Source: Climacium dendroides (Eukaryota; Streptophyta; Bryopsida; Hypnales; Climaciaceae). Taken from it: 64,000 nt of DNA. The notes beneath the pieces are model-generated. The model did not search any database. It was not told the DNA's origin and worked only from the letters and a program-made list of their open reading frames with translations. Where the stretch lies: positions 32,798,001 to 32,862,000 of the forward strand of contig OX467082.1 in assembly GCA_950106755.1 (NCBI GenBank), in the 5' to 3' direction. A program made the position numbers and the translations under genes. Every line of letters begins with the position of its first letter. Within the stretch, counting starts at the first letter, position 1. Of this stretch, positions 1 to 64,000 are shown piece after piece.

Positions 1-620
1 AACCGGAGAAAAAAATTGGTAGCACCAGCAACCAATCGGCCGGTGTGCAAAAGCAAATGGCATGCACTGGATACATGTAGTTGCTGTTTTCATGAAATTG
101 TTAGATTTTAGCTGCCATTTTGAATTCAAAGCTAATACCCGGGTTGTTGAAGACTGCTATGTTTTTGGACAAAGCTCGGGTATGGCTTTAGGATTTGTCT
201 TGGTGGCCAGCCCTTGCTTTGTCGTCCATGTCTGTCTGATGCAATGAAATTTGGAGTTTAGTTTCAAAATCCGCGTGTCTTTGAAAGAGGAGCATTATAC
301 TGTAGTCTTTGCAATTGCAGATTTGAAGTCGAAGGAAAGTGTGCAGTAGAGAATTTGATACTAGAGAAAATGAAGTGGGAAATTTTGATAAGGATCAAAG
401 TGGATGCAACTGGTGCCCTCGGAAAACATTCCGGTTCCTTCTACAAAGAGGAGGCAAAGTACAGGGGCAGCTCTAAAAACATCCTGAAATCTGTTCACAA
501 CTTGACATTCACAACTCAGTTACGCTAGCTACACTTCTTGTTTGTCATGCAGCTTAGTGCAAAATTAGTCCATCTTCCCCAGTAATGTCGATATTTTTAC
601 ATGTCACTAGCTTCTGAGAC
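1..620. repeat. dispersed repeat copy, direct partner at 17690-18690
   Basis: This stretch aligns by eye with 17690-18690 in the same orientation. Shared landmarks are the 'ggccggtgtgcaaaa' start, the 'catgaaattgttaga' block and the 'gtgcaaaattagtcca' block near 560. The downstream copy is longer because of a 348-bp insertion at 18035. No convincing coding region is seen; the short ORFs here have no recognisable domain. Confidence 0.7.
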
Positions 621-1034
621 GTCCTCTCCATTGTCATTGATCGACCTTCATACAGAACCTCTGATCCTTCCGATCCTCGAGATGAGGCGGTATAATTATA
701 CAGTATTGAGCTCTGCGAAGTCTGTCCACACGCTGCTCGATCGCCAATTCGCAATGATCGCCACAATTAATTAACGTTACAACAGTAATCGCCACGCGCC
801 AGTACGTGAACAATTCTGCGTGTACAGACTGCAGTAAGTTACTGGTATTCCAAGGAGTTCAGTTCATACGGGAAACCAATCGACCGGAGATTTTGGAATA
901 TATATCATTGCCATACATTGCGTCAGTTCAGTTCAGGATTGAGCTTGTAATCCCGCTTGAATTGCAATACTGTATTAATTCCAGGTTGAACCCCATTGAA
1001 ATCAGTTTGTTACTACAGTATTTTGTTCCTTGAT

Positions 1035-1115
1035 AACTTTTGCATGCAGTATCCAAATGCCACGTTCTCTGGTGCGTTGAAACCTCCTTCCACTTGCCAA
1101 CAAGAGCAAGTGGAA
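1035..1115. repeat. short dispersed repeat (four copies)
   Basis: The block beginning 'cttttgcatgcagtatcc' and continuing to 'ttgccaacaagag' recurs at about 14295-14380 in the same orientation. It recurs reversed at about 8760-8850 and 21850-21930. In three of the four places it borders a GRP gene unit, so it is probably part of the duplicated unit rather than an independent element. Confidence 0.6.
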
Positions 1116-1299
1116 TAGAAAATTGGAATAGAAAAAGTGGAGCAGTCTAGTAATAGAAAATAGGCTCAGTAGCAAAAAGTGGTGGTTTGGGGTGTACCTA
1201 CCTTATCTCCACCTAATTCCTTGCACTTTTCAACCCCCACCTCAACTACATTTAACCCGTATAGTCGCAAGCCGCCTCTTTTCCATAAAAAAAAACACT

Positions 1300-4190
1300 C
1301 AAAATTGCCATTTCTATAGCAATGAGGAAAAAGGTTTTTTTTGCATATCCAAATGTAGGATCTTGTAGATTAGTTTAAGAATATTTGGTAGAGATTTTAC
1401 AAACTTTGATTGTGTAGATTGCAAGATATTTGTGTTTAAAGTGAAGGAAACAAGTTTTTTGCACCTTGTTCAACTACATTATTTGGCTTTAAACCTTCAT
1501 AATTTATAATTTTTGCTCTATTGATTTTGAATTTATAATTTCATGTGATAAGGAATTGAGTTGAGATTTTAGTAATTTTTTTTAATTTAATATTTATTCA
1601 TTAAAAACTTATTAAATAAAAATAGGTCCAAGATTGAAGGAAAATCTAAATTGTTAATAGCTCTAAGATGGAATTAAAATACACTAATCTCAGCGGTGAG
1701 ACTGTTCTAGCAATAGATCATCTTATTCTTGTGAAACTTTTTTTTTTGAAGAATTGTAAAAATTGAGGTCAGAAATGAATTATACAAGTTATTTTTTCAA
1801 GAAGATGCTCTAATTGCCCCTCAAACCCGGGGGTGCACTACAAAGGAAGTTCATGGGTGAAGAGTGATCAAATTTTGAATCCACTATATTATATTGTAAA
1901 ATTTTATTTTTTTTCTAAGAAAAAAAATATGAATAGATTTTCTTACTTTGAAAGTTTATATTCTGAATTATTGATATTTTTTATGTTAATAATAATTAGT
2001 TACAAATTTTAGAAGAAAAAGATACATTGTAAAGCTAAAAATAACTTTCATACCCCTATATTATATAAGAAAAAATTTGAAAAATGAAAAAAAATTCTAT
2101 AAAACAGCTTTTTACTGAAAATTTATTTTGGCTGAATATTGATACAATAGTCATCTTCATGTAATTTCTATAAATATTTTAGTTGAAAAACATGCCATTT
2201 TAGTTCATTTTTTAATCCTTTCCAGACAATATATTGAAATGTTATTTAAGATTGAAATTTTTGGCAATAGAAACCTATAGACATTGTTAAACAAAGCTCA
2301 AAATTATAGATTGAAATTATAGTTTATTAGAAAGTAATTAAGAAAAATAGAAATGGGTAGTTAGGGTTTGGTCACTCCTCACCCATGAACTTCCTTTGTA
2401 GTACACCCCCCCCCCCAAAAATGAGATTGTCCATAACTTTCTCATAACAAATTCAAATGGAATGAATGAAAGCTTATCATGTACATAAAAATATAATCTA
2501 TACAAAAAAACTATTTTAATTTTTTTTGAAGGTTCGTTTTTGTGCATTGAATAAAAAATGATTTTTGTTCCATAACTTTTGCTCGTGGGCTCTGATTGAA
2601 ATAAAAACAATATTTTCAAAAAGCTAATGTGTATTCCTATCTTTGTTAAAAGATTAAAAAAATCACGACAAATATTGAGACCACAAGAGCTTATCCAAAA
2701 TCAATTTTGTCCCTCAATGGGACAAAGGGACTTTAGGAGTTAAGGTAGGAGGTCTATAGATTATCCATTTAAGAGCTAGAACTGAATTTTGGGGAGGTAA
2801 AGCTTTTTGAAATGTTTTCCAAAAAAATTTCTTGAAAGACAAATGGAATTGGCACCTAAGGCAAGTCGTTTAATATTTTTGGAGCTTTCTGGAATTAGTT
2901 ACAAATTTTTGAAGTTGAAATGACAAATGACTTTAAAATCGCCCACCTCCTCAATTCTACACTATCTGTACATTGATGAAGGCTATGAAAAAGAAACATG
3001 TACAAATAGTGTACATTTGAAGAAGTGGGCAATTTTAGAAATTCTTTGCTTTTAGAATCTCCTACCTCAAGAGATATTTGAACAAAAATAAATAGAGACT
3101 CAAATACAGAGATATTTTTGCTCATTACATATATCAACAAGAAATTGTGCTACAAGAAGCTTCGTCTTAGCGGAGGCTCTATCCCTATAGCACTAGAAAT
3201 TGGAACTTAACAATGTCTCTCTTTGTCTTTTCATATTTTCATTTTTTAAAGTGACTAGGTTATGAGTAATGTAAACCTTTGTTTTCATACATTCATTCTT
3301 TGAATCCAAAGGACCAAGGCCATTTTTTTTGTACTTTACTTGTTTGAGATCACGTGATAAGAATTTCATGAAGTTTAACCTTATAGATTAGAAAATATTA
3401 GCATTCAAAGTTGGAATTTTTTTTTAACACTAGTGAACAATTTTAGATGCCTTTGCCTGCCATTTGTGGATTTTTTTCTACATTATAGACTTTGAATTAA
3501 AAAATTTTGTGTTCAATAATTGAACTGAAATTCAAGGAAAAGGATTTAAAAAAAAACATGCTTAACTTTTATTCTTAAAAAAATTACTAAATAAAAGTAA
3601 ATTCAAGATTGAAAGAAAAAATAAATTGTTAATTGCTCTAAAATGGGATTGAAACTCAATAATCCCAATAATGAGATTGTTCATTTAACCTTGACTTCCA
3701 AATTTGTTTTGGAAAAATTATAAAAATTGCATTCAAAAATGAATTCTATAAGTTATTTTTTCAAGAAGATGCTTAGATTGTCCGAAAAACAAGATTGTTC
3801 ATTACTTTCACATCACTAATGCAAATGGAATGAATCAAAGTTTTACATGTAGAAAAAAATGCTCTATAAGAAAGAAAAATTAAAAAATTTAATTTCGAAT
3901 TTTTGTGGATTTCATTTTTATCCAATAGTGTGAAATTATATTTAGGATGGCATTATTTTTGCTCCCGGGCACCAATTGAAATAAAAACCATATTCCTACA
4001 AAGCTAAGAGTTTTTTCTATCTTATGAGAAAGTTTCAAAAGGTTTCACTACATGTTGAGGTCATAGGAACTTGCCCAAAATCTATTTTGTCACCCAAGGG
4101 GACAATACCACACTGGTCCTTTAGGGATTAAAGCGACTTGATTATAAGTACTATCTCTATTTCCATTCTTTTATTCTTTAAAGTGACTCA
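1300..4190. repeat. two tandem copies of an AT-rich repeat unit; third copy at 9150-10070
   Basis: A unit containing 'aaattgttaatagctct', 'gagattgttc' and a 'cccaagattgaa' block occurs at about 1480-2800, again at about 3330-4190 and again at about 9270-10070. The first copy is interrupted by the inverted-repeat element at 1829-2410; the second shows the uninterrupted sequence. No transposase or retrotransposon ORF is visible in any copy, so its class is unknown. Confidence 0.65.
1829..2410. mobile_element. 0.58-kb non-coding element with ~44-bp terminal inverted repeats
   Basis: The left end (GGGGGTGCACTACAAAGG) and the reverse complement of the right end (GGGGGTGTACTACAAAGG) match over about 44 bases with three differences. 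Comparison with the related repeat at 3765-3810, which runs straight through, indicates that this block was inserted. No clear target duplication remains, partly because the right end runs into a C tract. The termini contain CACTAC six bases in, but the element may equally belong to another DNA transposon superfamily. It has no transposase ORF. Confidence 0.7.
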
Positions 4191-6724
4191 TTTATGAGTA
4201 AGGTAGCTACTCAAACGTGCTCAAAGTTTTGGCCATGTATTAAAAAAAATTTAGGTCTCCAAATTTCATTACATCAGACAAACATGGACAATGGAGCAAA
4301 GATTGGCCACCAAGACAAAAGCAATACCCACCTTGTCCTTGAAAAACATACTTGCCTCCAACAACCCAAGTATTAGCTTTGAATTCAAAATGATGAGCAA
4401 TTAAAATCTAATAATTTTATAAAAACAATGACTATATATATCCACTATTTATTTTCACACACCGACCGATTAGTTGCTTCTCCAACCTACCAATTTTTTG
4501 TTTGGTTTTGGATCCAATCAACCAATTCTTTTCCTCAAAGGTACTAGTTAATTGAGTTGTAGGGTATCACATGTGCACCAATGTTCACAGAACTAGCTAA
4601 ATTTCGCTCCATTGCTACCAAAAAATTTCAAGAGCAAAATGTATATAGGAAAAAATTTTAGCCAAGATTGCAACAACCAATAGATTGCAATAGCCACTTT
4701 ATTAGTTCCTCCTCATAGAAATTAGCATCTATTTAGTCAATTTTGGGTTATAGTACTCCCAATCATCCTTCACAACTTGCAAAATCCTTATTTTTTTTTT
4801 TTCATGCCATTCACTCTCAAGGTAGCCAAAATTGATGCATTTGTCTTGAAGGTAGCATATGGCACTAAATTCCCTAGACTAGGTAGCATATTGCACTAAA
4901 TTCCATAAACTAGTTCTGGGATCACTAATATGCACAGAAACAACGCATTATAAGCTTACTTGGAATGAGGATATGACTTATTCGGCACAAAGATCTTTTT
5001 AATGTCGCAGCATAAGCACCAGAGAGATGCACACAATGTAAGGCAAGTAACTGCACGTGATTCAGATCGATCTGCATGCAAAACTTTCCGTAATCCTAAT
5101 TCTTGCTTAAAATGAAAAGACGTCGTGATTTGGGGTACACCTACTTTGAACGCTTTAAAAATTTGTAGTTTATTTATACATTGTCTAGCATAAGAAGAGA
5201 ATTTAGAATCTATTTTAGACTCCCCCAAAGCACCACTTGGGAGGTTGATCATTGAGAACTTGGAAGCAACGTTTGATACTTGAACATATTTTTTGCAAGA
5301 GATGTTACTTACGAACATGTTTTTTTTTTTATTGAAATGTGGTTTAGGAGAGTAAATGAGTCCTCACAAATGTTCTTTCCCCTCGCTTGTATCCTAGTAG
5401 TGAAGATCCAACGATTGAAATACAAAGAATTTGCCTTATAAGTGGAGGTAGAACCTCTCTTAGTGCATGGTATTGGGACTATGTAATCCCATTCCCGTTC
5501 TCATTGAAGATGCCCTTTTGCAAAGAGTTGTCAACAAGAATAGTATTGTCCTTAAATCATATGCAGGCCCACCTACTCTTTGCAAATTGGCTTGTATTGC
5601 ATATTATGCAATAATAGAGGATTCATTAACAAAAGTTCCATTTGTATGATAATTATCTGGAATTACCCATATGAATCATATTGAAAAAAAATAAATTCCA
5701 AAGCAAAAAATTAAGGTAGAAATACCTATTTTGAACAATCTCCCCATCTTGGTTTCATAGGGAGATAGTTGCACACATTGTTGATTGAAAAATATTCTCT
5801 ATTTCTACCTTCTTATCCATTCATCTCCCTTCCCTCCTTGCTGAAGGAAAAGTGCCAAAGCCAACCAAAATAGGTGAGTCTATAAGACTAGAATGGGTCC
5901 AAATGAAAAATCCATAATTACATTGAATAAAATGTTTATTCTTGGGGAAAAAAAATTATTTTTTTTAGGCATTCTTTCTTAGCCTTATGTTTGCACACAT
6001 TGAGCTCAATTTCTTTACAAATTTCCCATAATTACCCTCCAAGCTAAAATGCTTAAGTTATCATAAATAGGTACTTCTACTTTAATCCATAAATGACACG
6101 AAGGGCATTTTCTAGCCAATGAATGACAAAGAATCTCTCCTTGTAGAATAGAAGTGCAACTATTCATCCTCCAAATTTTTTATGAAAAGGGAAGGTCTTC
6201 TACATTAGTTTGTCTTCTAATGAATACTTTTGCATTTTTTAAGCCAATAATTCGCACTGTACCCAAAGAGATGATTTCCTTGGTGACCGGCTCGTTGTTT
6301 AACCCTTAAATGACGAGCCAGTCACCGTGAAAATTATCCATATTTGACAATGAGAATCATTGGCTTAAAAAAATGAAAAAGCACTAATTGAAAAACTAAC
6401 TACTATACAAGACCTCCCCTTTTCATGCAAAATTTCTGAAGTTGAATAGTAGCACTTTTGTCCTGCATACTGTAAAGATTCTCTGTCATTCATCAACCAG
6501 AAAATGGCCGCCAGCGTCGTTTATGTTCACACCACAATCCCCTCCTGCCTATTGGCCTTCATAAAATGGCATCACAAAAGCTGCATCTTTTACATAGTCC
6601 ATAGTACTGTGCACAATTGTCAACAGTGTGCCTCAATCACTCCAGAGTCCCGACAGTGAGTCCATGTGCTTCCAAATCCAGCTGGCACGGTCAGTGGTTG
6701 GAGCCTGTCACCCACGTTTTCAGC

Positions 6725-6823
6725 AGGGCTGTTTTTTTCTGGCTTTCGAGAGCCAGTTTGCCAGTACTATAACCATTTATATCGCCTCTTTGGCACTTCA
6801 TACAAAATGAAAAAAAAACAACG
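6725..6823. mobile_element. ~100-bp insertion in GRP1 promoter with 8-9-bp target duplication
   Basis: GTTTTCAGC stands at 6716-6724 and again at 6824-6832. The homologous GRP3 promoter (about 19825-19835) has a single copy and runs directly into the TATA region, so it shows the empty site. Read as an 8-bp duplication, the element would begin CAGGGCTG, which is hAT-like; read as 9 bp it would suit a Mutator-like element. It contains a small hairpin (CTGGCT...AGCCAG) and has no coding capacity. Confidence 0.8.
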
Positions 6824-6836
6824 GTTTTCAGCTGCA

Positions 6837-6844
6837 TATATATC
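6837..6844 (+). promoter_or_regulatory. TATA box of GRP1
   Basis: TATATATC lies about 140 bases before the GRP1 ATG, at the position where GRP2 and GRP3 have TATAAAT. The sequence after it (gaggaggcc, then the 'caagctcatc' leader) is conserved among the three genes, which supports a common transcription start some 30 bases downstream. Confidence 0.6.
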
Positions 6845-6982
6845 TTAAAGGAGGAGGCCATCCATCTTCAAGCTCATCGATAGTCAGCACTCAGCAGGCT
6901 CTCCGGCCTGCAGGTAGACATTCAGTCAGCGCGAAGCTTAGCTTGTTGCAAGCTCAAGTCCGATAGTGCACCTGTAGATGCA

Positions 6983-7663
6983 ATGGGATCCTCGAGGCTT
7001 TCTCGATGCTGCATCGCGGTCCTTCTCGTGGCGCTCCTTGTGTGCCAAGCCTTCGTTCTGCCCGCTGTGGCCGGCAGGACTCTTGTTGAGACGAAGCACG
7101 TGGTTGCAGCTCAGGTGGCTCACTTGCCCATGATTGTCGTCCATTTTCATTCAATTTGCAACTTGTTCGCTGCATGTACTGGAAGTTCATGGGATGTTTT
7201 CACTTCTCTCTCTCTATTAGTTTTAGTACGTGTGTCATTGAGCTTCGCTACCTCTGCATGGACGCACCGAGAGTAGCACTTACGATTGCAATGTCAGTGC
7301 TGTACTTTGTGGAAGTATGTATTTTGGGCATGCAGACCACTCGTTTTTGCAATTGTACGTTCGTCTTTGGACTGGTGACCAAGAGTTCTTCTTCGATCTT
7401 CCATTGCAAGCTGAACCTCTTCTTTTGGAACTGAAAACGAACATGGAGCAATAAACGTGGCCTGTTGGTGATGAAGTATTCTGGGCCGAATGATGTTTTC
7501 ATCATTTGTAAGACGATTGATGCTATCTGGTTGATGTTCTAAATAGCTGGTGTCGCATTTGTTTTCACAGACCACTGGCTTTCAGAAGTTGGTCAGCAGT
7601 CGGAGTTGCTGTCCAACTGGTGGAGGCAGCAGCGGCGGTCACTTAAATCAGTCGGAATTGTAA
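6983..7663 (+). CDS. GRP1: small secreted protein, glycine tract lost
   Basis: Two exons are inferred, 6983-7114 and 7571-7663, with a 456-bp intron (CAG|GTGGCT donor, TTTTCACAG acceptor). Exon 1 encodes a typical N-terminal signal peptide of about 30 residues: basic SRLSR, then a Leu/Val/Ala core ending near AVAGR. The next residues, TLVETKHVVAAQ, are shared with the paralogs. Exon 2 starts TTGFQKLVSS, matching the start in the paralogs, but only a few glycines remain where GRP2 and GRP3 have 50-100. The ancestral TAA is changed to TTA, adding QSEL before the next stop. About 74 residues are predicted. The donor lacks the good GTGAAT seen in GRP3. It may be a decaying copy or a novel short secreted peptide. 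The family is probably cell-wall related by analogy with plant glycine-rich proteins; that is inference. Confidence 0.6.
7115..7570 (+). other. conserved GRP1 intron
   Basis: This intron is recognisably the same as the introns at 15610-16080 (minus) and 20095-20543, including blocks around 'tttttgcaattgt' and 'gtctttggactgg'. Several short ORFs in it are read-throughs of intron sequence and are not genes. Confidence 0.7.
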
Positions 7664-8483
7664 GCATCTCATCACCTCTACCAGTGTTCTTAAGCTGTCT
7701 GAATCACTGCATCCCTTCTCCTTACAAATGTTAAGATATTGCACTGAGAAAGCGCTTGTCATTCGATCTTGCTTGGTTCCATAGCTAGCCACTGATTTGC
7801 AACCAACTAAGTGTATCCCAGTCCATATCACATTCTAATTACTGTACATGATATATCCCTCAATTCAACCTTCGTAATTGCTACTTTTTTCACTTAGAAT
7901 GGGAAAATGGGAACCATGAACATCCAACATACAGGGTAGAGCATCCCAAGGTACGCTCCACAGAGCTTACCTTACCATAACAATATTAATTATGCACACA
8001 CAGCCTAGCAATGCTCTTGAATCAGCAAAGAGGTATCAATATCTTTGACATACAGTTTTAGTAAGAGAGGAGTTCAATTTGCTGAAACTTCTGTGAGTCA
8101 ACACTTAATGATGTTGTGATGGCAGGCATGCTTGAACAGGTCGTATGAAACCAAGTCCGTCTCCCGGGGGCATGAATTCATCTAAAGTGTTGCAAAATTA
8201 CTGGTTGTGGACAACTTAAACATGACTGTTCGTGAGTGCGCGCTTTGGTAGCAGAAATGGCTGCACAAGGCTTGCTGTTAATTTGTTCTCAGTCAAGAGG
8301 AGGAACAAGTTGATCGGTGGATCGATGCTAGCTAGCTGTGTGACTGCCACTGGTGTAATCGCAGTCACGTGCACAACTGCCAAGGAAACTAAAAAATTGG
8401 CGACTCTACGATTTCTATGGGTGTGTGATCGTTGCTTTAATTAGTACAATGTTGCAGAATTCATAGCAAGGTGGGTAGACTGG

Positions 8484-8683
8484 CACTATAAGAAAGTCAT
8501 TTTTTCTCATGTCAAGGTAGATGGATTTTTTGGACCTCCAATGTAACAACTTGTGTTTTTAGGTCAACAATGACATTCAATGTAATATTGAATGTCATTG
8601 TTGACCTAAAAACACAAGTTGTTACATTGGAGGTCCAAAAAAATCCATCAACCTTGACACAAGGTTCTTACTTTCTTATAGTG
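8484..8683. mobile_element. foldback MITE with CACTA-type ends
   Basis: The element begins CACTATAAGAAAG and ends CTTTCTTATAGTG. Its two halves form an almost perfect palindrome: the inner ~75 bases of each arm, centred near 8588, are essentially identical. Flanks are TGG on the left and TGA on the right, consistent with a 3-bp target duplication carrying one change. The GRP2 unit (around 14440) has the uninterrupted site after 'gtagactgg'. It is non-coding; a transcript would fold into a long hairpin. Confidence 0.85.
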
Positions 8684-9199
8684 TGAACACCCCAAAATCG
8701 ACACTTTTTGCTATTGTATCTAATTACTATTATTAAATTGTTCAAATTTTCATATTTTCTTGGTTGGCGAGTGTTGGCAAGTGAAAGGAGGTTTCAATGC
8801 ACCAAAAAATGTACTATTTGGATCCCATATTTAAAAGTTATGAAGGGTTTACTTAAAGTTTTTTTGGTACATATGTTCAAAAATTGTTTCTTCAACATAT
8901 GTATGTAATTGATTTGGGAGTTGTTTACATAGTTATGATGATGGTTACTTTAAGATAACTAAAGATGCTATTTTGGGTGTTCCCATCTTAAGCATATTTA
9001 ATTTGTATATACAACTTCTTCCAAAAGTCTTGACATGTGGAAAAATCAAACTTGATTTGTCAATGCAATATCAAAACTTAAAGATACATATGGTGTATTT
9101 AACTACATTATGACCTATGTGCAAAACCATTCAATCTGGATTATTCATCAGTGACTAAAAATGTACAACATTCATACATTAGAGCCAAGGGTTGATTTT

Positions 9200-12100
9200 A
9201 AAACAACTCAAAATTGTCACTTCTATTGCATTCATCCAAGAGAATAAAAATATATATATATATATTTTAGAATCTAACCATAGTGTTGTATTTCACTTGT
9301 CTTAGATCATGTGATAAAAAAATTCATAAAGTTTGACCATATAGATTGGAAGATATTAGCATTCAAAGTTGGAGAAAATTAATTTTTTGAACACTAGCCT
9401 GTAATTTTAGACGACTTTGACCGCTATATGTGGAAATTTTTTGCACTACTAACAGACTTTAAATCAAAAAAAGTTGTATTGAAGAATTGTGTTAAAATTC
9501 TAGGATTTTTTTAAAAAAAAACACTAATTGATTTTCATCCTTTAAATTTTTTTTTAATTAGAAGTAGGCCCAAGATCAAAAGGAAAACTAAATTGTTAAT
9601 AGCTCTATGATGGAATTGAAAGTTTGAAACACTATGATCTCAATGATGAGATTGTTCTTACTAATAAGCAAATTTGACCTTGTCAAACAATTTTTCTTAG
9701 AAAATTATGAAATTCAAAGTTTTAATGGATTTTTTGAGGGCCTGGATATGTGAAATTTATATTTAGGATGGCATTACTTTGCTCTTGGGCATCAATTGAA
9801 TTAAAAATTATATTCCAACAAAGCTAAGAAGTTTTTCTATCTTATGAAAAGTTTCAAAAAGTTTCATTAAAAGTTGAAGTCATACAAACTTGACCGAAAT
9901 CCATTTTATACCTTGAGGGGACAATGTTTTTTTAGGGGTTAAAGTGACTCGCTTATTACTCAACCATAAGTACTATTTTGGTTTTCATACTTTTATTTTT
10001 TAAAGTGAGTCAATTATCAGTAAGGCAGCTATTCAAACTTCCTCAAACTTTTAGCCATGTAAAAAAAATTTAGCAATTAAAAGTTTGTATATTTTTTTAA
10101 TTTACCTTTCAATACTATTTTTCGAGTTCTTGCGTTTTGTTTTCTAATTTTAAAAATCATAATTGTACAAGTTCAAACTAGACTTGTTAGAGATCACATG
10201 GAAAAATAAAATACATCATTTGTGGATTGAAAGATTATGGTGTTTAATCATGAGGGTATTAAAACTATAAAAGTGATTTGAGGTCTTTCAATCCTCTTTT
10301 CACATGCCAAATCTAAAAAAATGGTCACTAAAAAATATGAGGTTAAAGGGTATAATATGCATAACTGCAATCAATTTATAGCTTCTCAAAATCTACTCTA
10401 CAATTTTTTTAAATGAATTTCTAATGTGATTTTTCTCCAATATCTAGTGTATTTGAGGCTCAAGATTTGTAATGGACACACTTGCCCAAGTCTTGAATAG
10501 AAAAATCAAAATCATTCCTTTTCAAAATTGAACTTTTGATGCCAAAATTAAACTTCAAAAAGAATTTTTTTAAATATAAACTACTAAAAATAGTTATTTG
10601 ATTAAGTTTTATTTAACTTCAAAATATTGTTTACACCAAAATTTGGTGCCTTGGGCATTTAGAGTTTAACCTTGAAGGTTTTTTGTATTGTTTTCACATA
10701 ATTATTGAAACTTTCATTATTGTTATGCATTGTTCATCAAACTATAAAATGTTGATTGTATTTTTGACCTTCCTTTTTCAATATTAAAAATATAATGTGA
10801 AATTCATTTGATAATATTTATTGACTTGTTGAATAGGCAAGAGGCCAAAAAATGTCCCTTTTAGTCCCAGAAGGTGAACCAATGAATGGCCCTGTTTAAC
10901 CAATGAGACTTGTTAGAGTTTTTAATTTTTTTTGTCTTAGTTCCAAATATAAATTAGTACTTTGGAGATAAGCCCAAAATAAACAAAAATTGAATACTCT
11001 TAATAGTCAAGATCTTAAAATGGTTCATATTTGACAAATGAGAATGTTGAGAATTGTTTTTTTTTCTTGGCTTCGCCACAAATGCAAAACTAAGAAAATG
11101 AAGAACTAGAGTGTTCTCATTAGTAAAGTGTATAGAAATAGCCCCAATTTGATTACAAGTAACTTTGTTTATATTTTATTTATTGTTTTCTTGATTTGGC
11201 CTCAAGTGTAAAGCTTCTTTGATGTCAAAATGATTGAAAGAAGTATATAAATTGTATATAGATACACTTACACGAAGGAATAATGTATTTTAAATTTGAG
11301 AATAAAAAATTAATCTTATTAAAGGTGCATTCTCCTAATAGGCCCCCTAGATGTGATTAAATCTTTAAACAACAAGTGAAGCTTAGCCCTTTAAGACACG
11401 GTTCCAAGTCAATCTTTAATATGTGACTTGAGGATGTTTTTGGAAATTTTAAACCTACTAGACCTACTTCTATAGTAATAAAGACTTGTTAAGCACCACA
11501 TTTAGGGTACAAAGTCAAAACTTTGTCCATTGGTCAATTGTATATGCTATGACAATACAAACCTTAGGCAAGGAGAAAAAACTATGTCCCACTTCAAGGA
11601 ATTTTTTATTCCCTTTTGGACCACATGCTAGGCTAAAAAGTATTGTTCAAGACTTTAAAGGTTATTAGAGGTAATTTTGGGTACTCTAATTTTTTCCATT
11701 TTAATCCAAATGTAGGAATCAACATTCTAAAAAGAATAATTTTAGTTATTTATCTTACTAAAATGGTAGCAACAATCTTTTGCAAATACACGACTATTAT
11801 AATAAGTACTAATCATGTATCAAAAGTATAATTTTTCTTTTAAAACTAAAAAATTATAAAATGTGTTTATACATATTAAAAATAATATAGAAACTATAGA
11901 TTTTATATTGTAAACTTCGATATATTGCAATCTACAATAGTATTCCCTAACTAAATATACATAATACAAGACAATATATTTAACACAAAGGAATATATTG
12001 TGAAGTGTAGATTTGAAGTTTTGAACTTTACAATAAGTTGAACATAAAAGAGAGAGGGTATCTATGTCAGTGATATACAAAGAGGTTGTGGTTAATAGTT

Positions 12101-13735
12101 GGAGAATGTAAATGTTTGCAAGGATCAATGTGTCATGCAATTATTGTAACATGGTCCTAGAGGAGACGATCATCCACCGCTTTATAGAGTGAGAGTTGAG
12201 TAGGTTAGCTTGTGAGTTTGCCTTGTTAATTCTGCACTCTATTCTCATAATATCTATAGTGGATAGGCACTGGAATAACCTTGCATGGTACGTAGCAGTG
12301 TTTGTTGGGGTCAAGTGTCTTGAAAACATTCAAGCTAGGGGTGTTGATTTGGTCAAATGGTCACTCATTATAGGTTCTCTGATCTAGCTTTGTTGACTTA
12401 GCTGCAATGCACGGGGGTTCAACCAAGAGTAGTAGAGTACTAGTCTTAGTTGAAACTTGAACAATTGATTTGGAAGGCCACCCTACCCTAGACCTCGGGA
12501 TGACGGTGTGGCATTAGACCTCAAGTTTGTGTGATAGATATTTGGACAAGGTGCATAAATTTTTTAGGAAGTTCAATAATACTTAGCTTAGGTCACCTTT
12601 CTTTGGCTTCCATTGTAACAAAGTCATCATGTAGAGCCTATAAAACCACCCATAGATGGGATTTTTGTATAAATTGAGGGTCTTCAGGTTGGAAGTTGGG
12701 TGGTTCTTGAACTGTAAGTCTTTAGGATGAGGTCCTCAGCATTCTACCATTTGTTTCTTGGGCATCTCCTAAAATAAACTCCAGGGTTTCCAAAAAAAAA
12801 GTTAAATACCTTCTATCCCCTTCTTATCAATGATTTTAGAACAATACTTTGATTAGAAATATAGTTGAGATTAATACAAAGAAAATTCAAACGTTTTGAT
12901 TCCAAAACATTTTTTTGTCATCTAAACTGTTTTTACAAACCAAAAATCTTGTTTAAAAACCTCATCTATGAGTCTTGTTTTCTTCTTCAAAAGTTGAACA
13001 AAATGAACATTATTAAAGAACATTCTAATCCTTCCCACTTGAATCCCAAGTAACTATGCAATTTCTATATTATATGGACTTGATTATAATCACTTATAAT
13101 GCATTCTAGTCCAATCTCAAGGGAATTATATTTTTTTAATGTAGAAAATTCTACTAGAACTTTCAATAAAGAATCCAAAAATGTAATTATATACTTTAAA
13201 TGAATATTTTTTGACAACAATAATAGCCTTAAAAAACTATTTATGTGAATTTTTTTAATACATATACTATGAAACAAGCTACCCAATTATAAAAAAAATT
13301 AATAATTTTTTTATTAAAAATAAATCAAACATTGTAAATGAATTTTAATTTTAATTAGAAGGAACTTCTTGTATGGTTTTTAAAAACTATGTATAGGTAT
13401 TTCAATTCTTTATATATATATTGTGAGCTTATTTTTCAAATAAAAATACAATTTAATATTTTAACATTTATTTTATATAATTTGGTCTTTTTAATTTGAT
13501 ATAATTTTTACAAAAATCATCCTCTAAGTTGTTTTAATGCCCATGTCCCTTGCATATAATACAAGAGTTGCATATTTGAGATTTTAATATGTAAGGGTTT
13601 GAAAATAATTGAATTTTTAAGTTTTGTTGACAATTGAAAGGAGATCCTAGATTCTTTTAGAATACATTATTGAAACTTAATATGAATAAACTATGAATTT
13701 CATAGTGTTGAAACTAGGTGTATCTAAAATCAAAC
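9200..13735. other. spacer of the inverted duplication: AT-rich, repeats, no gene seen
   Basis: The spacer holds the third copy of the 1.3-4.2 kb repeat (about 9270-10070), long AT-rich stretches and a SINE-like element at 12338-12800. ORFs at 11486-12387 and 12865-13286 are short, AT-driven and without recognisable domains, and I do not call them. Confidence 0.6.
12338..12800 (+). mobile_element. possible tRNA-derived SINE
   Basis: TGGTCAAATGG (12350-12360) fits the RNA polymerase III A box and GGTTCAACC (12416-12424) fits the B box, at tRNA-like spacing. About 370 bases of unrelated body follow, ending in a run of nine A at 12792-12800. I could not find flanking target duplications, and the length is long for a SINE, so the boundaries are tentative. 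The sequence does not fold as an intact tRNA. Confidence 0.4.
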
Positions 13736-15378
13736 CTTGGCTCTAATGTATGAATATTCTACATTTTTAGTCAATAATCTAGATGGAATGGTTTTGCAAA
13801 TAGGTCACAATGCAATTAGGTGCACCATATGTATCTTCAAGTCCTAATATTGCATTGACAAATTAAATAAGTATGATTTTTTCACAAGTAAAGATTTCAA
13901 CTTCCAAGAAGAAATTGTACAAAATATGCTTAAGATGGATAAACCCAAAATAAAACCTTATCCAAAACCTTGGACATAATGTCTACTAATATACATCCAA
14001 CAAATTATTGGATCCTACTACCAAGAAAAAATCAATTCTTGTGAACTTTCAAATGTATTATTTGGACAATGCGAGACAAAGTTGTGAATTTTTAAAGAGC
14101 CTACTATACAAGCACCTACCACCAATAGTAGGATTTGATATTCAAATCTAATACTTATAATCACATCTATTCACTTCCAAAGATTTTCCAAGATTTTAGA
14201 GGTGACGGTTATGGATACAGTGATGGTTGTGGGTACTGCTACCTTATGTTGAAGAAAAGATTTTAGAGCATCTACCAAAAAAAACTTTGATCCTTCATAA
14301 CTTTTGCATAATGTATCCAAATGCCACGTTGTTTGGTGCGTTGGAACCTCCTTTCCCTTGCCAACACTTGCCAACAAGAAGATATGAAAATGTGAACACT
14401 CTAATAATAGTAACTCGGCACAGTAGCAGAAAGTTTCGGGTTTGGGAGACCCATGGCCAGTCTACCTAACTTACTAAAAACTCTGCAACATTGTACTGAA
14501 GCAATGATCATACACACATGGGAATCGTAGAGTCGCAAATTTTTATTTTTATTTCCTCGGCAATGTGCTCGTGACTGCAATCATACCAAATAATGACACA
14601 CTGCTACTTAGCTAGCATCCACTCAACTTGTTCCTCACTTCCTACTGACTCTTGGATGTTGTTCATGTGCACTGACAATTTGTCAGGCTACAGCCAAGTA
14701 GGTTTTGGAACTTATTTGCTGCACCTTCATTACTAAGAATCGAACAAACACCAAATCTTGTGCAGGCCAAGCCATTTCTGCTACCAAAGCACTCACGCGG
14801 GACAGTCCTCCTCGTTAAGTTGTCCACGAACATTAATTTTGCAACGCTTTCGATGAATTCATGCCCCCGAGAGACTGACTTGGTTTCATATGACTTGTTC
14901 AAGCATGCCTGCCATCACAACATCATTGGGTGTCGCATAAGTTTCAGCAAATTGAACTCCTTTCTTACTAAAACTGTATGTCAGGATATTGATACCTCTT
15001 TGCTGATTCAAGAGCATTGCTAGGCTGTGCACATGTGCATGATATTGTTATGGTAAGGTAAGCTCCGTGGAGTGTCCCTAGCCTGGGATTGACCTTGAAT
15101 GATGCTCTAACCTTTGTGTTGGATGCTCATGGTTCACGTTTAAACCCCATTCAAAGTGAAAAAAGTAGCAAGAAGGTTGAATGGAGGGATATATTTACAA
15201 TTAGAATGTGATATGAACTGGGATACACTTAGTTGGTTGCAAATCAGTGGCTAGCTATGGAACCAAGCAATGTCGAATGACAAGTGCTTTGTTAGTGCAA
15301 CAAGGAGAAAGGATGCAATGATTCGACAGATTAAGAACGTTGGTAGAGGTGATGAGATACTTACAATTCCAATAAATT

Positions 15379-16212
15379 TTAGTGACCGCCGCCGCCTCCA
15401 CCACCGCCTCCACCCGATCGGTTTCCACCGCCTCCACCTCCACCTCCTCCGCCTCCACCGCCACCGCCTCCGCCGCCTCCTCCACCACCGCCACCGCCAC
15501 CACCCCCGCCGCCGCCACCGCCGCCACCTCCACGTCCACGCCCATTACCATTACCTGGTCCCCAACCCCACCAACCTTGGGTACTGACCGACTTCTGAGA
15601 GCCAGTGGTCTGCGAAAACGAACAGGACACCAGCTAGTTAGAACATTAATCAGCTAGCATCAATTTTCTTACAAATGATGAAAATATTTTAGAATGGCAT
15701 CTATCATTTGGCCCAAAGTACAAGCTCAATGACTTCATCATCAATCACATTGCTTCATGGCTATTCGCTTCCAGTTCCAAGAAGAGGTTCAGCTTGCATT
15801 GGAAGATCGAAGAAGAACGCCTGACAGCCCAAAGACGAACAATTGCAAAAACGAGTGGTCTGCCCAAGATATATACTTCCACAAAGTACAGCACTGACGT
15901 TGCAATCGTAAGTGCTACTCTCGGTGCATCCATGCAGAGGTAGCGAAGCTCAATGACACACGTACTAAAACTAATAAAGAGAGAGAGAGAAGTGAAAACA
16001 TCCCATGAACTTCCGGAACATGCAGCGAACAAGTTGCAAATTGAATGAAAATGGACGACAATCATGGGCAAGTGAGCCACCTGAGCTGCAACCACGTGCT
16101 TCGTCTCAACAAGAGTCCTGCCGGCCACAGCGGGCAGAACGAAGGCTTGGCACACAAGGAGCGCCACGAGAAGGACCGCGATGCAGCATCGAGAAAGCCT
16201 CGAGGATCCCAT
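15379..16212 (-). CDS. GRP2: secreted glycine-rich protein
   Basis: On the minus strand exon 1 is 16212-16081 and exon 2 is 15609-15379, separated by a 471-bp intron (CAG|GTGGCT donor, TTTTCGCAG acceptor). The 120-residue product has a signal peptide identical to GRP1, then TLVETKHVVAAQ, then TTGSQKSVSTQGWWGWG. A tract follows that is almost pure glycine, interrupted by NGNGRGRG and NRSG, and ends in His. The Trp/Gly linker and Gly tract are typical of plant cell-wall glycine-rich proteins; the exact role is unknown. ORFs in the other frames across the tract (Ser/Thr/Ala-rich or His/Arg-rich) are shadows of the repeat. A longer ORF running from exon 1 into the intron (to 15745) is read-through. 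Confidence 0.8.
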
Positions 16213-16342
16213 TGCGTCTGCTGCAGACTTAGGACCGGAGCTCGCAAGCTAAGCTTCGTACTGACTGTATGTCTACCTGCAGGCCGGAGAGCCTGCTGAG
16301 TGCTGACTGATGAGCTTGAAGTTGGATGGCCTCCTCATTTAT

Positions 16343-16349
16343 ATGCAGC
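16343..16349 (-). promoter_or_regulatory. TATA box of GRP2 (approximate)
   Basis: Read on the minus strand, GCTGCATATAAATGAGGAGGCC lies about 130 bases upstream of the ATG. The same motif precedes GRP3 at about 19835-19850, and its TATATATC equivalent precedes GRP1. Position is given to within a few bases. Confidence 0.55.
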
Positions 16350-18034
16350 GGAAAACGTGGGTGACGGGGCTCCAACCACCGTGCCAGCTGGATTTGGAAG
16401 CACATGGACACACGGAGTGATTGAGGCACACGGTTGACAATTGTGCACACTGTACTATGGACTGTGTAAAGATCTAGATGCAGCTTTAATGATGGCATTT
16501 TATGCAGGCAAGTGGGCAAGAGGGGATTGCGGTGCGACCAGCTCCGGGAATTTCTAATTTCACTGTGACTCGTATGGGGAGTCAGAACTCCGGAGAATTA
16601 TCGTACTCACAAGGCATACACTTCAAAACTAAAGTTAGACCGGTACTTCAATTTCAAACCAAATGTGCCATATGCCTCATACCCTTAGGTTAAAACATTA
16701 GAACAAGCTGATCAGGCACGAGAAATATCACAGTTTGACAGGGCTTGTTAGTAATGAATCTGACTTCAAGTAAGGTAGCAAACTGTCTGCACCTAAAATC
16801 ATTAAGCATTTGAGCTTGGTTCTATTCCCACTATAAAATTTTCTGAGTTTTAATCGTTGGATCTTCACTACTAGGATTTGCAGGGTGCAACAACAATTAA
16901 TTGTGAATTGAAGTAACGTTTACTCTCCTAAACCACTTTTCAGGAGAAGAAGCACGTTTGTAAGCAAAGTCTCTTGAAAAAACAACGTCCAATCTTGAAT
17001 CAAACTTTGCTTCGAAGTTCTCAATGATCAAGTTATCAAGTGGTGCTTTTGGGGAGTCAAAAGCAGATACGAGATTCTCTTCTTATAAACAACATATGAA
17101 TAAACTGTGAGTTTTTCTTAAACTGTTGATCGAAAGTAGGTGTACCCAAAACGAACCCTAACTAGGCCCGATCTCATGTTCAGACTGGGTGCCTATGCTG
17201 CGACATTAAAAGGTCTTCGTGCATTAAGTCGTATCCTGATTCCAATTGTATCCTAAACTATAATTGTGAAGACAGTAAGCATGGAAAATTGTGTGCCCGC
17301 CATTGATTAGTTAGGTGGTTAGCAGTTTCAGTGCTGGAACTGTTTTCCACTGAGTTCATTGGCAATGCTCTTTGTTGCATATAATTAAATTCCTAACCCA
17401 ATTGACTTCACCGGCCTGCAAATAATGTCGCTGAATGATTTGACCTGGGTCAGAGTTTGGTCAAGTGGGCCTTGACTTTTGTAGCCGTGGCCGGTGACTC
17501 CGGTGGTGATGAAAAAGGTGACTGAGCGATCGTCATGCTTCTTCATTTATGTTTGTCAGTGCAAACAGTCAGGCTCCAAGTGTGCATTGTTTCGGTGCAG
17601 ATGTGATACCCTGCAGCTCAGTTTGCGGTGTTGACATTCACTACCAATGCGCGGGGAGAACCACCGCCGCTTAGAATAGTTCAGTGTTAGCTGGTGCCTT
17701 TGGGGGAAAAAAATGTGTCGGTTGGGATGACCGGTAACCAACCGGCCGGTGTGCAAAAATGAATGGTGGATATATGTAATTATTGTTTTCATGAAATTGT
17801 TAGAATTTAATTGCTTGCCATTTCAAATTCAAAGCTAATACCTAGGTTATTGGAGGTGGGTATTGCTTTAGTATTGGTTGTTGTTGAGGAGCTTGGAAAG
17901 CTTGGCAGGGCAGGTATTGCTTTATGGTCAGTCATGGCAGCCTGACCTTGCTCCATCATTTGTGTTTGCTTGGTGTAATGAAATTTGGAGTTTAGTGAAA
18001 TTAAAATTGGCATGTCTTTGAAAGAGGGGGATTA

Positions 18035-18382
18035 TGGAAAACTTTGTTAAAATGGTGGTATTTTGTGTGCCATTTTCAAACTGCCTACTCTGATCTATAA
18101 AAGTGCTATAGATCTAGGAGAGTTATATATTTCAAAAATCTTGGACTTGGAATCAATGAATCATGGTAGTTGGAATAGATTTAAGAAATCTAGTACTAGT
18201 ATAGAATTTAAACCACATGATTTGAACTATAAAAATAACATCTAGGACACATGTAGATTTCAAATATTTAAGATTAGTATAGATTTCAGACATCTAAGAT
18301 GTTTGTACATTTCAAATCACCCAGTCTAAACCATAAGAACTACCAAAGTAGCGGAATGGTGCCATTTTAACGAAATTGCCCA
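18035..18382. mobile_element. 348-bp MITE with TA target duplication
   Basis: The left end TGGAAAACTTTGTTAAAATG and the reverse complement of the right end TGGGCAATTTCGTTAAAATG form imperfect ~21-bp inverted repeats. TA stands on each side (18033-18034 and 18383-18384). The homologous sequence near 290-310 lacks the block, giving the empty site. The TA duplication suits Tc1/mariner (Stowaway-like) MITEs. A 60-residue ORF inside is not meaningful. Confidence 0.75.
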
Positions 18383-18689
18383 TAGAATTTGCAATTGCAA
18401 ATTTGAAGTCAAAGGAAAATGGTTAGTGAGAATTTGATACTAGAAGAAATGAAGTAGGAGATTTTGATAAGGAAAGGATGCAACCAATGAACCAATGCCC
18501 TAGGAAAAAACCTGGCTCCCTTACATTCAAATTACAAAGAGGAGGGAAATTACCGGGGCAACTCCAAAAACCTCTTGAAAGCTGTTTGCAACTTCACATT
18601 CACAACTCTTTTACGCTTCTTGGTTGTGAATTTAGTGCAAAATTAGTCCAACTTCCCCAATAATACCAATATTTTTACATTGTCACTTG

Positions 18690-19960
18690 TAAGTTATGAC
18701 ATGCTGCCAATGATTGAGACTGAGTGTTAATAAATCCCATGTACGTGATGTATCCAAAAAAAAATAATCATTTACGTCACCTGAAGAGTTCAAAACTAAA
18801 AATTACATCCAATAAGGTAGGTCACCTTATTTGGCATGCAACTATTTGCACAATTCATTTTTCATTAAGTATAAATGCTTTACATTTTCAATACATTCGA
18901 TTGCTAGATAAAAGATTGCTAGGGTGCCAATTGCACTGTGAAGGAAATAGGGTAGTTCACCCATTTCTAGTGATGACTCCTACTTTCTTCACTACACCAT
19001 TTCTTTTCCAAATCCAAGTACTCTTCTTTTGGTACCACTTGCAAACGAGCTTCATATTCTCCTACCTAACATCGAAATAAGGTCCACCCACCCACATTCC
19101 ATGGCCAAAGAGTGTCTGATATGTTACCACAGTGCACATTTCAGGAGAATGATGCCCTGAAACGCGGCTTCGCGTCTGACTGTAAAGCGAAGATTGGCCA
19201 CCCACTGCCTCAAGATTCCCCACCGTCTGAAATTCTAAATGCCAAGTGGTGGTCAGAAGGAAAAGATAACATGTCACTTTTGAACTGAGTATTATTCATC
19301 TGACTTGTAAGGGAATTTTTACTACCAAATAAGCCATATGATCTTTGAAGTTTGAGCACAATTTTAGTCCAAAAAGTGTATGGATTTTAGCTCTTAAGCT
19401 TACAAGCTCTCCATAATTCTCTCCTTGCCTCCATGATCTTCTCTACTATTCTCTCCGACATCATTCTAAGAGCTTCACATACATTTGTTAATACAAGAGG
19501 ATGGACTTCTCAGTAATTCAAGATTGTTACGTAATCCAACGATTTGGATTGGTATAATTCAGTGCTAATGTAGCACCTCGATGAAATGCCCAATTAAATA
19601 TCAATCCAAACGTAAAACGTTACAAAAAGTCAATATCATGTGAAAGGAGAACTTCATATTAAAAGTTAGAAACACAGCACAACGGAGATAAATAAAATCA
19701 TCATCATAAAAGCTGCGAATCTGTTTGCAGGATGTTGACAGTACAAGTGTGCACAATTGTCAACCATGAGTCATACCATGGCGTCAAAATCCAGCTGGCA
19801 CGGCGCTGGAGCCCCGTCGTCCACGTTTTCAGCTGCATATAAATGGGGAGGCCGTGCTACTTCAAGTTCATCAGTGAGCATCTGCAGCTTCAATATTCTC
19901 CTGCAGGTAGCCACGTACACTCAGTACGAAGCTTGCGAGTTCAGGTGCTACTGCCAGCCG
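18690..19960. other. upstream region of GRP3, no other gene seen
   Basis: The region is mostly AT-rich sequence. From about 19720 it becomes similar to the GRP1 and GRP2 promoters: 'gtgcacaattgtcaac', then 'aaatccagctggcacgg', then 'ccacgttttcagctgc'. The ORFs at 18724-19080 and 19062-19277 show no domain or codon pattern I trust. Confidence 0.5.
19839..19845 (+). promoter_or_regulatory. TATA box of GRP3
   Basis: ATATAAATGGGGAGGCC occurs about 125 bases before the ATG, directly after CCACGTTTTCAGCTGC. This is the uninterrupted form of the site into which the GRP1 promoter element inserted. Confidence 0.65.
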
Positions 19961-19965
19961 ATGCA

Positions 19966-20927
19966 ATGGGGTCCTTGAGACTTTCTCGATGTTGCCTCGC
20001 GGCCCTTCTCGTGGCGCTCCTCATGTGCCAAGCCTTCATTCGGCCCACTGTGGCCAGGATTCTCGTGGAGAAGGAGCACGTGGTTGCTGCTCAGGTGAAT
20101 GATCACTTGCCCATGATTGTCCATTTTCAGTGGATTTGCAACTTGTCGCTGCATGTACTGCAAGTTCATGGGATGATTTCATGCACTCTCTCAAGAAATA
20201 TTAGTTTTTATGTGTCATGGAGCCTAGCTAGCTACCTCTGAATGAATGCATGCACCGAGAGTAGCACTTACAATGTGGTGTACTTCATGGAACTGTATGT
20301 CTCGGGCAGACCACTCGTTTTTGCAATTGTTCGTCTTTGGACTGGAGTTCTTCCAATGCAAGCTCTTGGAACTGGAAACGAACATGGAGCGCTGAACATG
20401 GCCTGTTGATGATGATGAAGTCATTGAGTTTGTCTTTGGGCCGAATGATAGATGTCATTCTAAAAATGTTTCCATTTTTTGTACGACAATTTTTGCTAGC
20501 TGATTGATGTTCTAACTAGCTGGTGCCCTATTTGTTTTCACAGACCACTGGCCCGGAGAAGGCGGTCAGTAAACAGGGTTGGGGAGGTTGGGGATCGGGT
20601 AACCGTAACGGGCGCGGTCGTGGAGGTGGCGGTAGTGGAGGCGGAGGCGGTGGTGGAGGGGGTGGCGGTGGTGGAGGGGGTGGCGGTGGTGGCGGTGGCG
20701 GGGGTGGCGGTGGAGGTGGCGGAAGAGTTGGTGGAGGAGGAGGAGGTGGTGGCGGTGCTGGCGGTGGAGGGGGTGGAGGGGGTGGAGGGGGCGGAGGAGG
20801 CGGAGGTGGAGGAGGTGGAGGAGGTGGAGGAGGTGGAGGAGGTGGAGGTGGCGGTGGCGGTGGCGGAGGTGGAGGTGGTGGAAATCGACGTGGTGGAGGA
20901 GGAGGTGGAGGCGGCGGCGGTCGCTAA
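19966..20927 (+). CDS. GRP3: secreted glycine-rich protein, longest copy
   Basis: Exon 1 is 19966-20094 and exon 2 is 20544-20927, with a 449-bp intron (CAG|GTGAAT donor, TTTTCACAG acceptor). Both exons keep phase 0. The 170-residue product starts with a signal peptide (basic LRLSR, Leu/Ala core, cleavage near TVARI), then LVEKEHVVAAQ and TTGPEKAVSKQGWGGWGSG. A tract follows in which about 100 of the 127 exon-2 residues are Gly, broken by GRVGG, GAGG and NRRGG. The ATG at 19966 is preferred over one at 19961 because it alone opens the shared GS(S/L)RLSRCC frame. Codons in the tract are mixed GGT/GGC/GGA/GGG, with visible trinucleotide-scale duplication. It is best viewed as the intact reference copy of the family; secretion is predicted, function unknown. 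Confidence 0.85.
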
Positions 20928-20939
20928 AATCAACAGGAA

Positions 20940-23280
20940 TTGTAAGCATATTATCACCCCATCCTACAACAATGCCAATATACGTCATTCTATTCTAGTG
21001 GAACTGAAGCAGTACGCCTTCTGTACTTGCAAATGCTAAGAAATTGCATTGACAAATTTGCACTAGAATTGCTTGGTTCTATAGACATTCATATGCAAAC
21101 ATTTGCGTCTTGAAAGAAAATGATGCTGACATCATATTCTTTTGAAATATCACTCAACCTTGCTCTTAACTACTATATTACGGAGTACGTATAGAACAAG
21201 TGGGACAACTTTCTTCCTGCCTCTGTCCTTGAATCTGCGAAGACAACAAAGATAATCATATTTTCAGCTTGAACAGAGTTAGTGCTGATACTCATGTAAC
21301 GCATATTGTTGTTGCAATGGCGGGATGGAGCAGGGTTAACAAAGTCTCTGCGCTCGAATTCATCACCCAAACTCAGTAGAAGTGTTGGACACAGTACTGT
21401 TCGTGGACAATAAGGATCTGGAGTGAGTGCTTTGGTAACAGAAATGGCTCGACCTGTATTGTACGAGATTTGGTGTTTGTTCTCAGTAGTGAAGGTGTAT
21501 CAAGAAGTTCAAAAGCTACTTGAGAATTAATAGTGTGTGTGAAGAAATAGACAAAGCGTAGGTCGGAAGAGGTTGACTGGACACTAGCTGCACGCTGGCT
21601 GTCTCATGGAATTGGTGTATGAATTGCAGTCACGTGCAGATTGCCAAGGAAATAAAACTCAAGAGACTCCATGTATTACATGATAATTTCTTCAGTAGAT
21701 TATTAATTGTGGAGTTCATTGTAAGCATGTCGCATCTTCTGAACTTCTGCAAAATGGGTTTACAAGTAAGGTCACAGTACCGAAGGTGGGTACCCCTCCA
21801 AAACGCCACTTTTTGGTACTGTGCCTAGTTACAATTATTAGACTGGTGAAATTTTCATGTTTTCTAGTTGGAAAGCAAAAGCAGGTTCCAACGCACCAAA
21901 GAATGTTGCATTTCAATGCCGTATGCAAAAGTTATGAAGGGTGGAAGTTTTTTTGGTAGCAAGTTCTAAAATCAATTCTTCCACATAGGTCCATATTAAT
22001 TTTGGAGATGTATCTTGGGTGATGATGATGGTTTGAGTCAATGGAAAATTTGTTGGTAATCCATAGGTCATTTTTTGATAGTCCAAAGGTCATTCTAGAT
22101 TCTCTTTGCAAGCTTGCATTTTTTGGAGAACATAGGTACAAAGTAACTATGAGTTTTCAAATTGTTGAAAACAAAAACAAATGTGTTCAAAATCCCCGCT
22201 AGACTCTTGTGTTTAGAGGACTTACATTCTAGCCAAAGTCTAGATGAGACAATTTCACAATTAGGTGTTGTTACCTTGTCTAAAAATTTGAAAATGGCCC
22301 AATTGCCTCATCAAAGTGTAGACATCCTTTGCCTTGTCTAATTTAAGGTAGAAGACCCCATTTCCCACATTTGCCTATGGTGGCCATGCATTCATACTAA
22401 AAACATCATTCTTAAATAAATGAGATTTGCATCAAAATGGGGTAAGTTTGTGCTCACAATCAAAGTCTTAATAATAATAATGGAGTGACTTCATGATCAC
22501 AACAAAAACTCTTACCTTCTTCAATTGGTTAAAACCATCATTAAAAGTGATAGTTTAGGAACTTCATATTATAGTGTTTCTAATTAGGAAAATATTGTAA
22601 ACATTTGAGATGAGAAACATGATCATTATGAATGCAATTATGATGGTTTTAAAGGGAGCTAGTGACTATGGGGGGAGCAATAGACTTCAAACACTCATTA
22701 CAAATTCATGTTTCATCAGAAAAATATAATTCCACTAAATTGCTATCGCCTCACATTTGCCTACCTGTGATTAATAAAGGAAAAAACAAACTCAATCAAC
22801 TAGACCATACGGGGAACTCAAGGCAACCAATTTGCCCGCAATGGGCTCATTTGCCTTCTTTGCTTCTGCAGGCACAGTTAATGAAATTATGATCTCAGGA
22901 ATTTTGTAGAATCAGTATTGGCCACATTTCAGACTCAAGAGGACTCTTACTCAGCATACGACAAACTAAGTGAAATTCATGCGAGTTTTGCAAGATCTTA
23001 GTACTGTGGTAATAAACTAGGAGAACTAATAATAACTTCACTTTGTCCAGATAATATAATGTTCAATACATGAGTTTTGATTTCAAAAGTGTAACGAAAA
23101 GATGAAGGTGAATGCCAGTGATACGTGAGCACACACAGAAAACAAAAAAAATCGAAGTGAATTGATAACATAACTACAATCTAATGCTCTATCCAGTGGT
23201 CTACAGAAACGGAACAATACCATTTGCACAGGATACTAAAGCACAAAGTAATGATAACAGGAAATCATTTTAAACAGAAA
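20940..23280. other. GRP3 downstream unit and AT-rich sequence
   Basis: Up to about 21930 this matches the sequence downstream of GRP1 (to about 8860) and GRP2 (to about 14295), so it is the rest of the duplicated unit. From 22000 to 23280 I see AT-rich non-repetitive sequence and no gene. Confidence 0.55.
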
Positions 23281-23529
23281 TCAGGCTTCAGTTGGTAATT
23301 GGAGCATCAATATTTCCTTCTACTGCCCAGCTCTAATTTGTCATACCCATCATTCAGGGGTAGCAACATCGCTCCTTCTCTAACTGTATGCAAAAATTGA
23401 CGCATGTTAGTAAAAAGTTATACTACAACTAACACCATTGACTGCAATGGAAGTTGCTTGCAGTGACATTACGGTTTCAAAACAAAATTACAAAAGACTG
23501 CAACGCATGACTGCAAATGTCTTCTTACC

Positions 23530-24175
23530 AAGAGGAGAAATTGGTAAAATTCATGTTGTACAGCCTCCCCAAACATATTTTGTACAAATAGCCAACTTCA
23601 GCAAACAGTGGTAGCCCCCTGTAACTTTGTTCTGGAACACAATAGTAGAAAAATTTCACAGGACTTGAAACTGTTACAACAAAGGGTCAAAACTTTTACT
23701 TTGTTAAGGCTATGGTGCTCTCATGCCTGAAACACATTAGTAAATAATCAATCAATGGCCTTGCAAATATACACAGATGAGTAGATCATTCCAAAAGTCC
23801 ACAAACCTTGCGAATCATTTTGAATGAAGCATTGCTTCCCAGCATCAAGCATCTCGCAAATTCACAGAGCTTCTATCAAGGCCCACGCAGCTTCAACTCA
23901 CGTGAGTCGTAGAAACGTCTACATCCTCTCTGAAACCTCCAAAGCCATAGCCTTGCTCCCCGTGATGCCCAACAAGATCTCTGCATATCTGACACACCTA
24001 ACCTTGGCATACGGCTTCGCCAAGGCCTCCGTTTCGTCATCAAGTTGAACAATTGACCTCACCTTCCGGCTGTAGTTAGAGCCAGTATTCAATTTGGCTT
24101 GGGTGGGAGTCACCTCCATATCCAGCTGGTGGTAAGGTAATAGATATTGCACAATTGGGCACTCAACTGACATCC
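23530..24175 (-). pseudogene. possible exon remnants of an unidentified minus-strand gene
   Basis: Two pieces look coding-like on the minus strand. One around 23640-23530 follows a TTCCAG acceptor and reads ...RGLPLFAEVGYLYK. Another lies at 24173-23805 and ends at a good AAG|GTTTGT donor. GC content here is higher than in the flanks. Frames are interrupted by stops and I recognise no family. It may be a captured or decayed host gene fragment. Confidence 0.3.
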
Positions 24176-24688
24176 ACGGTCACCCACGTTGCTAACACTG
24201 GTCTTGAACATTTGAAGCATTTTTATTTTTCGGAACAAATGAAACGAAATTCCATTGGAAAACAGAGTCACCGACAATGGCTACAAGTGACCTGACTGGA
24301 ATAACCCAAATACAGACCGAACAACAGGGACTCGATAGAGAGCAAGGGAAGGAGGAAGGCACACATTCCATGAATTGAAGTTACACGACATTCAAGTCGA
24401 TATTACAAACTCATATGCAAGAGGTTTGGAAGAAGACAGCTAAACTTGCGAATGCAATAGGATGACCCGACTTGTGATGAACAATTACAGCTTAATAGAA
24501 TGTTGTTTGAATGATAATATTAAGAACCAACATCGTAATATTTGCAAGAGCACAGACAGAATGTTTGTATAGTATGAGTACTGTACTCTACAGAGCTCTG
24601 TCAAGGTAATGAAGCTCCAAATTATGTACAAACAATGTATTGTACTAAATTCTAAATATAATACAATGATCTAAATGAGTGTATGTGG

Positions 24689-24978
24689 CTATTCCTCCTC
24701 CATTGGAATTTCGCCTTCTTTCAGGCCTTCCTCCTCTTGAACTTTTTTTCTTTGGACTTTCTTCTTGGCCTCCTTGCAAATGCTCACGTGTGTGGAGTGA
24801 GGCTTTTTAAGAATTTGAAACCTCAACTTTTGGAAGGTAGATGCCAACACTCGCACTTGATCATCTCCATGTTTGGTGAGATCATAAAGAAACTTGCACA
24901 TCATGTGCAAGCAAAAATGGCACATGCAATGAGTGATATTCTTCCCTTCCACCACTCCATGCTTCATCAAGTGTTGAA
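24689..24978 (-). pseudogene. 3' part of a short ORF split by the 23-kb CACTA element
   Basis: On the minus strand this follows directly from the CACTA left end. It contains a Cys/His cluster (HCMCHFC...LTKH) loosely like a BED-type zinc finger, then a Lys/Glu-rich tail ending EEGEIPMEEE. The other half lies at 48302-48016 on the far side of the element. Removing the element and one TGAA copy joins the two halves in the same reading frame. Function unknown; it may itself derive from a transposon. Confidence 0.5.
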
Positions 24979-25021
24979 CACTACAACAATGGCAGTGTTT
25001 TATGACTGCAAAATATGACTG
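24979..25021. repeat. left terminal inverted repeat of the 23-kb CACTA
   Basis: About 43 bases, beginning CACTACAACAATGGCAGTG, paired with 47973-48015. The same terminus, in the right-end version, recurs at 61971. Confidence 0.9.
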
Positions 25022-25259
25022 CAGCGAGTCGTAAAATCGAAAAATATGATTCATGCAGAAATCACTGTAGATGACTTGGGATATGACTGACTCCAGTCGT
25101 TTAGAAATAGTGGCTTCAGACATCAGTCATATTGGCAGTTATATAGGTTGAAGGGTATAAATGCCCATATTTAGCCATAGTATGCCAACATGGCGTATAC
25201 TTTGACTCTCATAGGGGGATCTTGACTTTTTGTTGAGTTGCTTGGACAAACAAAAAAAT

Positions 25260-25790
25260 CCTACGTGGAATATGACTGTGGCGAGTCATATTTTTTGATG
25301 ACGTGGAATATGACTGAAGTGAGTCGTATTTTTTAATGATATGGAATATGACTGAAGTGAGTCATATTTTTGGATGACATAAAATATGACTACGGTAAGT
25401 CATATTTTGCAGTGATGTGGAATGTGACTGTAATGAGTCATATTTTTTAGTGACATGGAATATGACTGTGGTGAGTCATAACTTGCAATGAGATGGAATA
25501 TGACTATGGTGAGTCATTTTTCGCAGTAACGTGGAATATGACTATGGTGAGTCATATTTTCCAGTGAGGTGGAATATGACTACGGTGAGTCATATTCGGC
25601 AGTGACTTGAAATATGACTATGTTGAGTCATATTTTGCAGTCACGTGGAATATGACTGCGGGGAGTCACATTTTGTAGTGACAAAATATGTGACTGCGGT
25701 TAGTCATATTTTCAGTGACGTGAAATACGACTACAACGAGTCATATTTCCTAGTGACATGACGTATGACTCCCCGCAGTCATATTTCATG
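25260..25790. repeat. left subterminal repeat array (TATGACT/AGTCATA)
   Basis: About a dozen copies of a ~38-bp unit contain TATGACT, 4-6 variable bases, then GAGTCATA. Many copies include TGAGTCA, a palindromic bZIP/GCN4-type site. In En/Spm the subterminal repeats are the TnpA binding sites; by analogy these should bind the TnpA-like product of this element. The same array appears reversed at 63420-64000. Confidence 0.85.
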
Positions 25791-26097
25791 TACAATACAA
25801 TTATTGAATTTTTTTGGTTACTGCTATGAGTGAGGTCCACTACTATTTTTTCTAAAAAAAAATCATATCCTCTTCTATGCAAAAGAAACCAACATGACAT
25901 TCTAATATCAAGTCCTAAACATGAATTTGCAACTCCTTCAATCACCAAACCTGGACATAAATTCAAAGATGCACTTCAAAGACATTTATTACTCAAGTTC
26001 AACACACATACGATAAACATTCGCACTGTAAACACCAAAGGTACACACACACACCACTTTATACTGCAGTGTGCAATCCACTACTTCATATCTTCAT

Positions 26098-29000
26098 TCA
26101 TTCAGCTGAAGGAGCCAAAGCTTCAATAGGCCACTTCGTCACAGACTTCACAGCGTTGCCTACATGCACCATAGGAGGGTTGTCGTTGTTGTTTGCTTCA
26201 TATAAAAGAACCATTTCCAATCCAGGAACCACAGATGTTATACTAATAGACACATTACCCTCTTCAATGAGCCATCCATGAAGTGAACCTCCTGCAACAT
26301 TAACTATGACTTTGTGTGCAATTACATTTTCTTCGGCCTTCTTATCATCGTCTACGTCGAACAATTTCACCTTTGACCCTACAGTCTAGGAGAGAAGGCT
26401 TTGATTCTATGAGTTCCGAGAGAACCTTCAAGCGATGTCTTTCCACCTTCTGCATCTTGTATTTGCATTGACAATACATGTATACTTTAAGTATACAAAC
26501 AATGGAGCTTCACTTTCACTAATTTCATTGGAAGGCAAAGAATATATTCAAAAATACATACCTAGGGCAATGGATTCTGTAATTGACTGATCGCCTTGTC
26601 CAAGAACATCACACAATATTCAATGTCGGAAGGATTTTGACTAAAAACTTCAAAGGGTCCTTTCAGGTTCTTTAGGAAGTTGTCTTCTGAAGCTAAAGGA
26701 TCCCATGCAGCAATGGGTAATACATTTGTACCAGGTAACTTAGATGTAGCTGTGGAATCCCAATCCACTTGAAGGACCCTAGCCGAGCCATGGGTTGGAT
26801 CTGGAATCATGTCAAATAAATCATGCAAGTCTCTCTTTCCACCACCAACTTCCCTTTCCCAAAGAAAACACCACTTCATAGGTGTTCCATGAGCTAGGAA
26901 TCGAGCCACTTCCTGTAGAAGCGCCTCTCCAATCGGAGCCCATATCCTGACATCAAATCGAGAATGGAGCATTGTTACAAACGCTGCACACTCAGCCCGT
27001 TTCTTAATTTTTACTTTAAACTCTCTATCATAATGGATTGTACCATCGGGCCTCCACTCTTTTTCCTCGTGCAGTGGTCGGATGTCACACAGAAAACCTA
27101 GGACATTCAACACAAGTATCTTTCTACGTGAATCATCCGAAACTCTCACCGGTGGAAACTTCAGCTTCCTTGACATATTCTTCTTCTTTGGAGGTTTGCC
27201 AACCTTCGCAGCCCTCATTGCCCCCCTCCTTATGGGAGGCTCCTCCTTTGTGAATTCCGAACTAAATTCTGAACGTTCTTGTCGAGACCCTCCTGCCCCA
27301 GTCTACATGCACATCAATAGTTTAGCATTCACTGTCATTTACATTCTACAAAACATGAATTCAACAAATACAAGAACAGAATATCAATTACAAATTATAC
27401 ATACATGTGACTTAGAAGCACCTACGGCTACTCACACAATAACTACTCTAATCACCCGTGCTTATACATATTAAAATATTAGTGGCCCTCTTCAGAAATG
27501 GTGAAAAATTATTAGCCACCATAGCATGCAACAAAATATACTTCACCACAGTCACATAATGATAAATAAGAATACTCATATTCATACGTAGTGTAATACA
27601 TAAGGACCTTCTTAAACACAAGAAAATTAGCACCTCGTAAAACAGACAAATAAAAGTAACTTCGCAAAGTTATATACAAAGACATATGGCTAATACAACT
27701 TACATATAAGTTAATATGACTCCCTATAGTTACACAATATGAAATACAACTTCCATTACTTATATATTAAAAAATTCAACTTCCATTACTTATATATTAA
27801 AAAATTCAACTTTCATTAGTTATATATTAAAAAATGTTACTGCCATCTACTATATACTACAAAATATGACTATTATTAGTTATATTCTATAAAATATGAC
27901 TAGCACCAGTCATATTTTACAAATTTTGCTTGAAGACAGTCATATATTGTAAATTATGACTGACACCATGCATATACTACAAATTTTGATTGAAGGCAAG
28001 CATACATTAAAAATTATGACTGCCACTAGTCATAGTATATGCAAACACTATAAGTTATTATGACTCTAAGACATACTAATGCTTCCTATTCCACATGCAC
28101 GTCATGCACAACTCATACACATATATACACAACATATTCATTAACATGAACCTCCCAACCCTATGTAGAATACTCTTTTTTATAAACAATTAACTCAACA
28201 AATGAAGCAGTGAATACACTCATGCTAGTCCATCTCATCTTTGAATCATGTTGCACCTCCTTTGTCTTCTCACCAGCATTCCCTCTAGTCAATGCTGCAC
28301 GGCTGGATTGAAGACTTCTGTTTGTGCCCAATTTCTCAACCTCGCCCTTCCTCTTCTTTACACTTACATGATCATTTTTTCCTTTTGTAACGCCAACTGG
28401 TTTTGTACTTGCTTGAACTGTTGGCAAAGTGTTCCCATTTTTCTTTACATTTTCCACCTCATCAATAGCATCTTCATCCTTTAAAGTCACAATCACATTA
28501 ATAATTCAGTTGTTGGGATTTCATGTCTAACTTCCTCAAATGACATACAACTCTGAACACATACAATGGCAACAAAGCCTATTCAAGTACGTTGAATGAC
28601 ATTGAAGGGCTTATGAACTTCGCACAAACCTCTATTGCCGCATCCATTTCACTCAGCTCCCCTTTAATAGTTTCTTTAAATGTATACAATTCATTTCGCA
28701 CTTCTTCTATGCCTTTACCAGCCAACCTTGAATTACTCATTGCCCCTCCTGAACTTGACGAGCGGATGTACAATGATTTGTCCGGTGAAGCAAGCTTTGC
28801 TTCCACTTCCATTTGAGTAGGGGGTCTACCCAAATGTGCAGCCTGCAAGGAAGGCAGTCCTACATGTGTTAATTTCATGACCAACACAATCAAACGTACT
28901 TAAAACACTAAGAAACATTGACAATAAATACAATATTTCACCTCCTCACGCATGTATCCAATTACAAGTGAAAATACTAACATAACTTACTATTTAGAAA

Positions 29001-31574
29001 TGTAAATTGTCATATTGTAAACCACGTACAACTTCATGTAATTCTAGGACTACCTACATATGACTATACATTGTTACCTTTGTATCTTAATATGAGTACA
29101 TGTAGTCACATGCAAGGCTACATACAAGTGCAGTTAGACACAATACTGTTGAAATATAATTTCATGTACATCAATGTCTATTCATTATGATTGCAAGTAC
29201 TCATAGCACCATCTTATTCATCATTCTATGTTGTACTGAACATTTCCAATTCCTGGCTAAACATTGTCATTTCCCAAAAAAACTTTGCCTTGTATAGATG
29301 CTCAATTCAAGAATCAATGATTGTGAAAATAATACTACATACACAATAACATGCATCAACTACAATGACAGCAAGGCAAACGTCTCTTTTACTTACAAGG
29401 CGTGATTTAACTTCTAGCTCAGATCGCCCACTATAGGACACATTTTGCACGGTCTGTTGTGCAACCTTCATACGTTCAGAATATGCTACTTTGTCTGTCC
29501 TCTTGATGAGCTTCTTGAAGTTCTCAACGTGGTGTGCCTTCACAGTTTTTGGAATGGGAGCCTCAGCTTCTATCAATTTCTTCATGTTTGCCCTCTTCAT
29601 CTTCATTTGTGACCTCAAAATGCGGAAGAATACATTTTCAGATACATCGCCTTTTCCACCACGATACTCGAACTTTGACGCCATTTTCTCCTTGATTGCT
29701 AAAAGTAGAGGTCGAGGATGCGAATTGAAGTCATCCACACTCCAATCCAAATCACGAGAATACCCACGAAGCTTTGTCAACCAATCCGCCCTATGCACTC
29801 CCATAGGACAATCCATAAGATCAACTTCAACCCAATCTCTGTCATCAACCTTCTGTAGATTCCTTCTCAACTGCTTGAGATTGGATTGTCGTTGAAGACT
29901 TGTGCTTCTGTCCACATTCCGAAATTCCTCGCCTTCAGTTGCACTCAGCTTCCGCATCTTCTCACGTAATTCATTTGGGTTAGCTCCACTCTTTGCCATG
30001 CGCTTCAATATACTGACTTCTCGTAACTCCAACTCATCTACTACATCGGTAGAGAGCTCGTCATTTGGGCCATCTCCATCATCTTCCACACTGAAGTGCT
30101 TGTCCAAGTCTTCTTCAGATTCCTCCTCCATCATTGTGTCCTCAGTGTCATCAAATAACAAATTATCCTCTTCTGCTTGTGTCGTGACCATCACGTCCTT
30201 TGATGACGACATCGTCTTCTTCTTTGTAACTTTCTTGGGCCACGGCCTAGGGTGATGTTGTTGCTGTTCAAGCACCTGTGAAGGCAAATAAAAATAATTG
30301 ATTATATTGTAGTAACTATTACTTGTGACTGCAACCAGTCAGAGAAAATCATTTGTAACTACAAACAGTCACCAAAAATCATTTCTAACTACCAACAAGT
30401 CACGGAAAATCATTTCTAACTACAAACAGTCACAAAAAATCATTTCTAACTACCAACAGTCATAGAAAATCATTTCTAACTACAAACAGTCACAAAACAA
30501 AATTTTCGACTTCCCTTGAATTCTCAAATATTATTTGTAACTACAAGTAGTCACAAAAAATCATTTGTTACTTGGCTTGCAGTCACAAAACATCATTTGC
30601 GACTGCAAATAGTCACCAAAGACAATGCATGACTTGACTTCCAGTCACAAAATATCATTTGCAACTGCAAACAATCACAATAGAGAATACTTCACTACAA
30701 ACAATCACAATGGATCAATATTGACTGCTACAAAGTCAATAAACAACAATAATGACTAAAAACAGTCATAAAACATGATTTTCTAGTCAGAAGTCTACAT
30801 ACTGTTGTCATTCATGACAATAGTCACTCACGAATGGTCATTTGAGAATACAATATATCTTATTCGGTCATTACGAAAGTACTGATTTTCTCTAACCTGT
30901 GATCAATCACATGTGCTCACGTGACACTCAAATGACTTTAAACTTCTTCTTTTTTTTTAAAAAAAATCCTATAAAACCACTTGCACAACTTGAAGAACTT
31001 AGAAATGACGAAGACCAAATTTCTAAAGAGAAATCATGAGTCCTATAAATGGTTGCACTCTTCTATAAAAAGTGTCCTTTGCAATAATCCACATATGCAT
31101 GGCAATTGCAATAAAACAACGCTTCAACAATGATGGAAAATTTTCCCAATATTCCATTAATTATATGCATTTCAATATAACTATTACTTGCATTTGGGAA
31201 GGAATTCATCTAACCTTCAATGTATGGTACTCTCCCTTTGATGCCTCTTCCTCTACTTCTTTGTCACTATCTCCTGAGTTGATGCCACAACTCCCCCCCT
31301 CCACAGCCTTCTTCGTTGTCGCCCGTGTATGCCTCTGAAATGCTGGGAACATAGTGCCAGAGCTCTCCCCTCTTTTTCCTAGCCTTATTGCTTGTGGCTT
31401 CTCAAGGTGCACGTCGCGGCTGCTCTCAAAAATCCCCGCAAGCTGATTAGAAGTCATTTCCAATATAGGAAACGTAATTGCTGGAAAACTAGCAATTGTG
31501 CGAAATAATTCCACTTGCACATCATCTGACAGATTAACTATCTGTCTTGTCAATTTCACCAAGATATTCTCCAT
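26098..31574 (-). CDS. TnpA-like CACTA protein with inserted FCP1-like domain
   Basis: Exons inferred on the minus strand are 31574-31215, 30275-29397, 28842-about 28635, about 28480-28200, about 27302-26562 and about 26382-26098. The first joins (TLK|VLEQQQ and SRL|AAHLGRPP) keep frame with clean GT/AG borders. Exons 2-3 resemble the plant Ptta/En/Spm transposase family (PF03004): the YSERMKVAQQ region, followed later by HLGRPPTQMEVEAKL. The last exon resembles the TNP1/EN/SPM-like domain (PF03017): GSKVKLFDV, then GNAVKSVTKWPIEAL. Between them exon 5 encodes an FCP1/NIF-like domain, described separately. An acidic Asp/Glu-rich stretch lies in exon 2. In En/Spm this partner protein binds subterminal repeats in the nucleus. 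Exon 5 ends in TAG immediately before a GTATGT donor, so the last exon may not be joined in frame. Confidence 0.7.
26562..27302 (-). CDS. FCP1/NIF-type HAD phosphatase-like exon, catalytic Asp lost
   Basis: The order of motifs fits plant FCP1-homology (NIF, PF03031) proteins: KILVLNVLGFLCDI, then KKRAECAAFVTMLHSRFDVRIWAP, then KWCFLWE, then ARVLQVDWDSTA, then a C-terminal helix ...YCVMFLDKAIS. True FCP1-like phosphatases carry DxDG(T/V) in the first motif. Here the first Asp is Asn and the second is Leu, so phosphatase chemistry should be lost, although the fold may persist. A basic stretch (KPPKKKNMSRKLKF) precedes the domain and could act as a nuclear signal. The exon lies within the TnpA-like gene of the 23-kb element. 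The acceptor at about 27303 (CATGTAG) and donor at 26561 (GTATGT) are visible. Most likely a captured host exon; the alternative is an ancient part of this transposon lineage. Confidence 0.75.
   Translation of the reverse strand, partial: TGAGGSRQERSEFSSEFTKEEPPIRRGAMRAAKVGKPPKKKNMSRKLKFPPVRVSDDSRRKILVLNVLGFLCDIRPLHEEKEWRPDGTIHYDREFKVKIKKRAECAAFVTMLHSRFDVRIWAPIGEALLQEVARFLAHGTPMKWCFLWEREVGGGKRDLHDLFDMIPDPTHGSARVLQVDWDSTATSKLPGTNVLPIAAWDPLASEDNFLKNLKGPFEVFSQNPSDIEYCVMFLDKAISQLQNPLP
27751..27840. repeat. 30-bp tandem repeat, three copies
   Basis: The unit beginning TTCCATTACTTATATATTAA is 30 bases long and repeats exactly at 27751 and 27781, and with two changes at 27811. It lies in an intron of the TnpA-like gene. 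Confidence 0.9.
30320..30730. repeat. internal array of AACTACAAACAGTCAC units
   Basis: A unit of roughly 30 bases, 'aaaatcatttctaacta' plus 'aacagtcac', repeats about ten times in the intron between TnpA-like exons 1 and 2. The CAGTCA core relates it to the subterminal arrays, although it lies 5 kb from the element end. Confidence 0.75.
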
Positions 31575-31599
31575 AGTTCTGAATCCTAGAGCCCTGATG

Positions 31600-33270
31600 T
31601 GATTGATTTAGGTCAAAGAACACATGGGTCAGACCTCTCCATTATGTTTCAAACTAATGACACTTCCCTATAATTAACTTGAATCTGTACTATCCTTAAT
31701 CATGATGAGGGACAACAATTTTGACTTCAATGAACTCCTATAGACAACTCCATTTATGTTTCGAATATTTAGTAGAGCTCAATATCTTACCTCACTTCTC
31801 TAAGGTTTGCCAATTGTGCCGCAATGTCCAACAAGCCTAAATCACTCAATTTTTGTGAGTTCCTCTAAATTTTTTCTTTTCTCAACCTCTCGTACTCATT
31901 GATCTCAGAAGCCATGCTATTGTGGGAGTTTACATGGACAAGTCCTACTTAGAAAGGAAAAAATTGCATCTTAATACAATAGTGACATCTCAAGCATTAA
32001 TGCTAAGTGCTAACATCTTCTTCATTCATATATGGTATAGAGTAGGAAACAGCAAGATACCATTATATAACACATATTACAATTAGAAACTACAACTATG
32101 CAAAAAAATGAATACCACTGTACTAAATAGTCATCCATTACATTTTACTTCAATCAGAATTGAAAACACGCATAATGTTTTAAACTTTTATGACTATCTT
32201 CAAGCCACTGTACTCTTATTACGCTACACTATTCTTTGAAGGCCACATGAGATAATGCTAATACAGAAACATATAGCTAATTTTATTCATGAAGTCCCAT
32301 TCTACAGTGAAATGTGTCTACCTTCGTAGACACCATTATATTCTAGAAAATTGGTAATAGGGGAAAAAAAACATTCCTCGGTAGACAATTGTTTTCATTT
32401 CGTCAAAATCAAAAACAAGTTTCAGATGAAGAAGATTAGAAGAGGGCCCATATTTCTCTATTGCTTGAGATAAGAAGAATGTTCCATTTGAATTAAAGTC
32501 ATTCAATGAACAATTAAATATATTATTGTAAAAATATGTTCATCATCACATTCATGATTCGTAATATATAAGCTTTTTTCTGTTAATTGCAATGTCTCCT
32601 TTCTTTAGGAGTCATAGATTTTTTCAGTGAATTGTCACAGTAGGACAATGCTATGCCTAAATTTCAACATAATTATGAAACATCGCAAGATTTTTCTTCA
32701 TTGAAGCTATTGAAATTTCATTTGTTTTGAGAATTAAAAGAAATTTCCAATGTCCTCAAAATCTTAAAAAAATTAGAGTAAAATATTGAAGTGCATTCAA
32801 CCTCATTCCAAGAGTTCTACCAATGACGTACCGGAAATTGATACAATTGTCAAATCTCGTGGCTTTACGACTCTATGATGCAGTTCTCATGTTGTTCTAG
32901 GAAAATTGAACACTTGCACACGGAGAACTTCCAATTACAAAATGCATCGTGCCCTAATTTTCCCAAAAAACCAAATATTTTCAAAAAGTAATCCTTCATG
33001 GTGTCCTGCATGCTCATCCAATTTGGGAGAAACATCCGTAAGCAGACACAGGCTATGGTAAAGGAGACTATTTCTTGGTTGGACACACGATTTTGCAACC
33101 TACATTGAATGGGAAGACAAAGTTGGTGAGGCTTATAAAGACCAGCAGGTACCCAACTGCACCTTACCTTCTCTAAGATGACTACATAAATTAAGTAGGT
33201 ACGACTATAATCCAACCGCAGGCTAGGAAACGAAATCAAAACAAATGGTGTCCCAGTCAGTGCTGTGATC
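31600..33270. other. non-coding interior of the 23-kb element
   Basis: AT-rich sequence upstream of the TnpA-like start codon. It presumably holds its promoter or a 5' leader intron, but no clear TATA box can be assigned. The minus-strand ORF 33272-32865 (135 codons) has no recognisable domain. Confidence 0.4.
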
Positions 33271-33273
33271 ACA

Positions 33274-33429
33274 TATGCCGTTCCGCCAGCAACAATCTCA
33301 GCCTCAACCTCAGCAACTTATGCAACATATCAATGACATACTAGAACCTCTACTGCAGCTGCACTTGCTAAACACAAGCGACAGACTTGGAGAACTCCGG
33401 AATGTCCTCTGTAGGTTACAGAGAATCTG
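33274..33429 (+). CDS. small Gln-rich ORF, unidentified
   Basis: A 51-codon ORF runs from ATG at 33274 to TGA. It begins MPFRQQQSQPQPQQLMQ and continues as an amphipathic leucine-rich helix (ILEPLLQLHLLN, then LRNVLCRLQRI). Codon composition and GC content are unlike the AT-rich surroundings. It could be another captured exon next to the Aha1 fragment, but I do not recognise the family. Confidence 0.3.
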
Positions 33430-33647
33430 ACTTGCACATGGCTTCTTGAAGTACTAGGTGGGACAAATACATGCGAATTCTAATGATGTACAGTACGTCC
33501 CAAGTAGACAAATCCCTGTAGAAATGAAACTCATAATCTCATTACTGAACACCAACAAACTTAGAATCCAACAAACTTAGAACCCAGCTGATTTGATGAA
33601 GGAGCTGCGCGAATCCCACCAACATCTTCCGGTTAGTTGAAGCACAT

Positions 33648-34097
33648 GTGCAAACCCCAACAAACTTAGAATCCAACAATTTCGAATCCTTCTTCAGGCA
33701 AAACAAGTTACCTCAGGTAGAAGGTGGACTACTACCCGTGATAGCGAAGGCCTTTGTTGCGCTCCTTTCCACAACCCAGTTTGGAGAAGGTGATAAGAGG
33801 TGGATTGTGCAAGAGAGACCAGATGGAGCGAACGTACACAATTGGCACTGGAATGAGAAGGACTGCTTACCATGGGCCAAGAAGAGGCTTGGTGAGTTGC
33901 TAGAGAATGTCTCGATTCTGGAGGGTGAAGGTGGCTTGTGGATCCAAACAACAAATGTCGAAACTCCAGAGAAGTCGGAATCTTGGGACAGTCTTCTGTG
34001 CACAAGCTCGGCGGCAATTTTCGAGGCAAAGCTAATGTTAGTAGAATGGAATTCCGAACTTCTCCGTCATGCAATCTGCCAAACAGAACCTAAATGA
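33648..34097 (+). pseudogene. Aha1 N-terminal domain fragment inside the CACTA element
   Basis: From about 33780 the frame reads FGEGDKRWIVQERPDGANVH, then NWHWNEKDCLPWAKKRLGEL and LENVSILEGEGGLWIQ. This is the diagnostic start of Aha1/AHSA1, the Hsp90 ATPase activator: GEGDxRWIVxERxDxxNVxNWHWxExD. Similarity stops after about 61 residues (near 33962), where the conserved EAYVNxRKGK strand should follow; the remaining residues are unrelated and end at a stop. The upstream residues also do not match and have no proper start context. It is therefore a captured, truncated fragment, not a functional co-chaperone. It lies between the two divergent transposon genes. Whether it is transcribed cannot be told. 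Confidence 0.8.
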
Positions 34098-34099
34098 AT

Positions 34100-35260
34100 T
34101 TGAGTGTCAACACTTACAGGTCAGACCATGCCGCGGGTGTAAAGAACTGTGCAAGAGTGCATGTACAGAAACTCATACCTGCTGTTGGTAGTGACTCCGT
34201 AGGGCGTGAAGAAGATGGGCAAGAACGAGTTGGCGGTGGGCGTGTAAAAGATGGGTGAGATCGAGCTGCCTGAGCGTTTCTAAACTGCATGGAAGAACCT
34301 CCGACTAACACGCGTCTGATGAAGGCGGAGCCGCCCTTGCGGCCGGAGATCTCTTGCAGTTTTTGGTGGACACGGAGTACGAGTGATGGAGCATGCGACG
34401 GTGCGACGTAATGAAGACAAGTCTTTCTGAATTTGCCGCACCTATTTCCGCCTGCTTGCATGAGAATCCGAGGTTCGTGTGATTCTGTGTGCTGCTTGCA
34501 TGTTGCCGCTGTGTGGCTGCGAGAGCTCCATGTCCAGCGCGTACATCCACGTCCACCGAATTGTCAACGAAATTCTCATCGGGACCCACAGTTCCACCTT
34601 ACACGGTTGACAATGCAGGATGCGTGATGGAGAACGACTACCCCACATTTCAAGCCCAACCAGCCCTACCACGACGACCTGAAAGTTGTTTAAGGCAATC
34701 GGCGTTTAAACCGGAACTTGCAGTGGGACCCGATTAGGTACCAAAATAGTACCGTCACCTAACCTTCACTAGAACTCGAAGTGTGCCACTTAATGAATTG
34801 TCCACGCCAAGAAGTAATCTACGAATAGATAGTTCTATTCCTAGGTCTATTGCGCTGCAATTACATGTACGTCAAGCACTTCTTCCGGGCGGATTCTTCA
34901 ATTCCTTCCCAAAGTACTGACGTTGTCACAGACATGTGTTTTGAGGTTTGAGTGCAGAGCAGGACAGGGTGGATGACGGAGTTCAAGAAAGAGCCGGACT
35001 GCTGGTCTTCTCATGCAGTTTCAGTCTAACAATATTGTAATTGGGATCCCGAGTCACGAAACTGTAGTTGCGATCGAAGGTACGTACACTCACTTATCTG
35101 TCGTGAAGGATCCGAATCAAGAATGCGATGCATAGTAGAGCTTGCGTTGATCTCAAATCTGTGCTCTCACTGCTCGGTGAGCTGTAGTCACGATAGAAAC
35201 ATAATCTCAATTGAAAACATTTCTTGTTGTGAAGGGCTGGCAATGCAAGGAGCAGGAATA
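34100..35260. other. GC-richer interior segment, no gene assigned
   Basis: This stretch has clearly higher GC than the rest of the element and several overlapping ORFs on both strands (about 70-115 codons), none with a domain I recognise. It may be the continuation of captured host sequence, for example promoter or 5' gene parts, flanking the Aha1 fragment. Confidence 0.4.
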
Positions 35261-35261
35261 A

Positions 35262-35478
35262 GGGTGGTTGTCGTGAGCTTTATGGCTGTGCATTCCGTTC
35301 TGACATTGAAACGGCTGATTTCGCGTGCGCTGCAACTTTCGTCGTCTGAGGACGAATTCGATCAGGAGGAGGACAACTTCATCGAGATTTTTTCGGTGAG
35401 GAGTTCCTTCTCGTCATGCGTGATTTGTTGTGTGCTTGGGGTCTTGGTGATTGTGAATTGAGGTGCATTGTTCTGCTT
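35262..35478 (+). repeat. first copy of a duplicated exon-like block
   Basis: This 217-bp block is repeated at 36423-36657. It encodes MAVHSVLTLKRLISRALQLS, then SSEDEFDQEEDNFIEIF, directly before a TCG|GTGAGG donor-like site. Copy 2 differs by a few bases and by an 18-bp in-frame insertion. Confidence 0.8.
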
Positions 35479-36422
35479 AGCTTCCTCAAAAGCTCAGTCA
35501 ATAGCAAGGACCATAGATGCAAGTATTGTCGACTAGACACGAGAAAGCCTGAAGACTCGGTGAAGAAATAAGACACAAAGCCAGTTAGAATGGGGCTACT
35601 TCTTTTGTATGGCGAATCGAACGATCCTCGATGTGGATTGATGATAAAATCCTCTAGACGGAATTGGAACCTTGTCAAAGCCAACCTTGGTTGCGTAATA
35701 ACTTCAATTATCCTTCTCACCTGGCGTCCTAAATTACTAGGTCTACTTTGAAAGCATCATCTGTGTTCTCTGTGGTCATGTCTATATTTGATGTGGAGAA
35801 AAATTGGGGTGGGGTGAGCACTTCAGTCAAGGAGACCAACGCATGCACCCAAAAGTTAGTTCTGTGTTTTCAAGTTATGGAAGTACAAGTTGTTTTGTAC
35901 ACTAAAGTGCAAGAAGTCATGGAATGTAAAATGAAGTTTGTAGTAGGTCGTCCTAGGAATTCCGATTTGGATACATTGTCATTATTTTTTTACTTTCGAT
36001 CTTCAGGAATTTTAGTTTTGCACTTTTCGGACTTCAGTAACTGTTGGTTTTTGTAACGTTGTTGGATGCCCTGCGAAGCCTCCCTTCCCTGTCCACTTCT
36101 TCTCTGCTCTCCCCATGAGAATTCTGCATTTCGGCCAACATTTCATCAATGTGCTCCACTTTCCGTTTCCCGCCCAGAATTCAACTTTCGTGTGTAATTT
36201 CATTGCGTTGAGCGCAAATTCCTTTCCCTTCAGTTTCTATCCACGTTCATGGCTCTAGCGATGTAGAGTTGTCGAGGCTCCGTATGTCTTGAGTTCTTGA
36301 ACATGGTGTTGCACAGTTCACATTTCTGTCGTTAGAATTTGAAGCAACATCGAAGCTTAGTACATTGTCATGGCAGAAATTTCCAGGAGGTGTTGGTGAG
36401 CGCTTTCTTGAATTTGAGCCGG

Positions 36423-36657
36423 AGGGTGGTCGTCGTGAGCTTTATGGCTGTGCATTCCGTTATGACATTGAAATTGCTGATTTCGCGTGCACTGCAGCTT
36501 CCGTCGTCTGAGGACGAATTCGATCAAGAGGAGGACAACTTCATCGAGGAGGACAGCTTCATCGAGATTTTTTCGGTGAGGAGTTCCTTCTCGTCATGCG
36601 TGATTTGTTGTTTGCTTGGGGTCTTGGTGATTGTGAATTGAGGTGCATTGTTCTGCT
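36423..36657 (+). CDS. second copy of the duplicated block: acidic leader exon, possibly tnp2 exon 1
   Basis: An ATG at 36444 opens a 44-codon frame beginning MAVHSVMTLKLLISRALQLP. An acidic segment follows (SSEDEFDQEEDNFIEEDSFI) and the frame ends at 36575 before TCG|GTGAGG. Relative to copy 1, 18 bases encoding EDSFIE are added. Its place, upstream of tnp2 and diverging from the TnpA-like gene, suggests promoter plus first exon of the rightward gene. The phase does not fit the acceptor at 38724 directly, so the link is unproven. Confidence 0.4.
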
Positions 36658-36659
36658 GT

Positions 36660-38230
36660 TGTATGGGAGAGGAATGCTAATTTGAAATGTTGTGCATGGA
36701 CCGTGGATATGGGAATGGTTGAATTCTTCTGGATTACGGTATTGTTAGACGAATCAAATGCACGTGAGGATGAATTCAGATTTGGACATTGTATGCAAAG
36801 TTAGGAGGGTTCAAATGTTTATTGGGATTGGAAATGAACCTACAATCAAGATAAGGGCTAGACTGATTAGTCCTATTGGTGCTACTAAATGAACTTACAT
36901 GTGATCATATATTTTTTACAGTGCAAGCATAAATGCTTTTAGCCATTGTCGATGTACTAGTGCTATTTGAGGTGGAAAAAAAGTCTTCACAATCATTGGA
37001 AAAAAAAATACTCTTCTGCAAAAAGTTATAAGCATATGTAAGTTTACTTCATGACACCAGTAATAGAACAAACCAGTGTTTTGTCCTCACGATTGGAGTG
37101 GAGACTGGCTTTCTGATGCACTGTTTTAAACTTTTGGTTGACCTATAATGGTGGACGAAGTGCTACAAAGATAGATAAAGAGTGACATTACCACAATTTT
37201 TTACAAGTTCATTTGCGTTTTCAGGTGGATACTAGTATTAACCAAGTACCTTGTGTGTTTGGAAAGTGCAGAATGCTTAATTCTAGGTTGAGCAAATTAC
37301 TTTGCACATCAAAGTACTCTTGAGGGCTTATGAGCATCCTTGGAATTGTTTTTTAAATAAATCCAAGGTCATTTCATGGTCATTGTAATTTGTTAATTGG
37401 AATGTCATAGAGATTTAAACGATGTTAGCTTACTCCAACTGAAAATCAACGTTATTTAAGCTACAATTTCCAAATGTTTAAACAATATTCTATGATTTTT
37501 TAAAGTTGGAAGTTATTTGAAAACCTAATATTGTCCAGTGAACTAAGTTCAAATACAGACACTACAACCATGAAATACGTCATAGCTAATGGATATTTTA
37601 GAATAATCTTGAATTGCCATTGGGTGGTCTAAAAACCTTTTGATGTAATTCGGTCAATGTAGGTGGCCATTTGAGGCTTCAAGGTTAATGTTGAAAGTTT
37701 CAAAACAATTAGTTTTGTTACCTCTTATGCTATTTTTTGTTATGCATTCCATATTGTAGTATTATTTATAGGTGAATTGTTATTATTATTTTTTTCCAAA
37801 AAATGAAATCATATGTATTTTATTAGTCATAAGAACTTGACGTTTATGTAGGAATTTTAAAATTATCGTAGATTTCTAAATAATTTTTTTTTTAAATGAA
37901 ATCAAATGTGATTTATCCATATGAATTTGGAAGTTTCCTTGTATGTATGTATTATAGTGACGAATGTGATAGTGTAAATTATTGTAGGTTGAAATTAAAA
38001 AATTCTATAAAAAAATGTAGGATATTTTATCATTTTTCAAATTCGAGTAGCCTTCATTTCTATAGTTGCATTTGATTTTTAGAAGGACAACTTTTTTATA
38101 GTTCAAATTTAGAAAAATGAAATGGAGGTTTCACTAGTGAACATTTGTTGAAAGTACATATTGTGTTGTTTGGAAAGTAGGCATCTTATATAGTATCATA
38201 AAAAATGCTCGAGTTGTCTACGGAGCCATA
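36660..38230. other. AT-rich interior of the 23-kb element
   Basis: No ORF with recognisable features. This is probably intron or leader sequence between the duplicated leader block and the first tnp2 domain exon. Confidence 0.4.
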
Positions 38231-38640
38231 TCATGTAACAGGAGTTATATATTGATGTATGTGACTGTACTAAGTCATGTCATGTAACCTGAGTTATATT
38301 TCAAGTTATGTGACTATACCGAGTCATTTCCTGTAACCTGAGTTGTATATTGAGTTACCTCACTGTACCGAGTCATGTCATGTAACTTGAGTTATATCTT
38401 GAGTTATATGACTATATAGAGTCATGTTATGTAACTTGACTTATATCTCAAGTTACATGACTGTACCAAGTCATGTCATGTAACTTGAGTTATATCTTGA
38501 GTTATATGACTGTATTGAGTTATGTCAAGTAACTTGAGTTATATCTGAAGTTATATGACTGTTTTGAGTCATTTGTAGGCATTGAAATGATTGAATGTAG
38601 TCATTCTAAATCATTTCTATGACTTTGGAGTAGTCATAGC
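38230..38640. repeat. internal array with GAGTTATAT / ATGACTGTA / AGTCATGTCATGTAAC units
   Basis: Roughly seven copies of a ~55-base unit lie just upstream of the tnp2 zinc-finger exon. The ATGACT/AGTCAT core resembles the subterminal repeats, so transposon protein could bind here as well. A regulatory role is inference. Confidence 0.7.
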
Positions 38641-39046
38641 CATTTTGCAATGGTCATTTAATTATTCAATTATGACTAATCCAGAAGTTGATTTGAATTT
38701 TTGACAGTGGAATTTTCTTTGTAGTGCATAGGGGGAAATTGCGCACCATGTCTAAGGTAGAGCTTCAAAGCTTGCGAGATCTACGATTATGGCAAGAAGA
38801 AGAAATTCAAGCAGATACCATGCGTCTAACGAAATACCCATGCCCATGCATGAAGTGTGCAGGCGGGAAAGTGCTTGATAGACGTACAATTCGAAAACAT
38901 CTTCGATGCAAGAAGAGGGATCCAGCGTTTACAGCGTCTATCTTGGTAAGGACTTTGAAGAAAACCAATTGTTCACTTGAGAAATTTTATGCAGTTACCA
39001 ACGTTCTGGCTTTCTTGCATTCTTAAACTTTTAGTGACTTGTATAG

Positions 39047-39645
39047 GCTTTGTGGAGACCCTATGTAGAAGCTTCCTCTTTCGTATCTTTACAAACTTTT
39101 CTAAGAGAGAAACGTACTTCAGCAAATGAGTCGTTCAAAGGAACATCTACAAGAGTAATGGCTTTAGAGAGGTGGAGGTTAAACGTGTATGATGGACAAT
39201 GGTGTGATATGATGGACCCATACCAAAACTAACAACATTTTCCTATTGGAAAAGAAATTGGGACGTGAAAGTATCAATGTTTCCTTTCATGGGTTGGGGT
39301 CTTTTTGCACTCCAACCTGCTAAGAAAGGGGAAGAATTACTTCCCTTTATAGGACCGCAGTACACTGTAGCAGAGTATAAGACTTTGAAGAAGGGACAGC
39401 CTCGCATGAAGTCGTATGTGATGCAAGTAGAGGCAGACTTGTATGTAGACGGAGATGTACTGAAGGGAAATGTAGCTGGCTTTATTAATAGTTCTGTAGG
39501 CCGAGAAGAGTTAGGAAATGTCATATGGGAGTTTTGCATGCTGCCCAAACCATGGAACAACTTGGAGTGGGGATATGTAATGACGTTAACGTCAAGGGAC
39601 ATTATGGCTGGAGAAGAACTCTATGCACATTACTATTTGAATTGA
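39047..39645 (+). CDS. SET-domain ORF inside the first tnp2 intron
   Basis: An acceptor (TTGTATAG) at 39046 opens a frame in phase with the preceding zinc-finger exon, beginning ALWRPYVEASSF. It stops at 39232, but the frame carrying the SET domain is already open from 39208, so one base change links them. The SET part reads FMGWGLFALQPAKKGEEL, then the YVDGDVLKGNVAGFINSS region, then WGYVMTLTSRDIMAGEELYA, ending HYYLN at a stop. This matches the SET order: GxG, the GN.A.FIN motif, then RDI.AGEEL.xxY. The usual RFINHSCxPN is altered (AGFINSSVG), so S-adenosylmethionine/lysine methyltransferase activity is uncertain. The natural stop after the last SET strand suggests an alternative transcript: CACTA zinc finger joined to SET. 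SET domains methylate lysines, usually on histones. Confidence 0.75.
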
Positions 39646-40615
39646 AAAATGTACGTTCAAATGACTAGGAATAATCAATTTTTCCAAGAAATTGTGATCA
39701 CTCACAAGTAGTAGTCATTCATATTTTGTAGTTAGAAATATTATTGAGGCCATTTGTCATTTGTAGAATATTATGATATAGTGCCAAGAAAATTAAATGA
39801 TTGGCATGTGTTTTGACAAAAGATAGTATGAGGATGTTATTGTGTATTCATGGCATAGTATGTCAAAATGATAATTATTTTCACTGAATTCCAAGCATAC
39901 AGTTGAGTAAAGAAAATTGAAATTACTGTCAATTAATGAAAAGTGAAATTGCAAATCATTTCTTTCAAGTAATAAATTATATTTTGGAGATTTGATTGAA
40001 ATGCTGATGATGAGTATCCACCAGTATGGAGTCCTATATGTTTGTATGATCATGTCCAACGAATTTACGTGATTCAATGATGAATTTGACAAAAAACTTA
40101 TATGTGCATATGATGCATATATACCAATGTAGGATGACTATGCTCCTGTGGACCTCCGATTGCGTAAACGAAGAAGTTTTCGAAGAGAGCATGTTCAACG
40201 AGACCCCTCTCCAAATGCAGGAGAAGTGGATGTGCTTCGTATGGTGACAGAGTGCTTCAACAAATATGACGACATACATGTCAATGGAGAAGGAACGAAG
40301 AATATTATAATTGACCCAGTTGAAGATTTAGCAATCGAAGATGGTATGGGGATGAATGGTTTACTAGATGCATATACTAACAATATTGATGACGGAGTGG
40401 ATGCCAACAATGATCGGATGGAAACAGAGGGGACTTCAACGAACACGGAGGATGTTGCTGGCATAGACATGAATGTCCTGTTGCGAGAAGCACAAACTCT
40501 GCTTTATGTAGGAAGCAATTCCAACCGTTTGATGTCCACACTCATGTTGCTAGTGAGTTGCACTACTCATGGTGTCCCTAATAGCTTTGTTGATGAGTTG
40601 TTGAAGTTGTTAACA

Positions 40616-40618
40616 TAG
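40616..40618 (+). other. in-frame TAG in tnp2 (element 1)
   Basis: The codon follows ...DELLKLLT and is followed in the same frame by TILPKDNSLPKSYY, which aligns with LLPENNNLPKTYH in the second element's tnp2. It is therefore a nonsense codon inside an otherwise continuous exon. Confidence 0.85.
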
Positions 40619-43079
40619 ACAATATTACCAAAGGACAATTCACTTCCCAAATCTTATTATGAAGCCAAAAGTCTTCTGATGAAGCTGGAATTGTCCTATA
40701 ATTCCATACATGCGTGTAGAGATGGATGTTGTTTGTTCCGAAACGAACTACATGATGCAACAGAGTGCCCTATTTGCCACAAATCCCGATATGTAGAGAA
40801 CTCCAACACAGTACCAGTGAAAGTATTGAGACATTTCCCTTTGATTCCCCGATTAAAAAGAATGTATAGCAATACGAAGTTGGCAGAGCTCATGAAGTGG
40901 CATGTAGGTGGGAAAAGCAAAGACAAGGTTATGAGATCTATAGTGGATTCCAAGGCTTGGGATCACGTGAACAACAAGTGGCAGTGGTTTGCCGAAGACA
41001 AGCGCAATGTCAGGCTTGGCCTTGCATTGGATGGTGTGAATCCATTTCAGAACCAAAGCCTTAGCCATTCAACTTGGCATGTGATAATGCTCAACTACAA
41101 TCTTCCTCCTTGGTTGGTGATCAAAAATTTCTTTATGATGCTCACATTAATCATTCCAAGGAAAGAGAGTGTGACAGAAAAGAACATAGATGTTACCTTG
41201 CACCATTGATTGAGGAACTTCAAGAACTATGGAGAGGGGTTGATTGCTTGGATGGATCTTCCAAGAACTCAAAAGTGAAATCATTCAAGTTACATGGCAT
41301 TTTGATGTGGACGGTGAACGACTTTCCAACATATGGATTAATCTCCGGTCAAGTAACAAAAGGATACAGGGTATGCCCTGTATGTGGGCCAAATATAGTG
41401 ACTAGGCATTCTAAAGCCTTGAGGAAAAACGTGTATATGGGGCACAGACGATACTTGCCAATGATTCATCAATGGAGACAACAGAGGGGTAGATTTGATG
41501 GTGAGGTGGATGTAAGACCTCCACCAAGGAGGATGACTGGTCGAGAACAACTTCATTATGCACAAGAGCGAGAGGAATGGTTGACAAAGTCTCGTGAAAA
41601 TGGAATGGAAGAATTGCCAGATCCAGTACAGAAGCACGGAGTGAAGAGGAGGCATGTCTGTATGAATTGCCGTATTGGAAAGTAAGTTTTTGGGGGGATT
41701 TGATGTCTTATGTAAGTTAGAAGATAGTTTGTTGAACTGCAAAGCAGTGGAGCACTCTAATTACATTTGTTGAATTGGAAACCAGAGTATCATAACTAGA
41801 GGTAGTCATATGAATGAAATGGTTGAATGTAGTCGTAGTGGATGCAATTTGTAACACCCTTAAGTCATTTTGCAGGATCTTTTGATTCGTCACACATTGG
41901 GTGTCATGCATTGTGAGAAGAACATCATCGACAATATGTTGAAAACCTTATATGGAGAGAAAGACTCGTTAGAGGTCCGTTTGGACATGAAAGAGGCAAG
42001 TGTACAAAAGCATCTGTGGCCCATACCTGGAAAGAAAATAGGGAGCATCATATTACCTCGTTCATCTTACACATTCACGAAACAGGAACGTCAAGTCTTT
42101 GTAGATGGAATCCATTCATTGCGAACACCCACCCAATACGTGGGCCAACTGAAAAAGCGTGTGCACATGAATGGGATCATAAAGAACTTGAAATCTCATG
42201 ACTACCATGTCCTCATGCAGCAAATGCTACCACTATATATTCGTTCAATGCTAACAAAGGAGGTCCGCACGGCTATAATCATGTTGAGCCATGTATTCAA
42301 GAGGATATGTGCTAAGACCATTGATACTAGTGGTCTTGAAGAGTTGAGGTCAGATATGGTGATAGCATTATGCATGCTAGAGAAAGAGTTTCCACCATCT
42401 TTTTTTGACATCATGAGCCACTTAGTGGTCCACCTTGTAGAAGAGGTAGAAATTTGTGGTCCCGTTCATATACGTTGGATGTATCCCATTGAAAGGTATT
42501 TGAAGACATTAAAAGGATATGGCCGAAATCGGGCTCGACTAGAGGGTAGCATGGCTGAAGGCTACGCTGTAGTGGAAGCATTGGGTTTCTATATTGAATA
42601 CATGCAAGAGTATACTGTGACCGCCCGAAGAGTGTGGGATGACAAAGAAGATCCGTCAATGTATGATGAAATCTTAGAAGGTAGCGGACGAACACGAAAC
42701 CTATCAAGTGAACTACGGCAATGGATTCATGAGTTTATACTGAACAATGCGGTTATGCAGCACCGTTGGAGGAATGGAGGAGGTAAGGCCTCGTGAAAGA
42801 AATAATTCATGTACTACATGAACACATGAAAAATCGAATGTATGCAATTCAAATACTTGTATATGCAATTCTGACTGTACCTAGTGATGTTGTAACATTT
42901 ATTGTATTCACCATTATTGTAATTGTATTTTGGACAACAATGAGTGATGTAATTGCATTTGTGACTCGACCTAGTGATGTAATTGCATTTATGACTGCAA
43001 CAAGTATTGTAAGTGCTTCTGTAGATACATTTTTATTTTTGTTTTTGTTATCTTTCAAAGTAAAAGACTAATGGTCCAG

Positions 43080-45440
43080 CGAGTTAGCTTTAAAAGTTGT
43101 TTTGAGTAAGAACTAAGTCAAATAGACATAGTAATGTGGAAAGGACCATTATACAGCCGGAAGTGTAGAAGGAAACAGTTAAAACTAATAGATAGGCCGT
43201 AACCGCAGATTGGTTAAGGGCCAAGAACTATAAGACTAATTGTCAGGAGCATTTTGCTCTCTCTCTGTCAGGCGTTTGCCGTGATTGCCGCCTTATCTAT
43301 TGTACTTGTGCATTCCTTCAATAATATAGTCTATTCGTCTTATTTCTTTGTAAGTCTAATTGTCGATTAGCTAGGGATTGGCTTCGGCATTTTGTTGTTT
43401 TATTTGGAGCAGTTGCCAGTGATTGGCTTTGTCTCCATTTTCTTTTGTTTCTTTGGTGTCTGTCTAATTGTCGTGAGCTGTTATCTTGTCAAATTGTCTT
43501 TGTGTTTGTGAGTGCAGTGAGTCATCAGTAAAAGAGACAAGTAGACAGTTAGCGAGTATCGAACTTGTCCAATTGTCTCTTAGGTTGTTTGTGAGAAGTG
43601 GTGAAATCAGAGAGGAAGTTGAAATTGTCAAGTCAGTGAGTGTAGTTGTTCTTGTTTATTTTGTTTAAGTGTTATGCAGTGTGTGTGTAATGTCAAGTTA
43701 TCTTTGTTATTTTGATGCAGAGGGTATTTGCATGTGTATGTCAAATAGATGTTTAAGCCAGTGATTGGCAGTCAAGTTAAGAGAGCATGACAATTAGCTA
43801 GGGATTGGCGTTGTCCATTATCTAAATAGTCTATTAGCCTTGCTGTGAGAGCATTGTTAAAGTCTAATTGTCAAAGCTGTGAAAGCGTATTAAAAGAAGG
43901 ATGCATTTGTGGAGTCAAATAGCCAGTGATTGGTTGTATTTGTGTTCTAAATGGTTGTCTACTTGTCTGTGAAGGAGAGTAGGCAGAAGAGCCAGTGATT
44001 GGCGATATTAAAAGTAAGAATTAAATCAAATAGTCATGTCAAATGGTAAGCTTGGATAAGGCCGAGTGTGTTAATTGTGAAGTCAATTAGACAGTTTAAA
44101 AGAGAGCAATAGAAGACGAATAGCCTTTGGAAGTTTATAATTAAAATTAAACAACTAGTGAGTGGTTGGTGAGATGTCAAATTGACAGCTTATGTAGGCG
44201 GATGGAGCCTAAGTTATCAGCTGGGTATGAGCTAATTTTGCGAGGACAAATAGACAGTGAATCTCGAGAGGAATTAGCCAGGGATTGGCGTGTGATTCTT
44301 TAAAATTGACAAGTTTAGTAGTCCAGTGGAAGTAACTGAGATTAAGTTTGAGAGGAACTGATTGTCTAATTGTCTAGTTCGTGATTACAGTAAACGATTT
44401 CCCGTCGTAGGTCCAAGCAGTTAGCGAAATAAAAGTCCAATTGTCTTCATTGCTAAAAAGAGAATTAAGTTGGAGATCAGTGAGACAGTCATTGACAAAT
44501 TGATATATGTTTTAACCTGTGGTGATGTTGTTATCAAAAATTGGACAAATTGACCTACAGAGAAGGAATATTATGTTGGTGAAATACAGACAATTAATCT
44601 GTCCTTGTTGTTTTCTTGGTTGTTGGTTGTTGAGATGTCAAGTAGTCAAATTGAGATATTAGCAAAGTTATAGAACATTGGTATAAGCTGTGAGTAGTTA
44701 TGTGTCATTAGAGCAGGAAGACCAATTGACTGATAGGTTGATAGGAGCCTTTGTACTTGACCATTTGACCTTACTGATGACAAGCAGTAGAAATGTATAG
44801 AAACATGGAAGATACAGAATTATTAGCAAGTTCTATTTAGTTGTGATACAAAGATATAAGCTATTGAGTATGACAAATTGACTTGCTAAAGCGGATGGAG
44901 TTGGAACGGGAGAAAGCTACAAGATAAGTCTAATTGTCTGGAACGAACTACATATAAGCTTCTTTACCTTTGCATACTCCGCATATTGGGACCAATTGAC
45001 AATTACAGACTTGTGATTTTGCATTTTGTATAAGTAGTAATTAGCGGTAGCTAAGTAGCTTACTGGACCAATTGACCAATTGCCAAATAATTTAATTAAG
45101 GAATAATTAAAGAAGATGGCATATCTATATATTATATGTGACTATTTGATTAGGTCGATAGAATGCATTACAGGGCATGAGACTATTTGACCCACCCCGA
45201 CTATTTGACACACCCAGTCTATTTGACATTAGCGCACTAGAATAAGACTGTACAGCATATCATGGAGTCTGCATTCATTGGGTTTTGGGACGGAATACTA
45301 GTATTGGCTAATATACCCCCTTGCACATTTACATTCACATTTAATTTAATTTAATCTTTAGAATACTAAATTGAGAGAATTCCTACAAGGAAAGTGACCT
45401 TAGAAACAATACAATAGACGATTTGACCATTCCCAAACGA
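43080..45440. repeat. intron block dense in TTGTC/GACAA and 'gccagtgattggc' motifs
   Basis: Between the DUF4218 and DUF4216 exons lies about 2.4 kb filled with variants of AATTGTC, GACAATT, ACCAATTGAC and AGCCAGTGATTGGC. It also has a possible polyadenylation-like stretch near 43320. No ORF is recognisable. The motif density resembles the subterminal regions of another element, suggesting a nested insertion, but I could not find matching ends. Confidence 0.5.
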
Positions 45441-46449
45441 AAGAACTACCCTTAGGGAATTCCTTGGGTTTTTGATCCAAGCCAATTCCTATGCTACAGC
45501 TTCTATAACTTTACGTAGTATAGGTTTTGTATATGAAAATGAACTCATATGTTCAATTATTGAATGATGTAGGAGGCATGAGGATGACATGTGCTATCGC
45601 GAAATAGAGCGACATCAATATAGGTGTAAAAAACATCAGAGACGAGTGAAGTACCCGATTGAAATGTGCGACGAAAAGTTCCACATTTGGTTTCCGAAGG
45701 CCGTGCTACGAGCTATAGAAGAAGGTACAGAAGAAGTGGACGAAGATGTAAGGACACTAATGTTACCTCCATCAAATCGAGCCAAGTCATACCGTTCCAT
45801 ATATGCATTTGGAAACCACATTCGTGTTCGAAGCGTTGAGAAGCAATTGACAACAATGGACTCGGGAATAGCGGCAACCTTTCGACAACTCTACCGAACA
45901 GGCATAAAAGACAGGAACATGAAGGACTCAGAGTTAGAGTACGTGGGGTGGGTGGAGGAAATTCTATCTGTAGATTATGGGCAGTTTGACGTAGTGGTAC
46001 TTTATTGCAATTGGATGGTTGCAAATACCAAAGGTGATGGGGCCACCATGAAGCGTGATGAGTATGGATTCGCCAGTGTGAACTTTGATAGATTGATTCC
46101 ATACTCAGCGTAGTCATTTGCCTTCCCTCTCCACATTGAACAAGTATTTTTTGCATCGGACAAGGCCAGAGATGGATGGGAAGTTGTACTCCATAGTGAA
46201 CCCAGAGGTGTCCGGTCATTCTCTAAGCATGAAGCATCAATTGAAGTGGAGTGCATATCCTTGGGGAAGTCAACAGAGTTCCACGGACTTGAAGCCACAG
46301 ACTTGTATGAAGACCTCATACCGAAGACACCCATCTTAAGTGATGCAGTGGAAGTAGAAGCTGATGTGGTTGCAATTGCATTACAATGTCTACAACAAGA
46401 CGATCTACATGTAGATGACCTACAATATTGTGATGGAAATTGTGATTGA

Positions 46450-47340
46450 GTTGTAGACTAAGCCCAGAAGTATAATACATACAGTTCTATTTCGTATTCC
46501 AAAGTGAGTATTTTGAAGAGCATTGTATTCAATACATAATACACAAATATAGTACAGAAGCATGCTTGTCATCATAGGAACATGCCTTACAAGGGATATT
46601 GTACAGTGTACAGTAGATTCAATAGTGAGTGTGCCAATGCAGAAGTTGGATTGGAGAACATGTTATCAATCAAATTCAATTTTCAAACTATAAACGTCAC
46701 TTGTGTTTACAGAAATTCATTAACTTGTACGTTCAATATGGTCACAGTCTCAGAATGCTAGTGTTGCATGAAGTACACTGGAAGGTGAATTAGAAACTAT
46801 AGTAAGGAATTAGAGAAAGTGAAGAATGCATACTGAAACCTTTTTCTTCACCCTTTCAATGTAATTGATAGAAAATATTTACTGTACTGTAGTTTCATGT
46901 AGTGAACTACTTTTTTTTTTTGTACTTCCGTGATAAACCATATGAAGAATTGGAATCCATTTATGAAAATATAATTATGTGCTACCTCAAAAAAATTTAT
47001 GTTTCTTTAATAATAGAAAGAGGACACAGTAACACATAACCTTATTTGAAAAGGCATTTAGCGAAGTCATGCATACGCCCCGAAGAATGACCGTGTGGCC
47101 TACATACATCACCAAAAAATTAGATTGCATAACTTTTTCTTTAACTACACCAGAAGAAAAAAGAATAATAATATAAGAATAGGAATGCAGAGTATGACTA
47201 TCAAATAAATATTCACGCAAAATAATGAGAATATGACAAGCTAAGCTATGACTAAGCATTCACCTACCACTAGAACTTCCCAAATTTTCATCATGGTACT
47301 CGTAAAAAAAAAGGTCACTAACTACTTAAAACAATTCAAA
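46450..47340. other. tnp2 3' flank, no gene seen
   Basis: AT-rich sequence between the DUF4216 stop and the right subterminal array. It presumably holds the tnp2 transcript terminator; I could not assign a polyadenylation signal with confidence. Confidence 0.4.
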
Positions 47341-47990
47341 AAAATATGATTGCAAAGTATGTTTGACAAAATAATATTACTAACAAAAAATATGACTACA
47401 AAATACGACTAGCTGCAAAATATGACTGAAAAATATGGCTAACAAAAAAATATGACTGCAAAGTATGACTGGCAAAAAAACATGACTGCCAAAAAATATG
47501 ACTGCAAAGTATGACTGGTAAATAAACATGACTGACAAAAAATATGACTATAAAATATGACTGAAAAATATGACTGACGGAAAAATATGACTGGCTTACA
47601 AATATGATTGAAAAATACGACTGACAGAAAAATATGACTGGAAAACACGACTGATGCAAAATTGCGACTGGACACTCACCTACCACTAGAACTGCCCAAA
47701 TTTTCATCATGCTACCCGAAAAAAAAAATGCAAGGAAATATGACTGCAAAATATGACTAAAGGCAAAATATGACTAGTAATATGACTATACGTTCCCTAA
47801 ACATGTTCCCAATTGTTCCCTATGAAATACTTTGGTGTTCCCCATGGGTGTATAGTATACATATATAAAGTACACAGTGAATATATGACTAGCAGTCACA
47901 TTTTGCAGTCATAATTCTACAAAAGGTTTTAGCCTCGAAGAATATGACTGCAAGCAGTTGCCAATCGTCCTTAGTCATAATTTTGCAGTC
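47340..47990. repeat. right subterminal repeat array
   Basis: Many short units (AAAATATGACTG, then CAAAAAAATATGACTGGC variants), spaced 15-30 bases, precede the right terminal repeat. They share the TATGACTG core with the left array but lack the paired AGTCATA in most copies. Confidence 0.8.
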
Positions 47991-48015
47991 ATAAAACACT
48001 ACCATTGTTGTAGTG

Positions 48016-48302
48016 TGAAGGACACAAAGACCCCTGCGGAAGATGGCCGTCAAGAGATGCTTGGATTGAAACTCCCAAAGCATGATGACAAGGATGTGGA
48101 GACTCATAATGTTGGATTTGGGTATGAAGACTTGGTGGAAGGTGGCCGTATTGTCAGTCTTGAGTATAGCCTCCAAGAAGATGGAAAGTTGTCAGTTGCT
48201 TTCCAAACCCAAAGCCCTTGCAAAAAGCTTAAGGAAAGTTTTTGGTGTGTTTTCCTTCTTGTTGAGTCCCCCTTGTTGATCCAAAAGTGCATTGATCTCC
48301 AT
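48016..48302 (-). pseudogene. 5' part of the short ORF split by the 23-kb CACTA
   Basis: On the minus strand an ATG at 48302 opens MEINALLDQQGGLNKKENTP, followed by KTFLKLFARALGLESN. After an in-frame TGA the same frame continues (LEAILKTDN...) to ...RGLCVL at the element border, then resumes at 24978 with QHLMKHGVVEGK. It has its own TATA box upstream. Not recognised; probably a small gene or transposon relic. Confidence 0.5.
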
Positions 48303-48486
48303 GGCTTGATTTCAAGAGAGAAGTAATAAAAAATGATTTCAAGGAGTTGAAGCAAAAAAAATGAGCACAAGGAGTTGAAGCCCAATGAATGGAAGAGAAA
48401 ATAGAGAAGAATAGAGCTTGGAAAGCCAAAGAGAAGGAAAGAGCAAAGAAGATGAGAGAAGTGAGAAGAATGGGAAGCCTTCCATC

Positions 48487-48493
48487 ATTTATA
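48487..48493 (-). promoter_or_regulatory. TATA box upstream of the split ORF
   Basis: TATAAAT on the minus strand lies about 185 bases before the ATG at 48302. Two CCAAT-type motifs occur further upstream (around 48525 and 48550). Confidence 0.5.
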
Positions 48494-48761
48494 CTTCTAC
48501 AAAGGCATCTCATTACCCTTTCAACCAATGGCAATGTAAAAGTAATGTAACCCATTGGTTACACATTTTCTAATTGATGTCAAAGTAATGGCAACTATTG
48601 GTAAGACAATTTGAGTTAGACATTTTCATCCAATTCTAATTAAGGTAATGACAAAGTCTATTAACATGACATTTCCAACCAATGAGGACTAAATAATGTA
48701 AAAGTAATGGTTCCTATTCGTCAAATGATCGAACTGGATGTCCTGCGACCGGATGTCGCTA

Positions 48762-49036
48762 CACTAAAATTGGTAAATAGTGTTCGGTGATAATTAGTGT
48801 TATAGTGAACTGGATCATAACCTTAACTTAATATTATATTACCATTCCAACTTCTATATTTTGTTCCCATTTAATACTAAATGCACTCTCATAGAAATGT
48901 TGAAATGGCCAAATTTTATTCTAGAGCTAAAATAGTGTTAGAATGAGTAAATAATATTCTAACACTAACCTTGCAAATCACAATTAGTGTTACTGTTGAC
49001 AATTAGTATAGCCAACACTATTTACCAATTTTAGTG
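48762..49036. mobile_element. 275-bp CACTA-ended MITE
   Basis: The ends CACTAAAATTGGTAAATAGT and its reverse complement are identical over at least 23 bases. The symmetry extends outward as CTA/TAG. AATTAGTGTT-like motifs recur inside. It has no coding capacity. The target duplication is ambiguous because the flanking TA is part of the symmetry. Confidence 0.8.
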
Positions 49037-49039
49037 TAG

Positions 49040-52000
49040 TCTCTGTCATTCCTGTTTGACGCCTGCATCATCAACATCAATCTAGGGTCTCAACACTGTT
49101 AACCAATGGATTGTGCATATTTTGCCATTTCTAAATAATAAGCTTGATGGACAAGTGCCTTAATAAAAATGGATGTGCTTGTTTCATAACAGTATTACAC
49201 CAATACAACAAGTCCATTACAAGCATGCTTGATCACATTAGCGGTGGTCACAGGAAAATCCATGGAACTCACCTCACCCGCATCCATTCATATTGGGGCT
49301 ACAGAGAAGAATCTTCATTCAAAGCGAATGCAGTTAAATCCATAGCCTCTCCTGCGACTTCCACAATTAAAGAAGTTACAAGATATCTACAGTAAATACT
49401 AGGGGTGGGGATGGTGGGGAAATTGGCAACACTTCCTTTTTCAAAATGCTTGAAAAGTCATGTAGCTGATTGCATTCATCAAACACCACAAAGCAATACC
49501 GCAGCAAGACATCATGACATCTAGGAAACACTGAACCATCCTTGCACAAACAGCATAAACAATAATGCGAGCAGAGGAAATATCTTACAAAGAGAATCTT
49601 CACTGGACTCGGGCATTTCGAAAGGTACAACAATGAGGAGAGCCGATTCCAGTATCAAGAATCCCAAAGGACCACGACGAAGTGTACCACAAAATCTACA
49701 AGGGTGTAGCGTCGTACTGATGCAGTATTGCTGCGTTTTGGCTTCATAGTGCATGCTCACTGTTCAGTATTGTATCTCATAGTGATCCTTCATCGGTAAC
49801 TCGGGGTCTGCAAAGCGTGAGAGTGAAACTATTGAAAGAGTTTTGAGCTGCATACATATGATTTGGTGAAGAGCAGAGGATGTGACGCATGTTACAGAAA
49901 ACGGTATTGAAGAGGTTTAAGTGTACCCTTGCTTCAATGACCACGACGACCTGAAATTTTTGTCATCACAATCAATAAGTTGTCCAAATTTCTTAATCAA
50001 GTAGATCATGTAAATGAAGTGATTCTTTGTGAAAAAAGCTGAGTTAGTGAGGTCCTCATGATTTCTAATAGCTGTGTCTGCAAAAGCAAAGAAGTTCATT
50101 GCGGACAAAATGATCGGTTGATTTTTGTATATGGTCTAGTAGACTTATTTGGGGGGGGGGGAATCACATGTAGATAAATGCAAAAAGGTGATAGCAATTG
50201 GAATTACTTTTTTCTAATGAAGCATGAATTTGTGATGAGTGTATGAAGTTTGTCCCCCCAAAGTTACTAGGTACGTCTAAAATCATGAAGAATTGATTCT
50301 CATCTTAAATGTTCACAATATTTTTCTAATTAGAAGCATCATAATATGAAGTTCTCCAACAGTTTCCTGCTTTTAATGGTTTTCAATTAAGAAGGTAAGC
50401 TAAGTTTCTATTGTGATCATGAACCCACTCCATTATTATTTCTTAAGAGTTTTATTATTTTGTATAAATAAGTGTTGCAACTTGGGCATGAGAGATGCAC
50501 ATATTGTAAAAAATTTAACTATATATAATTGACACTGGTATGCAAAACCACCCCATTCTAATCATTCTTACTTAAAATAAGAAGGCCTTTGAACATGAGA
50601 AACTAGTGAGGATTGATTTTAGGTGCACCTAATTTCAGCATTGTAAAATCCAAACTTTGTGTATACATTGTTTTTATATAGATGTGATACCCTACAACTC
50701 AATTTCTATGGTAACTATAAATACCACATATAGATGTGATACCCTACAACTCAATTTGTATGTTACCTTATTTGAATGGAGATTCATTACAATATATGTC
50801 AAACTATGGTGTATCTCATACCAAATCAACTTTTTCTAATGTTTTACCCTAATAAGTTGATGTGAGGCATGTGGCACATTTGGTTCTAATTTAAATTACT
50901 TATTCATTTGGCTTTTAGTTTTGAATTTTTCTTGTTAGAATATGCTATTTAATTGGATTTTGGACTACCCATACAAGTCATAGTGATATAAAAAAATTCT
51001 AGGAGCAACAATTAAAATTGTTTGCCAATCTCCTCTTGCCCCACTTGTTTGAAATGCCATGATCCTAAAAATTGCATCTAAAATAGATGGTGGTAAAATG
51101 GGAATAGGGAGAGTTTGAAAATAGTTTTCATGTATGGATGGTGATTGTTCATGTCTTAAAATTAATGATCATCATTTGTACATGGGAACTATTTTAGAGC
51201 CCTATCTATTTTACCACCATTTGCCTTACATTTATTACATGAGATGAACCAACCTATTATTTACTACCACCCTTCTTAATTCCATAGTCATGTATCGTCG
51301 CTCGTTGGGGTACATTTTAGATGAGAAATTTATACTACATGTACACAAGGGTAAAATTGAGAGTTTGGGTGGTAGTAAAATTGTTGGTTCACTTTTATTA
51401 GTCCATAGTACAAAGTACAATCAGGTCTAGCTAAATTACAAATTTTTGGATCCTCCTAAGATTAGGAAAAATTTGGAAGGCCCATGCATGCTCAAAATGA
51501 ACAAAATGTTGAATTTCAAATTGTGTTGGATTCACATTGAAGTCTTCTTTACAATCACTACAAACACTTCTATGTAATTGAAAATCATATAAAGTGTTTG
51601 ATGTTTTCTATACACTATGTACTATCTAGTGTTGCCAACATTTGTGAAAATTACAATTTGTATTCAATGGTGCATATAAAAAATGAATCTTCACAATTGC
51701 TTTAGACATACCTATTCCCATACCACTTGAATTTCTTGTATGATTCCTTGCTTGTTCTTCACCCAAATAAAAAAAATCTTTGACTATCCTCCAAAGGTTC
51801 TCTACAAAATGGTAGATAGTGTAAAAAAAGAATCCAAATTGTTGTATAATTTAAAATTATTCATTTTTCACTTGTTATGAAGTTGAAGTGCACTTCATTT
51901 TAATTCCAATGCAATTTGCAATTTCAAAATTGGTTCATTATTGAGCACGCTAGAGCTTTTTAAAGTTGTTGTATGTTTTAGTGAAAATTGACTAAAAAAT

Positions 52001-52495
52001 TTGTAATTCAGTTGGTCTTCACTATATAGTCCCTCTAAAATCTTTTTTGCACTCCACCCAATATAGAATCACAATGGATTTTTTATGGCACTCATATATA
52101 AAACTTTAGTCACCATTTGTCATCTTCCAAAGAAACCTCCTTGAGTGCATTGTGCAATTATTGCAACAAATATAGGCCTGGTCCAACAATGCAAATTTGT
52201 GCACCAAGTTATGAGTGAATATTGACATGATTCAAAAGAGAATGTGAAAATAGAAACCATCATGGAAAGCGAGGCAACATTCAACCCTAAACCGCAATAT
52301 AAATAAAAAAATGGAACCTTCTTAAACCGGAATTTTAGCACCATTCATAGAATTTGCAAATCAAAGAGGAAACAAAACCCTAATCTAGATTTGTGCAACA
52401 TTTACGGGAATTGGAAACCAAATTGGTACCAACAACATAACTCTGAACTCAAGTAGCATTCAAAAACTTTGGAATATGAATTGAAGAAGTAAAAC
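49040..52495. other. AT-rich intergenic sequence, no gene seen
   Basis: The ORFs at 49144-49395, 49376-49760 and 52120-52344 carry no recognisable domain. A ~53-bp unit containing 'atagatgtgataccctacaa' is tandemly duplicated at about 50675-50760. The same block occurs at about 17590-17640, and reversed near 4545, where it is part of the inverted duplication. A run of ten G ends at 50161. Confidence 0.5.
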
Positions 52496-52498
52496 TAA

Positions 52499-53838
52499 CA
52501 CTAGAAGAAAAATGTGTCCGTTGCAACCCACTGAGATGCGACTATGTGTCCTATACAACTGAGATGCAACTGTAGCCCTCTGTATTTGCACCAAATTTCA
52601 CGTGTATGTAGTTGTAGTCGCAAAGTAGTCGGAAAATGAAGAATAGGGTTACGATATTGTAACAGAAGAACTGACATGAGGTATTCTACATCTAGTATTC
52701 ATCGCAGTTGTCCATGTAGACAGCTATCCGCGAAGTAGAGTCCACCGTGGAAAAATGCAATCACTCTGATTACAGGCTGCAACTAAAAACTAGAAGATTG
52801 CAACTTAGAAATGACTCAAATGCAACTAGGAATCAACTATAATGCAACTAGAGCCCGACTACAGTGCAACTAAAAAACGATTCAAATGCAACTAGAGAAC
52901 AAGTGCAATGCAACTAGAACATGATTGAAAATCGATTTAATTGTCCCATATCGATTGTCAAGAATACCATCAGCTTGAACAGATAAGAATGGTAAGTTAT
53001 AGCATTCTTGTGTAATGAATTTTGATAGTGAAATTCTAATATTTATATATTTTGTAGATTTTTACACTTTGTAGATTTCTATAATCTACAACTCTATAAA
53101 TTATAACCAAGTCGCAAACTAATTGCAAACCAGTTGTATGTCAATTGCAAACCAGTTGCATACTAATCGCAAACGAGTTGCACATCAATCGCAAACTAGT
53201 TGCACACTAGTCGCAAACGAGTTGTACATCAATCGCAAACGAGTTGCACATCAATCGCAAACGAGTTGTACACCAATCGCAAACCAGTTGTATGTCAATC
53301 GCAAACTAGTTGCACTCTAGTCGCAAACTAGTTGCACTCTAGTCGCAAACTAGTTGCACTCTAGTCGCAAACTAGTTGCACTCTAGTCGCAAACTAGTTG
53401 CACTCTAGTCGCAAACGAGTTGCACACCAATCGCAAACCAGTTGTATGTCAATCGCAAACTAGTTGCACTCTAGTCGCAAACGAGTTGCACATCAATCGC
53501 AAACGAGTTGCACATCAATCGCAAACGAGTTGCACATCAATCGCAAACTAGTTGCACACCAGTTGTATGTCAATCGCAAACCAGTTGCACATTAGTCGCA
53601 AACCAGTTGCACACAAATAAGTGAAATAACTTCCACATCAGCAACCACGTCACAGCAGTTCATCGACGAAGTTCTCCATTGCCTATCGAATGACAAACAA
53701 CCTCGCGACTGCAGTGCAACTCATGCAACTTGTCCACTGCGACTGCGGACTCCAAAATATCACCAAGTCGCAAACGTTCGATATGACTACAAACCAATCG
53801 CAAACTGCAGTCGCAAAACCCTGCTTTTTCTTCTAGTG
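52499..53838. mobile_element. 1.34-kb non-autonomous CACTA with TAA target duplication
   Basis: The element begins CACTAGAAGAAAAATG and ends GCTTTTTCTTCTAGTG. TAA flanks both sides (52496-52498 and 53839-53841), the 3-bp duplication expected for CACTA. The interior has no transposase; it consists of subterminal repeats: GCAACTAG-type units on the left (about 52790-52930) and a long TCGCAAAC.AGTTGCA array on the right. It belongs to a different family from the 23-kb element. Confidence 0.93.
53105..53620. repeat. ~20-bp tandem array of TCGCAAACNAGTTGCA units
   Basis: More than twenty units, each TCGCAAAC plus CAGTTG or TAGTTG or GAGTTG plus a short linker (CACATCAA, CACTCTAG, TATGTCAA). The core GCAACTNGTTTGC is an imperfect palindrome. 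The ORF across it (MQTSCMSIANQLHT...) is an artefact of the repeat. Confidence 0.9.
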
Positions 53839-53858
53839 TAATCCGGAACTAAAGCACT

Positions 53859-54380
53859 CACTATAACAAAATGTGTATTTTATGATTGTAGAATATGACT
53901 ACAGTGAGTTATAATATTGGAAAATGTGACTGAGGCAAAAATCATTGTAAATGACTCAAAATATAACTATGTCTAGTCATTACCAACTAGTCACATTTTT
54001 TTGAATCACATTTTTAGTCATTTGTTTTTTGGTATAATTTCTTGTATGTTGTCTTCGTGGCGTATATGTTGACCACCTTTATAATTTGACTTTTTCTTGA
54101 GGTGCCCAAGCAAAGAAAAAAAATCCTACGTAGCATATAACTAAGTGCAGTCATATTTTGTGTTGATGTGGAATATGACTACAATGAGTCATGTTTTGGC
54201 TAATGTAGAATATGACTATGATCAGTCACATTTTGGTTGACTTGGCATATGATTCTATATAGTCATATTTTTTATTGATATGGAATATGACTATGATGAG
54301 TTGTATTTTGGCTAACATGACATATGACTATAGTGGGTCACATTTTTTGTTGATGTGTAATATAACAATTGTAAGTCATA
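53859..54380. mobile_element. left-end fragment of a CACTA of the 23-kb family
   Basis: It begins CACTATAACAAAATGTGT and continues TTTTATGATTGTAGAATATGACTACAG, matching the 23-kb element's left end with scattered changes. The 'aaatcctacgtagcat' block and then TATGACT...AGTCATA units follow, as at 25250-25790. It is cut at 54380 by CACTACAAGAAAATGGGG of the next element, with no matching remainder in the window. Confidence 0.85.
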
Positions 54381-55415
54381 CACTACAAGAAAATGGGGTA
54401 TTTCGTGACTGCAGAGGTTAACTGCCAAGCGACTCCAACTCCCCTGCGACTGAGCCCTTTCTAATTGCACCAATATTTTTCCCAATGATGTTTTCCAAAG
54501 TAGTGGAGGGACAATGAAGTCGTAGGGAAGTTGGATCCAGTCGCAGGGAAGTCACAGGAAAGTCAGAAGGATGAAATGTGAATGATGTGGCCCAATTCTC
54601 ATCCACTACGTCATCTAGGGGCTGCCCGCAAAAAGTTGAAATCCACGTCAGCCACTGCACTACTCCACTATCAGTGCACCTCCAACTTCCAGTGACTTAT
54701 TTGTGACTTTGTTGTGACTTTAGGTCACTACAGCTGGACTTCCATATTGAAGGTGTTCATATATGTAAAACATGCATCACTGCACTTCAAAAAAAAAATT
54801 TAGTGCTATTTAAGAGACTCAGGCATGTGAAAGTTCAATTGAAGAAGTTCATGGACATGGAGAATCACATTCTTTGAATAGGGAAGATTTCATCAAGCAA
54901 AACTCCTGTTCTATAGTTGTAGCATGGGCAGTTTTCTTATCACACTTCACTGAGACAAGGAGATTAGGAGAAAGAATAATTATTTAGGGACGGTTGAGGG
55001 TTTTCACAAAGTTCCAAGGCAAGAAAAAACAATGTACAAGCAGTTTGCAAGGAAAATAATTTGTTGACGCTTTCAATTGCAATTAGAGGTAAATAAATAA
55101 CATGGCAAAGTCCAACACCTAATTGAAAAGACCATTGTTGAAGTTCACATGCAAATCTGATCACGCATTTATAAGTGAGTTGGAGCTACTTCACTTACTA
55201 TGACTACCCCGTGACTTAACTGCAACTTTGACGCGACAATGAGGCCACTAGGAAAGCACTACGACAAGAGTACTATGTCTAGTTATCTTTGGCGACTGTG
55301 GCCTCTACATTTAATCTTGCTTCATTTGCCTTCATCAATGAATGTGGCTATGACTAGTGGTATCAATTAGAAACACTTCAACAACACCTCTTCTACCCTA
55401 GGATGCCTATTCCAC

Positions 55416-58400
55416 CTAGTACCTTTCCCGAGCTAGTAGGCTATCCTCTACGGACAATTCAATGGCTCCTTCTATATTCACCGTCTCTATTGGAATGGGC
55501 ACAATTTGAGGAGCACTTAGTCCGGACGTCTCTACTGTCGTGCTAATGAATGCATTTTGGGTGTCGACCACTTCGCGTCTTGCTCGGGCCTCGTTGTGTA
55601 ACACCACTTTCCAGCTGGGTCTTTCCGGAACATCCGAGAAGAAAACTTGAGTGGCCTGGGAAGGGAAAATGAAGGGCTCGGCATTGCGAGGCAATGTGTG
55701 ACGGAAATTCACAAGTAGGAAGCCTGCATCATCACGCACATACGTAGAATTTCCTCTACGATCCTAGGGTTTTACCCACTCACACCGCAGCAAAATGACA
55801 GGTGTTTGCAATGGACCGTAGTGAAGCTCTAGAATATCCTTCAAAACCCTAACATAATTTACAGATGACTCAGAAGCATCTTCTGATGTCTCAGTGAAGA
55901 CCGAAGCCACACCGCTATTATAGCTTACCAATCGTGTTGTGGTCTCGTCATCCACTCGAAAGTGGTTACCAAAGGCTGTGATTCGAGTATACCGTGTAGT
56001 TTTTTGTGTCGGCTTCCTGTTCAAGAGTAACCGATCCATATGCTCTGGATTCGTCAAATCCAAAGGAGCATCTCGCACCTTGCGCTCTACAAACTCTGAT
56101 AATGATTCGTTTGTTGCATGCATCCCTCCTTCTTCCCTCCAGGCCCTGACATAACATACAGATGCTCTACAAATGAAAATATGGGACACACAATTCTTGG
56201 CATGTATAGACTAATTCCTCACATTCACAAGTTTCACTACAAGGAGGGTCATCTTTGGAATCTGCCTCGCCAACTACTATATGACTTGCGTTTGACCTCT
56301 TCTAGTCATGATACACTCGAAAGATCGCAACTCGATTCCATGATGGCTAAAATACAACTTTATCATGACTCCACAAACATACCATTCGACTTATAGACGT
56401 CCAAACTACTGAATAACCAATACAAGGCTCACAAAGCAAAGGATCTAGTGATGGATGAGGTTAATTTGAATTTAGGTGCTCACCTATGCAGCTCTTCCAT
56501 AGTGCAGACATTTGATAGCACATACTTGTGTGCTACGTCGCGTTGTTCAAGTGTCAGAACAAATGCCCCTCCTAATACCTCCTCAACATCACCGTATTCT
56601 TCATCAGCATCCCATATACGTCTCTCAGTGGGTTCAAATCTATGAAGGTACTCCGTCACAAAGCCTATGCACTCCTCTTTCAAATAACCTTCTGCCATAC
56701 ATGCCTCAGGGCGTGCCATATTGCGGACGTGGTTTTTCAACACTTTCATGTATCTTTCGACAGGGTACATCCACCTGGCTCTAACTGGTCCACACAAGTC
56801 TAGCTCCTGAGCAAGGTGGTAAGGAAGATGGGTCATGATGTCGAAAAAGGAAGGGGGGAATTCCATCTCTAATAATGCCATGCTCTCCGCCAACTCCAAT
56901 TCCAAAGACGGAAACTCCATTGGATTGTAGACCTTCGTATCTAGGCGGCGAAATACTTTGCAGATTTTCATAACAGCCTTGCGTGGTCCGGGCTTCATGA
57001 GATTTCGAAGAGCTAGCAGTAGCAACTGCTGCGTTAAAACGTGGTAATCATGTGACTTGAGCCCTCCAAAGTTTTTTTTACGAATGCATTTCCCAATGTC
57101 AGAGGAGAAGCCAAGAGGAAGCTTCAGCGCCTCAAGGCACATTGCAAACTTCTCGAACTCGTTGTCCAATAATACATATGAAGCTTGCGGTTTCAACATC
57201 TTTCCTGCCTTCTTGGGGTGTCGTGTCAACCACAAGTGACGCCGTATGTTTCGCCTTTGCAGGTCCCGCCGAACTTTGATGGTGTCCTTCTTGCCCGTGA
57301 TTGTCTTCAACAGATTTTTTGCCAAGTTCATTTCACAGTGCATCAAATCCAAAGTGTTGCGAATAAGAAGTTTCTGTCATTGAAGATTGGCGCCACCAAA
57401 ATTAGGGGCATAATTTCCTGAATCCTATACATGCATAACCAAAAAAACCTAAATGCACTGCCTCCCACTACATCTTCAACAACAGTGCATGAACTATAAA
57501 CCCATATGAAGGTTCTCCTCCTTAGTAGACCTTGAGTTATCCAATTTCAAAATGACATCATCAAGTTGGACATTAACATATGGGTTTTAACTTCTGGACA
57601 TCACAATCAGTTGGAAACATGTACATGCGACTCCTATTCAACTTCACAACTCTAACTTCACTGGCGCATGACTTCATAAAGTCGCGTGCCAATCACGGCC
57701 AAGTGACTAATGCACTCACCTCCTAGTATGGCAAGCGAAACAAAATACTCAAGCGCTTCACTCCGTGCAATTTTGAAGGGTCCCCTGCAGCACCTGGTCT
57801 GTTGCCTAATTCTTTCCAAGCCTCATATTCATGCGCGCATCGGATTTGTTTTTGAACTGTCACCGCCCGAGGTTTTGCGCGATGCTCTAAGCAGCCATTG
57901 AAGTGCTTCTTCATGGTGGATGACCTGTAACGGTGACCTTCTGGTAGCCACCTACGAGTCCCTCCGTACGTGGTCTTCGCAAGCTCCGTTGAGTGTTCTG
58001 CACCTAGGTCCACGCCACACCATGGACACCCTGCATAACCTTGGTGCGAGAAGCCACCAACGGTGCCATAACCAGGGAAGTCGTGGATGGTCCACAATAA
58101 CATAGCACGAAGTTGGAAAGATTGGCCACCTCCTTCACCGTTGACATCATAAGCGGGAACTCCAATCCACAACTGTAGTAATTCTTCCACAAGTGGCTCC
58201 AAGTAAACATGAAACACTTCTGCTGTCACAGATTCCCGCCCTGGGATCAATAAGGCCAACAAGATGAAGAAGTTCTTCGTGGTCAACCATGGAGGCAAGT
58301 TGTAGTTCAAAAGCACAACAGGCCATGTTGACCACGAAGATCGATTCTGCTTAAAAGGATTCACTCCATCTGCAGCCAAGGCAAAGTGAGCATTGCAGGG

Positions 58401-59483
58401 GTCAATGCCAAATGTTGGATCCACGTTTTCATGGAAATGCTTCCATGCTTTTGAGTCGCATGGATGTCGCACAAGGCCATCGCCGCCATCTTGGTTGTTG
58501 TGGTTCTCTGCATGCCATAACATTAGCTTTGAGATTGTGGGGCTCAAGAACATCCTCCGTAGACGTGGAATGATGGGAAAGTGGCGAAGCACCTTCACTG
58601 GAAACATGCGGCGATCCTCATCCCTATATCTACGTCCACCACATTTTGGGCACCTTATTGTATCCTCATGTGGCCCACGAAATAACACACATCCATACTC
58701 ACACGCATGGATTGTGTTGTAAGTCAACCCCAACTTTCCAGTCATGGTCTTTGCTGCATGGTATGTCTTTGGCAAGTTATTGTTCTCCGGAAGTAGGTGG
58801 CGGTGTAGAATACTAAAGAGTTCATTAGCACAATTATTGCTGACCCCGTGCACAGTGCAGAGGTTCATGAGAAGTACTATTGCAGCAAGTTTAGAAGACC
58901 TTGCTTCGGTGTATAAGTGTTGCAAGCTCTCTTCAATGGCGTCATTGCTGAGTTGGGCATCGTTCCCATGTCCATCCCCTACCTCGGTTGAATTTATGTC
59001 GTCATCGCGGCACTCCTCTGCCTCTACAGCATCGTCTAAGCCCAAATCTACACACTCCTCATGGATGGAGTCAGCATGTGTGAAGGCTTCTGTTACTACC
59101 TCTTGCAGCCTCTCTAGCGACAACAAGTGGTCATCTTGAGCTTGTGCGGCTTGTTGAAGCATAGCGGCAGTGTCTACATCGGCATCCAATGGCACAGGTT
59201 CAGCCACTCCTGCTTCCCAGAACTGTACATCCCACTCATCGTCTGAGGAATTTCGTTCGCCCGGCCCTCTCCAAATGCGTGAATCAGGATGTCTTCCATG
59301 TTTCTTTAAATGCTGACCAACATTGCGGATACTCAATCTCTTACGATGACCACACCTATTGCAGGGGCAGTGCAAGGTCTTTATGTTCAATTCGACAGCC
59401 CTCCGCAACTTACGCAACCATAACCGCTCATCTCGAAGTTGTTGCCTCCACCTATCTGACAACGACAGCCTCGCTGGTAGCAT
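55416..59483 (-). pseudogene. tnp2/DUF4218/DUF4216 transposase gene of the second CACTA
   Basis: Minus-strand exons: 59483-57720, 57373-56484 and 56145-55416. GT/AG borders are clean (GAG|GTGAGT to ACAG|AAACTT; ATAG|GTGAGC to GTCAG|GGCCTG) and phases fit throughout. Order: Transpos_assoc zinc finger (HCPCNRCGHRKRLSIRNVGQ) and a Glu/Asp-rich linker. The tnp2 core follows (CPKCGGRRY, PVKVLRHFPIIPRLRRMF, LADGVNPF, PGYGTVGG..GYAGCPWC). Then DUF4218 (LMHCEMN, EFPPSFFDIMTHLPYHL, CGPVRARWMYPVERY) and DUF4216 (FGNHFRV, YGPLQTPVILLRCEWV, QVFFSD). The ATG at 59483 lies just after an acceptor-like TTTGTTCAG, so an upstream 5' exon is likely. Only two lesions are visible: TAG at 57723-57725, where the family has Trp (LPYW), and TAG at 55764-55766 between two DUF4216 halves in the same frame. 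Confidence 0.9.
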
Positions 59484-60450
59484 CTTCGTTCTGAACAAAA
59501 TTTCCAAGAAAACATATCAAGTCTACAGAAACCACAATGCTTAGTGAAGCCTAAACCGCAACTTAGTAAGTATGCACCATGCAATCTTGTTGTTCCAGTC
59601 TTGATTCTACAATATAGCACCATGACAACTATGACGCCTTTGAAAAAGGACTGAAGGCACCGAAGGCGCGGTTCTGTGACTTTAGCGTAACTGTAGCGCG
59701 ACTACACCATGACTTGAGGACAACCCTCGTACAAAGTGACTGACTACACTAGCACTCTAGCTGTATGAATAGGAAACGACCTTGCAAGGCATGTATATGT
59801 CCACTACTCTAAAATTTACTACAAGCATGGAGATAGGCAAATTCTGTACCAACCACATGAATCAAAATTGGAGGCCATAGACCACTAAATCTATGACTTG
59901 CAGCACTTGATATGTGCACGAATAAAGTGAGTTGACAGTGACATGTGCACATCATTTTATAATTCAAGGTTCATCTCGAAGCCTAGTTCACTAATTCAAA
60001 GAAGACATGTTTTGACCTTAGTACTGTATATTTCATTTCCTTCTTCCAACACGCATCCTCCTCCTCATCGAACAAATGGAAACTAACATAATTTTTTACA
60101 ATGAATGCGTACATCACATGAACAACCAAGGTACACCTTCACCTCCTATTTTTTTCTAGCGAGGGGGTAAAAGTTGTACCACCTACTACAATGTTGTGAC
60201 TAATGTAAGCTTCCTGAACTACCGTCATCTTCTATCATGGCATTCCTATTCACCCCTTGCATTATTGAGTAGTGCTTGCCTACAGTCAAACCCTAAATAC
60301 TTAGAGTACTTGGATTTAAACAACTACAACACTGAAGTAAGGGGGGATTCACCTAAGTTTGGTGGATTGTCGCTTAGAGGAGGAAGGCAAATTGCGAGCA
60401 TAGTAGGAATCGGAGGAAGGCAAATTGCAAGGAGAATAGGGTTCCACAGA

Positions 60451-60585
60451 ATGACTAACTCACCGGAGTCTCCGACTGCAGAGAAATGCGCGTATGAGCT
60501 TCTGCATGACAAGAACGTAGCGCGTCTTGCGAAAGCTGTAGCGCCAATCCTTGCGCAAGTGCACGCAGCTGCAAAAGTATTGTGA
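60451..60585 (+). CDS. short first exon of an unidentified divergent gene
   Basis: The ATG at 60451 opens MTNSPESPTAEKCAYELLHD and continues with an Ala/Leu-rich helix (KAVAPILAQVHAAAKVL) to a TATT|GTGAGT donor-like site. GC content and codon use are coding-like. The divergent position relative to tnp2 mirrors the TnpA/tnp2 arrangement of the 23-kb element, so it may start the partner gene of the second CACTA. No domain recognised. Confidence 0.4.
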   Translation: MTNSPESPTAEKCAYELLHDKNVARLAKAVAPILAQVHAAAKVL

Positions 60586-60660
60586 GTAATTCTGGACATG
60601 TCGAATTGGTAGTACTTGTTGCCTTCAACGCCGTATTCTCAGCTACCCTCCCCCCACTCG

Positions 60661-60755
60661 CGAAGTTGCGAGTGTCCTCCTCCCGATCACGAGTGTCCTT
60701 CCTCCGATCACGAGTGTCCTCCGTCCAATCGCAAGTGTCCTCCCCCCGATCGCGT
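60661..60755. repeat. ~23-bp GC-rich tandem repeat, four copies
   Basis: The unit is roughly CGAGTGTCCTCCNYCCGATCA. It lies between the two candidate exons and may be regulatory or subterminal; nothing further can be said. Confidence 0.75.
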
Positions 60756-61500
60756 GTCGGGTTGGTCCACTCTGCGCGTGGCCAGAGTGTCAATGGCAAT
60801 GTAGTCCATGACGTAGGAGAACGGTGCTTGGTAGTCGAATGCGTGATAGGGTTTGCCGGCTCAACCTTGCTGAGGGCTTACTGTGTTCTACACACGTGTG
60901 AGCACGCCTTCCTAGACTTCCTTTCCTCCCGTACTTGCATTTTTATAACACATCAGCTATGGAATCACTTCTGTTACTAGCGCGCAACTTTTTCTTAGTT
61001 CTATTGAAGTCACAAAGATTGGCAGCAGGACTGGGCTGCCGCCGCCGAAACCAGAACCTGCATTAATAACCCCGAAGTCCACGTGTAAACTCCAAAGAAG
61101 AAGCGGCGCGCTTCTTTGAAATTTTTGAACCCTCCTTGAGACTGCGTGCGGTGTTTCGTCACTTTCGTGCGTACTACGTACTAGGCCTCGCTGAGTGTGT
61201 TGTCGTTCGTGGGGGTGATTAGGCTTCGGTGGTCATACTTTTCAAAGATCACACACCCAAAACTCTTCCTTGCCAGTAGGGTTTGTTTGTAGTAAGCACG
61301 TTTTTTGCTTGTCGTGAGGGTTTTTTCATCTTCAGTGAGCTCGATCGTCACCACAGCTAAGTTTTCTGCTTGTTGCATTGTACCATTGTAGTGACGACGA
61401 GATTGAAAAGACGAGTCTTCCGGAGCGGGGCCTTCGAGGACGGCTCCGAAAGAAGACACAAACAAATCAACGTAGGGGAGGGCGGCGAAATTACGACGAA

Positions 61501-61564
61501 ATGGCTAGTGGCAGCGAGTCTTTATCGGAGGCCACAGAGTCCAATGAGAAGGCCATCGCCACAG
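61501..61564 (+). CDS. possible short first exon, unidentified
   Basis: The ATG at 61501 opens MASGSESLSEATESNEKAIA, ending at CCACAG|GTATGA. The upstream 100 bases are purine-rich and GC-rich like a plant 5' leader. The remainder is not found: the next CACTA begins 400 bases on. Low confidence. Confidence 0.3.
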
Positions 61565-62299
61565 GTATGATGAATTTGGTCATTGCATATGAATATGTTG
61601 AGCGGAAATCGAAGAAGCAAGCGCGGTCAGCAGGTACATGGCTACCACATGTTGCTGCATTTGCACTTCCCTACAAGTAGGATTTAGGATATGACCACGG
61701 AAGCTTTGCTGAATTGCTGTGAAAACACTAAACAATAAGTTGCAATTCATTCCTTCTAATGCATTACAATTCTTGGGTTAGTGGTTTACGATCCCTGTGC
61801 ATCCACTTGTTTGTACGTCACCGTGGCATAATTCTTTGACTGATTAATTTTGTGGTAATAGAGAAACATTTCGATATTTTCCATTGATGCAATCCAAAGT
61901 AAAGTTAGCCTGGGGAGATTGTCTCTGGTTCCGTCTTGGGTAACCAGTGTTTGCTAACTAACAGGGGAAACACTACAACAATGGCAGTGTTTTATGATTG
62001 CAAAATTATAACTGAGGATGAATGGCGACTGCTTGCAGTCATATTCTTGAAGGCCAACACTTTGGGAAGAAATATGACTGCAAAATATGACTACCAGTCA
62101 TTTTTACACCTTGTACTTCACAAGTGTATACTATACGGCCATTAGGAATACCAAAGTACTTTATAGGAAACGTAGGGAACATGTTTGGGAACGTTGAGTC
62201 ATATTATCAATTATATTTTCATAGTAGTGAATTTTTTTTTGTTTTGGGCAATTCAAGAAAAATACGGGCAATTCTAAAAAAAATATAAATAAGCCATCA

Positions 62300-63100
62300 T
62301 GTAAAATTTTGAAATCCTAGTCACCTATTTTTTCGGATTTTGAATCCTAGTCACCACTTTTTTAGTGTTTTGAGACCCAAGCCATTATTTTTTTAGGGCT
62401 TTAGAACCCTAGCCGCCACTTTTTAGGGTTTTGAAACCCTAGCCGTCACTTCTTGTGGTTCTTCTTCCTTACCTTCTATTGTTTCTTAACTCTCATTTGT
62501 TGTTGCTTTTTGTTGCATCTCAACTCTTGTTTCTCATTGCTCTTTACTTTATGTTTCTTGCTTCTTATTGTTGCATCTAAATTCTTTTTTTCTCTTGCAT
62601 TTGAACTCTTTCTTTTTTTTAGTTCTTGTTTTGTAGTTCTTGCTTCTTATTTCTTCTTGTTGCATCTACACTCTCATTTCTTGTTGTTTCTTGTTATGTC
62701 TTAGTTGGTGCTTTTTGTTTCTTCTTGTGTCTTAGTTGTTGCTTCTTATTTCCTCTTGTGTCTTAATTGTTACTTCATGTTGTGTCTTAGTTGTTGTTTC
62801 TTATTTCATGTTGTGTCTTAGTTGTTATTTCTTGTTTCTTGTTGTGTTTTAGTTGTTGCTTCTTGTGTCTTAGTTGTTGCTTAGTTGTTGCTTCTTATTT
62901 CTTGTTGCATCTTAACTTTTACTTCTTGTTATTTTTTAATACTTATTTTTTTTTCTTGTTTCCTCCATCATCAATCTTATTCTTCCTATCCTAAACTTGA
63001 GCTACATATTTTGTATTGTTATAAACCTTTGAAGGTTAAGCTTTGTTGTTCAATCATTAAAAATTAACCTCTCATTTCTTTAATTGTATATGCAGGCACC
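62300..63100. other. filler of unknown origin inside the deletion derivative
   Basis: This part matches neither end of the parent element. It begins with repeated 'ttttgaatcctagtcacc' and 'aaccctagccgtcact' phrases. A pyrimidine-rich degenerate tandem repeat follows (TTTCTTGTTGTGTCTTAGTTG types, 62450-62990). It ends with an acceptor-like TTGTATATGCAG before a short open stretch (APKVETKTLEATYNPMKP) at about 63095. It may be captured host sequence, for example a 5' leader, intron and exon. Confidence 0.5.
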
Positions 63101-63419
63101 AAAAGTTGAAACAAAGACATTGGAGGCTACTTACAACCCAATGAAGCCATCTTCACATTATTGTAAGGATTGTAGGCCTTATTGAATTGTGTGAATGATT
63201 CATTGTGATATATATATTTTATATTAATGACTAATAAATGTCAATGAAGATAGTTGTATTTGTTCTTGCATTCTCTTTCTTTAATATGATTATCTCTCAT
63301 ACATCTTTAAAATCATATATTATGTATTCATTTTTAATTGCATGAGGCTTTTTATTCAATTGTCAAATCATCTTGATATATGATAGTTATATATCATGTT
63401 CATTTAAAATGCATTAAAA

Positions 63420-64000
63420 ATGTGATTGTAGTTAGTAATATGATTGACAAGAGTCGTATTCTACATCGTTCAAAAATATAACTCATGAGAATCATTTTTC
63501 ACATTAACAAGAATATGATTCACCGCAGTCATATTCCACATTACTGCAAAATATGACTCACCTTAGTTATATTCCATGTAACCAAAAAATATGACTCATT
63601 GCAGTCATATTCCATGTTACTACAAAATATGACTGACCGCAGTCATATTTTGTATCATTGCAAAAAATGACTCACCGCAGTCATATTTCACATTACTGCA
63701 AAATATGACTCACCGCAGTCATATTTCACATCACTACAAAATATGACTCACCGCAGTCATATTTCACATCACTGCAAAATATGACTCACCGCAGTCATAT
63801 TCTACATTACTGCAAAATATGACTCACCGCAGTCATATTTCACATCACTGCAAAATATGACTCACCGCAGTCATATTTCATGTTACTGCAAAATATGACT
63901 AACCACAGTCATATTCCATGTCATCAAAAAATATGACTCACCATAGTCGTATTCCACGTCATCAAAAAATATGACTCGACACAGTCGTATTCCACGTAGG
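63420..64000. repeat. subterminal array of ATATGACTCACCGCAGTCAT units
   Basis: About fifteen copies of a ~37-base unit, several nearly identical (AAAATATGACTCACCGCAGT plus CATATTTCACATCACTGC). It is more homogeneous than the array at 25260-25790, suggesting recent amplification or a younger element. Confidence 0.9.

Follow-up and report, generated by a model that had tools for sequence, protein, structure and literature searches.

What are three unrelated host-type domains doing inside one plant transposon? Within the window (the whole 64,000-nucleotide stretch of Climacium dendroides DNA analyzed here), a preliminary description had placed a 23-kb CACTA element carrying a SET piece, an FCP1/NIF-like piece and an Aha1 piece. 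Our analysis confirms this element at positions 24979–48015 (23,037 bp) and shows that its captured domains fall into two classes, ancient parts that have been maintained and debris of recent date. The explanation we favor, and hold as a whole to be somewhat probable, is that two domains, a minimal SET and an FCP1/NIF-like one of HAD type, would long ago have entered a CACTA lineage that keeps both as working parts, with the window containing a decayed copy of that lineage. Here, we will go through the element and its genes, then weigh the readings of its SET and NIF-like exons, ending with a comparison to known systems.

The window element belongs to subfamily I and is bounded by terminal inverted repeats (left, 24979–25014, plus strand, 36 nt; right, 47980–48015, minus strand) that start with CACTA and differ at a single one of 36 nt. 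Subterminal repeats are present at both ends: a left array at 25263–25787, made of a AGTCATATT-type motif with a period of 38, and a right array at 47337–47654. At its flanks, TGAA is common to both sides with a 1-nt offset, the exact 3-bp borders being GAA on the left and TGA on the right. Exact 3-bp duplications flank five complete related copies (TTA, CTT, TGA, TGC and ATA), and one subfamily II copy is flanked by GTA/GTA. Internal matches to CACTACAA at 30693 and 37560 were considered as ends of nested CACTA elements, a reading not supported by the copy alignments, which run through both places. A stretch at 43020–45498, with TG...CA ends and GCTTC duplications, is a nested insertion (probably a solo LTR) and is missing from all five sister copies that cover that place.

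The transposase gene, tnp2, lies on the plus strand. It starts with an exon of 66 codons (38748–38945; donor TTG|gtaagg; dN/dS 0.17), followed by exons containing Transposase_21 (40133–41682, with Pfam matches at E 2.5e-31 and 3.4e-34), DUF4218 (41864–42796, Pfam match) and DUF4216 (45568–46113; weak Pfam match, dN/dS 0.17). In the window copy, the Transposase_21 exon is interrupted by an in-frame TAG at 40616–40618 and by a frame change within 41065–41209. A subfamily II copy reads these stretches in one frame, and several other loci have open frames of 546 aa for this exon. Because of these lesions in tnp2, and of a NIF exon that ends in TAG, the window element is one decayed copy that is itself broken.

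The SET exon (39047–39645, plus strand) sits in tnp2 intron 1, in phase 0 with exon 1, and in open copies comprises 197 codons and a stop. The window copy has a 5-bp insertion that is absent from five aligned sister copies, so the ORF read there (39208–39645), which holds the SET core, is only the 3′ part of the exon. The Pfam SET match covers 39208–39642 (E 1.3e-9), AlphaFold2 models the core as a confident fold (pLDDT 90.5), and the best PDB structure matches of this model are SET folds. A protein database yielded 64 relatives at E ≤ 1.1e-19, and none were found in viral_contigs and genome_contigs. A Foldseek comparison with viral proteins also finds SET proteins (best E 2.1e-7), which is uninformative on origin.

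How would this exon be expressed? Either it is spliced to the transposase N-terminus, or the SET ORF, while lying in the tnp2 intron, is a separate gene with its own promoter and start codon and not a splice form of tnp2. An independent gene would fit with the conserved stop of the ORF and with many external SET relatives, which share an initial Met close to codon 12; in other lineages, the SET protein may therefore start on its own. Against such a gene, all 16 subfamily II copies read TTG at codon 12 and lack any ATG upstream of codon 76, while in subfamily I the only ATGs before codon 72 are at codon 38 (7/10 copies) and codon 47 (1/10). Upstream of codon 12, the consistent differences between the subfamilies (codons 7 and 9) are synonymous, as are those at codons 13 and 17 within the first 18 codons, except in one subfamily II copy at codon 17. 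The shared phase 0 with exon 1 also argues against an independent gene, a reading that we consider unlikely. Throughout the 26 SET exons fetched (10 from subfamily I and 16 from subfamily II), the AG acceptor, the GT donor and the TGA stop are all kept (26/26 each), as is the GTAAGG donor of exon 1 (26/26); 20 of the 26 are fully open, bearing in mind that L027–L046 were chosen from search rows without a core stop. On the opposing side, the interval from the SET stop to tnp2 exon 2 has no conserved AATAAA. Among protein-database ORFs joining exon 1 to SET (71 rows at E ≤ 1), the longest has 212 aa and none is of fusion length, which is expected because genomic ORFs are unspliced.

The absence of an early ATG in subfamily II, together with the kept in-phase splice sites and stop, suggests that alternative splicing most likely joins the SET exon to the transposase N-terminus in a fusion protein. 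The tnp2 pre-mRNA would be spliced from exon 1 either to exon 2, resulting in the transposase, or to the SET exon, resulting in a fusion of ~263 aa that we named TAD-SET; this two-way splicing seems probable to us. The name TAD rests mainly on the N-terminal place in tnp2, because exon 1 of the window copy matches Transpos_assoc below the curated cut-off (E 2.2e-4; 21.8 against 27.7 bits), and in the fusion from locus L033 a U-box model (E 7e-4, 20.1 bits, itself below cut-off) outranks Transpos_assoc (E 1.2e-3, 19.4 bits).

Tyr 70, Asn 94 and Tyr 142, which we take to be catalytic or cofactor residues, are nearly invariant and align with MLL1 motif positions. Where SET enzymes have the canonical motif Asn-His-Ser, the present sequence has Asn-Ser-Ser, so methyltransferase activity is not assured. 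Sequence-profile neighbors comprise MLL and ASH1L, which are activating, as well as EZH2 and SUV39H2, which are repressive; the direction of the mark is therefore not readable from sequence. Given these mixed neighbors, the SET protein could instead limit the transposon's own activity via repressive marks, or have a non-histone target, for example the transposase. We regard these alternatives as improbable, on an argument from expectation: a self-limiting domain should be lost from the most successful copies, yet SET is kept at 66 of the 67 tnp2 loci of this lineage. Under the splicing proposal, TAD-SET would methylate a histone or another chromatin protein at or near the element, by way of the N-terminal piece that it has in common with the transposase, a step for which we judge the chances to be evenly balanced.

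The second gene, TnpA-like, runs on the minus strand. Its large N-terminal exon (29400–30275; dN/dS 0.14) has no Pfam match and occurs in all six subfamily I copies that were fetched (split in two in copy c40b) and in the subfamily II copy. The model of the middle exon, E4 (28631–28845), is uncertain and probably wrong: there are four stops in the subfamily II row, and its dN/dS of 1.20 (95% interval 0.43–3.97) is uninformative. Another exon, E2, has nine stops in the fetched subfamily II copy and was omitted from the parts list. The FCP1/NIF-like exon (26565–27302) is followed by a C-terminal exon (26093–26458; dN/dS 0.15) that has a 2-bp insertion in the window copy. On the minus strand, 26562–27299 scores 23.2 bits with Pfam NIF (E 6.1e-5), above the cut-off of 21.8; the profile is matched at E ≤ 0.01 by 14 of 17 family members, with the subfamily II sequence under the Pfam cut-off (19.7 against 21.8 bits). 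Reading continues in phase from this exon to the C-terminal one, with splice sites aligned across seven copies, and the relative P0035 holds the NIF region and the C-terminal exon in one ORF. The earlier observation that two of the domains are in phase with transposon exons is thereby borne out for both SET and NIF. The NIF exon ends in TAG in the window copy and in CAG in four of the seven copies; these seven aligned subfamily I copies are all damaged, in the NIF exon, its donor or another exon, and other subfamily I copies without NIF stops exist.

FCP1/SCP phosphatases use the catalytic motif DxDx(T/V). Here the motif is lost: 17/17 family members have Asn (N65) in place of the first Asp, in a register that is set by position, as the motif falls just upstream of the Pfam-aligned stretch. 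The NIF part thus seems catalytically dead, judging from this substitution. The label FCP1-like, used in the preliminary description, holds for the profile match and should not be taken to mean that the exon encodes a working phosphatase, given the missing catalytic motif. An AlphaFold2 model of the NIF part (pLDDT 41) is too poor for use. Tentatively, this dead part of the TnpA-like protein might bind a partner, perhaps within the transcription machinery, without removing phosphate.

The Aha1 piece is different. The captured exon fragment (33775–33963, plus strand) matches Pfam Aha1_N under its cut-off (33600–34094; E 1.1e-4, 22.8 against 23.6 bits), and a search of the genome returned two matches, the window copy and a host gene. 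Their identity over 187/189 nt confirms it as Aha1. Among the copies examined, the fragment is private to the window copy, a finding that by the preliminary description's own rule speaks against grouping it with SET and NIF, and that rules out three equal captures. By its sequence, then, the Aha1 piece is an ordinary recent, private capture.

A SET search of the 412.6-Mb source assembly gave 76 rows, merged to 70 loci; 61 are full-length at ≥80% identity, of which 47 have no stop in the core. SET lies upstream on the same strand at 66/67 tnp2 loci of the lineage (within 2.5 kb at 64), and at the matching upstream place in 0/83 scored tnp2 loci of other lineages. A NIF exon is divergently placed, 8–45 kb away, at 62/67 lineage tnp2 loci, likewise at 63/70 SET loci, and at 0/83 scored loci of other lineages. 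Between the subfamilies, dN/dS is 0.18 for the whole SET exon (bootstrap 0.11–0.28, on a 3 versus 3 subset), 0.13 for the SET core and 0.21 for NIF, at a dS of 0.29–0.45. These values are similar to those of the transposase exons, the other exons spanning 0.11–0.31 (E4 excepted).

Could both exons be passive hitch-hikers, captured pieces without a role like Aha1? Gene-fragment capture is common in CACTA elements, according to PMC8978399 and PMC13317346, and the Aha1 fragment is such a case in this very element. Within subfamily I, exons and introns have diverged to a similar extent (SET core 0.051, NIF exon 0.051, introns 0.038–0.080), with no clear split between coding and non-coding sequence, and dN/dS within subfamilies is 0.42 (I) and 0.41 (II). 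Hitch-hiking is nevertheless very improbable in view of the low between-subfamily dN/dS of both exons, the conserved splice sites and stop, the association of SET with one lineage (66/67 versus 0/83), and a between-subfamily p-distance of 0.121 for the SET exon against 0.306 for the adjoining intron. Still less credible, to the point of being negligible, is that SET and NIF came on separate younger insertions with their own ends, even though a nested insertion does occur elsewhere in the window copy (43020–45498): blastn of the five complete sister copies shows no copy-specific breakpoints at either exon, and both align with their flanks as element body. Recurrence in one tnp2 lineage, a common position and phase, and purifying selection are direct observations. 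Both SET and NIF have long belonged to a single transposon lineage, and they are almost certainly maintained parts of the element; the suggestion that some domains were kept thus passes the check proposed with it, since both recur in tens of copies under purifying selection.

What would the element gain? SET and NIF together could favor its expression or mobility against host silencing, a plausible hypothesis that we put forward with some reserve. The kept exons suggest a transposon equipped with chromatin tools of its own. More speculatively still, these might form a self-contained chromatin kit, in which alternative splicing joins the transposase N-terminus to a minimal SET enzyme, transposition and histone marking rely on one and the same targeting piece, and a dead phosphatase fold in the second protein links the element with the transcription machinery. 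If true, this would be a transposon splicing its transposase gene into a chromatin writer. Few concrete systems exist in which to ask if transposons respond to silencing with enzymes that they themselves encode. Here the exons keep a fixed position and a low dN/dS across tens of copies in two diverged subfamilies, which makes this lineage a specific, testable case, and the other CACTA lineages of the same genome (neither exon at the matching place in 83 scored loci) are its natural controls.

The closest known systems, compared here through the accessible parts of their descriptions, are the plant CACTA/EnSpm elements (TAD, Transposase_21, DUF4218 and DUF4216, with optional Transposase_24 and Peptidase_C48). 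Our element resembles them in its ends, subterminal repeats, tnp2 domains and second, TnpA-like gene, and their 3-bp duplications are matched in its sister copies; the accessible text of PMC8978399 lists neither a SET exon within the first tnp2 intron nor a NIF-like exon for TnpA. A literature search, with subscription papers mostly outside its reach, recognized no description of SET or NIF in CACTA elements. SET-carrying DNA transposons are already known as a kind, of which this CACTA lineage is a variant: HarbingerS and MuDR transposons of Phytophthora carry a SET methyltransferase (Kojima and Jurka 2014, cited in PMC12730594), likewise as a gene of a DNA transposon lineage, but in another superfamily and host group, the transposase here being tnp2/Transposase_21 and not Harbinger. 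Fungal DNA transposons including EnSpm carry TET/JBP (PMC12730594), a likeness in that a CACTA-type element holds an epigenetic enzyme, which there is a DNA dioxygenase instead of SET. In primates, SETMAR (Metnase) also joins SET to transposase sequence, but as a host gene with a mariner-type transposase, whereas SET here is a transposon part. Pack-CACTA and Tgm-Express gene capture accounts for the Aha1 fragment, although the window element, which has tnp2 domains, is not itself a Pack-CACTA (a non-autonomous element built around gene pieces, with no transposase). Such captured pieces usually end in pseudogenization or loss (PMC13317346), unlike SET and NIF here. VANDAL MULEs encode VANC proteins, reported to counter silencing, some with a captured and long-kept Ulp1 domain (KIU; PMC13317346); motif-specific hypomethylation is reported for VANDAL, the present element is known from its sequence, and the two are alike in having kept a captured host domain for long.

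The window corresponds to G000:C1:32798001-32862000 of the 412.6-Mb assembly, and the CACTA element in it (24979-48015) has inverted ends and subterminal repeat arrays; its tnp2 gene is encoded on the plus strand, its TnpA-like gene on the minus. Pfam matches within the element are SET, NIF, Transposase_21 and DUF4218, together with a weak DUF4216 match and an Aha1_N match just under the cut-off. This copy is a relic. Its SET exon (39047-39645, plus strand), located in tnp2 intron 1, holds a 5-bp insertion; tnp2 is interrupted by a TAG (40616) and shifts frame; and the NIF exon of the TnpA-like gene (26565-27302, minus strand) terminates in TAG, the exon that follows it having gained 2 bp. A probable solo LTR (43020-45498; 2,479 bp, TG...CA ends, 5-bp duplication GCTTC) is nested in it. 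In the genome search with tnp2, longer open frames are retained at several other loci. The spacer separating the two genes contains a direct repeat of ~200 bp (35259-35476 and 36430-36650), which is single-copy in the sister elements c35a and c38a on a blastn map.

The SET and NIF exons recur throughout the genome. Searching with the SET protein gave 76 rows, merging into 70 loci, 61 of which are full-length at ≥80% identity (core without stops in 47 of these 61); the NIF protein gave 89 rows, and at 63 of the 70 SET loci a NIF match lies 8-45 kb off, in opposite orientation and on the expected side. As a control, tnp2 loci were taken from the best 150 of 808 candidates, where they split into 67 at ≥81% identity and 83 at 52-59%. 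Among these best 150, tnp2 is preceded by a same-strand SET in 66/67 of the former vs 0/83 of the latter, and a divergent NIF lies at 8-45 kb in 62/67 vs 0/83, with some NIF in another arrangement within 45 kb at 3 of the 83; four of the 70 SET loci have no tnp2 among these matches. The contrasting kind of tnp2 is also present in the window, as a second CACTA gene (55416-59516, minus strand; Transposase_21, DUF4218 and DUF4216) whose N-terminal part is a single 597-aa ORF with neither an intron nor a SET exon.

The left 1.5 kb of the element, used as a genome query, returned at least 75 rows, several per copy (best 40 of 2,499 candidates), and six further copies were fetched for comparison. 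Five are complete through the SET region with exact 3-bp duplications, and all five have the SET exon; the sixth, c40b, is broken up by insertions, and its SET region falls outside the stretch retrieved. The NIF exon is present in all six. In a subfamily II element within C37:1165500-1190499, pieced together from three contiguous segments, the CACTA ends and their GTA/GTA duplications are separated by 21,756 bp; it contains both SET and NIF, neither matched stretch having a stop. More diverged members exist at G000:C38:21827977-21832073 (SET at 42% with 8 stops, adjoining a tnp2 at 81%) and at C3:40368719-40381035 (part of SET matched at 43%, with a stop-free NIF match at 59% some 11.6 kb away), and they hint that the association predates the two subfamilies.

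Between the subfamilies, the SET exon has a dS of 0.407 and a dN of 0.072, a ratio of 0.18 (10 vs 16 copies), with a bootstrap range of 0.11-0.28 on a 3 vs 3 subset. Against the single full subfamily II element, dN/dS is 0.13 (0.07-0.24) for the SET core and 0.21 (0.14-0.34) for NIF, next to 0.15 for the TnpA C exon, 0.14 for E3 (29400-30275), 0.11-0.31 for parts of tnp2, 0.17 for DUF4216 and an uninformative 1.20 for E4 (28631-28845). The SET exon differs by 0.121 between subfamilies, the preceding 100 nt by 0.306 and the stretch past the stop by 0.291; two introns compared with the full subfamily II element gave 0.31-0.32. Inside the subfamilies, SET dN/dS is 0.42 (I) and 0.41 (II). Within subfamily I, pN/pS is 0.34 for SET and 0.40 for NIF, both bracketed by the values of the remaining exons (0.26-0.62; 6-7 decayed copies), and in plain nucleotide divergence exons and introns overlap (SET core and NIF exon both 0.051, introns 0.038-0.080, the lowest adjoining the NIF exon). 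The contrast is visible between subfamilies rather than inside subfamily I. In these estimates the pairs are non-independent, codons with gaps or stops are excluded, and loci L027-L046 were selected among SET rows lacking core stops.

SET translation most likely starts in tnp2 exon 1, since in subfamily II the earliest ATG of the SET exon is codon 76 (1/16 copies), with one at codon 80, the edge of the SET core, in 14/16, and yet the N-terminal part, too, is conserved at a dN/dS of 0.25. Exon 1 comprises 66 codons, with a weak Transpos_assoc match that a U-box model approaches or exceeds. In 26/26 copies a GT donor closes exon 1, an AG precedes the SET exon and the SET stop is TGA; exon 1 is in phase 0 with SET and with exon 2 alike. 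The whole 197-codon exon is open in 20 of the 26 and broken in six (window copy, loci L043 and L045, sister copies c38a, c41b and c35a). Two observations count against making SET from exon 1 in this way: in many relatives elsewhere a Met stands close to codon 12, and an AATAAA in the intron after the SET exon is not conserved.

An AlphaFold2 model of the SET protein (pLDDT 90.5) finds its closest PDB folds in SETD8, EZH2 and MLL proteins (TM ~0.6-0.7), and the top sequence-profile match is MLL1 (E 9.9e-14). The Tyr and Asn positions are retained, and the NHS motif has Ser for His. Because the protein terminates right behind the last SET motif, the post-SET region appears to be absent. A protein-database search restricted to proteins with shared short words gave 64 SET relatives at E ≤ 1.1e-19, the next row being at 3.4e-5. 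Pfam NIF is matched by 14 of 17 family members; the subfamily II copy falls under the cut-off. Since Asn occupies the position of the first catalytic Asp in 17/17, we would not call the NIF part a phosphatase. Judged from splice signals, the NIF exon continues in frame into the C-terminal exon, and in the relative P0035 the two form one ORF.

The third domain in the preliminary description, Aha1, has two matches in the genome, the window copy and C38:12596374-12596559, where 187/189 DNA positions are identical inside one exon-like stretch; the fragment is missing from copies c38a and c35a.

Elsewhere in the window, a further CACTACAACAATGG terminus (61971-64000), similar to the element's right-hand end, continues past the window edge. 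Three copies of a reading frame with MGS(S/L)RLSRCC (6884-7276, 15745-16248 and 19843-20241), two of them close to low-complexity glycine- or serine-rich frames, look like a small local gene family.

Among known systems, published work mentions SET genes for Harbinger and MuDR elements of Phytophthora (PMC12730594), gives the domain sets of angiosperm CACTA elements (PMC8978399), reviews capture and VANC/KIU (PMC13317346) and describes tnp2 introns, including one clade with a gained first intron (PMC4158355). No description of a CACTA family with SET or NIF was recognised in the literature searched. A SET-carrying DNA transposon is already known, and the CACTA form carrying SET and NIF appears to be new as far as that literature reaches.
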